NCBI GenBank assembly: GCA_963402885.1
Contig: OY727094.1
Location: 7,070,501 to 7,134,500 of the forward strand
Source of the DNA: Antedon bifida
Taxonomy: Eukaryota; Echinodermata; Crinoidea; Comatulida; Antedonidae
Direction of reading: 5' to 3'
DNA: 64,000 nucleotides
The notes beneath the pieces were generated by a model. That model searched no databases, was not told where the DNA came from, and was given only the letters and a program-made list of their open reading frames with translations. A program made the translations under genes and the position numbers. Positions 1 through 64,000 of this stretch are shown piece by piece. The first letter of the stretch is position 1; each line of letters opens with the position of its first letter.

Positions 1-1208
1 AAATTCAGGTTTTAAAATTATAGAGCTTTTTTTTATAATAATAGTAATTAACTGCCTAGATGAAATACATAGTACACTCTGGGTTGCTACATATCACCAA
101 CGTCTGCTTTGCTATGGCCTTTTGTGATTTCCTAATGAAGGCGAATAATGTGCTTGTGCCGATTTGAAAATTACATCTTCAGTGACGCAGTGAGATGTTA
201 TGGATTTGGTGATTGAATGAAAAGGAAGGTAAATCAAACACGCTTCCGTGCTTCTGAAGAGAATACTACGTTAAGTATAGCCATAGATAATGAAAAATTA
301 AATTATTTATCCACAATATCTGGCACTTAATATAAAGTTCAATTGTAGTTTCATTAATCAAAAAGTGCAGATAACCCGAGCGAAATACTGTAAAGGTTCC
401 ATTCATTGTTGGATGTCATTAGAAGATACCATATAACCAAAAGTGTTCAATAAAATGAATATAATAAGGGAGCCAAATAAAAATAATGAAGATAGTTCAG
501 TAAGTTTGATTACCACGTAGGCGCCAACGCAAGTGAGTTGACCAATCACAAGCGACAGTTCGGATGACCCATCTCGTCGAGATTGGCGGATTTACGTCCC
601 TGCGTTGCATCCAAGTGATAACCAAGCATTATAAATAGTAACATTAATTAAGTCTACGAATATCTGACAAACTCTTACTTGCCTTTAATACAAAAATATT
701 CTTTGCCAATGTTTATTTTTGGGTATATAATTGCAAATATTGAAACAACATGAAGTGTGAATGAGAAGTAGCCAAACGAATGGTATAACATTGGGCAATT
801 GGAGCAACGCGGAATATTAATTGAGAGTGAACCTATTTTGTTTACCTTTACTAAAATTTCAAATTTATTTCAATATTTCTTTTTCAATTTTTTGTTGGAC
901 AATCTTGTAGCTAAACTTCAATAAGAAAAATATAAGATCGTATATCAAAAATTGTATTGTTATTCCTTCAAAAAATTCGTATTTTAAAATACAATTCCCT
1001 ATTATTTTAATGGACGAATCTTAGGTTTTCTTGCAAGACATTGGTAGACGTGTGAGTACGTAATAACGAAGTAACTAATGTTGTTAAGCTGCAGCTGTTA
1101 TTCACACCATTTTTCCCGCGTAAACTTTTCTGTTGGTCATTTTATTAATATAACCTCTTCTTCTATTCCAGAAACATTAATTTGTAACATTTACTCTGAT
1201 TCTACAAT
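1..1208. other. Non-coding flank upstream of the mucin-like gene
   Basis: No reading frame with recognisable coding character is seen. The stretch is AT-rich and holds one palindromic MITE-like element (515-612, listed separately). The bases just before 1209 are presumably promoter and 5' UTR of the membrane-protein gene, but I see no convincing TATA box or initiator, so a transcription start cannot be placed. Confidence 0.5.
515..612. repeat. Palindromic MITE-like element, copy 1
   Basis: Nested inverted repeats: caacgca near 525 pairs with tgcgttg near 601, and ccaatc at 542 pairs with gattgg at 581. The core (gttgaccaatcacaagc followed by cagttcgg) recurs in the copy at about 2990-3105. 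Two dispersed copies with the same hairpin layout and no coding capacity suggest a non-autonomous DNA transposon. The superfamily cannot be named because no clear target-site duplication is visible. Confidence 0.5.
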
Positions 1209-1269
1209 ATGGAACTAAAATCCTGGTACAAATGGATCGCATCGCTTCTTACTATTATCTACTCAGAAG
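1209..1269 (+). CDS. Exon 1 of mucin-like membrane protein: signal peptide
   Basis: ATG at 1209 opens 20 codons plus one base, followed by the donor GTAGGC at 1270. The product has a basic/aromatic start followed by a hydrophobic run, typical of a secretory leader. Phase 1 here joins the two leading bases (CT) of the exon at 6297 to give an Ala codon, and the frame then continues without a stop. Confidence 0.65.
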
Positions 1270-4200
1270 GTAGGCGTTAACATCTTTTTTTGTTTTCTTC
1301 TTTAAATACGATACACTAGAAAACAATGGACGTTGAGTTGATAATAACATGACGTTAACGCTTCTTAAATATTAGATGATGAAATCTGGTTTCTCCTTTT
1401 GTTATTTTTTTAATACCAAATATTTATACATTTTTTATTTTGTATCGTTGAATACATCAAACACATGACTTTGACTAATATAAAAATAATGTAGACGTCA
1501 TCTTACAAAAAAAACGCACATGATTTACTTTAACTTTTATTGATTTATTTTATATATAGTAGGGCCTATTGCAGATTTTTCTTGTTTTTTTTGTTGGCTC
1601 CTTATATGGACCAACATTAGAGAGACATACTAAATTGTTTGTTTCATTTCAAATGACTGTGACTTGACTAATATAAAAATGTAATGTTTAGACGTCTTCG
1701 GAAAAGCAAGTCAACGAACGCAAAATTGACTTATACCTATACATTGTTTATTTTGCATTTAATATTTAGTGTAGGGCCTATAGCATATAATATTCTAAAC
1801 CATATTGGTTCCTTATAAGGACCAACATTAAAGACAGATACTAAATGATTTGTTTGATTTCAACTAAAAAAAATGTTGATTTTATTTTGGAGGTAATTGG
1901 GAACTTCTAAGAAAAGTCATTGTTTTATAAAACAAAGTTAACATGATTTTTTTGGCTTAGCACGCCTGCAAAATCCGACGCCTGAACACATTTAAAAAAC
2001 ATATTGATTAATGTGTAGTTTATAAAAATACTGTAAATATGTATATTTTGTAAAGATTATTAAAATTGAATTTAAAACAAAACCTCATACATCCAAATTG
2101 ACAGCACCTGAAAAGAAATAATAGTATTTTAAGAAACTTTAAAACGACCACCCTTGGGGATAAATATAGATTTTAAATAATGTTGAGTGTGTATAATATA
2201 GAAAGAAAATAAAAGAAATAGAAATGTTAGTACCGTATCACTTCTCATTAAAGTAGGAGTACGGTAAATTCTCGTTAATTCATTTTGACAAGTTACAGCC
2301 ACCTGGACATAAAAAAGATCAATGATTCAAGAGTGAGAAATCGTGGTGTTACTTTTGTCAATGAATGACGATTTCATAGGTCAAGTCGTTGAATTTAATA
2401 GCATCACGTCCGTAAGACATATTGAAGGCATTTCAATAAATGCAGCGAAGGCGTTAAACGCGGTTCTTCAACCATTACACACTCAGGCATTCACACATTT
2501 CTAATGATTTATAATAATATCTAATAATCTGACCATAATAGCATAAAAAATACAACCTCTTTTTCAACAACATCTTAAATTCATAGAACGAAACTGAGAG
2601 ATGGACTTTACGAGGCACATCATTTAAATTGGCGCTTGAATGAGTACGCGCGCGTGAAGCGTGTTATCCTTTTATCATACCGTTACAGTCTGGCATAGTT
2701 AATATAGAAAACATAAATAGCATACCTCATCATAAACAGTTGTTGGTAATAATTAGTACGTTGAGATTGTTTAGAATCATTTAAAACAAAACAAAAGTGA
2801 CGCGCGTGTACAAAAGGCATTGTCTACCATTTTTAACGTAATTTGAACGCATCTGTTTATTGTCTATTTTATGATGAAACGCAGCACATCCATACGATAT
2901 CGTTTCAAATTAGCATCTTGTGCATAATAATGATGCCTTCAAAAAAATATCGATGAAAATACAGTTCCCATAGGGCGGCGCAATGCAAGGATGTAGACGC
3001 AACGCAATCTAGTTGACCAATGACAAGCATCAGTTCGAATAATTCATCGCTTGTGATTGGTCAAATTACTTACGTTACGATTACGTTCTTGCGTTGTGTT
3101 CTAGGAACCAAATATGAATAAAAAAGTATACGTATGCGCCCAATTTTGTTAGCCAAATACAGCGAATAAACGCAGTCTTATAATAATTATTACATACAGG
3201 TTACTCTTTGGCATTTTCTAATGCCAAATGATTTATGAACGTATTTCTATAATTTCTTAGATAGTAGCATGCCTGCTCATAAAAGAGATATACAATGTCT
3301 TTTTCTCATGACAATACCTCGTTATACAATAATCAAAGTGTCAAAAGGTAATCATTTCTATGAAACATTATATCACGTTTGACCAAATGAATTAAAATTA
3401 AAGCGATAATAGTAGTTTATAGAAGACGTGCTTAAATATAAAATAACATCAGAGATAAACACTAGGCATTGGTGATTGATAGTTTTATAATAAATTACGA
3501 TGTTTTTTAACTGTAGGTGTTCGTGTTTATCCTACTGAGAATAAATACAAGTGTAAACATCACAGAATGTAAGCTACGCATGAATGCACATGCGTAAACT
3601 TGAAATAATAACTGGATCAGGTTGTCGCAACTTCTACTCACAAGTTTTGTTTTCTCGAAAATGAGGATTTACTGAATTTAATAGTTTATAGTAAAACGAT
3701 TAAAAAAAATAAGAGAAAGAAGAGAACTATTGAAAATGTGCAAAAAAGGTGTGAGCAACATGTGTAGGAAGTGAACAAAATAAATAGAATGTTTACAAAA
3801 CATGCAGAAATTGATCAAAATCATTATAAAATGATCAGAATAATTAGAAAATAAGCAAAATATGCTGGAAATAAGCAAAATAAATAGGAAAAATTAGCAA
3901 AATAAATAGAAAGTTTGCAAATTATGTAGAAATGATCAAAATTAATTATAAAATGATCAAAATAATTAGAAAATAAGCAAAATATGCTGGAAATTAGCAA
4001 AATAAATAGGAAAATTGAGCAAAATAAATAGAAAGTTTCCAAATTATGTAAAAAATGATGAAAATTGATTATAAAATGATCAAATATTGAGAAAATGAGC
4101 AAAATAAATAGAAAATGAGCAAAATAAAAAGAATTTTGCAAATTATGTGGAAAATAATCAAAATATATTATAAAATGATAAAAATATTTAGAAAATTAGC

Positions 4201-7200
4201 CAAAATATGTAGAAAATGATCAAAATAAATAGAAAGTTTGCAAAATATTTAGAAAATAAGCAAAAATATGTAGAAAGTGAGCAAAATAAATAGAAAGTTT
4301 GCAAAATATTTAGAAAATAATCAAAATAAGCAAAATAAGCAGAAAATTTGCTAAATGTATAGACACTTAGTAAGTTTTGTTTTCGAGTCGAAACTGTGCA
4401 CAAATGCGCAAAATTATGTAGAAAATGAGCAACATTAAAAAAAGTGCAAAAATAGGTAGAAAATGAAAAAAAAACTATTCAAATATAATCTGAATTGTCC
4501 CCCAAAAACATGAATAAAATAGGCAATTTTGCAGTTTTAATAAAGTTATTCACTTCTGTAGAAAAAAAACAAATAATTTTTTCACTAATAACGCGTGTAT
4601 TAAAAAAAAAAAAATTTGAGCGTTTATATTAGTAGGCCAACACCAGCCCATATTGAACATTATTATTTGGCCCATTTGATTAATGTAACAAGTCATGCAA
4701 AAGACATGTGGGTTAAAATGATATAACACTTCAATAAATAGAAACGCATGAAATGAAAGATTATAAAATCTAGTTTAAAAATAATATAGTATAGTTTTAA
4801 ATATAAATGTTTAATGTATTAAAATATATTCAAAGTGGGATAAAAAATACACAATAGGAGAAATTAAAAAATGCTGAGGTGATAGAAAAAGGCAATAGGC
4901 TTAATAGCTTAGATTTTGACCAAAAATCCTCTCAAAACTTCTAATTTCTAAGGTTTCTTTCCATTGGGATGGATCGGATTTGCTGACAACCGACATTTCT
5001 TTGTTTTTTACGATGACAAATACCTTTTCTTGTATCTTGTAGGCCTATACAATATATGCGTGTTAACTTAGTATTCTAAACAAACAACAATGATTTTCAG
5101 CTGACTTAGGCAGTCGCTTTAGCGCAGAATAAAATTAATTATTTCTTGACAATCAATAAACACTGTATAATTACAGTGAATCACCTTGCAGTAGAAACAT
5201 GTATCTATTCAAGGAGTTCGAAGTCATCGACGTATGTGTTTGTATAGTTAGATTAACGCACTGCATTGTTGCTGTAAATTGAATTCTATTCTAGTCGCTG
5301 AAGCCAAATAAAAACATTGTTAGTTTTATCTCCATGATTTCACAACCTCTTTTTATATTTGGAATTGAAATAATTGTGTTTGCCGTTATCCAATGACTCA
5401 AAATCACATCGTTAAATAACGTTATCCTATTGTTTGCCATGTACGTGTTATTCGCAGCATGGAGATGTAAAATCGTATCATATATTTTTAATTTAATTCA
5501 TCAACGTCACCACAATATAATAATAATAACTAACGTAAACATAGAGAGACGAATGTTATGAACAAATAACAATAATCAACTGTCAATCTTAGTTGTATCA
5601 ACATGCTCTATTGTGAAACAGTGGGACTTATTAAGAAATTATAATCTATTAATACGAAGCGAGTCTGTGGGAGAAGGTTTTTGAAAACTTCAATCGATAC
5701 ATGTCTGTAATGTTTCGATTTTTCTGTCATATTTCTAAATTTGTAAAAGGTCGTCGATTGCGCATGGCAAGCGGTTCATTCTCAACAATACAGTATCGTT
5801 GAAAATATGTTGCCAATACTCGCGTGTTCGAATCAACTGTTACAAAAGCATTCGTTAGGCACCAGCGTGCTTCTTTCCGTACACGGTATAAATTAGCATT
5901 AGAATTTGGCATGTACCTTGTACACCGTCATACCATTATATAAGTACGACTAACACTAACTAATCAATTTTAAATTAAAATTATTTAAATAATATTTTTT
6001 TTCCTTTTATGAATTGACACGACCTAATCATACAATCAATTCACTTTTGTTCTTTATTATGCTTTATTATAATGTATTGTCTCTGTGTAAGTAGCAATAA
6101 ATCTTGATATAAAAGAATTATTATGCATCATGACTTTTTATTTGCATATTTTTCATAGACAGTTTAAATTAGTCCAAATTAGGATAATGTAAACCTCTTA
6201 TTGAATTTATAATATTCTTTATTAAACCCTTTAAGTGTTTTCTATACTATTCATATATATAATTACACAATCGATATGTTTCTTTCAATATAATAGCTAA
6301 CATGTTACTGAACGTCACCACTGGGGCGCCATCTATTACTCAAGACAATGCCGACAACACGGAACGTCTCACATTTGAATGGACGACAATCCCAGAAGAG
6401 TATAGCGACATTAACGTTAACAGTACCGGCACTTTTGAAGAATTTGTACCTTTCAATCAATCAACAATCTCTGAAAAGTTTCAACAGCATTCCACTCTAG
6501 TAAATGACATAAATGCTACTACAATACCGTCCGCTACAGAAAAACAGTTACTGTCAAAAACATGGAGCGAACCAGCATCAATTACAGAAGTTGGTTCTAT
6601 ACCTTTGAGTGTAGTTACAAAAAACATTTCAGAAGAAATAATGAATGTTACAGAAGTTTTTAAGAAAGAGAAATTAATAAATACTACAGGGATTTTTCGT
6701 CAAAGTAACAAGTTAAGGAATACCACATTTTTTACTCCAACAACGATACCTACAAGCACACTGTCCAAAAGCCGGACGTTCTTTTCAGATAATAAATCGA
6801 TGGTTACAAACATTGATAATTCTACAAACAGTTACAATGGAATAGATCGTATCTATGGAAATACTACAGAAAATGTACAACAACCTACACCCACGAATGA
6901 AACTTATATGTCAACAGCTACACAAAGTTACAATGGAATAGATCGTATCCATGGAAATACTACAGAAAATATACAACCATCTACACTCACGAATGAAACT
7001 TATATGTCAACAGCTACAAACAATTACACTGGAATAGATCATATCCGTGGAAATACTACAGAAAATGTACAACAACCTACACTCACAAATGAAACTTATC
7101 TGTCAACAATGACGCCTTTTATGGTTGATCAGACTATAACTGAAAATTGGACAGAATCACGTGATACCGAGTCAACTTTGAGTACATTAGATACCGCAAA

Positions 7201-9615
7201 AACAGTTATTTCAGAAAATGTTCAAGAGTTGACCAACAAAAGTGTTTCTACAATGCCCGACTATACAGACAAAGCAACGGTTTCCCAAAATGGCGATTCT
7301 GTTAGTACGAAAAATATGAGTTTAGTTACGGAAAGGACATTACACGTTGTAAATGCAATGGAAACACTTTTAACTGACAGAGGAACAACACAACCAGAAA
7401 GTACGATACAGCAAGAAATATATGACACCAAAAGCAACACTGCAGGAATTACTAATGATAAAACTATAATTAGTGGTAATGTTATTACAGCTTATTATAA
7501 TCATAGTATTAAAAAGTGTTAAATGTAATGTAGGTTTTAACTAATTTAGAAAAATATATATTTTTTTAAATTTTTAATAAAGAGTAACCAACAAAAAAAA
7601 GAATGTTGATATTCAAGGTATCTCTTGAATTCTATTATACAAAATAAAGAAGAAAAAAAAAACAAAACTAGGCCTAGCTAAAAAACCCCCAAAAAAGTAA
7701 TTCCTTTTATTAAAACAAATCATTTTTTGATGCACTATTTCATCCAAAACAATTATGTCGCAATGAAGAAATATCTCAATTCATTTATCTTTTTTTTTAT
7801 TAGATAATACATACCGTATACTCTATCTTTTAGAGATATCTTTTTGATATCTTTTCAATTTAATTCACATTCACATCCAACAGCCAAAGGCCAATAACAG
7901 GATGTTTCAATTCCATTCCATTAATGTTATACCCAAAGCACCGGCCCTTTGGGAAAACAGTCTTGGTAGCAAAAAGGTTAGCCAGAAAAAAGTACCCTTT
8001 TTTGTTTTCTTTTACAGGCTAAAGATTATAATTGAACTCGTGCATAGTCCTATGATATTTAATATAAATTAATGTCCAATGTGTGTACAAGCTGTATATA
8101 GTAATCGAATTTGTTTGTTTGTTTGAATCCACCAAATAATCTCAAATCTTCTTTTCACACTAGAAAATAGAAATGAACAGACATTGAGGAATACAAACGT
8201 ACTAAGATCGAGGAACAAAACTATCAGCTACGTAGCCGTGTGGATAACAGTATCATTCGTGGTCGTTCTTTTAGTCTATATTATTGGGTTGGTGATTTGC
8301 AACAGACAAAGGTAACTGTCTATTACTACTTTTTTTAATGGCTGTATAAATATATCTATTTGTGTGTTATGCTTTCTAATCTATTCTTTGTTTCAGAACT
8401 GAATGGCGATTACAAATGAGACGTTATGTTCGATTTGAGAATGGTAGTGAACCAGATTTTGAAGCTGATAGAGACTGCTATAACCAGGTAAAGTGTTTGA
8501 TCAGGGAAGAGTAGTGACTTTTCCCTGGTTTGATGCAGATTTAGTTACAGTAGGCCTATTATTGAAATTTACAGTGATAAATGATATGATGTCACATTAT
8601 TATTTACACCAGCGTTAAATGTCATACAGACTACATTATGTTGATTTAACATGTTTTAGCCAATTCCCGGTATATTGCATCTAAAATCTTTACAGTATCA
8701 TGGCAATGATACAATGTCTCATATATATTATATGTTACACCTGTATCAAAAGCCCTAGTCCAGAAGCCTAACTAAAACCATAACTTTCACATAATATAGG
8801 CGGCACATGTGATACATATTTATGTGACACTCATTACAAAATGTGTTTATTATACTAGACATACAATGCTAGAGATACAGTACAGATAATATGGTGCCTG
8901 TTTTGACTGTCTGCTCTCTCTAATTTAAATAAAGAGTTTATTAGTTTAGCTTACTTACAACTAATCTTTAAACATATTAGATTTATTAGAATGTATATTC
9001 AACTACATTTAACTACAACAAACGTAAACATTGCAATTATTTATCATTAGACTAATCCATATACTAGAGTTCACTCCACTTTACATGGACAACACTAATT
9101 CATTTACGTCCTAGTTAAAACTTTATACATGTCATTATATTGTAGTCACATTGATACATCGTATCGTAAAGTCAACGTACGACCAACACAGCTGGTCCGT
9201 ATACTAATCTTACTATATCAGAAGATCCACAGAATACATCGAGAGAGAACACATTTTATACATTTTTCCCAAACAAATAATGTGTACTACTACATATAGT
9301 TAGGAGCACACCACAGCAAAATAGATTGAAAATATCCAGACTACTGGAGCATTTGACGATGGGAGGCAAATAAAGTAGGCTATGGAACGTAATTGAAATT
9401 CAAGAAAATCAAGAGTGACTTCTTCTAGTAGTAACCTAACCCTTAACCTTACATGATACAGCCACCACATGTGATATAAATGAAGTGCTGTATTACTAAA
9501 TATTCCTATGATAAACAGTTATAACAATTTACTGAGTATTTCTTGCTCTATTTTTTTGCAGAATGACTGTGGTACAAACTTTTTCACCGACAAAGTTACA
9601 GATGATTGTGGGTAG
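1209..9615 (+). CDS. Type I membrane protein with mucin-like Ser/Thr/Asn-rich ectodomain (5 exons)
   Basis: Model: join 1209-1269, 6297-7475, 8164-8311, 8397-8487, 9562-9615. The phases fit at every junction and the total of 1533 nt gives 510 residues plus TAG. Exon 1 encodes a Met-initiated hydrophobic leader (MELKSWYKWIASLLTIIYSE), a likely signal peptide. Exon 2 is a long Ser/Thr-rich region with many N-x-S/T sequons and three 32-residue repeats. Exon 3 ends in one hydrophobic span (VAVWITVSFVVVLLVYIIGL), a clear transmembrane helix. Exons 4-5 give a short acidic cytoplasmic tail ending in CG. The ectodomain is probably heavily glycosylated, as in cell-surface mucins or adhesion receptors. 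No named family is recognised. Further exons inside the 5 kb first intron cannot be excluded. The downstream KY/TRIM array seems unrelated. Confidence 0.75.
1440..1860. repeat. Local tandem duplication, about 200-bp period, in intron 1
   Basis: Two diverged tandem copies. The phrase gactaatataaaaat with downstream tagacgtc occurs near 1472 and 1667. The phrase agggcctat with a nearby ccttat.tggaccaacatta block occurs near 1560 and 1770. The copies lie within the first intron of the membrane-protein gene and show no coding potential. Confidence 0.5.
2990..3105. repeat. Palindromic MITE-like element, copy 2
   Basis: gaccaatgacaagc at 3015-3028 pairs with gcttgtgattggtc at 3049-3062 (13 of 14 positions). 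The outer arms caacgcaa at 3000-3007 and ttgcgttg at 3089-3096 pair perfectly. It shares its core with the element at 515-612. It lies in intron 1 of the membrane-protein gene, has no coding capacity and is probably a non-autonomous DNA transposon. Confidence 0.55.
3660..4460. repeat. AT-rich degenerate minisatellite in intron 1
   Basis: Dozens of variants of gcaaaataaatagaaa and gatcaaaataattagaaa follow one another. A higher-order period of about 120 bp is visible: aagcaaaatatgctgg recurs near 3853 and 3973. The bias toward purine-rich AT words makes long but meaningless Phe/Leu/Tyr-rich frames on the minus strand. It is intronic satellite-like DNA, not a gene. Confidence 0.7.
4461..6296. 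other. Remaining intron 1 sequence, no gene seen
   Basis: AT-rich intronic DNA up to the acceptor TAATAG at 6291-6296. Short frames on either strand show no recognisable domain or codon pattern. The 61-codon minus-strand frame at 5727-5912 resembles nothing I know and lacks supporting splice or repeat context. Confidence 0.5.
6297..7475 (+). CDS. Exon 2 of mucin-like membrane protein: Ser/Thr-rich ectodomain
   Basis: The acceptor TAATAG precedes 6297 and a donor (GTG|GTAATG) follows 7475. The open frame would run on to a stop at 7520-7522, but ending at the donor lets the phase-1 base join the transmembrane exon in frame, which is why I end the exon there. The roughly 393-residue product is rich in Thr, Ser and Asn, with repeated NTT and NET sequons and almost no Cys, so it is probably an extended glycosylated stalk. 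Three 96-bp repeats lie at 6830-7117. An alternative product that reads through to the stop at 7522, secreted and without the membrane anchor, is possible by intron retention. Confidence 0.75.
6830..7117 (+). repeat. Three in-frame 96-bp (32-residue) repeats in the ectodomain
   Basis: Units start at 6830, 6926 and 7022. Each encodes a variant of the pattern YNGIDRI-GNTTEN followed by TNETYMSTAT, carrying two N-glycosylation sequons. The period is a multiple of three, so unit number can change without breaking the frame, as in mucin tandem-repeat domains. Confidence 0.85.
8164..8311 (+). CDS. Exon 3 of mucin-like membrane protein: transmembrane helix
   Basis: The acceptor CACTAG ends at 8163 and the donor GTAACT starts at 8312. 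The frame encodes a polar juxtamembrane stretch, a hydrophobic helix of about 23 residues, then CNRQR. The basic residues immediately after the helix fit the positive-inside rule, placing the C-terminus in the cytosol. Confidence 0.7.
8397..8487 (+). CDS. Exon 4 of mucin-like membrane protein: cytoplasmic tail
   Basis: A pyrimidine-rich acceptor (TTTGTTTCAG) ends at 8396 and the donor GTAAAG starts at 8488. One base completes an Arg codon and 30 codons follow. They include YVRFENGSEP, whose tyrosine in an acidic context could be a phosphorylation or sorting site (inference). Confidence 0.65.
9562..9615 (+). CDS. Exon 5 of mucin-like membrane protein: C-terminal exon
   Basis: A strong acceptor (TATTTTTTTGCAG) ends at 9561. 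Phase 0 continues from exon 4 through 17 codons to TAG at 9613-9615. The exon is short, but the polypyrimidine tract and correct phase support it. A different terminal exon further downstream is possible. Confidence 0.5.
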   Translation, partial: NDCGTNFFTDKVTDDCG

Positions 9616-10769
9616 GATAGAGGATTGTGGGTAGAATTGTGTTCAATACCAAACAATGGAAGAGGAAATCTGTAAAACAAAATGAAAAGAGAAATCATAA
9701 AATACATTGAATATACAGCCAGCATTACAAGAGACGTTAGGGTTACAGGTTGTCAAATCATAATCAAAGAAATCTGGGATAATTATAATGGTTGTTGATA
9801 TAGTACAACTTATGATGTCAACTGAAGAAATGACAGAATGATAGGGCCTATACAATTCAATTTGAATATTGTATACCGAAAACATGAAGCAAAAGAAGAA
9901 GTCAAGTTTTCGCCGAAATATGTTTTTTTTTGTGTATAATGGTAACTAGATTGAAATTACAAAAATAGCACCCAAATAAAAGAGGTTTGAACTGTCAACA
10001 ACCATTTTACAATACTATAACCCCGGTACATGTGCTTAATGAATTATTTTTCTTATATTTAATTATAATGAATATTAGCAGGAAATAGAGAAGACAGAAA
10101 TGAGAGAAAAACAAAATCACCAAAGAGTTCAGTGTACATTAGTAGGTAATTGTTTTATAAGCAGTTATTAGTATGACCAAAGTATGTCATAATTATAAAT
10201 GATTTAAATGTTAAAAATGTAAAAACTCATTGGTAATCGATTGACCTCCTAATGTTCGTAAACAGGATTATTTCAAACAATAGTACAAATTATAACAAAC
10301 AGAAACATTACTGTCACGTTAGCACCATTAAAGTTAGCAGACGATAGTGCATTAACCTCATTTTGGTATGTATTGGGTAGTTACGTTTACCATGACAGTA
10401 GCTAAACTAATGTAATGTGAAATATGATGCCTATAAAGTAATTAATTATCTACTTTATTGTATTCACTTTTACAAATTTGAACAGCGTCCTCTATAACTT
10501 AACGAAAGTTACGGTAGACTTGATTCAACAGACGTTTGATTTGTATTAATTTTAAGAACAATGTTCAATAGCATTAGTTATAACTAGAATAATAATAATT
10601 ATTATAAATTATTCTGAATATTTGGAATACTTTAGTACATGTTTGTATGTAAGCTTTCACATTATAATAAACGTACCTGGTATTGTATTGAGAAGAGTCT
10701 CTCATGATCAATAAGAAAATAACTGAAAATATAAAAAATTGTAATTTACACTATTTGCCAGATTACGCA
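9616..10769. other. Intergenic, presumed 3' UTR and spacer; no gene seen
   Basis: AT-rich sequence after the membrane-protein stop. No recognisable coding region on either strand and no clear repeat. A retained-intron-like start at about 10079 with a short open frame was considered but has no support. Confidence 0.4.
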
Positions 10770-10870
10770 AAAAAACATGTGTCTACGAGTCGATATGAGA
10801 CCGGTGCTACTTTGTTGTTGATACAGAATATGAATTAGAAAGCTACCATTACTCTCTCCGAACCTGCCAT
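10770..10870 (+). pseudogene. KY-like gene fragment upstream of TRIM copy 1
   Basis: acatgtgtctacgagtcg with gatatgagaccggtgcta matches the KY-like gene around 44846-44885 with few differences. The following acagaat and gctaccattactct match its acagaac and gctacgccgttactcc. The frame is broken. Sequence further downstream (about 11100-11290) resembles the KY-TRIM spacers at 24.4 and 52.5 kb. This is the leftmost trace of the KY/TRIM array. Confidence 0.65.
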
Positions 10871-10885
10871 TCATACAATGGGCGC

Positions 10886-10902
10886 GGGGGGGGGGGGGGG
10901 GG
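10886..10902. repeat. Poly-G tract (17 G)
   Basis: An uninterrupted run of 17 guanines in otherwise AT-rich DNA, next to the KY-like fragment. Its length is likely to be polymorphic or imprecisely assembled. Confidence 0.9.
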
Positions 10903-11319
10903 TGGTATATTTGCAGGAAACACACAAAATCAATTTAACCCAAACAAAACATGTAATACATTTACAAATCGGACGTCTACAATCAATTGCCATCGTTGTG
11001 TGACGAATACTCCTTTCACATCGCTTAGCAAAACTCCAGAATTTACACACAACAGGTTACCAACACCGGCGTTTTGTTTATGTTAAAAACGGAGTTTTGC
11101 TAGGCCATGTTAGAGAGGCACAAGATTACATAAGGACTGTGGTTGAAGAAGTTGCATTTGAAGTACACAAACTGGGCTTCAAAGGATTATGGAAGTTTGC
11201 ATCTAATAAAGTACTCTCAACAAAAATATGATATTATTTCTTTGGGATAAGTGTGTTAATGGTGGTATCTTATCATTGTAAACACTTCAAACCTGTGCGT
11301 ATACATCCCTATGGTAACA

Positions 11320-11553
11320 TTCATGTATACATTGTCTGGTATCCAGAGTAAAGTACAGATGTTATCTTGTTTGAATGTACAGAAAGAACGAATCAGTAAT
11401 CTACACGAGTCACATGAATACAAACTCTACGATAGATTTAGACTTATTGAAATCATTCACACCACTCAACTTGGTCGACAGTGTAAGCCTAACCCGTCTG
11501 TCTCCGAAACGTCTCGTCACTAATAACTAACAAATCTCAAACATTATTCAAAG
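11320..11553 (+). promoter_or_regulatory. Probable 5' non-coding exon region of TRIM copy 1
   Basis: A consensus donor AAG|GTAAGT ends the exon at 11553, and the coding exon starts after TTCACAG at 12069, giving an intron of about 516 bp. The layout (donor upstream, acceptor 12 bases before the ATG) repeats at the other TRIM copies. The exon start is not visible; the left boundary is arbitrary. Short frames here are not considered coding. Confidence 0.45.
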
Positions 11554-12081
11554 GTAAGTACTATTTAAAGTTAAATAGTAGTCATTGTATCACAAAGAGT
11601 TCTTATAGCTTTTCCCTTACTATACTCCAGGAATCAAGAATATAACATAGCGAGCTGTCGATATTTTAAACGATTTACGATCTACGAATATGGAGGCACC
11701 ATTCGCATATATTCCAATATGAATTGTAGCTTTATGGAAGGTTGTATTTTTTATCATACTTTATCACAAAGCTACGTTCGTAACTAGATGTGATTCCAGC
11801 TCAAACACATGTATGGCACGCCGTGTTTGCCAAATTAGCATTGTTTTAACGAATATTCAACCAAAAAAAATGTGTTACGTAACCGTCTTGAGTAGACAAT
11901 GTGTACGTTAATCGTCGTATATATTGGCTCTCTTTCGGCGGTTCGATTATCTAAAAAGTAAAAGAAATTAGAACATGTACAAATAACAAAATAACGTTCT
12001 TATACATGCACATTAAAAATAAATAAATATAATATACTGTAAAGGTAACTTAATAATTATTGTTCACAGATCATTTTCAAG

Positions 12082-14241
12082 ATGGCTAGCGGCGGCGGTG
12101 ATTTGGCCAAATTTCTGGAAGATGTTGATGAGAAGGTTCTAGAGTGCCAAATATGCTTTAATCGACTCACCGAACCCAGAACCTTAACATGTCTTCACAG
12201 CTTCTGTCTGAGTTGTCTTGACAACTGGTTGAAGAAAACTAACAAAGTAAGCTGTCCAACTTGCTCCAAATCTTATCAGATTCCAGAGGGCGGTCTAAAG
12301 AAATTACCACCCAATACGTTTCTGAATAATTTGTTAGAAACAATTGAACAGTTTTCAAATACAGATCAGATAAATTGTATTTGTGGAAAGGAAGGTCAAG
12401 TTAAAACCTACTGTCAGGATTGCAGACAATATTTGTGCATAGAATGTAGTGACCATCATAAGAACATTCGAGCTTGCAAAAATCATAAGTTGCATTCAGT
12501 GGAAGATGTTCGATCTATGAGTGTAAATGAAATCAATGCCATGCATCCGCCTCTGTGTTCTGTCCACAACGAACCTTTAACTGTGTTTTGTAAAATATGC
12601 AAACTTGCCATTTGTATACACTGTTCAATCATGGATCACAAGGAATGGGAGGGAAAAGACAAACACGTGACCATCAGCATAAAAGATGCGTTTATAACGT
12701 TTAAACAAACATCAACAGGATTAGAGAGAGAGGCAAAAAGATGTACAACTAAATTAAATGATGATCTTAAAGTAATGACTGATTGTGTTAAGAAACTAGA
12801 TGAAAACAGAGAAAATAGTTTGAGAGGAATTGAAAATCACGGAAAGGAATTGGTAACAAGAATAAAAGAAAGTGAAGACAAATTAAAAAGTGAGGTGGAG
12901 GCTATGTACAAAATCAACAGGAAGGCGACTGATCCCGAAATAGAGGATGTGACAACGACGATATCGTATATAAATACAAACATCAGTTTGCTCCACCACC
13001 TAGGGAAGGGCAATGAAGCAACGGCAATGTTATCCGGTAATGACGTCATTACAGCACTAGATGATAGGATCAAGGCAGTACCTAAAACAAAACCTGATGT
13101 TAATGCTGAGATTAAATTTGAGAAAAATAATCAACAAATTGCTTCATTACAGAAGGATATTGGAATGGTTATACAATCAAGGGCAGACTATTTAGAATTA
13201 AGAGGAGCTGAGAGTATGACATTACCAACAATTGATGTTAAAATAAAAAAAAAAGATGAATGTGAAATACATGCAAATAACATAAATGCTACATTGACAC
13301 AACCGACAGGAGAAACTATCATTACTGAAGTAAAAGAAGATGACAATGGTGACTATACTCTGATAGGTAGATGTACAAGTGCGGGGATTTGCAAGGTTGA
13401 TGTTAGAGTTGATGGTGAACACATTAAGAAGTCACCAATGACTATTAACGTAAAGAAAGAAGGACTATTAGACACTATGAAAATAGATCAACATGTTTAT
13501 GATGTAGTAAAATATGGAGACGATTGCTTGCTTGTTTCATGTTTGGACAATGCCATTCACAAATACCAACAATCAGGTAAATACATTGGTCAGGTTACAC
13601 TATCAGAAGGTGTGTGTGTCTACAGCATGTTCCTAATGAACAATTGTAACATAGCATTTAGTGATCGTGGTAATAAATACATCACATTATGCACTATGAA
13701 TGGTGAGGTGGTTAAATCATTTGGTAAGGGAGAGATGTCAGATCCGTATGGTATTCATGTGGATGAAGCATCACGTGTCATGTATGTAGCTGATGATAAG
13801 AATGTAGCCATGTTTAATATTGAAAGCGGCAAACTCATAAAGAAAATAGCACAATGTAATAGGCCTCCCAAGTTTTCAATTGGTATCATCAGTGATGTCA
13901 CCCTTACAAGACAAGGAAACATTTGTGTACTTTACTTTTACCAAAGCTTCTTAAAACTATTTGACAATGAAGGAACGTTTATTAAAGTTCTTGTCGATGA
14001 GGGTGATGAAGATGGTAAGGTGAAGTACCCAGAAGGAGTAGTAGTTGATGATAATGACAACATCATAATATCAAGTAGGCATAAACTACAGCTATTTAGT
14101 AATAGTGGAAAGTTCATTAAAAGGATTGATAAAGCAGACGATGGAATCAACTATCCTCAAGGATTATGCATCATATCTCACAATCCACGTAGAGTAGCAG
14201 TGGCAAATAATGGAGAAACAGTTAAAATATTCAATTATTAA
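12082..14241 (+). CDS. TRIM-NHL type E3 ubiquitin ligase, copy 1 (intact)
   Basis: A 719-residue single-exon CDS; the acceptor TTCACAG ends at 12069, so ATG 12082 is the first usable start. The RING is C3HC4 (Cys22, 25, 37, His39, Cys42, 45, 58, 61). B-box 1 spans about 99-138 and B-box 2 about 159-195 (Cys159, His162, Cys170, 173, 178, 181, His186, 195). An Asp/Lys/Glu-rich coiled coil covers about 200-350, a filamin-like Ig domain about 385-475, and NHL-like blades (GIHVDEASRVMYVAD, GVVVDDNDNIIISS) about 480-719. Family knowledge: RING and B-boxes recruit E2 and self-assemble, and the NHL propeller binds protein or RNA targets, usually in the cytoplasm. One of four intact array members. It is nearest in layout to TRIM2/3/71-type proteins, but orthology cannot be claimed. 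Confidence 0.9.
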   Translation: MASGGGDLAKFLEDVDEKVLECQICFNRLTEPRTLTCLHSFCLSCLDNWLKKTNKVSCPTCSKSYQIPEGGLKKLPPNTFLNNLLETIEQFSNTDQINCICGKEGQVKTYCQDCRQYLCIECSDHHKNIRACKNHKLHSVEDVRSMSVNEINAMHPPLCSVHNEPLTVFCKICKLAICIHCSIMDHKEWEGKDKHVTISIKDAFITFKQTSTGLEREAKRCTTKLNDDLKVMTDCVKKLDENRENSLRGIENHGKELVTRIKESEDKLKSEVEAMYKINRKATDPEIEDVTTTISYINTNISLLHHLGKGNEATAMLSGNDVITALDDRIKAVPKTKPDVNAEIKFEKNNQQIASLQKDIGMVIQSRADYLELRGAESMTLPTIDVKIKKKDECEIHANNINATLTQPTGETIITEVKEDDNGDYTLIGRCTSAGICKVDVRVDGEHIKKSPMTINVKKEGLLDTMKIDQHVYDVVKYGDDCLLVSCLDNAIHKYQQSGKYIGQVTLSEGVCVYSMFLMNNCNIAFSDRGNKYITLCTMNGEVVKSFGKGEMSDPYGIHVDEASRVMYVADDKNVAMFNIESGKLIKKIAQCNRPPKFSIGIISDVTLTRQGNICVLYFYQSFLKLFDNEGTFIKVLVDEGDEDGKVKYPEGVVVDDNDNIIISSRHKLQLFSNSGKFIKRIDKADDGINYPQGLCIISHNPRRVAVANNGETVKIFNY

Positions 14242-15111
14242 ATAACGATTAATAAGCTTCATTAAGCTTACGACATACACTTTTATGGTTAAATAAAAAA
14301 CTAAAATCATATTCAAACCATAGTGAACATTATTAATTATTAATTAAAAATAACAACTTGTGAAAACAAATATAATTATAATAAAAAGGCGTAATCGCTA
14401 TTTAATAATACAACATTTTATTTGAATGCTGTGAAACTGTTTATTTTCAATTATCAGGTTTATGTAGTGATGGCGAATAATGCTGTATAATATTAACTGC
14501 ATTAGTATATATTTTGTATAAATAAGTAGGCCTATGCATTCTGCAAAAATATACTATTAATTTACATCAACGTTTATAGCAATGTGTAATTCATAATTAC
14601 TGTGTAATTCTTAATTTCTCTAGGTAACTTTCAGTCTTTTATCATCATTGCATTTTGTAGTTTTATATAAGTTCTATAATTTTTATAATAATAAATTATG
14701 TAAATGAACTTACTATTTAAGGTTAATTTGTGGTACAATAAAATAGTTTAGGTTAAGACTTTATTTTATCATTCTCCATCGCTTCAGTTGTAGATATTGT
14801 GTGTTTGTGTTGAAAGGTATTCCGATAAAATTCGTACACGAATACAAATATTTCGTCTTTTTTTTTTACATTCATAATGTATATGTTACGTTGATCTGAA
14901 TCACATGTGTAGAGCCAACATAAACATTATTAATCAAAAAATATACGCAAAGAGTATAAATATCTTAGTGACGTTTCGTTGTCACGCTGTCAACTTCCTC
15001 AAACGTTTGGATTGGAATGGTCTGTACAATTTTGGCGACGCTGTGTAGCGCCACCAGTCGTCCTGTTGTTGTACGGTACTGTATAACTTTTAAGATTACC
15101 TGGGGTTATTA
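14242..15111 (+). other. Conserved TRIM 3' flank with poly(A) signal
   Basis: An AATAAA lies at about 14292. The following 800 bp (agcttacgacatacac, tatcaggtttatgtagtgatggcgaataat, cgccaccagtcgtcctgttg) recurs after the TRIM copies ending at 21473, 37043, 55874 and 62430. It is therefore part of the duplicated unit. No coding region is seen. Confidence 0.7.
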
Positions 15112-16437
15112 TTTACCTCCGCCAAGGAGGTATATGTAATCGGTAGCGTGTGTTTGTTTGTTTGTTTGTTAGCAGGATTACTCAAAAAGTAATTACCAAA
15201 ATGAATATACTGATAGATATATGGTCAACGACCATTCCATTAAATGTTGGGACCATTTGGGACCATGGTCCCAATTATCGACCACTTTTTAGTCGCGTGG
15301 ACGCGACTCTATAGTTCACTATGTCGGTCGGTCGGTCTGTCTGTCTGTCGGTCTGTCGGTCTGTCTGTCGGTCCGGTATCACTATCGCTTTCTGACCTTA
15401 TCTTGATATCAGTTTAATTCTAGCTAAGTCAATTTTCACAGTATATTCCTTATGGCCAGGAATCGATGTGGTTATGTTTTCACGGTGCGCAATAAAAAAT
15501 TACGCGATCTACGCACGATTTAACGAAATCACGTTTGTAATCATATCTTCACAACCATGAATCACAATTAAATAAAATTTGGTACTCATAAATTTTAGGG
15601 CATAAATCATCATATGGCAATACAATTACGTGAGTAGCGCATGTAGCGCAATTTTAAGCGTTTACAAAATAGCCATGAGTGCGCAGATTGTTGCGCGCGC
15701 ACTGGGCGTTAAATGTTATTGCGCACTCTTTTTGCCCGATTTCTGTTTTTTTGACTTACTTTTCAACTCGAAATTACGTTATACGAGCACGTCAAAAGTG
15801 ACAGGCTACGCACGTGTAAATTAAAAAAATATAAATGTTTTTAAACATTTCAACATTTTTAAACATGTTCAGTAATTTCGGTCAGTTGGTAGGTTGGTCG
15901 GTCGGTCGGTAAACACTAATGAGCACGCGACTGCAGCCATCTATATGGCCTTGTTAGTATACTTTTCAGACCTGCTAGTGTTAAAAGATAGGACAGAATT
16001 TTTCAAAAGCCGGCGAGCAGTCTTAACGTAACAAGTAAACTGAAATTACATTTTCTTTACAACTACTTGTCCAAAAAACTTCATTTTTGTACAAGAGGCA
16101 AGAGTTATTTGTAATTTTAAAACATAATTTGATTTAATGTGCAAGTTTTTTGATGCGAGTAGTTTAAAAAACCTATTTCTTTTCAAATTCACTCGTTTGA
16201 TTTTTGCGTAGCTGTTCTATTGTTAGTCAACTGAAGCTATTGTTAATTGAAAGGCTTGTTACATAACCATTACACCAAACTCGCATACACATGCTTGTAG
16301 TGAAATTAGCCTAAATCAGAAACAGCATTAAGACACATACAAATATAATATATATATATATATATTTTCCCGGAGAAATCTTATGTAGGAGAATTTTACA
16401 GTAGGCGGAGGTATGCACTCTCGGAGTGGCTTTCTAG
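15112..16437 (+). mobile_element. Helitron-like non-autonomous element, family R1, carrying a nested R2 element
   Basis: It starts with a hairpin (acctcc gccaa ggaggt) and ends with an inverted repeat of that start (ggcggaggt). Next come a small hairpin (cactc tcg gagtg), five bases and CTAG, followed by T. A 3' hairpin plus CTRR-T is the Helitron hallmark. The asymmetric inverted repeats and simple-repeat tract (tgtttgtttgtttgtt) resemble Helentron/HINE elements. The empty site is preserved in paralogous flanks (37909 and 63600 regions), where the surrounding sequence is continuous. No Rep/helicase frame is present. Without the nested R2 the element is about 660 bp. Confidence 0.65.
15291..15957 (+). 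mobile_element. Helitron-like element, family R2, nested in R1
   Basis: The left end is an 18-nt hairpin, agtcgcgtggacgcgact, followed by a (cggtcggtctgt)-type microsatellite. Near the right end is the inverted repeat cacgcgact, then a small hairpin (gccat ctat atggc) and ccttgtt. The same ends occur in the short copy at 57414 and in a reversed fragment at 17988. The interior has no coding capacity. Family assignment is inference from end structure. Confidence 0.55.
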
Positions 16438-17590
16438 TTTCTTTATGTTACATAGTAAGTGTTAGGCCAATTAAAAAAAGAAATATTTGCATTACGGTCA
16501 AGATTTGAATTAGAATATTAGTTTAAAATTTTCATCTAAAGTTTACACACATTGGAAGACTTAAAGATCACGGTCATGACATTTAATACACGATTATTCC
16601 AGTTTTATTCCCGATTACTTTATCTACGGTATAAAATGTTTATTTAACGTTTACATACCTCGGAACAAAATCGAGATCATACAATAATTTGAACGATTAT
16701 TCCAATACCGTATTTACTCGAATTATTCGTTTATTCGAGGTATTCGTTTATTCAAGGTATTCGTTTATTTGGGGAGGCGTTTATTTTGTTGGGTTTGAAT
16801 AGAACAACCACTACCTCTGTTATCTGATTTCTTACGTACAATAAGAGAGACCGGTACTAATTTAATGTAAATAGATTAGGCTCTTGTAAACGCGCAGGAA
16901 AAAAATTGAAAATTTCAGTTGGGCATTCTGAATATTTGAAAGAATATTTGGAATATTTTTAGAAACTCCCGAATATTGAGATAATTGATGTGTTCGTTAG
17001 TGTCAAATGACTCATAGAGGTCTCTCCCAAGTGTTCTCCCGAAGCAGGTTCTGTCAGTAAGAGACTAAATTGGCTCCAATCGATATTAAAAATGATGTAG
17101 GAAAGGTATCCATAAGATAAACACTAGTTGTAGTAGATTAGGCCTAGCCATTAAAAACATAGACCAAGAGTAATCGAAGGCTATTTGTCAATCGGATAGA
17201 CAAAGTACAATGTTATTTGACATTTTGTGTACTTTAGATTGTTACATAGTATCAATAATTCGGTACTTCGCTTAAATTGCCGGAAGTTGATTAGGCCTAT
17301 ATTGGCAGAACACTGCTTCCGATTATATTTCTTTACAGGCATCACCAGATATCGTGCTCCTTAAGTTCAATACTTTATTAGCAAATTTGAATTCAAAATG
17401 TTTGACATTTGACCATATTTGAAAATAAGTTAATATTGAAGTTCCAGTGCTGCTAAAAGTCATTCATAACCAAGGAGTTATAACTCCTTGCATAAACACG
17501 TGATATACACTGATGCGTATCACACAAATATTAACTCACAATGTATATACTTTACAGGATGTTGCTAAAAAATTAAATTTGTTCTAATAT
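16438..17590. other. Continuation of TRIM 3' flank; partial TIR element near 16709
   Basis: 16438-16710 continues the conserved TRIM 3' flank interrupted by R1 (acatagtaa.tgttaggcc, gaatattagtttaaaattttcat). From about 16709, aataccgtatttactcgaat plus repeated attcgtttattc words match one end of the TIR element at 39533-39847; the other end is missing. The remaining sequence to 17590 shows no gene. Confidence 0.5.
17471..17490. repeat. Perfect 20-bp palindrome
   Basis: caaggagttataactccttg is self-complementary over its full length with no loop. It could be a dimer-binding site or a mobile-element scar; nothing nearby decides. Confidence 0.6.
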
Positions 17591-17834
17591 TTAAAATCAA
17601 ACCAAACATTTTGTTTATTCTCATAGCCTACTTCCTTTAATTGATTCCGCTGTACTTTCAAAATGTACTCGTAAATCGTAAAATTATATTCCATAGACTT
17701 GTACACACTGCCAGCAACTACATACCGCGGCTATTGTTACTGTAGTTCATTCATAGGAGTCAGGGCCTTCTACTAAACCCAATTGTCCCCTCAACGTAGC
17801 TTTATGAAGTCAGTTCTGAAGGAACACCTGACAA

Positions 17835-18330
17835 AAAACGAAAGGCTCTATATGCTGATGGTTAGGTGTTTACTAATCCTGTAATGCAACGTGTTTTGTA
17901 TGCAAAAACGTAGTGCGGCCGATGCCAACTACCTCAAAATGATTGCTAATAATATTTATAATCATATCAATTCTTCTAAGCATAATATAAACAAGGCCAT
18001 ATACTACACATATATATATTCATGGCTGTAGTCGCGTGCTCAAATTTGAGTTAGTGCTTAACGACCGACCGACCAACCGACCGACCGATATATAATATAT
18101 ATAATTATTATATTATATTATATATTATATTAAGTTATAGCTGATTCTGTTCAACCAAACGATAATTATATAATATTATTAATTTACGTTTTAAACTGTT
18201 TTGACGTGACGTTTGGTTAACCCAGTATTACATGTAGTTGGTTATGCCTATTTGATGTTAATAAAAGTATCACTACCACTTCCCTCGAACGAAATATTTC
18301 CACGGAGTTCCGTAAAGATGATTCGTTTTA
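17835..18330 (+). pseudogene. KY-like pseudogene fragment upstream of TRIM copy 2
   Basis: Collinear but decayed match to the KY-like gene 45205-45700: cacctgacaaaaaacg (KY cctgacacaacaac), aaaatgattgctaataat (KY aaaatgattgctcataat), gctgattctgttcaac, and cactaccacttccctcgaac (KY cactaccacttccctcaaac). Stops and indels break every frame. A reversed R2 fragment at 17988-18090 is inserted in it. Confidence 0.75.
17988..18090 (-). mobile_element. R2 Helitron-like element end fragment, reversed
   Basis: Reads aacaaggccat, then agtcgcgtgctc and the cgaccgaccgacc simple repeat, i.e. the reverse complement of the right end of R2 at 15291-15957. The hairpin end is missing, so it is truncated. It interrupts the KY-like fragment and is followed by AT microsatellite sequence to about 18130. 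Confidence 0.6.
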
Positions 18331-18489
18331 CTAGAGTATGGCTTTTCTGTTATACAACAAACGCTTGTCGTTATTTTCTTTATAATCCATGTTTGAGGTA
18401 TATAAAAATCAGGGTGCCTAAGCAAGTTTATAATATTCAAACGTTTCCGTGTAATGTACAATGTTGTGTTATTGTATCAATAGACTGTA

Positions 18490-18647
18490 CATAAAAGAAT
18501 CAATCATGCTAGTCTACACAACTACACCAACGCCACAAGAACCATCAATACAAAACTATTCATTAATATCGGAACCATTTTGTTTAGATCTGAAAGCAAT
18601 TGCGTCTGTCGCAACTACCAAACACTAATAATTGAGAACATCAGAAG
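18490..18647 (+). promoter_or_regulatory. 5' non-coding exon and promoter region of TRIM copy 2
   Basis: About 150 bp nearly identical to 48190-48345: caatcatgctagtctacaca, atcggaaccattttgttt. It ends in a consensus donor (AAG|GTAAGT). tacataaaaga just upstream is a candidate TATA-like element in both. Conservation between otherwise decayed spacers suggests a transcribed leader. ATG-poor, no coding frame. Confidence 0.5.
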
Positions 18648-19740
18648 GTAAGTCAGATAATAAGTTCTTCAGTATATTTTGTAGCATTCCTTGTTGGGTT
18701 TAGTGCACCGTTTTTAGTATCGTATTTAATATTTAGTTTAAAATAAATCATCTTCATCCCGCACTAAATTATATGCGTAAACATTGAATAATATCACGCT
18801 AATTATGTTATAAGGCAATTTTACACAGACGAGCGGTAACGGTAAGAGGAAAACCGCGTAGCTTGTCTCAAGTAGAATTAATCTTTATCTGTCCAGAGCG
18901 CAAACCCCGGCCCGTCCGCTCCGTGTTTTGTGTAAATGGTCATAAGGAATAACATTCTATATTTTATTACCGTTACCGCTCGTTTGTGTTGATTGGCCTT
19001 TATAATTTTGTGAATTAACGGCATTGCTTCGGTCTTAATAAATAAACGACGAAGAACAAATCAAGTCTCTCCAGGATCAGTCATTAACCTCTGGGCCGTC
19101 TCCGGTCTTCTTCAATCAATCGTTTCGTTTATCTATTTGAGAAGTATAATACTGCCCTCTTTTAGAAGAGGGCTTATCTACAAAAAGCTAATTTTGAGTA
19201 AATGACAAAAACGCTTTTAATTGCACAATTCCATGTAGTATTTTATTTTCAAATGAATGTTTTTTAGAAGTACATTATTTAAACTTATCTGACATAGTTT
19301 TCAATTATTATTTTTTTTAATTTTTTTTTTGGGGAGGGGGGTCAAGCCTTTTTGAATTATTTGTACTTAAAAATGACGAGACATACTTCGAAAACATGGC
19401 ACTTTTCCAGTTATTTTGATTGATTTTGATAACAATTTACCAAACCATTAGTAACTTTAGTTGTAATAAATTATAAATATTTCTCTTAATCTAATTTATA
19501 ATCAATCTATGTTTTATTAGAATGTACAACTGTATAATTAACTTAGATCACGTAATTTGCTGTAAGAAAAAAAAAACACAATTTATGAAAGAAGCGCTTT
19601 TCTCATGAGAACAAAAATCTGCCTCATAATATATTCATCATGCATCTGATTGGTCAATGGTATTTGGCTTTGCCTAATTGGTGAAGTGAAGAGAACAATT
19701 CCTGTATTTGAAAAATGAAAAAAACGTATAATCTTGGCAA
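18648..19740. other. 5' intron of TRIM copy 2, no gene seen
   Basis: AT-rich intron between the leader exon donor at 18648 and the acceptor before 20295. An inverted pair, cgagcggtaacggtaa at about 18830 and ttaccgttaccgctcg at about 18967, may mark a short inserted element. No coding feature is recognised. Confidence 0.4.
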
Positions 19741-19754
19741 ATTCATGTTTTACC

Positions 19755-20222
19755 ATAAATATAAAGGTAAAGGTAAAGGTAATTATATTTGTCCTCAAGC
19801 TTAACTGGAAACTGAGGAAATTCGGATTAGGCCCTCCACGGACCCACGGCAGCCAGCAGTGCAGCGCCTACCAGATCAGCACACCGGGAGACGATCCCCT
19901 ACTCTTTTCGAATAGTGTACCAAGTTCTTTAACGTGCACTGTTAAGTACACGGGACCAACGGCTTTACATCCCATCCGAAGGACGAGGCAATGAGAGTAA
20001 AGCATCTTGCCTAAGGATGCAATTAGCATGGTACAGATAACCTCTAACCCATGCCTATCACATGCTAGTCCGATATTACCATTACACCATCACTCTCCAG
20101 TATATACAGCACCCGCCGCGATTTCTAGACGGTCTCCCATCCAGAACGCAACCGGGCCCAACGTTGCTTAACTTCGGTGACCTGACGAGAACCGGTGTTT
20201 CAACGCAGTATGGCCGTATATA
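19755..20222 (-). mobile_element. SINE with 5S rRNA-derived head (SINE3-type), minus strand
   Basis: Read on the minus strand from 20222, the first 120 nt or so resemble 5S rRNA, including ccggttctcgtcaggtcacc, gaagttaagcaacg and tggatgggagaccgtct. A body of about 300 nt follows, ending in the short tandem tail (ttacctttacctttacctt; aggtaaaggtaaaggtaa on plus). RNA polymerase III 5S head plus short-repeat tail is SINE3 architecture. The TRIM copy 5 intron has the uninterrupted sequence (ataccataaatgcacaatta near 49107), an empty site. It lies in the 5' intron of TRIM copy 2. Confidence 0.75.
20103..20222 (-). repeat. 5S rRNA-like head of the SINE
   Basis: The segment covers box A-to-C-like 5S regions (agttaagcaacg, ggatgggagaccg). 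It differs from a functional 5S gene in its 5' and 3' ends (tatacggccatactgcg start, tgctgtata end) and has no oligo-T terminator, continuing straight into the SINE body. It is therefore a 5S-derived promoter, not an rRNA gene. Confidence 0.7.
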
Positions 20223-20305
20223 ATACACAATTACAATATTAAAGGAAAATTACCAATATAATACTATTGAAGGTAAATTATTATTTTTTTACAGATCAAT
20301 CCAAG

Positions 20306-21473
20306 ATGGCTAGCGGTGGTGATTTGGCCAGATTTCTAGAAGATATTGATGAGAAAGTTCTAGAGTGCCAAATATGCTTTAATCGACTCAACGAACCCAG
20401 AACCTTAAAATGTCTTCACAGCTTCTGTCTGAGTTGTCTTGACAACTGGTTGAAGAAAACTAACAAAGTAAGCTGTCCAACTTGCTTCAAATCTTATCAG
20501 ATTCCAGAGGGCGGTCTAAAGAAAGTACCACCCAACACGTTTCTGAATAATTTGTTAGAAACAATTGAACAGTTTTCATATGCAAATCAGATAAAATCTA
20601 TTTGTGAAAAGGAAGGCCAAGTTAAAACCTACTGTCAGGATTGTAGACAATATTTGTGTCAAGAGTGCAGTAACCATCATAAGAACATTCCGGCTTGCAA
20701 AATCACAAGTTGCATTCAGTGGAAGATGTGTTTCTGATGTAGTTAAATATGGAGTCGATTGCTTGCTTGTTTCATGTTTGGACAATGACATTTACAGATA
20801 CAAGCAATCAGGTAAATACATTGGTAAGGTTACACTATCAGGAGGTGTGGGTATCAACAGAATGTTCCTAATGAACAATTGTAATATAGCAGTCAGTGAT
20901 CATGGTAATAAATGCATCACAATATGCACTTTGAATAGTGAGGTGGTTAAATCATTTGGTAAGGGAGAGTTTACATGTCCATATGGTATTCATGTGGATG
21001 AAGTATCACGTGTCATGTATGTAGCTAATAATGAGAATGTAGCTATGTTTAACATTGAGAGTGGCAAACACATTAAGAAAATAGCACCATGTAATAGGGC
21101 TCCCATGTTTTCAATTGCTATCATTGATGTCACCCTTACAAGTCAAGGATATATTCTTGTACTTTACCATAAACAAAGCTGCTTAAAACTATTTGATAAT
21201 GAAGGAAATGTTATTAAAGTGCTTGTCGATGAGGGCGATGTAGAAGGTAAGGTGAAGTACCCAACAGGAGTAGTAGTTAATGATAATGACAACATCATAA
21301 TGTTAAGTCACCACAAACTACAGCTATTTAGTAATAGTGGAAAGTTCATAAAAAGGATTGATAAAGCAGACGATGGAATCAACGATTTTTTTGGTTTATG
21401 CATCATATCAAACAATCCACGTAGAGTAGCAGTGGCAAATGGAGACAAAACAGTGAAAATATTTAATTATTAA
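20306..21473 (+). pseudogene. TRIM copy 2: internally deleted, RING + B-box 1 then NHL out of frame
   Basis: The ATG at 20306 follows the usual acceptor (TTTTTTACAG to 20294). The RING is intact. In B-box 1 the first Cys is Ser (IKSICEKEG). At about 20697 one A is missing compared with the other copies. At about 20729-20733 the sequence jumps from ggaagatgt into the NHL region, deleting about 1 kb (B-box 2, coiled coil, filamin domain). The frame from the ATG stops at 20737 (143 residues). The NHL part stays open in another frame to the TAA at 21473. It could still make a RING/B-box-only protein; otherwise it is a pseudogene. The 3' flank matches intact copies. Confidence 0.85.
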
Positions 21474-22237
21474 ATATTGATTAATAACCTTAGCTTCATT
21501 AAGCTTACGACATACACTTGTATGGTTAAATAAAATACTAACATCATATTCAAATCATATTGAACATTATTATTGTTAATTTAAAAAAATAACAACGTGT
21601 GAACAAAATAATTATAATAAAAAAAGGCGTAATCGCTATTTAATAATACAACATTTTATTTGAATGCTGCGAAGTTGTTTATATTCAATTATCAGGTTTA
21701 TGTAATGATGGCGAATAATTCTGTATAATATTAACTGCATTAGTATATATTTTGTATAAATAAGCAGGCTTATGCATTCTGAAAACATATACTATTAATT
21801 TACATCAACGTTTATAGCAATGTGTAATTCATAATTACTGTGTAATTCTTAATTTTTCTAGGTAACTTTCAGTCTTTTATCATCATTGCATTGTAGTTTT
21901 ACTTTATTTTTATTAGAAATAGGGGGTGTATAATTAATTATAATAATAAATAACGTAAATGAACTTACTATTTAAGGTTAATTTGTGTTACAATAAAATA
22001 GTTTAGGTTTTGAGTTAATTTTATCTTTCTCCCTCGCTTCAGTTTTAGATATTGTGTGTTTGTGCTGGAAGGTAGTCCGATAAAATTCGTACACGAATAA
22101 AAATATCTCTCACAAATTTTCGTCTTTTTTATTTTACATTCATAATGTATATTTTTTTTTATTGTGTAGAGCCAACATAAAGAACATAAACATTATTAAA
22201 TAAAAAAAAAATAGACGCAAAGAGTATAAACACCTTA
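21474..22237 (+). other. TRIM 3' flank of copy 2
   Basis: Matches the 3' flanks of copies 1, 3, 6 and 8 (gcttacgacatacact, tatcaggtttatgtaatgatggcgaataat, ggtagtccgataaaattcgt). It ends abruptly near 22237, where in other copies the caactacctcaaa block follows. No gene is seen. Confidence 0.7.
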
Positions 22238-22320
22238 AACCTGTTTTCTGTCGACGATATTCGACGCTATCGTCGTTGATCGTTAACAGTTCAACGACGA
22301 TCGTTTGAAAACTATCAAAC
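22238..22320. repeat. Palindromic insert at a duplication junction
   Basis: Holds atcgtcgttga (22269-22279) and its perfect reverse complement tcaacgacgat (22291-22301), separated by 11 nt. The segment lies exactly between two different TRIM 3'-flank types and is absent from the corresponding place in other copies. Confidence 0.6.
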
Positions 22321-22944
22321 ATAAATTAATTGTTAAACTTTTAATTATATTAATAGTGTAAGATTGCTCTTTGTTAATATAGTAGGCCTATCAGTTCTAA
22401 AAAATAATTTTACTTGAGAAATATAATTTTAATTTACTTTGATGTTTATACAGTAGCAATTTTCAAATATATATTTCTAATTACTCTAGGTAACTTTATT
22501 TCTTTCATCATTGCATTTTATTTTAATACTTTTAAATATTATTCATTTTAAATGTTCAACATAATAATTACATACAAATAAATTGTTCAAATCAATTTAA
22601 TATAAATGTTATGCAAATGTTACTTATCTTATCTTAGATGACAAATAATATGTATCTTATTAATGATTAATTACATTAACATTTAATTTTACATCGTATT
22701 TTGCTTGATTTGAAATAAATTGAAAAAAAATATATATTTTTAGTTCATTTGTTTTAATGGCTGCTGTGTTTAGATGTTCGGGTTTAGAGATGAGTTAAAA
22801 TAAGTTTGTTTGAGGAAGTCTAAAAATGTAAATGTAAAGTATTTTACATTTAAATTACAAATAGAAGGAAAAAAAATAACAAAAAATAACAAAAAATTGC
22901 AAGTGTATTCTATTTCAACCGTATTATGCTATTACAAATGAACA
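22321..22944 (+). other. Relic 3' flank of a lost TRIM copy
   Basis: The sequence (ttaattatattaatagtgtaag, ctaattactctaggtaac, atggctgctgtgtttagatg) matches 51460-52020 after TRIM copy 5 and 57370-58100 after the fragment at 56805. It differs from the flank of copy 2 immediately before it. A TRIM gene of the copy-5 type presumably stood here and was deleted. Confidence 0.6.
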
Positions 22945-24340
22945 ACTTAATTACGATAACCCATACCAGTGCTACTAATTTACTGTTAATAATGAAGAAG
23001 CTACATCGTTATTCTTCTACCTGTCATTCGTTGATATTGTCTAGGAATCGGTATGAGACTGCTGCTACTAATTTACTGTTAATAATGAAGAAGCTACATC
23101 GTTATTCTTCTACCTGTCATTCGTTGATATTGTCTAGGAATCGGTATGAGACTGCTGCTACTAATTTACTGTTAATAATGAAGAAGCTACGTCGTTATTC
23201 TTCTACCTGTCATTCGTTGATATTGTCTAGGAATCGGTATGAGACTGCTGCTACTAATTTACTGTTAATAATGAAGAAGCTACGTCGTTATTCTTCTACC
23301 TGTCAATCGTTGATATTGTCTAGGAATCGGTATGAGACTGCCGCTACTAATTTACTGTTAATAATGAAGAAGCTACATCGTTATTCTTCTACCTGTCATT
23401 CGTTGATATTGTCTAGGAATCGGTATGAGACTGCTGCTACTAATTTACTGTTAATAATGAAGAAGCTACATCGTTATGTTTCTACCTGTCATTCGTTGAT
23501 ATTGTCTAGGAATCGGTATGAGACTGCTGCTACTAATTTACTATTAATAATGAAAAAGCTACATCGTTATTCCTCTACCTGTCATTCGTTGATATTGTCT
23601 GGGAATCGGTATGAGACTGCTGCTACTAATTTACTATTAATAATGAAGAAACTACATCGTTATTCTTCTACCTGTCATTCGTTGATATTGTCTAGGAATC
23701 GGTATGAGACTGCTGCTACTAATTTACTGTTAATAATGAAGAAGCTACATCGTTATTCTTCTACCTGTCATTCGTTGATATTGTCTAGGAATCGGTATGA
23801 GACTGCTGCTACAAATTTACTGTTAATAATGAAGAAGCTACATCGTTATTCTTCTACCTGTCATTCCTTGATATTGTCTAGGAATCGGTATGAAACTGCC
23901 GCTACTAATTTACTGTTAATAATGAAGAAGCTACATCGTTATTCTCCTACCTGTCATTCGTTGATATTGGAATCGGTATCAGACTGCTGCTACTAATTTA
24001 ATACTGAATAAGAATGAGAAAGCTACACCGTTACTCCCTACCTACCACTCTGACTTTGAAGAACAAATAACAAATATTTAAATATCATTAGGCACCACAG
24101 CACATTTTGAAAGACAAAATGTGTTTTAAATAATTCAAAATTTAGTGGGGTTATACTGAAACACATCGAAAAAGACCGATTGTCAGAATACAATAAAGTT
24201 TCCTGTTGACGTCATAGTCTTTATGAAATAAATCTATTTGCATACAAATTGACAAAAGAATGGTTGATTGTATAGGCCGATGGTTGTAATGTCGTAAATC
24301 ATTGCGATATGCTTGCATTTAGCAAAAAATGATGACACAC
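22945..24340 (+). pseudogene. KY-like pseudogene fragment with expanded 93-bp minisatellite
   Basis: The 3' part (ggaatcggtatcagactgct, aagaatgagaaagctacacc, gttactccctacctacca, then tatgcttgcatttagcaaa) corresponds to KY-like gene 44860-44930 and about 45280. Related single-unit copies lie at 52055 and 58150. Here the first part is an 11-unit tandem array. A frame of 356 codons from 22926 to 23996 runs through the array, encoding the repeated MKKLHRYSSTCHSLILSRNR. It arises from the repeat having no stop and a length divisible by three. There is no evidence that it is expressed. Confidence 0.7.
22974..23996 (+). repeat. 93-bp minisatellite, 11 units
   Basis: aggaatcggtatgagactgc recurs every 93 bp from 23043 (23136, 23229 and so on) to about 23882, with a final variant at about 23963. 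Units differ by only a few substitutions, so the expansion is recent or homogenised. The sister loci at 52060-52180 and 58160-58265 have a single unit. Confidence 0.95.
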
Positions 24341-24779
24341 AATGCATTTCAGTTTTCCAAAAAAATTGCCAAGTTTCAACAATCATGCACACTATTTAAT
24401 AATTTACGTCCACATGCTAAAAATACAATAACCAAACAAGAATAGAGAATACATATAAAAAAAACATCACAAGTCTACAACGTGATTTCACGTTACATGA
24501 GGATTATTCTGCATTTAATCGTAGTTATTATACTTACAAATTATAACAAGTACGATATTGTCATTTCTTTGGAATATGTGTTTATTGTGGTAGTTTATTA
24601 TGTTAATACTTTAAACATATTAAACCTACAGAAAAACAAAGTCATAGTATGAGCCCTCTTTGAGAGTAGGGTAAACATAACTGATTAACCCTTTATTATA
24701 ATCATTGTGGTGTCTTTCGTAGGTCTATATGATTCTTAACGTTTCCGCTTGGAAACATTCTGTTAATAGACTACAGTAT
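24341..24779. other. KY-TRIM spacer shared between units
   Basis: This sequence (acgtgatttcacgttacatg, gtcatttctttggaatatgtg, atgattcttaacgtttccgct) is repeated at 52570-52890 and 58750-59030. It is duplicated non-coding DNA upstream of the TRIM leader exon. Confidence 0.65.
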
Positions 24780-25142
24780 ATAGACGAATCAATATGCTAT
24801 AATAAAACGTCACAGGACATTAGTAATTCATATCGGAACCATTTTGTTTCAACTTACATATGAGAGCATTTGTGCCAGTCTACAAAATCAAAGACTAATC
24901 AATTGACACACAAAAACGTAAGTTAGTATAAAAGTTCTTCAGCCATTCTGTTCAGAGGTTTTATTTGTTTAATCTTGTTTGCACATCCAACGGCAAGTAA
25001 CTCCCTAATACAGGATAGATAAGCTATGTTGTGCTTTTTAACCAAATCTTATTTGATGCTTAGGGAATGAGGTAGAAAACAGTCGTGAGTTAACCCTCGC
25101 AAAGATTGGATCTTGGACCTTGGAAGGAAAGAACAAACAAGG
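24780..25142 (+). promoter_or_regulatory. 5' non-coding exon region of TRIM copy 3, two alternative donors
   Basis: Contains atcggaaccattttgtttca, shared with the other TRIM leader exons, and two good donors: AAC|GTAAGT after 24917 and CAAG|GTAAGG after 25142. Both are conserved at 53046/53269. The coding exon that should receive the splice lies at 34873, about 9.7-10 kb away, because transposons entered the intron. gtatataga at about 24777 is a weak TATA-like candidate. Confidence 0.5.
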
Positions 25143-25474
25143 TAAGGCTCTTTTACTACTGTCTTGCTCTTTGTCAACACTTTCCTCTCAGGAGAGTGGG
25201 TTAAAATACATTTTTTATTATTTATTATATACATAATAATTGTCCATGGGTCGAATGCCTCATTGTCCTATTCAACTGGTTGATCACTAATGGATATGTT
25301 CTCACGATTCAACGAATGCAATACATTCATTAGTTAACACGCCTAGTACAGTGCTGTTCCTAAGTTAACTTTAACTTAAATAATCATCTGCTTCCATCTA
25401 GATTCGAATTTTAGCGAAGGCTAGGCCATGCACATAATTGTCCCTTTGATTTTGGCCTCGGGAGCTTAATACAA

Positions 25475-27400
25475 CTAGAACGACACTCCGAGAGTGCATA
25501 CCTCCGCCTACTATAACATTCTCCTATATAAGATTTCACCAGAAACAAAATGCTGCTGTGTGTGATTTAGGCTAATTTCACTGCAACCATGTGTATGTGA
25601 ATTTGGTGTAATGGCTATGTAACCAGCCTTTCAACTAACAATAGTTTCAATTGACTAACATTAGAACAGCAACGCCAAAAACAAACGGGTGAATTTGAAA
25701 AGAAGTAGGGTTTTTTTTAAACTACTCGTATCAAAACACCTGTAAATTAAATCAAATTATGTTTTAAAATTACAAATCACAAACTATAACTCTTGCCTCT
25801 TGTACACAAATGAAGTTTTTTGGACAAAGTTATTGAGAAAATGCAATTTCAGTTTACTTGTTCCTTTAGTGCTCGCCGGCCTTTGAACATTCTGTCAGGT
25901 TTGAAAATAATGCTAATAGGCCATCGGGTGAAAATCCTATCATTCAATCCCGTTCCGATGTTTGGGTAATAAGCAAACATTTTATAGTAATTAATTTAAT
26001 AATATTTTATAAGTAATAACACAAAGTTTGACATAAAAAACGTGACATATAAAGAGAAAATTACATTTAAATGTCCGTAGTTTCAATTCCTTTTTACTCG
26101 TGTTGACCCATGACCTTTTCAAAATGTTATTGATTCATCAAATTATTACTCAGTTGAATAAAATACTTTATATAACTATTACTTATATATAAATAACTAT
26201 TAATATACTGTACCAAATATGGTACAGTATAACATAAATACAGTAAATGTCAAATGGCTAGTCTTTATTTATACCAAATGGTAACTAATCTGCCTCTGTA
26301 TGAAGTCAGCCAATGCAAGAAAAAACTAAATGTTTCAAAACATACTATATCAAGAGTGTTTATGTTTCATGCTGTTTCCTTTAATTTAACATCTAATATT
26401 ACCTATTATTTAGTATTATTTATTTATTAGCATTTATTTCTTTTTAAACTGTAATCAAATACATTTTATTTTTTATTACATTGATTGTGACATTCAATGA
26501 ATAAAAAAAATAATGTATCGAGACAAGTAAATATCAACTATTTAATATTATGTATACTGAACTGTATATTTATATATAAAAATAGTGAAGTTTATCCAAA
26601 CATTTTAATTGAATTATTGTGTAAAATTATTAATTGTGGTCTTCGCATGGTTTATATTATTATTCATTTAATCATATAAATAATCCAGATATGTTTATAA
26701 TAAAAATATCTGACGTAACTACTGAGTAGTTTTCGTCTAATGGTAAAAAAAATGATTAAACGAATAGTAACTTGACGCAATTTTACTTCAAATGACGCGA
26801 TTTAACTTGTACTGACGCGGTTTGACTTGAATTGTCGCGACGTAACAACGTACAACTGACACTGTACTTTGCCACGCTTTCTGTCTGTATACATCGATGA
26901 GATGTTCATGATATTGCGGCCTAGCGATAAAGTTTAATCGAGGTAAAGTGCGTATGATACGATATTTTTGTCAAACTGTTCATATTAATAGAACATTTTA
27001 TTAGATTGATCTAGGCCAACATTTTTTATTTCCCAGAGGTCGGAGCGAAAAGTGTTTTCCGGTGGCTTTTTTTCTTCACCCGAAAAGCATTCCAGGATTG
27101 GGTCCGGATTGCCTCCAAAATGGAGTAGTACGTCTTGACCACATATCTATCTGTATTTCCATTTTGGTAATTATTTTTTGAGTAATTCTGCTAACAAACA
27201 GACAAACACACGTGATCGATTATACATATACCTCGACGGAATTGGGACAAAATATAATGGAGTGGTTTTCCACATGTCTACCTGTATTTTCATTTTGGTA
27301 AAGATCTTGTATCTACTTTTTGAGTAATCCTGCTAACAGAAAAATGAAAGCACACTCAGAAGTGATCTACTTGGCAAAATATATCCACTGATAGGGAGTA
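25475..27400 (-). mobile_element. R1 Helitron-like copies, reversed, in the TRIM copy 3 intron
   Basis: It begins with CTAG, then the hairpin cactc cga gagtg and tacctccgcc: the reverse of the R1 3' end. The opposite R1 end appears at about 27040-27240 (ccattttggtaattattttt, tgctaacaaacagacaaaca, cctcgacgga). A second, partial R1 end follows at 27241-27400. About 1.1 kb of unrelated AT-rich sequence (25930-27030) lies between and may be another insertion. No transposase is seen. Confidence 0.55.
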
Positions 27401-27451
27401 TGTTGAAAGATACATTTGTTTATGTATTAGCTTTACATAGTTAAAATCCTG

Positions 27452-27646
27452 TGTAATATTCTTTAATACATGAGAGACGTTTCTAGTAACACAATGCTTT
27501 TATTCTCTAGTTATTCGACATCATTGTTAACACAATCATTCGTGAGGTCTTCTATACTGAAGCCATGTTTTAGAGGTCTGTTGCCTTATGGGTATCCTAC
27601 ATACTATAGAGGGCGACATCATAATATATGGTGCCATCATATAACA
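27452..27646 (-). repeat. 3' LTR (element orientation)
   Basis: 195 bp, tgtaatattc to tcatataaca on the plus strand, identical by eye to 31902-32096. Preceded by the target duplication CCTG at 27448-27451. Confidence 0.97.
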
Positions 27647-27658
27647 TCCCTCTTCTTT
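27647..27658 (-). promoter_or_regulatory. Polypurine tract
   Basis: Read on the minus strand, aaagaagaggga abuts the 3' LTR. This is where plus-strand DNA synthesis is primed in LTR retrotransposons. Confidence 0.85.
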
Positions 27659-27749
27659 AATTACTCATAATGGTGTACAAATATAATTAAACTGCGGGTC
27701 TCATTTATCAATCATATTACAATCATAATAAAACAATTATAAGTTTTAT

Positions 27750-30045
27750 TTACAAATCTAATCTATTTGGTTTCTTAATTTTTCTGCCACTGCTAGAGCA
27801 TGATGATGGTTTGTGTTCTATAGTCTTGTAATGAGTAAGTGGTGTTTCTAGTATTATGTGTGTAAAGTGTTCGTTTGTTTTGCGGATGTGTGTTCGGTTT
27901 CTTCTTAGTGTTTTCTGGTTTTCTGTCAGTACTCTGTACGAATGTGGACTTGTTTTGTTTAGTATCTTCGCTGGGATCCACTGTGGGTTTTTGTCAGAGT
28001 GTCTGATTCTCACGCTTTCTCCTCTCTTTATTGGTTGAAGTGGTTTTGTATTTTCATCATGATATTGCTTCTGTTTGTCTTGTCGGTTTTTTAGTCGATT
28101 TCTTATTTCTTTTCTGGTTGGCATTTTTTCATTGTTTGTTGGAAGTTCTGTTTTTAGTCCTCTGTGAAATATCATCATTCCGGGTGAGGCAAGTTTTGAG
28201 TCGACTGGAGTTGCTCGCATGTATAGTAAAGCTTTATCAACATCTGTGTTGTTGTGCTGAGCTTTGATGATGGTTGACTTCACTGTTTGAACCATTCGTT
28301 CGATGAATCCATTTCCTTCATGGTGGTGAGGACTTGTGGTTGTGTGTATGAATTTCCAATCTTTGCTAAACTGTTTGAATTGTTCACTGTTGAAGTGTGG
28401 TCCGTTGTCGGTAATCAATTCTTGAACCATCCAAAACTCTGAGAAGACATTTTTTATTATCGATATAACTGTCTCACTGTTTGATTGGTCTGCCGGTATT
28501 TTTCTTATGATTGAATATTTGGTGTAATAATCTGCTATTAGGAGGTATTCTACTCTATTTATGTAGAATAGGTCAGCTGCGAGTATTTCCCATTCTTTGG
28601 TAGGGATTTTTCTCTTCAACATTGGTTCATGTTGTTGTTTGTGTTTGTGTTGTTGGCATGATGGGCATGCTTTTATCATGTTTTCTATTTCCTCATTAAT
28701 ACTGGGCCAATGCATTGATGTTTTAGCCATCAGTTGACACTTGGTTATGCCTAAGTGGGATGTGTGTAGTTGTTTTAGGATGTCCTGTCTCATGACTTCT
28801 GGGATCACTACTCTGTTACCCTTTAGTATTATTCCGTTCTCTGTTGTGAGTTCATCCCTGTATGGGAAGTATGGTCTTATTGTCTTATGTACAGATTTTA
28901 GTTTGTCTGGCCAGCCTTGCTGTATTATATTTCCCAATTTTATGAGAGTTGGGTCTTCCTTGGTCTTCTGCCTTATTTCTTCTTCTTTGGACTCTGAGAA
29001 ATATGACAGTTGTATCTTTACTTCTTCTTCAATTTGGCTGTCATTTATAGGGTTTAATCTAGACATGGTATCTGCCAGGACCATTTCTTTGCCTGGTTTA
29101 TACTTGATTGTCAGATCATATCCTTGTAATCTCATTAGTAGTCTTTGTAGTCTTGGTGGTGCACACATTAGATTTTTTAGTTGGATCATCTCTAACGGTT
29201 TGTGGTCTGATTCCACAATGAATGAGTTTCCATACACATATGTGTGGAACTTCTCTACTGCGTATACTACCGCCAGTAGTTCTCTTTCAATGTTCGCATA
29301 TCTTTGTTCCGCTTCTGTTAATGCCTTTGATGTAAACGCAACAACTTTTTCGTCTTGTATGAGTGCTGCTCCCACTCCAATCAGGGATGCATCCACTTGT
29401 AGTTTCAACTTTTTGCTAGGTTGGAAATAGGTCAGTGTTGTCTGGTTACATATTGTTGACTTTATCTCTTCGAATGCTTTTTGTTGTGAGCCATTCCATT
29501 CAAATACATTATCTTTTTTCAGAAGTTCTCGGAGGGGTGCTGTTTTGTCTGACAGCTTGGGACAGAAGGGACTCATATACGTGGCGATGCCTAGGAAACT
29601 TTGTAACTCTTTAACATTCGTTGGTGGTTTTATTTTGCTGATGGCTTCAATGCGCTTTGGGTCAGCATGTACTCCATCTTTATCATATATCATACCAAAG
29701 AAATTTATTTGCGGTCGCTTTATTTCACATTTCTCTGCATTGAATACAAGCCCATATTCTCTAGCGGTTTCCATCAGGTCCATTAAGTTTCGATCATGTT
29801 CTTCTTCTGTTTTCCCAAATACAGCAACGTCATCTGCGATGCCTGTGGCTCCGATGCATTTCTCCAATATTTGATCCATCTTATGTTGAAAAACGTCTTG
29901 GCTGACATTCAGTCCAAATGGTAATCTTAGGAATCTGAATCTTCCAAACCCTGGAGTGTTAAATGTGGTAAGATAACTGGATTCTTTGTCAAGTCTTATG
30001 GACCAATATCCATGTCGTGCATCTAGTTTAGAGAAAAACTTTGCC
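27750..30045 (-). pseudogene. Retrotransposon pol, second part: RT palm, RNase H, integrase
   Basis: The frame is open from about 30045 down to the stop at 27750; a Met at 29879 begins 709 residues. The IADD polymerase motif comes early. RNase H follows (VDASLIGVGAAL, the glutamate of NIERELLAVVYA, VESDHKPLE). The integrase has an H2C2 zinc finger (HTSH, CPSCQQ) and core acidic residues in AADLFY, ITDNGP and GNGFIERM. A GPY-like C-terminus and an Arg/Lys-rich end close it. It is separated from the first RT part by a frameshift near 30045, so it could not be made as one polyprotein unless the frameshift is a sequence error. Confidence 0.9.
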
Positions 30046-30534
30046 CCACTTTATCTCATCTAGGGTTGGTGTGTGATGGTATGTGCGTTTTATAGCTTTG
30101 TTTAAGTCCTTAGGATCTAAACATATCCGCCATCTCCCATTTGGTTTCTGTGAGTAGGCCAAACTTGAAACCCAAGCCACTGGTTTCTCTACTTTCTGTA
30201 TGACATTTAATCTCATCATTTCATCCAACTCAGCCTTTATGTCATTTTTTATTGCTAATGGACATGACCTTGGTGCGTGTATGACAGGTGGTACCGTTTC
30301 GTCTATAACTATTTTGTACGTACCCTCAAACTTGCCAATGCCTTCAAATCTGTCTGGATAGAGTCTTTTTATGTCCTCTACATCCTTGCTTTTGTCATTT
30401 ACTTCGACTGCACAGTTTATCTGTATTATCTTCAGAGTCTTTAGCGTCGGTAGTCCCATTATAGCTATATGCAATATAAAACTTTGCATTTGTGTGTAAG
30501 TTATTGAAGTAACATGGGATGTGTATGTAACCAT
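30028..30534 (-). pseudogene. Retrotransposon pol, first part: protease end and RT N-terminal half
   Basis: This frame holds the end of the aspartic protease fold (a GLPTL motif) and the RT fingers (QKPNGRWRICLDPKDLN). It overlaps the end of the gag-protease frame at 30395-30534. The protease fold itself is divided between the two frames, so the shift looks like an indel rather than a normal gag-pol junction. The 3' end runs out of frame near 30045, before the conserved RT palm. Confidence 0.85.
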
Positions 30535-31651
30535 AATGTTTGATTTGTGCTCCGTTATACGCTGTGACTTTTACATTAGATTTGTTAACATATCTATCAT
30601 TAGGTACATTATTGCTCATGTTTTTAGGAAACATAGCTCTATACATTCTCAGTGGTAATATATTACCCTCTGCACCTGTATCTACTTTTACTTTCAGAAA
30701 AGTTGGTTTGTTACGGTTTATTTCAATTTTGACATTTGTGAACACTTCTGTGTCACCATCTTTAGCGTTTATCTGGCTTATTTTAATTGCTTCAAATGTA
30801 ATATTAGATTCATCTTCACTGTCGCAATCGCTATCATTGCTTTTGTTTATACCATGCACGTTTCTCTTACTTCTGTTATGTGCATTTATATATTTGCCCT
30901 TTTGTTTGTCATTACGTTTTGACCTACATGCTCTACTAAAATGATTTTTCCTACCACAATTATTGCAGGACATGCCAAAAGCTGGACATTTACCATATTC
31001 ATGTGATCTAGTGCATCTTGAGCATGGTTTACTTTTATCTCTATCTTTGGTTCTATCATGTTTATAATTATTAGACATACCTAATTGATCTACCGCTACT
31101 TGGTGATCAGCTTTGAGCTCTTTCCCTAAGTTTCTCGACGCTTCTGATGCCTTACATATTTTCATGCACTTATCTAAATTTAAATCATCTTCTCTAAGCA
31201 ATCGTTCACGCAATTGATTGTCCAATAGTCCACAAACAATTCTATCCCTGATGAGGGATTCCTCAATTTCACCAAACTCACATGTCTTGCTCTTGTTCTT
31301 TAGGTCGGTCACATATTGGTCTATCTTCTCACCTGGTATCTGGTTTCGTGAAAAGAAAGTGTGTCGTTCAAATGTAATGTTTTTCTTGGGGTTGCAATAT
31401 TCCTCAAATTTGTGCATAACTGTGTTTAATCTCATCTTCTCAGCTTCATTTTCAAATTTAAATGCGTTATATACATCTAAGCCTTGTTGCCCAATAGTAT
31501 GGAGTAGTAATGACGTTTGCGTTTCACTTGGTTTTCGTGACATTCCACTGGCAATGTTATATAGTTCAAATCTCTGTTTGAATCTCTTCCAATTCTCTGA
31601 TATGTTGCCTGTCGATATATTTAATGGTTCTGGCTGATTTAGGTTCGCCAT
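30395..31651 (-). CDS. Retrotransposon gag-protease
   Basis: The ATG at 31651 gives 418 residues. An in-frame upstream Met at 31702 is less likely because sequence typical of Ty3/gypsy gag begins at MANLNQPEP. Gag capsid-like region: about 1-200. Zinc knuckles: residues 210-222 (C-x2-C-x3-H-x4-C, unusual) and 229-242 (C-x2-C-x4-H-x4-C). The aspartic protease active site DTGA is at 324-327. The C-terminus is out of frame with the rest of the protease because of the shift near 30480. Encodes the particle protein of a cytoplasmic retrotransposition intermediate. Confidence 0.85.
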   Translation of the reverse strand: MANLNQPEPLNISTGNISENWKRFKQRFELYNIASGMSRKPSETQTSLLLHTIGQQGLDVYNAFKFENEAEKMRLNTVMHKFEEYCNPKKNITFERHTFFSRNQIPGEKIDQYVTDLKNKSKTCEFGEIEESLIRDRIVCGLLDNQLRERLLREDDLNLDKCMKICKASEASRNLGKELKADHQVAVDQLGMSNNYKHDRTKDRDKSKPCSRCTRSHEYGKCPAFGMSCNNCGRKNHFSRACRSKRNDKQKGKYINAHNRSKRNVHGINKSNDSDCDSEDESNITFEAIKISQINAKDGDTEVFTNVKIEINRNKPTFLKVKVDTGAEGNILPLRMYRAMFPKNMSNNVPNDRYVNKSNVKVTAYNGAQIKHYGYIHIPCYFNNLHTNAKFYIAYSYNGTTDAKDSEDNTDKLCSRSK

Positions 31652-31883
31652 GATCAATATTAATTTTTTAATATTGTCAGTTGTTGCATACAGTGGTAAC
31701 AAAATGTGTATGGGCTATTTTTTGCCTTCTGCTATTCGAATACAAAATCCAATTCAGTTCTCTCCGCACGTGTGTACTCTCAACAACACGTTTTACTAAT
31801 CTATTCGTGCGGCGGCGTGTACGCTAGCCTATTTATTCTTCTAGCCTAGTATAGCTTATCGATTGACTTTATTATATATTTCA

Positions 31884-31901
31884 ATCCTACCGTTGCCACC
31901 A
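31884..31901 (-). promoter_or_regulatory. Primer binding site next to the 5' LTR
   Basis: The plus strand reads like the 3' end of a tRNA (a TTCAATC T-loop-like word, then cctaccgttgccacca ending in CCA) directly abutting the LTR at 31902. On the minus strand this is the classical TGG-starting primer site. I cannot name the tRNA from memory. Confidence 0.8.
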
Positions 31902-32096
31902 TGTAATATTCTTTAATACATGAGAGACGTTTCTAGTAACACAATGCTTTTATTCTCTAGTTATTCGACATCATTGTTAACACAATCATTCGTGAGGTCT
32001 TCTATACTGAAGCCATGTTTTAGAGGTCTGTTGCCTTATGGGTATCCTACATACTATAGAGGGCGACATCATAATATATGGTGCCATCATATAACA
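31902..32096 (-). repeat. 5' LTR (element orientation)
   Basis: 195 bp, identical by eye to 27452-27646, followed by the target duplication CCTG at 32097-32100. It presumably carries the element's promoter, but no clear TATA box is assigned. Confidence 0.97.
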
Positions 32097-32115
32097 CCTG
32101 CTGGGGTTAATAATT

Positions 32116-33685
32116 AGGTGATCATTTAGAATAAAATGATCACCTATTGTTATTGTACTTGCATTAAAATATTTTTCTTCTTTCTGTACACTTTTTGTGT
32201 AACAAATATCTCAAAAAGTTCAATGTCAATGATTACCAAAATTTCACAATGTCTTTCAAATACTGTAACTTAGTCCTAATAAGCTTTTGAGCGTGATCAC
32301 TCACCCGTGACGTCATTTATACGCCATTTTGTGAAATCACATTATCAATCATATCTCCATAATTCATTATCACATATTAATAAAATTCACTACACGTAAG
32401 GTTCAGGCCAAGGGTAAAAATATTAGCAAATAAAAACGCACGTGCACGTTGGGTGATGCGCGTGAAATTGCGCGTTAAAAATTAAAAAAGCTCAAAATTA
32501 CGTTTTGATCAATTTAGAGCATGAATTAGGCCATTTGCGTGTTTTAAAAAATTACTGCGCAAAAACACGTTTTTGCGCGTGCGTACATAGAAAGCGTAAA
32601 AAATACCAATTTTTTGTACAAATTGCATTCTACTCATCTTCCTTAGTACATTCACCAAATTTGAGTCCATTTCGACTTAAAATAGTGCTATACGAGCAGG
32701 TTAAAAATGACAAAATGCGCACATTAATTGTACAAAAGTGCTAAAAATGGTAAAAAATAAGGCCTTTTTAAAATGAATATAACTCTTCAGAATGGAAGGT
32801 GACCCCCAATTTTTTTAACTTATTATGGAAGCCAATGAGTTGTAGATATAAGTGTATATACACATTAGACGTACAAAATGGTACAACGTCATCATTTGGC
32901 CACATGAATTTTAAAAATAGGGTTTTTACCTCTTTTGTCATAGACCACCATATTCAACAGAGCGCAACTCGCTTATTTGTGATCGATTTTCTTTTAATTT
33001 TTAATATATTCTACCTCAACCAATTATGTTACTCATGAGTTGCCCATATTTTCATTTTGATGACGTCTTCACGTCTTAAAATTTGAATAACGATGGTTAC
33101 GTAATTTCACCTACAACGTATATTTGAATACCTTACAGCTCTTCTGAATTAAAGTTGACCTTGATGTTTATAACTTATTATGAGAGCTGGTGAAATGTAG
33201 ATATGAATTCATATAAAAATTATGCCTATCAAATGTTGTGACGTTATCATATGGCCAGTTGAAGTTAAAAAGTAGTTTTTTCGTCTCTTTCGTCAAAGTT
33301 GTACAAATTTTAAAGAGCGCGCATCGCGCTTCTACGTACCAAATTTTCTTCCAATTGATATATTTCATTGCTCAATTCATTATCTTTCGATATCCTTATC
33401 CACAAGTTTATTTTGATATTGTCATTAGTGCCAAAAAGTTAGAACATGATGTATGTCCGTAATTTCACCAATGCTACACTGTATATAGATATACAGTATA
33501 TACTGTACATAATGTATATGGCATATAATAGGCACAACTCAGCACTATAAGCGTCTAATAGGATGGCATACATCAACATTTTCCGATCGTATGTTAACAT
33601 ACGTGCATGTTTAAAAAATATTAATGTCAATAAAATTATAAAAATGATCACCTATAATTCGTCAAAGTGACGAATTAAATTCTAG
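32116..33685 (+). mobile_element. Helitron-like non-autonomous element, family R3
   Basis: The left end is a hairpin (32116-32145; arms aggtgatcattt and aaatgatcacct). The right part repeats one arm (aaatgatcacct, 33642-33653), then a strong hairpin, attcgtcaaagtgacgaat (33657-33675), six bases and CTAG at 33682-33685 followed by T. Hairpin plus CTAG-T is the canonical Helitron 3' end. The interior (about 1.5 kb) has no Rep/helicase frame. Same design as R1. Confidence 0.6.
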
Positions 33686-33998
33686 TTTGTTTAAATAATG
33701 TTTAATACAAACAATCCCGGCATTGCAATAATGACCTTTCTAAAATCAAGATTGACCAGAATAATTATCGAGGATCAGGAGTGTCTTGAAGCTGTGCCGA
33801 TTTGCGGCGCCCCTGCCTTAACCCATGTAGTAAGCGTAACCGCTCGACCAGTCGACTAATATTTTGGTCCATGTCAAAGAATATGTCCATGTTATAAAAA
33901 TATACAGAGTGTGCTATTTAATATATCGATGGAAGATAAGCTTTTGTGACATGACCAATATATCAATATTCCTGAAAATCAATAGGCATGTTCTGACA

Positions 33999-34359
33999 GT
34001 AAGTATATACATATGCACAGAATGAAAAAAAAATAGTCTCATTTGACTAACAATGGAACAGCAACGCGAAAAACAAGCGGGTGGATTTTAAAAGAAATAG
34101 GTTTTTTTTTAACTAATCGTATTAAAAAGCTGGTAAATTAAATCAGGTTATGTTTTAAAATTAAACATAACCCTTTTCTTTTGTCCAAGAGGCAAGGGTT
34201 TTTTTGGAACTTGACTTAACTTGAAAACTGTAGGCACTAGCGTGCAAACATACATACAAACAAAGTAAATACTATACTTGGCAAAATAAATTTTTCAAGT
34301 TTTGCCAAGTAACAAACACACGCGATCGATTACATACTGTATACCTTCTTGACGGAGGT
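33999..34359 (-). mobile_element. R1 fragment closing the intron nest
   Basis: acaatggaacagcaacgcg, gaaataggttttttttt and the hairpin end accttcttgacggaggt at 34343-34359 are R1 sequence in reverse. After 34359 the intron resumes homology with 59790 onward (gtagctagta, atatcat.gttt), so this is the right edge of the composite insertion. Confidence 0.5.
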
Positions 34360-34883
34360 AAATAATACTCGTTTGTAGCTAGTAGTGTGATATCATGGTT
34401 TATTCGTTTTTAATGCTACATATTATTTTACCAAACAAGCCAATCATGATGGCATAAAAGAAATACTATACACCAACGTAACAAGAACCAGTGTGTCTTT
34501 CTCAAACTGTCTGTCAAATATCAGAGCTTTTTTCGAAAATAGTGAAAATTTATCACTATAATATTAGTGACTATTTCAGTGATAACTACGAATTAGGAAT
34601 GTTCATTACCGTATATTCTTACAAATCCACGTTCCTAACTGTATTTATAAATTTTAAAAATTTAAGACGTATTCAAGCTCTCAGAAAGAATTTTAATGCA
34701 TTTTTACTTAAATTAATTAAAATAGAATAACATTTTTTTAAATATACAATGTCTATCCCACTGTATTAAAGTAATAATGGGGAATTTACCACAATAATAC
34801 ACAATTCAAATAAAAAGAAAAGAATAAATATTCTGTTTTACACATTGAAGGTAAATTACTAATTGTTTACAGATCAATCCAAG

Positions 34884-37043
34884 ATGGCTTCCAGTGAGCT
34901 GGCTAAATTTCTAGAAGATATTGATGAGAAGGTGCTAGAGTGCCAAATATGCTTTAATCGACTCAACGAACCCAGAACCTTAACATGTATTCACAGCTTC
35001 TGTTTGAGTTGTCTTGACAACTGGTTGAAGAAAACTAACAAAGTAAACTGCCCAACTTGCTCCAAATCTTATCGGATTCCAGAGGGCGGTCTAAAGAAAT
35101 TACCACCCAACACGTTTCTGAATAATTTGTTAGAAACAATTGAACAGTTTTCAAATACAGATGAGACAAAATGTATCTGTGGTAAGGAAGGTCGATCTAA
35201 AACCTACTGTCAGGAGTGCAGACGATATTTGTGTCACATTTGTAGTGATGCTCATAAGAACATTCCAGCTTGTAAAAACCACAAGTTGCATTTAGTGGAA
35301 GATGTTCGATCTATGAGTGTAAGTGAAATCAATGCGATGCACCCGCCTCTGTGTCCCGTCCACAATGAACCTTTAACTGTGTTTTGTAATATATGCAAAG
35401 TTGCCATTTGTATACACTGTTCAATCATGGATCACAAGGAATGGGAAGGAAAAGACAAACACGTGACCATCAGCATAAAAGATGCGTTTAAAACGTTTAA
35501 ACATACGTCAGCAGGATTGGAGAGAGAGGCAAAACGATGTACATCTAAATTAAAGGATGATCTTAAAGTAATGACTGATCGTGTTAAGAAACTTGATGAA
35601 AAGAAGGAAAAGAGTTTGAGAGGAATTGATAATCACGTCAAGGAATTGGTAACAAGAATTAAAGAAAGTGGGGACAAATTAAAAAGTGAGGTGGAGGCTA
35701 TGTACAAAATCAAGAGGAAGGCGACTGATGCCGAAATAGAGGATGTTACAACGACGATGTCGTACATAACTACAAACATCCATTTGCTCCACCACCTAGG
35801 GAAGGGCAATGAAGCAACGGCAATGTTATCCGGTAATGACGTCATCACATCACTGGGCGATAGGATCAAGGCAGTACCTAAAACAAAACCTGATGGTAAT
35901 GCTGAGATTAAATTTGTTAAAAACAATCAACAAATTAATTCATTACAGAAGGATATTGGAATTGTAACGCAATCAAGGGCGGACTATTTAGAATTAAGAG
36001 GAGCTGAGAGTATGACATTGCCAACAATTAATGTTAAAATAATCAAAACTGATGAATGTGAAATACATCTAAATGACTTAAAAGCTACATTGACACAACC
36101 AACAGGAGAAACTATAATCACTGACGTAGAAGAGGATGTCAATGGTGACTATATTGTGATAGGTAGATGTAAAAGTGCAGGAATTTGCAAGGTTGACGTT
36201 AGAGTTGATGGTGAACCAATTAAGAAGTCTCCAATGACTATTAAAGTTGAGAAAGAAGGATTATTAAAAACCATACAAATATCCTTGGACAGGTTACTTA
36301 GTGTTTGTGATGTAGTTAAACATGGAGACGATTGCTTGCTTGTTTCATATTGGGACAATGTCATTCGCGAATACAAGCAATCTGGTAAATACATTGGTAA
36401 GGTTACACTATCAGGTGTGCGTGTCAACAGAATGTTCCTAATGAACAATGGTAATATAGCATTCAGTGATCGTGGTAATGAATGCATCACAATATGCACT
36501 CTGAATGGTGAGGTGGTTAAATCATTTGGTAAGGAGGATTTGACATGTCCACGTGGTATCCATGTGGATCAAGCATCACGTATCATGTATGTAGCTAATG
36601 ATGAGAATGTAGCCATGTTTAACATTGAAAGCGGAAAACTCATTAAGAAAATAGCACCATATGATACGTCTTTTTCTTTTTTTGTAAGTATCATTGATGT
36701 CGCCCTTACAAGACAAGGATATAATCTTGTACTTTACTTTAATCAAAGCTGCTTAAAACTATTTGATAATGAAGGAAAGTTTATTAAAGTTCTTGTCAAT
36801 GAAGGCGATGAAGATGGCAATGTGAAGAGCCCAGGAGGAGTACTAGTTGATGATAATGACAATATCATAATATCAAGTCACCACAAACTACAGCTATTTA
36901 GTAATAGTGGAAAGTTTATTAAAAGGATTGATAAAGCAGAAGATGGAATCAACGATCCTCGAGGATTATCCATCATATCCCACAATCCACGTAGAGTAGC
37001 AGTGGCAAATGGAGACAAAACAGTGAAAATATTCAATTATTAA
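34884..37043 (+). CDS. TRIM-NHL type E3 ubiquitin ligase, copy 3 (intact)
   Basis: The acceptor TTGTTTACAG ends at 34872 and ATG 34884 gives 719 residues; the in-frame ATG at 34863 lies in the intron. RING, B-box 1 (CICGKEGRSKTYCQECRRYLC), B-box 2 (CPVHNEP start), coiled coil, filamin-like domain and NHL-like blades are all present with their zinc ligands. It differs from the other copies mainly before the first blade, with a longer insert (SLDRLLSVC), and after IKKIAPYD (TSFSFFVS). Its leader exon is about 10 kb upstream, beyond a transposon nest, so its expression may differ from its paralogues. Cytoplasmic ubiquitin ligase by family. Confidence 0.9.
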   Translation: MASSELAKFLEDIDEKVLECQICFNRLNEPRTLTCIHSFCLSCLDNWLKKTNKVNCPTCSKSYRIPEGGLKKLPPNTFLNNLLETIEQFSNTDETKCICGKEGRSKTYCQECRRYLCHICSDAHKNIPACKNHKLHLVEDVRSMSVSEINAMHPPLCPVHNEPLTVFCNICKVAICIHCSIMDHKEWEGKDKHVTISIKDAFKTFKHTSAGLEREAKRCTSKLKDDLKVMTDRVKKLDEKKEKSLRGIDNHVKELVTRIKESGDKLKSEVEAMYKIKRKATDAEIEDVTTTMSYITTNIHLLHHLGKGNEATAMLSGNDVITSLGDRIKAVPKTKPDGNAEIKFVKNNQQINSLQKDIGIVTQSRADYLELRGAESMTLPTINVKIIKTDECEIHLNDLKATLTQPTGETIITDVEEDVNGDYIVIGRCKSAGICKVDVRVDGEPIKKSPMTIKVEKEGLLKTIQISLDRLLSVCDVVKHGDDCLLVSYWDNVIREYKQSGKYIGKVTLSGVRVNRMFLMNNGNIAFSDRGNECITICTLNGEVVKSFGKEDLTCPRGIHVDQASRIMYVANDENVAMFNIESGKLIKKIAPYDTSFSFFVSIIDVALTRQGYNLVLYFNQSCLKLFDNEGKFIKVLVNEGDEDGNVKSPGGVLVDDNDNIIISSHHKLQLFSNSGKFIKRIDKAEDGINDPRGLSIISHNPRRVAVANGDKTVKIFNY

Positions 37044-38040
37044 AAATATAGATTAAAAAGCTTTATTAAGCTTACGACATAGGCCTACACTTTTATGGTT
37101 AAATAAAATACTACAATTATATTCAAACCATATTGAACATTATTAATAAAAAATAATTACTCATGAATAAAACAATTATACAAAATAAAAAAATACAAAA
37201 GGAGTAATCGCTAATTAATAATGAAACATTTTATTTGAATGCTGTGAAGTTGTTTATTTTCAATTATCAGGTTTATGTAGTGATGGCGAATAATGTTGTA
37301 TAATATGAACTACATTAGTATATATTTTGTATAAATAAGCAGGCCTATGCATTCCGAAAAATATACTATTAATTTACATCAACGTTTATAGCAATGTGTA
37401 ATTCATAATTACTGTGTAATTCTTGATTTCTCTGGTAACTTTCTGTCTTTTATCATCATTGCATTGTAGTTTTACTTAGAGGGTGTATAATTAATAATAA
37501 TAATAAATAATGTAAATGAGCTTACTATTTAAGGTTAATTTGTGGTACAATAAAATAGTTCAGGTTTTTACTTAATTTTATCTTTCTCCATCGCTTCAGT
37601 TTTCGATATTGTGTGTTTGTGTTGGAAGGTAGTCCGACAAAATTCGTACACGAATAAAAATATCTCTCACAAATTTTCATCTTCTTTGTTTTTACATTCA
37701 TAATGTATATGTTACGTTGATCTGAATCACAGAGCCAACATAAACAACATAAACATTACTAAAATAAAAGAATAGACGCAAAAAGTATGAATAGTGACGT
37801 CAACTACCTCAAACTAGTGTTTTGATTGGTCTGTAAATTCTTGCTATGTAGCGCCACCAGTCGTCCTGTTGTTGACAGTACAGTACTGTATAACTTTTAA
37901 GATTACTTAGAGTTATACTTATTTCTTCGTGTTACATAGTAAACGTTAGGCCAAATAAAAAAAGAAATATTTGCATTACGGACAAGATTTGAATTAGAAT
38001 ATTAGTTTAAAATTTTCATTTAACGTTTACACACTGGGGC
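37044..38040 (+). other. TRIM 3' flank of copy 3
   Basis: Matches the 3' flanks of copies 1, 6 and 8, with AATAAA near 37103. It continues through cgccaccagtcgtcctgttg (37851) to the gaatattagtttaaaatttt block and stops near 38035, where a TRIM fragment is joined. It preserves the empty site for the R1 insertion seen at 15112. Confidence 0.65.
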
Positions 38041-38064
38041 TTTCATGGTACTGTTCGAGTATAG

Positions 38065-38678
38065 AGGATTTGGTAACAAGAATAAAAGAAAGTGAAGACA
38101 AATTAAAATGTGAGGTGGAGGTTACGTATAAAATCAAGAGGAAGAGAACTGATGCCGATATAGAGGATGTGACAACAACGATATCGTATATAAATACAAA
38201 CATCAATTTGCTCCACCACCTAGGGAAGGGCAATGAAGGAACGGCAATGTTATCCGGTAATGACGTCATCACAGCACTGGACGATAGGATCAAGGCAGTA
38301 CCTAAAACAAAACCTGATGGTAATGCTGAGATTAAATTTGTTAAAAACAAGCAACAAATTAATTCACTACAGAAGGATATTGGAATTTTAACACAATCAA
38401 GGGCAGACTGGTTAGAATTAAGAGGAGCCGGAGGAGACGAAGAAGATGAAGAAGACGAAGAATATGAAGAAGACGAAGAATATGAAGGAGACGAAGAAGA
38501 TGAAGAAGACGAAGAAGATGAAGAAGACGAAGAAGATGAAGAAGACGAAGAAGATGAAGAAGACGAAGAAGATGAAGAAGACGAAGAAGACAATGTTCAT
38601 TATAATAAAGTGTATGTGCCAATTCAGTTAGGCCTAATTCAGAAAAATAAAAACTGATGAATGTGAAATACATGCAAA
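38065..38678 (+). pseudogene. TRIM fragment (coiled-coil region) with acidic microsatellite
   Basis: From aggatttggtaacaagaata the sequence follows the TRIM coiled coil (LVTRIKESEDKLK to LELRGA) in frame. It then enters a GAAGAY hexanucleotide array encoding Asp/Glu runs. Homology resumes at aaaactgatgaatgtgaaat and ends at the TA repeat at 38678. It has no RING, B-box or NHL. A frame of 195 codons is open (38070-38657), but with no start context or promoter unit it is probably a non-functional duplicate. Confidence 0.75.
38434..38590. repeat. (GAAGAY)n microsatellite
   Basis: Hexanucleotide array with a few tat and gga variants, replacing about 60 bp of TRIM sequence. On the minus strand it creates a spurious poly-Ser frame. 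Confidence 0.95.
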
Positions 38679-38722
38679 TATATATATATATATATATATA
38701 TATAATGTTCTTTGCCTGATTT

Positions 38723-38777
<55 letters not shown>
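38678..38777. repeat. (TA)n microsatellites
   Basis: Two TA runs, 38678-38704 and 38725-38777, separated by a short unique piece. Confidence 0.95.
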
Positions 38778-38779
<2 letters not shown>

Positions 38780-38780
<1 letters not shown>

Positions 38781-39205
38781 CCAAAGGCAAAATACTGAAA
38801 AAAATGACAATGCTGTGGGTATCAGTGGCTGGATCTCAATGGAGATACAAAAAAAAAGCGAAAAGCTAAATCAAAACGATAAAGTAAACAGCCAGAAAAG
38901 TATATATATTCAGGTTGAAATTATCAGACCGTTAGGATAGAGTGCTCAATACCAAGGTAGAGCATAAATAAATAAATAAAATAACAGCAGAAAACTTGGT
39001 TACTTCATTGTTTTAATCACTACAAATTTGTTTCGTACGACCAGCATGTAGCTGGCCGCACTCTTCAGGTGAAATGTAAAACATAAGTGACACAGTTGTC
39101 TCATAGTGCTTAATAGAAGTGAGTCATCAGGAAGTCGTATACAATAGCCTATTGTTTTAGATTTAGATAAACTATTTGGATCTGCAATTTAGTAAGAATT
39201 TTTAT
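38780..39205. mobile_element. Unclassified retroelement-like remnant
   Basis: acgaccagcatgtagctggc and cgcactcttcaggtgaaatg resemble the inverted end sequences common in Penelope-like elements and other elements of marine invertebrates. No coding sequence remains. The block sits between two copies of the TRIM 3' flank. Assignment is tentative. Confidence 0.3.
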
Positions 39206-39211
39206 ATGTAT

Positions 39212-39532
39212 GTTGTTGACAGTACAGTACTGTATAACTTTTAAGATTACTTAGAGTTATAATTATTTCTTTGTGTTACATAGTAAACGTTAGGCCAAAT
39301 AAAAAAAGAAATATTTGCATTACTGACAAGATTTGAATTAGAATATTAGTTTAACATTTTCATTTAACGTTTACACACATTGGAACACTTAAAGATCACG
39401 GTCATGACAGTTAATACACGATTATTCCAGTTTTACTCCCGATTATTTTATATACGGTATAAAAAGTGTATTTAATGTTTACATACCTCGGAACACAATC
39501 GAGATCATACAATCATTTGAACGATTATTCCA
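39212..39532 (+). other. Second copy of the distal TRIM 3' flank
   Basis: gacagtacagtactgtataa through the ttgaacgattattcc block repeats 37876-38035 and matches 63565-63796 closely. The TRIM fragment and remnant at 38065-39205 are therefore bracketed by two copies of the same flank. Confidence 0.7.
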
Positions 39533-39847
39533 ATACCGTATTTATTAGTATTCGCTTATTCGAGGTATTCGTTTATTTTTTGGGTGAAATGTGGTAACAC
39601 ATTTAATATCGAAAAGTGATAATATACAGTAAAAATTGTTTCGAAATGATTTGTAACCTGTATATTATCTTGTCAATTAATAAATTCTACTACAAATAGA
39701 AATGTATAATATGCTTTTGGCGGGGTGTTTATTCAAGAAAATAAATAAAGACCCGAGGAGTTTATTCAAAATGATGTTTTATGGGGGAGTTTATTCGACG
39801 GAGGCGTTTATTCAAAGCGGGCCGTTTACTCGAATAAACACGGTATT
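39533..39847. mobile_element. MITE-like element with terminal inverted repeats
   Basis: The left end aataccgtatttattag and the right end (reverse complement aataccgtgtttattcgag) form imperfect TIRs. The interior is rich in gtttattcga words. About 315 bp, no coding capacity. A partial copy lies at 16709 and another runs off the window at 63797. Confidence 0.55.
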
Positions 39848-41770
39848 TTATTTATGAAAAAATAGCTAAAAATAATATTATGTTGGCTCCAACAATAAAT
39901 AAGGCCTCGTACATGAACCCCGTGACTGCTTTGTCACCCGTTTCTATCATCGATTCATTTCCAACTTGAATATTTTTCTAATTATTAAACTATGTACTTA
40001 AAATGCTGCAATAATGTAAGCAAAACAAACCATTGTTTAAAATCATATGAATTGTGGACTGACGTTGACTGAAGACAGAAAATAGCATTCAAACAGTACT
40101 AACCAGTTTTCAGTCTTGACCCGTGTTTATCCAGATTTAAAAGAAAATCATAATGCTTGCAATATAAATAAGGCTCAAAAGAAATGGGATAATGTGAAAG
40201 AAAAATTATTATTTTTTTATTTCTTAAAAGCTATAAGTTTTAAAGTCTTTTTTTACAAATTTACTGTAGGAACTTTTAAGTACCGTATTGTATAGCAATG
40301 TTTTATATTTTAATAATATGTATTTTTATATGTTACTAAATGTTTCGAACGAAATAAAAGTCAGTTGCTCCACGAAAGAGAGAAAAAAAATTACTCTAAA
40401 TATGCAATTTAGAGGTGAAACATTTACCTTAATGAAAGCATCGTGTTTGTCTAACTTCTAATCTGTTTTGACTAAATATTTTCAAAATATAGTTTGGCAT
40501 ATATGGCGTTTCATACGTATAGCATTTCTAAAATACAGTATTTTCCAGACAACAATCGAAACGCTGACTGGTGAGCTACCATAAAAAAGTCAATATCTAC
40601 AGACTTTATGGGGAAAGTCTAGTATCATGTTTACAATTAGGGGTCAATGTACAGTACGTCTAAAATGATTTCTAAACGATGTATTAAAAAGGAAAAAAAA
40701 AGACTGGTTATCGATTAAACAGCGATGCTGACTAGTTGGGAACATACACCCTAGTCGGCTATACCAAGTGAGTACCTCACGATAGAAAAGGGGGTTAGAG
40801 GTTAGGTGGCATGGATTGTACATCTAAAATGATTGCTAATAATTTACAAATAAACCGCTAACAATATCGATATATTCACATCACGAAGAGGCAAATCAAA
40901 ACGACGTAAAGGAACTACTTCCAACTACTACTGTTTTGGTTTGCTTTTAATTTTTTTTACAATTTCCTTTTAATTTCTTAATTGGTAAAATGTTATATGA
41001 AACAATTTGTAATTGATGTAAACTACTTTGTACAAAAAAATACCCACTTTAGCAAATTTGGTTGCTATGGATTTGTATTTGCCTTGAATTGTTTATGTTT
41101 TATGTTGAAATAGAGATACCGAGACTTTCCCGTTTAAGAATATCTCAAGGACTGATTTGAGTGATTGTGTTATGGCTGACGATGGGACAATAAAAATATA
41201 TAGTAAGAAAATTCCTGGGGGAAATGTAACCCTTTAACAAGGTATATAAAGCCCTCATATATATCGTATTATCGCCTGGTCTAGGCCTACTTACAGTATA
41301 TAAAGCATACATATAAGTATCGCATCGTCTGATAATATGCCTACTTGAAGTCATAATTCTACAATACAGCAAACAACTTCAAATATGTTTGTATAGAGAT
41401 CTCAACGGTAACAAACATGTTGTACATTGTATCCAGTGTAAAGTAAACATTATTATCTTATTTTTTATAGGCCCATTGCAAATATAAAGAGCAAATTCAC
41501 AATTCACATGACTAAAACTGATTTTTAACTGAAATACGTTTTAACAATCATTTCATCATTACTCAACTTAACCACCAGCTAAGCCTCACAGCTGATGTCA
41601 GGAATCAAGAAATACCGTAACTAGATATACCGAAACTGTTATCTATTCTTAGTAAGTTCTTTTTTCTCGAACAACAATGTGTTTATTGTAATAAAAAGTT
41701 AGGCTATAGTATAAAACTATGTTTGGTTTGGTGTTGGTACACCAGATACTTAAATGCTACGGGTGTGTTT
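39848..41770. other. Intergenic; one short KY-like trace, otherwise no gene seen
   Basis: AT-rich spacer between TRIM copy 3 and the KY-like gene. At 40816-40905, tgtacatctaaaatgattgc and acatcacgaagagg follow the KY-like gene near 45310-45390, a small decayed piece. Nothing else is recognised on either strand. Confidence 0.5.
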
Positions 41771-41774
41771 CCTC

Positions 41775-42010
41775 ACTTATTTATCGCGTGCAGGATTTTG
41801 GAATTCCTTAACATGGATTATACCATTCAGGGTAGTGTTCATGAGCATAGATTTAAATAAGTGTAGGCCCATTCCAATTGTATTATACAGACTTTCTCAA
41901 GCGAAGCTTATCCCCTCATGCAGGATTTCGGAATTTCTTAAAATGGATTATACCGTTCAGGGTAGTGTTCGTGAGCCTAGATTTATATAAGTGTAGGCCC
42001 ATTCCAATTG
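41775..42010 (+). repeat. 130-bp tandem duplication upstream of the KY-like gene
   Basis: caggatttyggaatt, tggattatacc and ttcagggtagtgttc recur with a 130-bp offset (41791 and 41921). Each copy ends in taggcccattccaattg. It lies just upstream of the acceptor at 42110, so it may be duplicated promoter or leader sequence. Confidence 0.75.
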
Positions 42011-42137
42011 AAATAAAACAATAGGGTACTAGTTTCTGCGCCATGCCTTCGGTGTACCAGCCAGTACAGTCAGTGTTACAACTTCTAATAGCTATTATTA
42101 TTCATTTCAGGCTATCGGATTGCAAATCTATCACATT

Positions 42138-42428
42138 ATGGGGTGTGGGTCTTCCAAAAGTACGACTACATCAAGTATAGTAAATGCAACTCATATTCCC
42201 GATAGGCATATTAAAGTTTGTAATACTGCAGATGAAGAAACAACGAAAAAAACAAGCAATAAAGAACGTCAGCTTACACCTTATAGTGATGCCTGCCAAG
42301 CCTTTCCAAGACCTAACACTACAAATGTGACCTGCAAGTATGATCTACATCATTTCTTTACACCCGAACATAAAGCCATCTATCCTGGCTTTGATACCGT
42401 GAATCGTCTTGATCAATATGTGGAGAAG
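42138..42428 (+). CDS. KY-like exon 1: acylated N-terminus
   Basis: The acceptor TTCATTTCAG ends at 42110, and 27 bases later the ATG at 42138 opens 97 codons to the donor AAG|GTAGGT. It encodes MGCGSS, a polar Ser/Thr/Lys linker, and a start of homology (HHFFTPEH) leading into the core domain. A leader exon must exist upstream but is not located. Confidence 0.75.
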
Positions 42429-45400
42429 GTAGGTACTTCACATCATAGAAGTCCTAAGGCCTAATTGGTAAATGATAAAGTATTGGCTTTGTGGTCCTTT
42501 TTTTTCTAAATTAACTACAGACATGTAACAGGTTACATGCACGTTTTGACTTTGTAATTTAGCTCACTTTTGTGCATTTGCTGCTTTGACTTTCTTCATT
42601 TTGTTTTATATACCGGTAATGTTTTGGCAATACAAGGAAAAAAAAACTCTCGATATTTTGATAAACCAGTCTCTAAATATTAATATTTTAGGCCTACTGC
42701 AATTTCCTTAACATTAACACACAAATTAGCCTATACAATTGTTTAAATGAAAAAAAAATCCATTCTTATTTCCGTTTACAATGAATACGCTTGGTTCTTT
42801 ATGTGAACTGAATATTATATAATAGAATAACTTCTTAATTAAGAATTACTTTCACAGTAAATCAATCATTCATACACATCTAACTCAGAGGTCTACATAC
42901 TTTTTACCTTCATTAATACACGTAAATTACTGCTTTAGAGTGATGATTTTTGTCGCCTATATGCCTATTCTTTAAATAACATGTGATGTTACATGCTTGT
43001 ATAGGCCCCAGAATCACTAAAACGGAACATTAAAGGTTTAGTGGACTATTTGATGAAGCCAACATCAGGCGACTATGATAAGGCGCGCGTTATAATACGA
43101 TGGATAGCTACCAATATAAAGTATGACGTTAACTACCTGGCAACCGGCCAACGCGGCTCATCAGATCCCCAGGACGTGTTGAACGAATGTACTGGTGTCT
43201 GCGCGGGATATTCAAATCTTGTCTTCGCAATGTGTCGGTAAGAAAAACACTCTACATACTATTTGAACATTAGTTTTGGTTGTGATAAAAACATGGCCTA
43301 GGCCTACATAAGCAGTACATAGTAGGTCTACATATACACAAACTAATTAACAATTTTAGCTCATTTCATTTTCTGCATAATGTATAAAACAAGTGACTTA
43401 GAAAAATTAATTAGCATCATCCGTGTTGATCCGTTTTTAACGAGGAAAATATATTTCTAATTTTAGATTGTGTGATCTACCTTGTGAGAAAATTTCAGGT
43501 ATAGTAAAGAAATACAAAATCGGCGATGACGTGAATGGAAGAAAACGAATATCCAGACATATGTGGAATCGCGTCAAGATATCAAATACGTGGTTTTTGT
43601 GCGATGCCACTTGGGCATCTGGTTTTGTAGGTATATACCCTGTATAAACAAATACAAATACATTTATTCATCAAATCACAAATCACAATGAAATATTAGT
43701 ATGTACGAAGTTTCAAGAAAATGATGGAGTGAGGTCTCAGGAAACCAGGAGGAGGTTTGTATGATAGAGAACCCAGATTACTTTAAAAAATATTTTTATA
43801 TGGTTTTACAAACTAATAGTTCAATTTTAACAGTAAAAAGATAATACAAAAAAAATTCCTCTATCAATATGGCTGTGAGGTTCTCCTAAGAAACTTTAAC
43901 ATATACCTCTCTCAGCTACGGACCCACTGAGCCAGAATAAATTTAGTAACAACTATCAGTGGTAATCTTGATATTTTCATGTTATAACAGAGAAAGTTAA
44001 TGGCATATATACATATGTTTTCCGTTGGAACGAGGGCTACTTCCTGACACCGCCAGAAACGTTTCGTTATTCTCACAAACCAGACGACAGTGCACTTGCA
44101 ATGGTTGAAGATCCAGTAAGTGATGTCGATGAATGGATGAATCAGGTGCGGGTATACCCATCAGCATATTTTTATAAGGTACATTTTTGCAAAAAAACAA
44201 TTGCTGCCGACTGTTCACGTGTCCACACCTAGTAATAATTATACTTTATTAATGTTATATGTTTTAGGTGTCATGTGTAAAACCATCGCTAGCTGAAGGC
44301 TGTATAAAAACCGATTCCAATAGAATAGAGCTGACATTTCACAGCAAATACAAGATGACATACGAACATAATTTAAAATGCGAAGCAACGAATCAGACAG
44401 TTAAAAATTCGACAGCATTAATAGAAAACGAAAACACGGCAACATTATTACTACGTTTGCCACATGCTGGAGTTTATAAGGTCATATTATTAGGTGAGCC
44501 TGTTTGTCTGTCGGACCGTGCGAAAAAAGATGGGCTTGATAAGCTAATGGCATTTATAGTGCATGCGACGGGTGTTACTGGTTCTCAACTATTTCCAGAC
44601 TTTACATATTTTCTGGGATCAGTTTCAGGTTTTATCGACGGAGGATTTAAATCAGTAAATGGATACACTAGATTTACAATCGAAAGACCAGAATGTGAGC
44701 CAATCACATTCAGTTTAGAAACGACAATGGTAATGATCTTACAGAATATGTATTTGCAGATTCTTATCCAGGAAAGGTTATATTCAATGTAAGATGTCCT
44801 ACGATTGGAGAATATTCGTTGAAACTGCGCGCCAGATTAAGCAAAGAACATGTGTCTATGAATCGATATGAGACCGGTGCTAGGTATTTGATACAGAACA
44901 AAAATGCTACGCCGTTACTCCCCTACTTGCCATTTCAACAATGGGGACCAAATGACAGATTTGACACTTATAAGATAATATTAGACACCACAAAAGGTTC
45001 TGAAATCGTATGCACCAACAAAGAAAGTAAGTTTGAAATACAGTATAATGAAAAGATACTGTATTCCTTGAAAACTAAGGACAATGAAAACGTACAAAAA
45101 TGGGTTTATGCTGAAACACATCGACAAGGATCAACTGTTAACATAAAATTTCGATTTCGTGTTGTCGTCATTGGCTTTTATGAATTAAAACTATTTGCAA
45201 GAAAACCTGACACAACAACTAAAGACTCTATAGGCCGATGGCTGGTTAATGTTATTAAACCATATGAAGGCAACGTGTTTGCATTTAGCAAAAAGAAAGC
45301 ATGGGGGCCTTGTACATTTAAAATGATTGCTCATAATCTACAAGTTAAATCGCCAACTTCTTCTACGATTTATCAAAAAGACGAAGAGCCTGGTTTAGTG

Positions 45401-45997
45401 ATAGCTTCAACGATTAAACGACGAACAGTAATTACTTTCAAGTTTAAGAATGGCTCCGGTACTGATTTGAATGATTGTGTCGTGGCTGATTCTGTTCAAC
45501 AAAATGATGACACAATATTATATATATTTAAGTTTTATCCACCCACGTGTGGGTTTTATTGTCTTGACGTGTTTAGTCAACCTAGTGGTACTTGCATTGG
45601 TAGTTGGTTAGTTGATGCTAAGAAAAAACAGTCACTACCACTTCCCTCAAACAAAAGCCGACCATGGGGCCCTGTACAGACCCTTTTTGAATATGGGTTT
45701 TCTGTTATTCAGCCAAAATCAGCCGTTATTTCATCTCCTCTAGGCAAGGACACAACACTGACTTTAACATCTGGTACCCGTGGAAAGATTCTTGGAAGAT
45801 TGTATTTTTACAAGCAAACGGAAGATCTCAAAGATGAGTTTAATGTTTCTTATTCCACAGAAGATATACATCGTAATAAAATAGTTATAACGTTTAAATT
45901 AGCGAGCACAGGTTATTATAAATTCAGATTATTTATCAGAAACAAAGAAGAAGGTGAATTTAATTATGGTGGAGCCTGGCTTGTACACTGCATATGA
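42138..45997 (+). CDS. KY-like (kyphoscoliosis peptidase-like) protein, transglutaminase-like fold, 5 coding exons, one frameshift
   Basis: Exons 42138-42428, 43005-43237, 43467-43630, 43991-44178 and 44268-45997; all phases agree. The N-terminus MGCGSSKS fits N-myristoylation at Gly2 plus Cys3 palmitoylation. The transglutaminase-like core has Cys163 (GVCAGYSN), His206 (RHMWN) and Asp221 (LCDATWASG), the KY-type triad. About four beta-sandwich modules follow, several starting WGP and ending WLV. In vertebrates KY is a muscle Z-disc-associated peptidase homologue; a role here is unknown. At about 44728 one base appears to be missing: the frame from exon 5 stops at 44792, while the next frame carries the expected continuation to 45997. 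With that base the CDS would be 868 residues. Either a recent disabling mutation or an assembly error. Confidence 0.8.
43005..43237 (+). CDS. KY-like exon 2: catalytic cysteine
   Basis: The acceptor TGTATAG ends at 43004 and the donor CG|GTAAGA begins at 43238. It encodes a helix (KARVIIRWIATNIKYD) typical of transglutaminase-like cores and then ECTGVCAGYSN with the nucleophile Cys163. Confidence 0.85.
43467..43630 (+). CDS. KY-like exon 3: catalytic His and Asp
   Basis: The acceptor ATTTTAG ends at 43466 and the donor GTATAT begins at 43631. It encodes the His206 (SRHMWNRVK) and Asp221 (WFLCDATWASG) motifs. Phase is consistent on both sides. Confidence 0.85.
43991..44178 (+). CDS. KY-like exon 4
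   Basis: The acceptor TATAACAG ends at 43990 and the donor AAG|GTACAT begins at 44179. It encodes RWNEGYFLTPPETFRYSH, the conserved KY segment after the catalytic Asp, and a linker to the beta-sandwich modules. Confidence 0.8.
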
Positions 45998-47514
45998 GAT
46001 ACAAGTACAAGAAGAAAATGTCAACTTTCATTAGCAATGATATGGTCAATTTTAATCTAGTATGGTAACAATTTTATAATAAATACCCTGATTTACATTA
46101 GCTAATGGTAGGTTGACATGTGCTACTTTCCTTATTGTATCAGATTTTAATGTGATCAAGTTTGATATATCTATTATGCTGCCAGCTAGAATGCTCACGT
46201 ACAAGTACAAAGTAACAACCACACTTTAGGTTCATTCCTACTTCATTTACTACAACGATAGCCTTTTATGGTATACGTAGGCTACGTCGTTTTTACATGT
46301 ATGTGTAATCATGCATGACGAAGATTAACTAGCGCCATCACATCAAATAACTGTTTTTCAGGAACGATGTATATTTTAAAGGCAAAGACTCGACTTCATC
46401 ATACCATACAATCATACCATGGAGATGGATGGAGAATAGTTGAAAACTGAACTCGAACATACATATGCCACATGTCAATCTATGTCCTACGTATGAAGCC
46501 GAACGCCGATTTCAAGTCGGAACGACTGTGTATTTACTCTCTCAAACTGTTTATTATCGCAATGTTTTCTAACTGGATTTAGGCCCATAATAATCAAGAG
46601 TATTGAAATGTTTACTTTGTTGATAGGTTAAAGGCATATTTACACTAGGCCGATAATGATCGACAATAAATATATAAACATGCATTTTTCATATATAAGA
46701 ATTAATTAGAATGGTTAATTATCTATGGTCTTACTGGATATGATGATTACTAGTAGCAAACCCATCTTATGTTTAAAAAAAAGAAAAACATTAAGTTAAG
46801 AATATCTCGACGTTTCGGTTGTATGCTTCTATCCCGAAACGTCGAGATACTCTCAACTGTACATTATTTCCTTTTTGGAACACATGGTGTACCACAAACC
46901 CGAATATTGTTTATCCGACATTAGGCCTATACAAATTTAAACAATATCTAATAATGTTGCTGTTACTTTGTTTACACCAAGATCAATGTACCCGATTCTC
47001 ATGTATGTAGGAAAATTCCGTAATACAGCATATCATGTGTATAACATTGTACGTAAAACGATTATTAGACTTGTAAATGCTCAAGAAAATATATATATAA
47101 AGCAAGCAATTGACGTAAGAAGTCTGCCTCTATGGGCAACTTTGAATGTAGGCCTATAATGTTAGACATTTGACATAGCATATTATGTTTATCGAAAATA
47201 AATTGATACTGATCGAAAGTTCATCGTTGTTAAAAGTCATTTAACAGCACTGGTACACTCGCGCGTATTTTAGTGTCACGCATGTCACTTATGAGGCAGT
47301 GGTTTAATATCATTATTTTATTTCTTTACCATTAAATTTTGAATCGGCATGGCACTCAAAAAACAAGAAAAGAAAAACGTAGGCAGGTAGTATTAGGCGC
47401 TACACTCCACAATCCAAATATATCACTAACTCGTACGTGATTAGTATAATCAATACAATCGTAAAATTACATTCCATGAAATTGTACTCATACTATACCT
47501 ATGAAGTAAATTCT
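45998..47514. other. Intergenic after the KY-like gene; one long hairpin
   Basis: No coding region is recognised. A hairpin with a 16-bp perfect stem lies at 46803-46849 (listed). Short frames at 46819-47159 lack features of genes. Confidence 0.4.
46803..46849. repeat. Hairpin with 16-bp perfect stem
   Basis: tatctcgacgtttcgg at 46803-46818 pairs with ccgaaacgtcgagata at 46834-46849 across a 15-nt loop. Similar cgaaacgtc words are common at retroelement ends in marine invertebrates. It may equally be a transcription-end or insertion scar. Confidence 0.7.
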
Positions 47515-48130
47515 GCAGGAAAACCTGACACAAAACGAAAGGCTCTATAGGCCGATAGTTAGGTGTATACTCAACCTTTAAGTCAATGTTTTTGTACGCA
47601 AAAACGAAGTACGGATGTCTACTATCCTCTAAACTGAATGCTAATAATATTACTAATCATAATCACTTCTTGTACGAGTTACAGTGAGTACATCAAAAGA
47701 CAACGAGCCTGGTTAAAGCTACAATCACTCTTAAACGAAACTCGGTGCAGCTTTGTCAAAAAATAATTCCTCTATGGTTTAAGAATGGCGCAGGAATGTA
47801 TTTGAATCATTAATATGGCTGATTCTGTTCGATAATTATGTAATATTACAAACTGTTTTGACCTGTTTGGTTAACCCAGTATTACAGCTAGTTGGTTATT
47901 TGATGTTAATAAAAAAAAATTAATCCCTCGGACGACAGATGGCCACGGATTTACGTAGGACAGATAATTTGTTTTTACTATAGTATGGCTTTTCTGTTAT
48001 ACAATAATGAACCTATACATTAGCATGGTTATACAGCCAACGCCGGCCGTTATTGTCTTTTAATCCCTGTTTGATAGTGGAATAAAAATAACCAACAATT
48101 TTCTATAATATCATGGTGCCTTAATAAGTC
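47515..48130 (+). pseudogene. KY-like pseudogene fragment upstream of TRIM copy 5
   Basis: Collinear with KY-like 45205-45760: aaacctgacacaaaacg, ctctataggccgatagtta, gacaacgagcctggtt, tttaagaatggcgcaggaat, ggctgattctgttcg, ggcttttctgttatac. Many indels and stops. Closely related to the fragment at 17835, so both descend from one duplication. Confidence 0.8.
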
Positions 48131-48189
48131 TATATTCAAACTTTTCCGGGTAAAGCACAATGTTGTGTTCTTATCAATATACTGTACAT

Positions 48190-48345
48190 AAAAGAATCAA
48201 TCATGCTAGTCTACACAACTACACCAACGCTACAAGAACAACTAATACAACACTATTCATTCATATCGGAGCCATTTTGTTTAGATCTGAAAGCTATTGG
48301 GTCTGTCACAACTATCAAACACTAATATATTGAAAACATCAAAAG
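48190..48345 (+). promoter_or_regulatory. 5' non-coding exon and promoter region of TRIM copy 5
   Basis: Nearly identical to 18490-18647, ending in donor AAG|GTAAGT after 48345. Contains atcggagccattttgttt and an upstream tacataaaaga. The coding exon starts at 49183, giving an intron of about 840 bp. Confidence 0.5.
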
Positions 48346-49193
48346 GTAAGTTAGTTAGTAAGTTCTTCGGTCTATTCTGTAGGATTCCTTGTTCGGATTA
48401 GTGCACCGTTTTCTTTCTACATCCGCCAAAGTTGTACTTGAAGCTTCTGCAAAGGGCTCTAGCATACTGACCGCATATTTTATTTGTTTTTTCTTTAGTC
48501 TGTATCATGTAATTTCATCGTCATTATTCAAAAGAGCAAAATTGCATGCGGAAGCCGCCATTGTCAGATGTAGCGTCAAAAATTAAAAGCTGCACCGTCT
48601 GCTCCCGGAAAGCAGCAACTCATTGTTGAACGCGTCGTTCGGTCTTCCGGCCGGAAAAATAAATCGACACCGCGCTCTCGATGATCGTAAAAATAGTGCA
48701 CTTATTTTTGTATCATGTGACCCATATTCGTCTAATCAAATGACACGAATCTATGTAAGTTATAGTTAATAAACATACAAAGGATCCGATCTTATTGTAT
48801 GACACTTTGGTATTACTCAGTGAAGGTACTATTAACTCATTTAGAGTGTTTTAATAATGCTCTACTGAAATTGTTAGGCTCTCCCTATGGATGTAATATG
48901 AAAATGAAAAAAAGGATGAATAATCACAAAACCATGGTTACATTTTATATCGGCACCGTTATTTTTCTTTAAAATATTTTTTCACCATAATATTAAAGTT
49001 TGATGGAAAAATCATTACCGTGCTATTCTTTTTCAATTTAAAGTTTTTCAAAAATTGAAAACATAAAAATGAATAATTAAAATCTTGGAAAATGCATTAA
49101 ATTATACCATAAATGCACAATTATAATAAAAAAAGAAAATAACCTATATAATTATTGAGGAAAATTAATAATTTGTTTACAGATCAATCCAAG

Positions 49194-51329
49194 ATGGCAA
49201 GCGGTGGTGAGTTGGCTATTGGTGAAAAAGTTCTAGAGTGCAAAATATGCTTTAATCGACTCAATGAACACAGAACCTTAACATGTCTTCACAGCTTCTG
49301 TCTGAGTTGTCTTGACAACTGGTTGAAGAAAACTAACAAAGAAAGCTGCTGTCCAACTTGCTCCAAATCTTATCAGATTCCAGAGGGCGGTCTAAAGAAA
49401 TTACCACCCAACACGTTTCTGAATAATTTATTAGAAACAACTGAACAGTTTTTAAATACCGATCAGATAAAATGTAATTGTGGAAAAGAAAATCAAGTTA
49501 AAACCTACTGTCAAAATTGCAGACGATATTTGTGCCAAGAGTGTAGTGACCATCATAAGAACATACCAGCTTGCGAAAATCACAAGTTGCATTCAGTGGA
49601 AGATGTTCGATCTGTGAGTGTAAGTGAAATCAATGCCATGCACCCGCCTCTGTGTTCTGCCCACAATGAACCTTTAACTGTGTTTTGCAAAATATGCAAT
49701 GTTGCCATTTGTAAACACTGTTCGATCATGGATCACAAGGAATGGGAAGGAAAAGACAAGCACGTGACCATCAGCATAGCAGATGCGTTTAAAACGTTTA
49801 AACAAACATCAGCGGAATTGGAAAAAGAGGCAAAACAATGTACAGCTAAATTAAATGATGATCTTAAAGTAATGACTGATCGTGTTAAGAAACTAGATGA
49901 AAACAGAGAAAAGAGTTTGAGAGGAATTGATAATCACGTCAAGGATTTGGTAACAAGAATAAAAGAAAGTGGTGACAAATTAAAAAGTGAGGTGGAGGAA
50001 ATTTACATAATCAAGAGAAAAGCAACTGATGCCGAACTAGAAGAAGTGACAACGAAAATATCGTATATAAATACAGACATCAATTTTCTACATCACATAG
50101 AGAAGGCCAATGAAGCAACGGCGATGATATCCGGTAATGACGTCATTACAGCACTGGATGAAAGGATCAAGGCAGTACCTAAAACAAAACCTGATGTTAA
50201 TGTTGAGATAAACTTTGTGAAATACAATCAAGAAGTTGCTTCATTACAGACGGATATTGGAATGGTCACACAATCAAGGGCAGTCGACTGTTTAGAAATA
50301 GGAGAAGCTGAGAGTATGACATTGCCAACAATTGATGTAAAAATAATGAAAACTGATGAATGTGAAATACACGCAAATGACATAAAAGCTACATTGACAC
50401 AACCAACAGGAGAAACTATCATCTCTGAAGTGGAAGAAGATGACAGCGGTGACCATACTGTGATAGGTACAAGTGCAGGGACTTGGAAGGTTGATGTTAA
50501 AGTTGATGGTGAACCCATTAGGAAGTCGGCACCAATGACTGTTAAAGTGGAGAAAGGACTATTGAACACTATAAAAATAAATAAAGATGTTTTTGATGTA
50601 TTTAAATATGGAGACGAATGCTTGCTTGTTTCAAGTATGGAAAATGCCATTCACAAATACCAGCAATCAGGTAAATACATTGGTAAGGTTACACTATCAG
50701 AAGGTGTGTGTGTCTACAGCATGTTCCTAATGAAAAATGGTAATATAGCATTCAGTGATTGTGGTAATAACTGCATAACATTATGCACTATGAATGGTGA
50801 GGTGGTTAAATCATTTGGTAAGGGGGAGTTGACATGTCCAAGTAGTATCCATGTGGATGAAGCATCACGTGTCATGTATGTAGTTGATCATGGGAATGTA
50901 GCCATGTTTAACATTGAAAGTGGCAAACTGATTAAGAAAATAGCACCATGGAATAACATGGGTTTCATTGATATTATTGATGTCACCCTTACAAGACAAG
51001 GGTATATTCTTGTACTTTACTGTGTACAAAGCTGCTTAAAACTATTTGATAATGAGGGAAAGTTTATTAAAGTTCTTGTCAGTGAAGGTGATGAAGATGG
51101 TATGGTGAAGCACCCACAAGGAGTAGCAGTTGATGATAATGACAACATCATAATATCAAGTCACCACAAACTACAGCTATTTAGTAATAGTGGGAAGTTT
51201 ATAAAAAGGATTGATAGCAAAGAAGAAGGAATCACCTTTCCTTATGGATTATGCATCGTATCTCACCATCCACGTAGACTAGCAGTGGCAAATTATGGAC
51301 ACAGAAATGTAAAAATATTTAATTATTAA
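49194..51329 (+). CDS. TRIM-NHL type E3 ubiquitin ligase, copy 5 (intact, divergent)
   Basis: The acceptor TTGTTTACAG ends at 49182; ATG 49194 gives 711 residues. It is the most divergent intact copy: about seven residues are missing before the RING (MASGGELAIGEKVLEC), and one inserted codon gives SCCPTC instead of SCPTC at the last RING pair. The coiled coil has many substitutions and the linker and first blade are changed. B-box ligands are kept (CNCGKENQ, CSAHNEP, CKHCSIMDH). The filamin-like domain is shorter by a few residues. The NHL region ends YGHRNVKIFNY. Its 3' flank differs from that of copies 1, 2, 3, 6 and 8 and matches the flank of the fragment at 56805, marking a second TRIM subfamily. 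Confidence 0.9.
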   Translation: MASGGELAIGEKVLECKICFNRLNEHRTLTCLHSFCLSCLDNWLKKTNKESCCPTCSKSYQIPEGGLKKLPPNTFLNNLLETTEQFLNTDQIKCNCGKENQVKTYCQNCRRYLCQECSDHHKNIPACENHKLHSVEDVRSVSVSEINAMHPPLCSAHNEPLTVFCKICNVAICKHCSIMDHKEWEGKDKHVTISIADAFKTFKQTSAELEKEAKQCTAKLNDDLKVMTDRVKKLDENREKSLRGIDNHVKDLVTRIKESGDKLKSEVEEIYIIKRKATDAELEEVTTKISYINTDINFLHHIEKANEATAMISGNDVITALDERIKAVPKTKPDVNVEINFVKYNQEVASLQTDIGMVTQSRAVDCLEIGEAESMTLPTIDVKIMKTDECEIHANDIKATLTQPTGETIISEVEEDDSGDHTVIGTSAGTWKVDVKVDGEPIRKSAPMTVKVEKGLLNTIKINKDVFDVFKYGDECLLVSSMENAIHKYQQSGKYIGKVTLSEGVCVYSMFLMKNGNIAFSDCGNNCITLCTMNGEVVKSFGKGELTCPSSIHVDEASRVMYVVDHGNVAMFNIESGKLIKKIAPWNNMGFIDIIDVTLTRQGYILVLYCVQSCLKLFDNEGKFIKVLVSEGDEDGMVKHPQGVAVDDNDNIIISSHHKLQLFSNSGKFIKRIDSKEEGITFPYGLCIVSHHPRRLAVANYGHRNVKIFNY

Positions 51330-52040
51330 ACAATGATTAGATACTAGCACATATTATCATTAAAGTTTAGACAGAAATATTTATGTTTAAATAAAATACT
51401 GAAATATTTCGAATTATAAGTTTTGTTCATATTGAAACATAAATTAATTTTAAACTTTTGGTTATATTAAGAATATGAGATTGCTATTTTTAAATATAGT
51501 ACCAGTTCTAAATATTATTTTACTTGCGAAAATATAATTTTAATTTATTTTGATGTTTATACAGTAGCAATTGTCAAATATATATTTCTAATTACTCTAG
51601 GTAACTTTACTTCTTCCATCATTGTATTGTATTTTTAATACTCTAAATATTAATCATTTTTAATGTAAAACATAATTAATTACATACTAATTAAATGTTT
51701 AATTGTAATTTAATATAAATGTTATGCAAATGTGAGGCACTAATCTTAGATGACAAAAAATATGTACCTTATTAATGACTAATTACATTACATTTAATTT
51801 TACATCGTAGTTAGCTTGATTTGAATTGAATTGAAAATAAATGTTTAGTCCATTTGTTTTAATGGCTGCTGTGGTCGGGTTAGAGATGTGTTGAAATAAG
51901 TTGGTTTGAGGAAGCCTAAAAATGTCATGAAATAAAGTATTGTACATTTAAATTACAAATAGAAGAAAAAATAAATTTTAAAAATAACAAAAAAATTGCA
52001 TGTGTATTGTAGTTCAACCGTATTATGCTATTACAAATGA
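51330..52040 (+). other. TRIM 3' flank, second type
   Basis: tagatactagcacatattatc and ctaattactctaggtaac recur at 57290-58100, and part at 22321-22944. Has AATAAA near 51390. At 51479-51500 it preserves the uninterrupted sequence into which R2 inserted at 57414. No gene is seen. Confidence 0.65.
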
Positions 52041-52054
52041 ATATCTTAATTACG

Positions 52055-52460
52055 ATAACCCATACCAGTGCTACTAATTTACTGTTAATAATGAAGAAGC
52101 TACATCGTTATTCTTCTACCTGTCATTCGTTGATATTGTCTAGGAATCGGTATCAGACTGCTGCTACTAATTTAATACTGAATAAGAATGAGAAAGCTAC
52201 ACCGTTACTCCCTACCTACCACTCTGACTTTGAAGAACAAATAACTAATATTTTAAATATCATTAGGCACCACAGCACATTTGGAAAGAAAAAATGTGTT
52301 TTAAATATTCCAAAATAAGTGGGTTTATACTGAAACACATCGAAAAGGACCGACTGTCAGAATACAACAAAAGTTTCCTGTTGACGTTATAGGCTTTATG
52401 AAATAAATCTATTTGCATACAAACTTGACAAAAAAAATGGTTGAATGTACAGCCCGATGG
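52055..52460 (+). pseudogene. KY-like pseudogene fragment upstream of TRIM copy 6, single repeat unit
   Basis: Same sequence as 22945-24260 but with one 93-bp unit instead of eleven. The frame from 52025 (97 codons) contains RNRYQTAATNLILNKNEKATPLLP, aligning to the KY-like NRYETGARYLIQNKNATPLLP. Truncated and without start or splice context. Confidence 0.75.
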
Positions 52461-52899
52461 TTGTAATGTCGTAAATTAAGTTTCAACAGTCATGCACACT
52501 ATTTAATAATTTACGTCCGCATACCAAAGATACAATAACCAAACAAGAACAGAGAATACATATCAAAAAACGTCACAAGTCTACAACGTGATTTCACGTT
52601 ACATGAGGATTATTCTGCATTTAATCGTAGTTATTATACTTACAAATTATAACAAGTACGATATTGTCATTTCTTTGGAATATGTGTTTATTGTGGTAGT
52701 TTATCAATGTAATCAATTTAAACATGTTAAACCTACAGACAAACAAAACAAAGTCATATTATGAGCCCTCTTTGAGAGTAGGGTAAAAATAACTTTTTAA
52801 CCCTTTATTATAATCATTGTGGTGTCTTTCGCAGGCCTATATGATTCTTAACGTTTCCGCTGTGTACAACACAAAATTCTGTTAATAGACTTCTGTATA
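52461..52899. other. KY-TRIM spacer shared between units
   Basis: Repeats 24370-24780 and 58640-59030 almost base for base (acgtgatttcacgttacatg, gagccctctttgagagtagg). No gene is seen. Confidence 0.65.
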
Positions 52900-53269
52900 T
52901 AGACGAATCAATATGCTATAATAAAACGTCACAGGAAGCATGACTACATTAGTAATTCATATCGGAACCATTTTGTTTCAACTTACATATGAGAGCATTT
53001 GTGCCTGTCTACAAAAACAAAGACTAATCAATTGACAAACACAAACGTAAGTTAGTATAAAAGTTCTTCAGCCATTCTGTTCAGAGGTTTTATTTGTTTA
53101 ATTGTGTTTGCACATCCAACGGCAAGTAACTCACTAATACAGGATAGATACGCTATGTTGTTTGTATTAACCAAATCTTATTTGAGGCTTAGGGAGTGAG
53201 GTAGAAAACAGTTGTGAGTTAACCCTCGCTAAGATTGGATCTTGGAAGGCAAGAACGTTAACAAACAAG
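52900..53269 (+). promoter_or_regulatory. 5' non-coding exon region of TRIM copy 6, two donors
   Basis: atcggaaccattttgtttca and two donors, AAC|GTAAGT after 53046 and CAAG|GTAAGG after 53269, match the region upstream of copy 3. The coding exon begins at 53709. Confidence 0.5.
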
Positions 53270-53719
53270 GTAAGGCTCTTTTACAAGCTACTACTTTGCT
53301 CTTTGACAACATTCGCCCTTTCAGAAGAATGGGTTAAAACACACTTTATTTTATTTATTATATAAATAATAAATGTGCTATTCAACTCGTTGAACATTCA
53401 ATTGTTCAACTAAATGTTCTCACAAATCAACGAATGCAATACATTCACTAGTTAACACACCTACTATTTATAAGTAAACTTCAATTCAAATAATCATCTG
53501 CTTCCATCTTGAATCGAATAATATCGAAGGCTAGGCCATGCACACAATTATCCCGAAAAAATAGTGAATAGTTATCACTATAGTATTAGTGACTATTTCA
53601 GTGATAAATGCAAATTTGGGGAATGCGTTTTACCACAATACGCACATCAATTAAAATAAAAAGGAAATAACCTTTACACATTAAAGCTTTATTGTTTATT
53701 ATTCACAGATCAATCCAAT

Positions 53720-55874
53720 ATGGCTACCAGTGACCTGGCTAAATTTCTAGAATGTATTGATGAGAAGGTTCTAGAGTGCCAAATATGCTTTAATCGACTC
53801 AACGAACCCAGAACCTTAACATGTCTTCACAGCTTCTGTCTGAGTTGTCTTGACAACTGGTTGAAGAAAACTAACAAAGTAAGCTGTCCAACTTGCTCCA
53901 AATCTTATCAGATTCCAGAGGGCGGTCTAAAGAAATTACCACCAAACACGTTTCTAAATCATTTGTTAGAAACAATTAAACCATTTTCGAATACAGATCA
54001 AATAAAATGTTTTTGTGGAAAGAAACGTCAAGGTAAAACCTACTGTCATGATTGCAGACGATATTTATGTCACGATTGTAGTGACCATCATCAGAACATA
54101 CCAGCTTGCAAAAACCACAAGTTGCATTCAGTGGAAGGAAGATGTTCGATCTATGAGTGTAAGTGAAATCAATGCGATGCACCCGCCTCTGTGTTCCGTC
54201 CACAATGAACCTTTAACTGTGTTTTGTAAAATATGCAATATTGCTATTTGTATATATTGTTCGATAATTGATCATAAGGAATGGGAAGGAACAGACAAGC
54301 ACGCGACCATCAGTATAACGGATGCGTTTAAAACTTTTGAACAAACGTCAGCAGGATTGGAGAGAGAGGCAAAAAGATGTACAGCTAAATTAAATGATGA
54401 TCTTAAAGTAATGACTGATTGTGTTAAGAAACTAGATGAAAACAGAGAAAATAGTTTGAGAGGAATTGAAAATCACGGAAAGGAATTGGTAACAAGAATA
54501 AAAGAAAGTGAAGACAAATTAAAAACTGAGGTGGAGGCTATGTACAAAATCAAGAGGAAGACAACTGATGCCGATATAGAGGATGTGACAACGACGATAT
54601 CGTATATAAATACAAACATCAATTTGCTCCACCACCTAAGGAAGGGCAATGAAGGAACGGCAATGTTATCCGGTAATGACATAATTACAGCGCTGGATGA
54701 TAGAATCAAGACAGTGCCCAAAACACAACATGATTTTAATGTTGAGATTAACTTTGTGAGAAACCATAAAAAAATGGCTTCATTTCAGAATGATATTGGA
54801 ATGATTACAACGCTGAGGGCAGCAGACTGTTTGGAATTGAGAGGAGCTGAGAGTATGACAACTGGTCAAACAATTAATGTTAAAATAATAAAAACTGACG
54901 AATGTGAAATACATGCAAATGACTTAAAAGCTACATTGATAAAATCAACAGGAGAAACTATTATCCCTGAAATAAAAGAAGATGACAATGGTGACTATAC
55001 TGTGATAGGTAGATGTAAAAGTGCAGGGACTTGCAAGGTTGATGTTAGAGTTGATGGTAAACATATTAAGAAGTCACCAATGACTATTAAAGTAGAGAAA
55101 GAAGGATTATTAAACAGTATGAAAATAGATAAATATGTTTATGATGTAGTTAAATATGGAGACGATTGCTTGCTTGTTTCATGTTTGGACAACGGCATTT
55201 ACAAATACAAGCAATCAGGTAAATACATTGATAAGGTTACACTATCACAAGGTGTGTGTGTCTACAGCATGTTCCTAATGAACAATGGTAATATAGCATT
55301 CAGTGATTGGGGTAATAACTGCATCACAGTATGCACTGTGAATGGTGAGGTGGTTATATCATTTGGTAAGGAAAAGTTGACATATGCATGTGGTATTCAT
55401 GTGAATGAAGCATCACGTGTCATGAATGTAGCTAATAATGATAATATAGCCATGTTTAACATTGAAAGTGGCAAACTGATTAAGAAAATAGCACCATGTG
55501 ATAAAAAGGGTTTCCTTGGTATCATTGATGTCACCCTTACAAGACAAGGATATATTCTTGTACTTTGCTGTGACCAAAGCTGCTTAAAACTATTTGATAA
55601 TGAAGGAAAGTTGATTAAAGTTCTTGTCGATAAGGGCAATGTAGATGGTAAGGTGAATTTACCAAGAGGAGTAGTAGTTGATGGTAATGACAATATCATA
55701 ATATCAAGTTGCCACAAACTACAGCTATTTAGTAATAGTGGAAAGTTCATCAAAAGGATTGATAAAGCAGACGATGGAATCAACGATCCTCGAGGATTAT
55801 TCATCATATCTCACCATCCACGTAGAGTAGCAATGGCAAATGGAGACAAAACAGTGAAAACATTTAATTATTAA
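53720..55874 (+). pseudogene. TRIM copy 6: full length but with 4-bp frameshift after B-box 1
   Basis: The acceptor TTCACAG ends at 53708; ATG 53720. RING and B-box 1 are intact to about residue 139. A tandem 4-bp duplication (gtggaaggaagatg against gtggaagatg in other copies) near 54137 then shifts the frame, and translation stops at 54166 (148 residues). Downstream, B-box 2, coiled coil, filamin-like domain and NHL blades remain open in the second frame to the TAA at 55874. A single lesion in an otherwise clean gene suggests a very recent loss, a segregating null allele or an assembly error. The product could be a RING/B-box-1-only protein like that predicted for copy 2. Confidence 0.85.
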
Positions 55875-56800
55875 ATAAAGATTAATAAGCTTAGCTTCAT
55901 TAAGCTTACGACATACACTTTATGGTTAAATAAATTACTAAAATCATATTCAAACCATAGTCAACATTATTAATTATTAATACAAAATAATAACTTATAA
56001 ACAAAAAAATATAATAATAAAGGCGTATTCGCTATTTATTTCATAATATCACATTTTATTTGAATGCTGTGAAACTGTTTATTTTCAATTATCAGGTTCA
56101 TGTAGTGATGGCGAATAACCCTGTATAATATTAACTGCATTAGTGTCTGTATAATTATTCTGTATAAGCAGGCCTATGTATTCTGCAAAAAATATACTAT
56201 TAATTTACATCAACGTTTATAGCAATGTGTAATTCATAATTACTGTGTAATACATAATTTCTGTGTAATTCCTAATTTTTCTGGTAACTTTCAGTCTTTT
56301 ATCATCATTGCATTGTAGTTTTACTTTATATATTTTTATTAGAAATAGAGGGTATATAATTAATTATAATAATAAATAATGTAAATGAACTTACTATTTT
56401 TGGTTAATTTGTGGTACAATAAAATAATTTAGGGTTTGACTTAATTTTATCTTTCTCCATCACTTCAGTTTTAGATATTGTGTGTTTGTGTAGGAAGGTA
56501 GACCGATAAAATTCGTACACGAATAAAAATATCTCTCACAAATTTTCGTCTTTTTTGTTTTTACATTCATAATGTATATTTTACTTTGATCTTAATCACA
56601 ATGTTTTGAAAAATGTGTAGACCCAACATAAACAATATTAAATAACAACATAGACTCAAAGAGTATAAATACCATAGTGACGTTTCGTTGATATGGTGTC
56701 AACTACCTCAAATTACTGTTTGGATTGGTCTGTAAACACTTGGTGACGCTGTGAATTTTGTTGTACTAAATCATACTGGTTAAATTATTTGTAACGAAGA
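55875..56800 (+). other. TRIM 3' flank of copy 6
   Basis: First-type 3' flank (gcttacgacatacact, aatttctgtgtaattcc, ggtagaccgataaaattcg), AATAAA near 55929. Stops near 56760 within the block that in copy 1 reads cgctgtgtagcgccaccag, and is joined to a TRIM NHL fragment. Confidence 0.65.
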
Positions 56801-56804
56801 ATTA

Positions 56805-57279
56805 AAAAATCCACGGGGTATTCATGTGGATGAAGCATCACGTGTAATGTATGTAGCTGATAATATGAATGTAGCCATGTTTAATATTGAAAAGTGGCAA
56901 ACTGATTAAGAAAATAGCACAATGTGACACAACAGGGTTGAAATATATAAATATATTTATCTCTTACAAGAGAGGGATATATTCTATACTTTACTCTGTA
57001 AAAAAACTGCTTAAAACTATTGATAATGAAGGAAAGTTGATTAAAGTTCTTGTCGATGAGGGCGATGAAGATGGCAAGATGAAGAACCCAGGAGGAGTAC
57101 TAGTTGAGTTGGCACAAACTACAGCTATTTTAGTAATAGTGGAAAGTTCATTAAAAGGATTGATAAAAAAGAAGGAATCATGTTTCCTCAAGGATTATGC
57201 ATCATATCTCACCATCCACGTAGAGTAGCAGTGGCAAATTATGGTGATAAAAATGTAAAAATATTATTAAATTATTAAA
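56805..57279 (+). pseudogene. TRIM fragment: NHL region only
   Basis: Begins at ccacggggtattcatgtgga and follows the NHL part to the end (caatggtgataaaaatgtaa-like ending, attaaattattaaac). Several indels (gaaaagtggcaaac, an A insertion; loss of part of the last blades) break the frame. Its last codons and 3' flank resemble copy 5, so it is the tail of a lost second-type TRIM gene. Confidence 0.8.
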
Positions 57280-57413
57280 CAATGATTATAGATACTAGCA
57301 CATATTATCATTAAAGTTTAGAATATTTATGTTTAAATAAGTTTTTCTTATATTGGAACATAAATTAATTTGTAAACTTTTGATTATATTAAGAATATGA
57401 GATTGCTATTTTT

Positions 57414-57611
57414 AGTCGCGTGGACGCGACTCAATAGTTCACTATGTCGGTCGGTCGGTCTGTCGGTCTGTCGGTCCGGTATCACTATGCGTTTTATCGC
57501 TTTTATGTACTTTTTGAACTGTTTTGATGTACAGACAAGTTTTAAAGTACATTACTTTTTGAAAGTTCATTTTTTTCTGAGAGCACGCGACTTATGGCTG
57601 TTGGCCTTGTT
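57414..57611 (+). mobile_element. Short R2 Helitron-like element, about 198 bp
   Basis: The left hairpin agtcgcgtggacgcgact (57414-57431), cggtcggtctgt repeats, the right inverted repeat cacgcgact (57584-57592) and the ggccttgtt end match R2 at 15291. The paralogous flank at 51479-51500 reads straight across (gattgctatttttaaatata), giving the empty site. Flanking T on both sides and no evident target duplication fit Helitron-like insertion. Confidence 0.65.
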
Positions 57612-58140
57612 TAATATAGTACCAGTTCTAAATATCATTTTACTTGACTAAATATAATTTTAATTTACATTGATGTTTATAAACTGTAGCAACTGTAAAT
57701 ATATATTTCTAATTACTCTAGGTAACTTTAGGCCTACTTCTTCCATAATTGCATTGTATTTTTACTTTAAATATTAATCATTTTTAATGTAAAACATAAT
57801 TAATTACATACTAATAATTGTTTAATTGTAATTTAGTATAAATATTAAGCAAATTTTATGCACTAATCTTATAAGGCAAATAATATGTACCTTAATAATG
57901 ATTTAAGTTTACATTGTATTTTGCTTGATTTTAAATGAAGTTCATTTTTTTAATTGCTGCTGTGTTTAGATGGTCGGGTTAGGGATGAGTTGAAATAAGT
58001 TGGTTTGAAGAGGCCTAAATATGTCATGAAAAAACTACTTTACATTTTATTACAAATAGAGAAGAAAAAATAAATAAAAAAATAACAAAAAATTGCATGT
58101 GTATTCTAGTTCAACCGTATATGTTACAAATGAAAACAAA
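57612..58140 (+). other. Continuation of second-type TRIM 3' flank
   Basis: Matches 51500-52040 after the R2 insertion. No gene is seen. Confidence 0.6.
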
Positions 58141-58149
58141 ATATGAGCA

Positions 58150-58620
58150 TCTTGATAACGATACCAGTGCTACTAATTCACTGTTAATAAAGAAGCTACA
58201 TCGTTTTTCTTCTACCTGTCATTCGTTGATATTGTCTAGGTATAGGTATGAGACTGCTGCTACTAATTTTATACTGAATAAGAATGATAAAGCTACACCG
58301 TTACTTCCTACCTACCACTCTGACTTTGAAAAACACAAATATTTTAAATATCATTAGGCACCACAGCACATTTTGAAAGACAAAATGTGTTTTAAATAAT
58401 TCCAAATTTAGTGGGGTTATACTGAAACACATCGAAAAGAACCGACTGTCAGAATACAATAACGTTTCCTATTGACGTCATAGGCTTATGAAATAAATCT
58501 ATTTGTATACAAACTTGACAAAAAAAATGGTTGACTGTATAGACCGATGTTTGTAATGACGTAAATCATTGTGAAGGCGATATGCTTGCATTTAGCAAAA
58601 TACGATGTCACACAATGCAT
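58150..58620 (+). pseudogene. KY-like pseudogene fragment upstream of TRIM copy 8
   Basis: Single-unit version of the repeat (gctacatcgtttttcttctac, tatgagactgctgctact), then aagaatgataaagctacacc and tatgcttgcatttagcaaaa, matching the KY-like gene and the loci at 22945 and 52055. Confidence 0.75.
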
Positions 58621-59029
58621 TTCAGTTTTCCAAAAAAAATTACCAAGTTTCAACAATCATGCACACTATTTAATAATTTACGTCCGCATGCTAAAAATAC
58701 AATAACCAAACAGGAACAGAGAATACATATAAAACAAACATCACAAGTCTACAACGTGATTTCACGTTACATGAGGATAATTCTGCATTTAATCGTAGTT
58801 AATAAAGTACAAATTATAAAAAGTACGATATTGTCATTTCTTTGGAATATGTGATTATTGTGGTAGTTTATCAATGTAATCAATTTAAACATGTTAAACC
58901 TACAGACAAACAAAGCCATAGTATGAGTAGGGTAAAAATAACTGATTAACCCTTTGATTATCATTGTGGTGTATTTCGCAGGCCTATATGATTCTTAACG
59001 TTTCCGCTGGGTACAGCACAACATTCTGT

Positions 59030-59418
59030 TAATAGACTACTGTATATAGACGAATCAATATGCTATAATAAAACGTCACAGGAAGCATGACTACATTAGT
59101 AATTCATATCGGAACCATTTTGTTTCAACTTACATATGAGAGCATTTGTGCCCGTCTACAAAATCAAAGACTAATCAATTGACAAACAAAAACGTCAGTT
59201 AGTATAAAAGTTCTTCAGCCATTCTGTTCAGAGGTTTTATTTGTTTAATTTTGTTTGCACATACATCGGCAAGTAACTCACTAATACAGGATAGATAAGC
59301 TATGTTGTGCTTTTTAACCAAATCTTATTTGAGGCTTAGAGAGTGAGGTTAAAAAACAGTTGTGAGTTAACCCTCGCTAAGATTGGATCTTGGACCTTGG
59401 AAGGAAAGAACAAACAAG
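59030..59418 (+). promoter_or_regulatory. 5' non-coding exon region of TRIM copy 8; first donor altered
   Basis: Homologous to 24780-25142 and 52900-53269. The first donor reads GTCAGT (after 59193) instead of GTAAGT, while the second, CAAG|GTAAGG after 59418, is intact and is likely to be used. A further atcggaaccattttt block lies at 59942. The coding exon begins at 60257. Confidence 0.5.
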
Positions 59419-60267
59419 GTAAGGCTATTTTACTACTGCCTTGCTCTTTTGTCAACACTTTCCGTCTCAGAAGAATGGGTTAAAAAACACTTCATTTTAT
59501 ATATTATATAAATAATAAATGTTCATGGGTTAAATGTCTTGCTGTCCTATTCAAGTCGTTGAACATTAAATTATTCAACTAAATATTCTCACAAATCAGC
59601 GAATACAATACATTCACTAGTTAACACACCTGCTATTTATAAGTAAACTTCAATTCAAATAATCATCTGCTTCCATCTTGAATCGAATAATATCGAAGGC
59701 TAGGCCATGCACACAATTATCCCTCTGATTTTGGCCGCGGGAGCTGAGCTGCAAATGTATACTAATAAAGGTGTGACACTTAGGTGTGATAACATATTAA
59801 TCGTTGGTAGCTAGTATTATATTAGTGATATCATAGTTTGTCTGTATAAAATAATACATAAACCAAATAAACCAATCATGCTGGCATAGCATAATACTAT
59901 GCACTAAAGTAACAAGAAATATGACGAAACTCTTTTACGTTCATATCGGAACCATTTTTTTAAAGATCTGAGAGCATTTGTTTTTTTTTAACTGTGTCGC
60001 AATATCTCGTTTTTTTCCCTAAAAATAGTAAATAGTTACTATAGTATTAGACTATTTCAGTGATAAAGACTAATTAGGAATGTTCATTAAAATCATTTAC
60101 CGAATAGTACATACTGTAAATATATTAGAAATCCCCGTTCCTATTGTATTTGGGGAATGCGTTTAACCACAATACGCACATCAATTAAAATAAAAAGAAA
60201 ATAACAAATATGCATTTTGTTTTACACATTAAAGGTATATTATTTATTGTTCACAGATCAATCCAAT

Positions 60268-62430
60268 ATGGCTACCAGTGACCTGGCTAAATTTCTAGAA
60301 GATATTGATGAGAAGGTTCTAGAGTGCCGAATATGCTTTAATCGACTCAATGAACCCAGAACCTTAACATGTCTTCACAGCTTCTGTTTGAGTTGTCTTG
60401 ACAACTGGTTGAAGAAAACTAACAAAGTAAGCTGTCCAACTTGCTCCAAATCTTATCAGATTCCAGAGGGCGGTCTAAAGAAATTACCACCCAACACGTT
60501 TCTTAATAATTTGTTAGAAACAATTGAACAGTTTTCAAATACAGATGAGATAAAATGTATTTGTAGTAAGGAAGGTCGATCTAAAACCTACTGTCAGGAG
60601 TGCAGACGGTATTTGTGCCACATTTGTAGTAATGCTCATAAGAACATTCCAGCTTGTAAAAACCACAAGTTGCATTCAGTGGAAGATGTTCGATCTATGA
60701 GTGTAAGTGAAATCAATGCCATGCACCCGCCTCTGTGTTCTGTCCACAATGAACCTTTAACTGTGTTTTGTAAAATATGCAATGTTGCCATTTGTATACA
60801 CTGTTCGATCATGGATCACAAGGAATGGGAGGGAAAAGACAAACACGTGACTATCAGCATAAAAGATGCGTTTAAAACATTTAAACAAACATCAGCAGGA
60901 TTAGAGAGAGAGGCAAAAAGATGTATAACTAAATTAAAGTATGATCTTAAAGTAATGACTGATCGTGTTAAGAAACTAGATGAAAACAGAGAAAAGAGTT
61001 TGAAGGGAATTCAAAACCACGTCAAGGATTTGGTAACAAGAATAAAAGAAAGTGAAGACAAATTAAAAACTGAGGTGGAGGCTATGTACAAAATCAAGAG
61101 GAAGACTACTGATGCCGATATAGAGGATGTTACAACGACGATATCGTATATCAATACAAACATCAATTTGCTCCATCACTTAGGGAAGGGCAATGAAGCA
61201 ACGGCAATGTTATCCGGTAATGACGTCATCACAGCACTGGATGATAGGATCAAGGCAGTACCTAAAACAAAACCTGATGTTAATGCTGAGATTAAATTTG
61301 TTAAAAGCAATCAACAAATTAATTCATTACAGAAGGATATCGGAATTGTAACACAATCAAGGGCAGGCTATTTAGAATTAAAAGGAGCTGAGAGTATGAC
61401 ATTACCAACAATTGATGTTAAAATAATAAAAACTGACGAATGTGAAATACATGCAAACGACTTAAAAGCTACATTGACACAACCAACGGGAGAAACTATC
61501 ATCATTCAAGTTGAAGAAGAAGACAATGGTGACTATACTGTGATAGGTAGATGTACAAGTGCAGGGATTTGCAAGGTTGATGTTAGAGTTGATGGTGAAC
61601 ACATTAAGAAGTCACCAATGACTATTAAAGTAGAGAAAGAAGGATTATTAAACAGCATACAAATAGCCCCGGTTAGTTTTTCTGCTGTTCAAGATGTAGT
61701 TAAATATGGAGACGATTGCTTGCTTGTTTCATGTTGGGACAATGCAATTCACAAATACCAGCAATCAGGTAAATACATTGGTAAGGTTACACTATCAGAG
61801 GGTGTGCGTGTCTACAGCATGTTTCTAATGAACAATGGTAATATAGCATTCAATGATCTTGGTAACAAATGCATCACAGTATGCACTATGAATGGTGAGG
61901 TGGTTAAATTATTTGGTAATGGAGAGTTGACAGCTGCACGTGGTATTCATGTGGATGAAGCATCACGTGTCATGTATGTAGCAAATAATAAGAATTTAGC
62001 CATGTTTAACATTGAAAGTGGCAAACACATTAAGAAAATAGCACAATGTGATACTACGGGTTCTGGATTTATAAATATCATTGATGTCAACCTTACAAGA
62101 CAAGGAAATATTCTTGTACTTTACTGTAAACAAAGTTGCTTAAAACTATTTGATAATGATGGAAAGTTTATTAAAGTTCTTGTCGATGAGGGCGATGAAG
62201 ATGGTAAGGTGAAGATCCCATCGGAAGTAGTAGTTGATGATAATGACAATATCATAATATCAAGTGACCACAAACTACAGCTATTTAGTAATAGTGGAGA
62301 GTTTATTAAAAGGATTGATAAAGCAGACGATGGAATCAACAATCCTCGAGGATTATGCATCATATCCCACAATCCACGTAGAGTAGCAATGGCAAATATA
62401 GACAAAACAGTAAAAATATTCAATTATTAA
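60268..62430 (+). CDS. TRIM-NHL type E3 ubiquitin ligase, copy 8 (intact)
   Basis: The acceptor TTCACAG ends at 60256; ATG 60268 gives 720 residues (the in-frame ATG at 60217 is intronic). Full RING (CRICFNRL), B-box 1 (CICSKEGRSKTYC), B-box 2, coiled coil, filamin-like domain and NHL-like blades. Closest to copies 3 and 6. Copy-specific differences sit before the first blade (IAPVSFSAVQ) and after KKIAQCD (TTGSGFIN). By family, a cytoplasmic RING ubiquitin ligase whose propeller selects the target. Likely to be expressed from the leader exon at about 59.0-59.4 kb. Confidence 0.9.
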   Translation: MATSDLAKFLEDIDEKVLECRICFNRLNEPRTLTCLHSFCLSCLDNWLKKTNKVSCPTCSKSYQIPEGGLKKLPPNTFLNNLLETIEQFSNTDEIKCICSKEGRSKTYCQECRRYLCHICSNAHKNIPACKNHKLHSVEDVRSMSVSEINAMHPPLCSVHNEPLTVFCKICNVAICIHCSIMDHKEWEGKDKHVTISIKDAFKTFKQTSAGLEREAKRCITKLKYDLKVMTDRVKKLDENREKSLKGIQNHVKDLVTRIKESEDKLKTEVEAMYKIKRKTTDADIEDVTTTISYINTNINLLHHLGKGNEATAMLSGNDVITALDDRIKAVPKTKPDVNAEIKFVKSNQQINSLQKDIGIVTQSRAGYLELKGAESMTLPTIDVKIIKTDECEIHANDLKATLTQPTGETIIIQVEEEDNGDYTVIGRCTSAGICKVDVRVDGEHIKKSPMTIKVEKEGLLNSIQIAPVSFSAVQDVVKYGDDCLLVSCWDNAIHKYQQSGKYIGKVTLSEGVRVYSMFLMNNGNIAFNDLGNKCITVCTMNGEVVKLFGNGELTAARGIHVDEASRVMYVANNKNLAMFNIESGKHIKKIAQCDTTGSGFINIIDVNLTRQGNILVLYCKQSCLKLFDNDGKFIKVLVDEGDEDGKVKIPSEVVVDDNDNIIISSDHKLQLFSNSGEFIKRIDKADDGINNPRGLCIISHNPRRVAMANIDKTVKIFNY

Positions 62431-62888
62431 ATAATGATTAATAAGCTTAGCTTTATTAAGCTTACGACATACCATTGTATGGTTAAATAAAACACTAAAA
62501 TCATATTCAACCCATAGTGAACATTATTAATTATTAATTAAAAATAATAACTTGTGAACAAAATAATTATAATAAAAAAGGCGTAATCGCTATTTAATAA
62601 TACATTTTATTTGAATGCTGTGAAGTTGTTTAGTTTCAATTATCAGGTTTATGTAGTGATGTCGAATAATGCTGTATAATATTAACTGCATTCGTATGAA
62701 TGTTGTATAAATAAGCAGGCCTATGCATTCTGCAAAAATATACTATTAATTTACATTAACGTTTATAGCAATTTGTAATTCATAATGACTGTGTAATTCA
62801 TAATTACTGTGTAATTCTTAATTTCTCTAGGTATCTTTCATTCTTTTATCATCATTGCATTGTAGTTTTACTTTATTTTTATTAGAAA
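62431..62888 (+). other. TRIM 3' flank of copy 8
   Basis: First-type flank with AATAAA near 62484 (gcttacgacatacc, tatcaggtttatgtagtgat). No gene. Confidence 0.65.
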
Positions 62889-63105
62889 TAGGGGGTCTAT
62901 AATTAATTATAATAATAAATAGGGGGTCTATAATTAATTATAATAATAAATAGGGGTCTATAATTTATTATAATAATAAATAGGGGGTCTATAATTTATT
63001 ATAATAATAAATAGGTGGTCTATAATTAATTATAATAATAAATAGGGGGTCTATAATTAATTATAATAATAAATAGGGGGTCTATAATTAATTATAATAA
63101 TAAAT
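62889..63105. repeat. 31-bp minisatellite, 7 units
   Basis: tagggggtctataattaatt plus ataataataaa repeated at 31-bp spacing, with one unit lacking a G and some with ttt for taa. Copies 2, 3 and 6 have only a single related unit at the same place in their 3' flanks. Confidence 0.95.
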
Positions 63106-63796
63106 AATGTAAATGAACTTACTATTTTTGGTTAATTTGTGGTACAATAAAATAGTTTAGGTTTTTACTTAATTTTATCTTTCTCCATCGCTTCAGTTTT
63201 AGATATTGTGTGTTTGTGTTGGAAGGTAATCCGACCAAATTCGTACAAAAATAAAAATCTCAGTCACAAATTGTCGTCTTTTTGTTGTTTTTTTTTTTTA
63301 CATCCATGTCTATGTTACATTGATCTGAATCACAATGTTTTCCAATGTCTGTAGACCAAACATAAAGAAATATATTCATCAGGTTCCGAATGCAAAACAA
63401 ACTGAACTATTTTACTATTTTGTTGAACCAAAAAATAGACGCAAAGAGTCTAAATATCTTAGTGACGTTTCGTTGACATGCTGTCAACTTCCTCAAACTA
63501 GTGTTTTGATTGGTCTGTAAAATATTGGTGACGATGTGTTGCGCCACCAGTCGTCCTGTTGTCGACAGGTACAGTACTGTATAACTTTTAAGATTACTTA
63601 GAGCTATAATTATTTCTTTATGTTGAGAAATATTTGCATTACGGCCAAGATTTGAATTAGAATATTAGTTTAAAATGTTCATTTAACGTTTACACACATT
63701 GGAACACTTAAAGGTATAGGTATACAAAGTCTATTTAACGTTTACATACCTCGGAACACAATCGAGATCATACAATCATTTGAACGATTATTCCAA
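63106..63796 (+). other. Distal TRIM 3' flank of copy 8
   Basis: ggaaggtaatccgaccaaatt, cgccaccagtcgtcctgttg at 63542, then the block shared with 39212-39532. Preserves the empty site for R1. Confidence 0.65.
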
Positions 63797-64000
63797 TACC
63801 GTATTTATTAGTATTCGCTTATTCGAGGTATTCGTTTATTTTTTGGGTGAAATGTGGTAACACATTTAATATCGAAAAGTGATAATATACAGTAAAAATT
63901 GTTTCGAAATGATTTGTAACCTGTATATTATCTTGTCAATTAATAAATTCTACTACAAATAGAAATGTATAATATGCTTTTGGCGGGGTGTTTATTCAAG
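63797..64000. mobile_element. TIR element, cut by the window end
   Basis: Matches 39533-39740 almost base for base from aataccgtatttattag to the last bases (cggggtgtttattcaag). The right TIR lies outside the window. Confidence 0.55.

Follow-up and report, generated by a model that had tools for sequence, protein, structure and literature searches.

The Sdic tandem repeat of Drosophila melanogaster has a unit composed of a working gene and a presumed pseudogene piece (AnxB10-like) of a neighbour, and gene conversion in this repeat is called rampant (PMC7475035). Modular tandem duplication of the RCCX modules in the human MHC leaves partial neighbours (TNXA of TNXB, and RP2 of RP1; PMC11542561). 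According to a 2008 survey, invertebrates have a single TRIM expansion, its IGFLMN-related subgroup (PMC2533329). A literature search, with most subscription papers outside its reach, returned no report of a KY–TRIM pair.

Here we analysed a stretch of 64,000 nucleotides from Antedon bifida (the window), which lies within 174 kb of chromosome C7 that were also searched, and compared it with loci on chromosome C16 and on C14. We propose that a KY–TRIM pair was most probably duplicated as one unit, with KY decaying to passenger debris and the TRIM copies having leaders of their own.

Organization of the KY–TRIM array

TRIM starts in the window were located by ORFs and tblastn, and all copies are on the + strand. 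Full-length ORFs supported by Pfam lie at 12082..14241 (719 aa, class C, with a KL leader; also found by tblastn), 34884..37043 (719 aa, class A), 49194..51329 (711 aa, class B) and 60268..62430 (720 aa, class A). Two further copies, recognized by ORFs and tblastn, are damaged: one at 20306..21473 by a large internal deletion, and a class A copy at 53720..55874 by a frame break near 54137. Also present are a coiled-coil fragment (38065..38428) and a 3' (NHL) fragment (56777..57288). At least one Pfam RING model scored above its cut-off in all four full-length copies scanned. The B-box (PF00643, cut-off 24.1) and the filamin-type domain (PF00630) were each above cut-off in three of these four and in the 54006 fragment; the B-box of the copy at 12082 scored 23.8 bits, and the filamin-type domain was unreported for the copy at 49194. 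The Pfam scan returned no NHL model at E<=0.001. A profile of eight TRIM copies matches TRIM2 chains over the NHL propeller (7qrv, E 1.7e-29, positions 524-721), and the RING, B-box, filamin-type repeat and NHL of the C7 TRIMs match TRIM2/TRIM3 structures.

We identified a KY gene at 42138..45997 (+; ORF, Pfam and tblastn), the last exon of which is broken in frame. Its frames include four stretches of Ig-like_KY (PF23265, E 6.9e-30), and its exons from 43008 on form a putative transglutaminase-like core. Two near-copies, at extended coordinates 66319 with a broken and 124556 with an open last exon, bring the full KY genes in the same array as the TRIMs to three.

The window also contains KY-derived pieces, all on the + strand, that align to the final exon of this gene and retain different parts of it from copy to copy. 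The piece at 10757..10882 is 75% identical to KY 44831-44945. Those at 17801..18377 (KY 45177-45731) and 47462..48055 (KY 45144-45735) are each joined to a leader region of type L. The piece at 22970..24328 has partly expanded to a 93-bp minisatellite of 11 copies, with KY homology inside and beside the repeat. Class A pieces lie at 52137..52470 and 58233..58600, and another piece (40805..41184) precedes the KY gene itself.

A sequence-only reading had placed a KY piece and a leader before each of the TRIM copies at 12082, 20306, 34884, 49194, 53720 and 60268. This order, KY piece, then leader region, then a single coding TRIM exon, holds for all six, on one strand. The piece that it set at 22945 does precede the TRIM at 34884, but the two are not adjacent: they are ~10 kb apart and an LTR element (27452..32096, - strand; Ty3/gypsy-like by eye from its frames), with two 195-bp repeats that are 100% identical, lies between the leader and the TRIM. 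Over the 174 kb, a KY piece (E<=1e-3) accompanies 13 of the 14 TRIM copies with a 5' end, always on the same side of the kept gene; the sole exception, at extended coordinate 80340, has no KY match even at E<=10. With the KY query, the reversed 174-kb sequence gave no match at E<=1, and the minus strand of the real sequence gave none at E<=0.01. The alternation supports the proposal that the duplicating unit was the KY 3' part plus TRIM, and the reading as a birth-and-death array with a passenger gene is supported as well.

The KY-piece alignment has its edge at 44831 in each of three copies of class C; in the four class A copies inspected, where a minisatellite blurs the edge, it is at 44853. 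The flanks 5' of the pieces also differ, so that these edges and flanks do not demonstrate a single founding junction. A spacer is common to the KY-gene intervals and the class B intervals. Taken at the sequence level, these features indicate that a neighbouring KY–TRIM pair was tandemly duplicated with breaks inside the KY last exon.

Leader regions and the origin of TRIM promoters

Two types of leader region occur in the window, KL before the TRIM at 12082 and L before the other five, all on the + strand. Conservation and splice-like signals suggest that they contain promoters and leader exons. The KL region (11197..11618) has a splice-donor-like GTAAGT at 11554 and is homologous to the stretch that separates a KY gene from a TRIM on C16. 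The L regions of the TRIMs at 20306, 53720 and 60268 lie at 18380..18754, 52727..53160 and 58894..59306, respectively. That of the TRIM at 34884 (24620..25031) is the one cut off by the LTR element, and that of the TRIM at 49194 (48056..48458) contains the core TGTACATAAAAGAATCAATCATGC, which is identical in three C16 leaders. In the unit of the TRIM at 60268, an upstream part of a KL region (58794..58894) abuts the L region and a second leader-like copy is found at 59870-59981. A KL profile built from TRIMs only also reaches into the core of L leaders in four class B units (E 5e-4 to 4e-3), so the two types may go back to one old core.

The sequence-only reading had further suggested that the TRIM promoters arose within or next to KY tails, so that KY supplied regulatory DNA. 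On this account, TRIM would have arrived downstream of a KY promoter or tail and taken it over. KY tails are indeed found a few hundred bases or less from TRIM promoters, and the C7 KY genes share a homologous leader region of ~330 bp with the class C TRIMs; the KL-like region of the KY gene in the window spans 41291..41718 (+). The C16 loci, of which 51 kb were read by place, bear on both points. There, a full-length KY gene with one in-frame stop is followed after ~350 bp by a KL leader and then by a TRIM. This arrangement overturned the idea that KY linkage is unique to C7, and indicates that the KY–TRIM neighbourhood is old. "Next to" a KY tail is thus literally true of KL, but the arrangement shows KY as a neighbour rather than as a source. 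Both L and KL adjoin C16 TRIMs, and L is found upstream of three of the five C16 TRIMs read, none of the three with KY debris. Indeed, KY debris precedes none of the five, and four lack any KY sequence upstream. A C16 TRIM in the minus array has neither L nor KL in the stretch examined, and the 2.1 kb downstream of the C16 KY gene at 1864575 contain no TRIM and no leader of either type.

In the class B units, KY homology ends where the L region starts. Together with the C16 units, this junction rules out derivation of L from a KY tail and speaks against promoters having arisen within KY tails. For KL, a genome-wide search returned four places, each upstream of a TRIM, and KL adjoins a TRIM on both C7 and C16. 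At E<=1 we detected no KL in the 3.5 kb and the 5.4 kb that precede the two KY genes examined on C16, nor in the ~3 kb before the first detected exon of a distant KY gene (C7:10198407). The region above a lone C14 TRIM has a weak KL match (E 9e-4 with the TRIM-only profile, 0.0047 with a mixed profile), with pairwise scores not above null and a best reversed-sequence control match of E 0.11. We therefore consider KY an unlikely source of the TRIM promoters; judging from these comparisons, TRIM appears to have switches of its own. If regulatory DNA moved at all, transfer from TRIM to KY is likelier than the reverse, because the C7 KY genes have a KL-type leader and none was found above the two C16 KY genes. 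The KL of the C7 KY genes is about equally distant from the C7 and C16 TRIM KL (56-57%), which are 66-68% alike, suggesting that the transfer was old or that the KY leader evolves fast.

Constraint, recombination and proposed history

The KY-derived columns (part b) vary like intron (27/151 versus 105/467, p=0.25), whereas the core promoter and leader are constrained (10/160 variable columns, p=0.0016 versus KY), which argues against KY as a donor of regulatory DNA. Given the same intron-like rate, it is very unlikely that the debris has been maintained for a regulatory or recombination function, driving array turnover or insulating TRIM copies. Such a role would fit its presence at nearly every C7 TRIM with a 5' end, but not the retention of different KY parts in different copies or the C16 TRIMs that lack KY sequence. 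That the pieces are a dispersed repeat lying here by chance is most improbable: one did become a minisatellite, but a genome-wide search with one piece, of class A, gave at least 23 matches, and those listed all fall in the C7 array or in five related KY genes, consistent with the proposed descent from KY.

Pairwise dN/dS among 13 intact TRIM copies is 0.29-0.64 (one pair without synonymous change set aside), indicating purifying selection, and the RING part is slower to evolve than the C-terminal part. Between the C7 and C16 KY genes, dN/dS is 0.19-0.39 by exon. In the first 260 columns the class C copies group as a single clade (98/95), but columns 260-900 (p-AU 4.3e-5) and 900-2200 (p-AU 7.7e-73) reject this grouping. 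The mosaic pattern indicates that leader type was uncoupled from coding lineage by recombination inside the TRIM exon.

The data show the linkage, the gene order, the junctions, the mosaicism and the location of constraint; from them we infer the course of events, the direction in which a leader was transferred and the use of the promoters and leader exons, as follows. KY and TRIM would have stood head-to-tail on one strand before the C7 and C16 arrays separated. On C7, repeated tandem duplication would have carried TRIM and parts of KY, with breaks in the KY last exon. Most KY copies would then have been truncated and decayed, leaving three near-identical KY genes, of which one has its last exon open. 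Purifying selection appears to have kept the intact TRIM copies, while many others were broken as well. Each 5'-complete TRIM would have its own promoter-like region and noncoding leader (L or KL) before the single coding exon, the KY debris being a neutral passenger just upstream. Later unequal exchange or gene conversion in the TRIM exon may have dissociated leader type from the remainder of the exon, and the C7 KY genes most likely acquired their KL-type leader from a TRIM copy. More tentatively, although we regard it as a serious possibility, the C7 KY genes may be driven by a promoter and noncoding leader exon of TRIM type that have replaced their own, and hence be switched on together with the TRIM ubiquitin ligases. 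Exchange within the coding exon would also move two promoter cassettes between TRIM coding lineages, making the array a natural promoter-swapping machine.

Comparison with known arrays

The C7 array shows, at good resolution, the decay of a passenger neighbour in an expanding gene array, for which a second chromosome serves as a control. It separates debris that adjoins a promoter from debris that has turned into one, and suggests that arrays can pass promoters between unrelated neighbour genes and swap promoter types among copies.

The C7 TRIMs resemble the TRIM2/TRIM3-like subgroup in having RING, B-box, filamin-type repeat and NHL, but differ in forming a local array and in the pace of change noted above, faster at the C-terminal part than at the RING. 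The Sdic unit likewise combines a working gene with a piece, presumed to be a pseudogene, of a neighbour gene. However, Sdic is a chimera of two neighbours and confined to one species, whereas the TRIM coding sequence here is unfused to KY and related arrays occur on two chromosomes. Like the RCCX modules, the C7 array has partial neighbour copies at fixed places beside the kept genes. RCCX modules are ~30 kb and most often two in number, whereas the 174 kb of C7 contain 14 5'-complete TRIMs and, in a further difference from RCCX, leader types have been exchanged there.

Composition of the TRIM and KY array

We analysed 174 kb of chromosome C7 surrounding the window (C7:7070501-7134500; genome of 316 Mb in 27 contigs), with coordinates above 64000 continuing the window numbering. 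The TRIM copies match RING, B-box and filamin, and their NHL part matches TRIM2/TRIM3 structures; in the KY gene at 42138 the matches are to Ig-like_KY domains. A same-strand KY-derived piece lies upstream of all six TRIMs named in the sequence-only reading and of 13 of the 14 TRIMs with a 5' end in the 174 kb, the copy at 80340 being the sole 5'-complete one without it. The alternation of TRIM and KY proposed in that reading is thus borne out, and its interpretation as a birth-and-death array stands. All 14 TRIMs are also preceded by a leader region, of type L in 11 and type KL in three, and the reversed 174-kb sequence, used as a control, gave no match to KY or L at E≤1.

Exons before the last KY exon are confined to three full KY genes on C7, and the KY debris detected is last-exon sequence (tblastn, E≤0.01, 174 kb). 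These genes are mutually 98.0-98.5% alike, with the last exon open in KY 124556 and broken in KY 42138 and KY 66319. An Ig-like_KY family search placed KY at at least six loci (the three genes on C7, two on C16 and a further, distant one on C7).

Units of class B (before 20306, 49194, 73663, 112665 and 131361) contain KY sequence homologous to the gene at 42138 up to about window position 45735, followed by the L leader region. In most class A units the KY sequence spans 44853 to about 45293 and gives way to about 100 bp of the KL region and then to L; no KY part is present in the unit at 79253, and those at 100693 and 142772 retain a shorter one. Class C units (before 12082, 94186 and 118635) have KY sequence from 44831 onwards, which leads into the KL leader region in full. 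All three KY genes on C7 follow the order KY piece, KL-like leader region, KY coding sequence, and the spacer common to KY-gene and class B intervals continues from TRIM 3' flanks.

A minisatellite at 22970-24000 (11 copies of 93 bp) is built from KY-derived sequence and has one frame open for 368 codons, and at 38065-38590 a TRIM coiled-coil fragment is continuous with 8.7 copies of an 18-bp repeat of acidic codons. The AT-rich stretch at 3772-4466 is an array of tandem repeats, degenerate and with periods between about 20 and 122 bp. A 419-codon frame at 6263-7522, Thr/Ser/Asn-rich with three 96-bp repeats and mucin-like by eye, had no Pfam match at E≤0.001.

Variability of KY debris, promoter and leader

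The proposal that KY supplied the TRIM promoters is not supported: in a set of five class A units, from which a sixth and nearly identical one was omitted, 27 of 151 columns vary in KY part b versus 10 of 160 in the core promoter and leader, with 105 of 467 in the intron. Pairwise distances among the six units point the same way, at 0.027 for the core, 0.032 for the leader, 0.078 for KY part b and 0.096 to 0.135 for the intron. KY part a lay outside the variable-column test; its pooled distance of 0.222 is, we think, inflated by one badly aligned unit, because four single pairs give 0.034-0.085. Both measures locate constraint in the predicted promoter and leader and not in the KY debris.

Several TRIMs on C7 and C16 have a second, proximal leader-like copy a short distance upstream (59870-59981; extended 85628-85736 and 144376-144462; L024 3045-3238), which suggests alternative promoters. 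A minus-strand LTR element (27452-32096), Ty3/gypsy-like by eye from its frames, lies in what is presumed to be the leader intron of TRIM 34884; it is probably a recent insertion, because its two 195-bp terminal repeats are 100% identical.

Leaders on other chromosomes and proposed direction of transfer

The C16 control comprised 51 kb chosen by place, of which 30 kb came from the plus TRIM array, 10 kb from the minus array and 11 kb from around a KY gene; further controls were 16 kb around each lone TRIM on C13 and C14 and 5 kb at the distant KY. None of the five C16 TRIMs read with their upstream side (four in the plus array, one in the minus array) has KY debris upstream. One lies directly behind a full-length KY gene that has one in-frame stop. 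L was found at three of the five and KL at the TRIM behind the KY gene; the minus-array TRIM had neither in the fetched stretch. No KY and no L leader rose above noise in the C13 and C14 stretches, where the best matches were L at E 0.08 (minus strand) and a KY exon at E 0.085. A genome search with KL, which missed the more distant leaders of KY genes, matched only the three class C TRIMs and the C16 TRIM behind the KY gene. Four of five C7 class B units and three distal leaders in the plus array of C16 share an identical 24-base L core; two of 21 fixed positions differ in the fifth class B unit and in the minus-array leader.

The predicted KY leaders and TRIM KL leaders are homologous, since a profile built from the TRIM KL leaders alone recovered the KY leaders (E 5e-13, 3e-12 and 2e-8). 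KL gave no match at E≤1 in the 3.5 and 5.4 kb upstream of the two C16 KY genes, nor in about 3 kb upstream of the first exon detected in the distant KY, and for this reason we favour, with modest confidence, TRIM as the putative donor and the C7 KY genes as recipients. Against TRIM as donor counts the near-equal distance of the KY leaders from the two sets of TRIM leaders: they are 56-57% similar to those of C7 and to those of C16, while the C7 and C16 TRIM leaders are 66-68% alike, so any transfer is old or the KY leader is fast.

Exchange and selection among copies

Judged from their coding exons, the TRIM copies are mosaics; their nearest neighbours shift along the exon. Class C copies group as a single clade only within the first 260 columns (ten rows, short copies omitted). 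C7 TRIMs group apart from the C16, C13 and C14 copies on a weakly supported branch (81/62), and a divergent, broken C7 TRIM at extended 97765-99452 falls outside the C7 and C16 groups (midpoint root).

TRIM dN/dS is 0.29-0.64 among 13 intact copies, in pairs that are not independent and include one without synonymous change. By window, eight C7 copies give 0.27 at the RING end and 0.64-0.71 in the C-terminal (NHL) part, which evolves faster, as if facing changing targets. For KY, C7 versus C16 gives 0.19-0.39.

What deserves further attention is the possible transfer from TRIM to KY, together with the shuffling of leader types. The alternating genes do form a genuine array of co-duplicated copies, of a kind already known; its nearest known systems are Sdic and RCCX.
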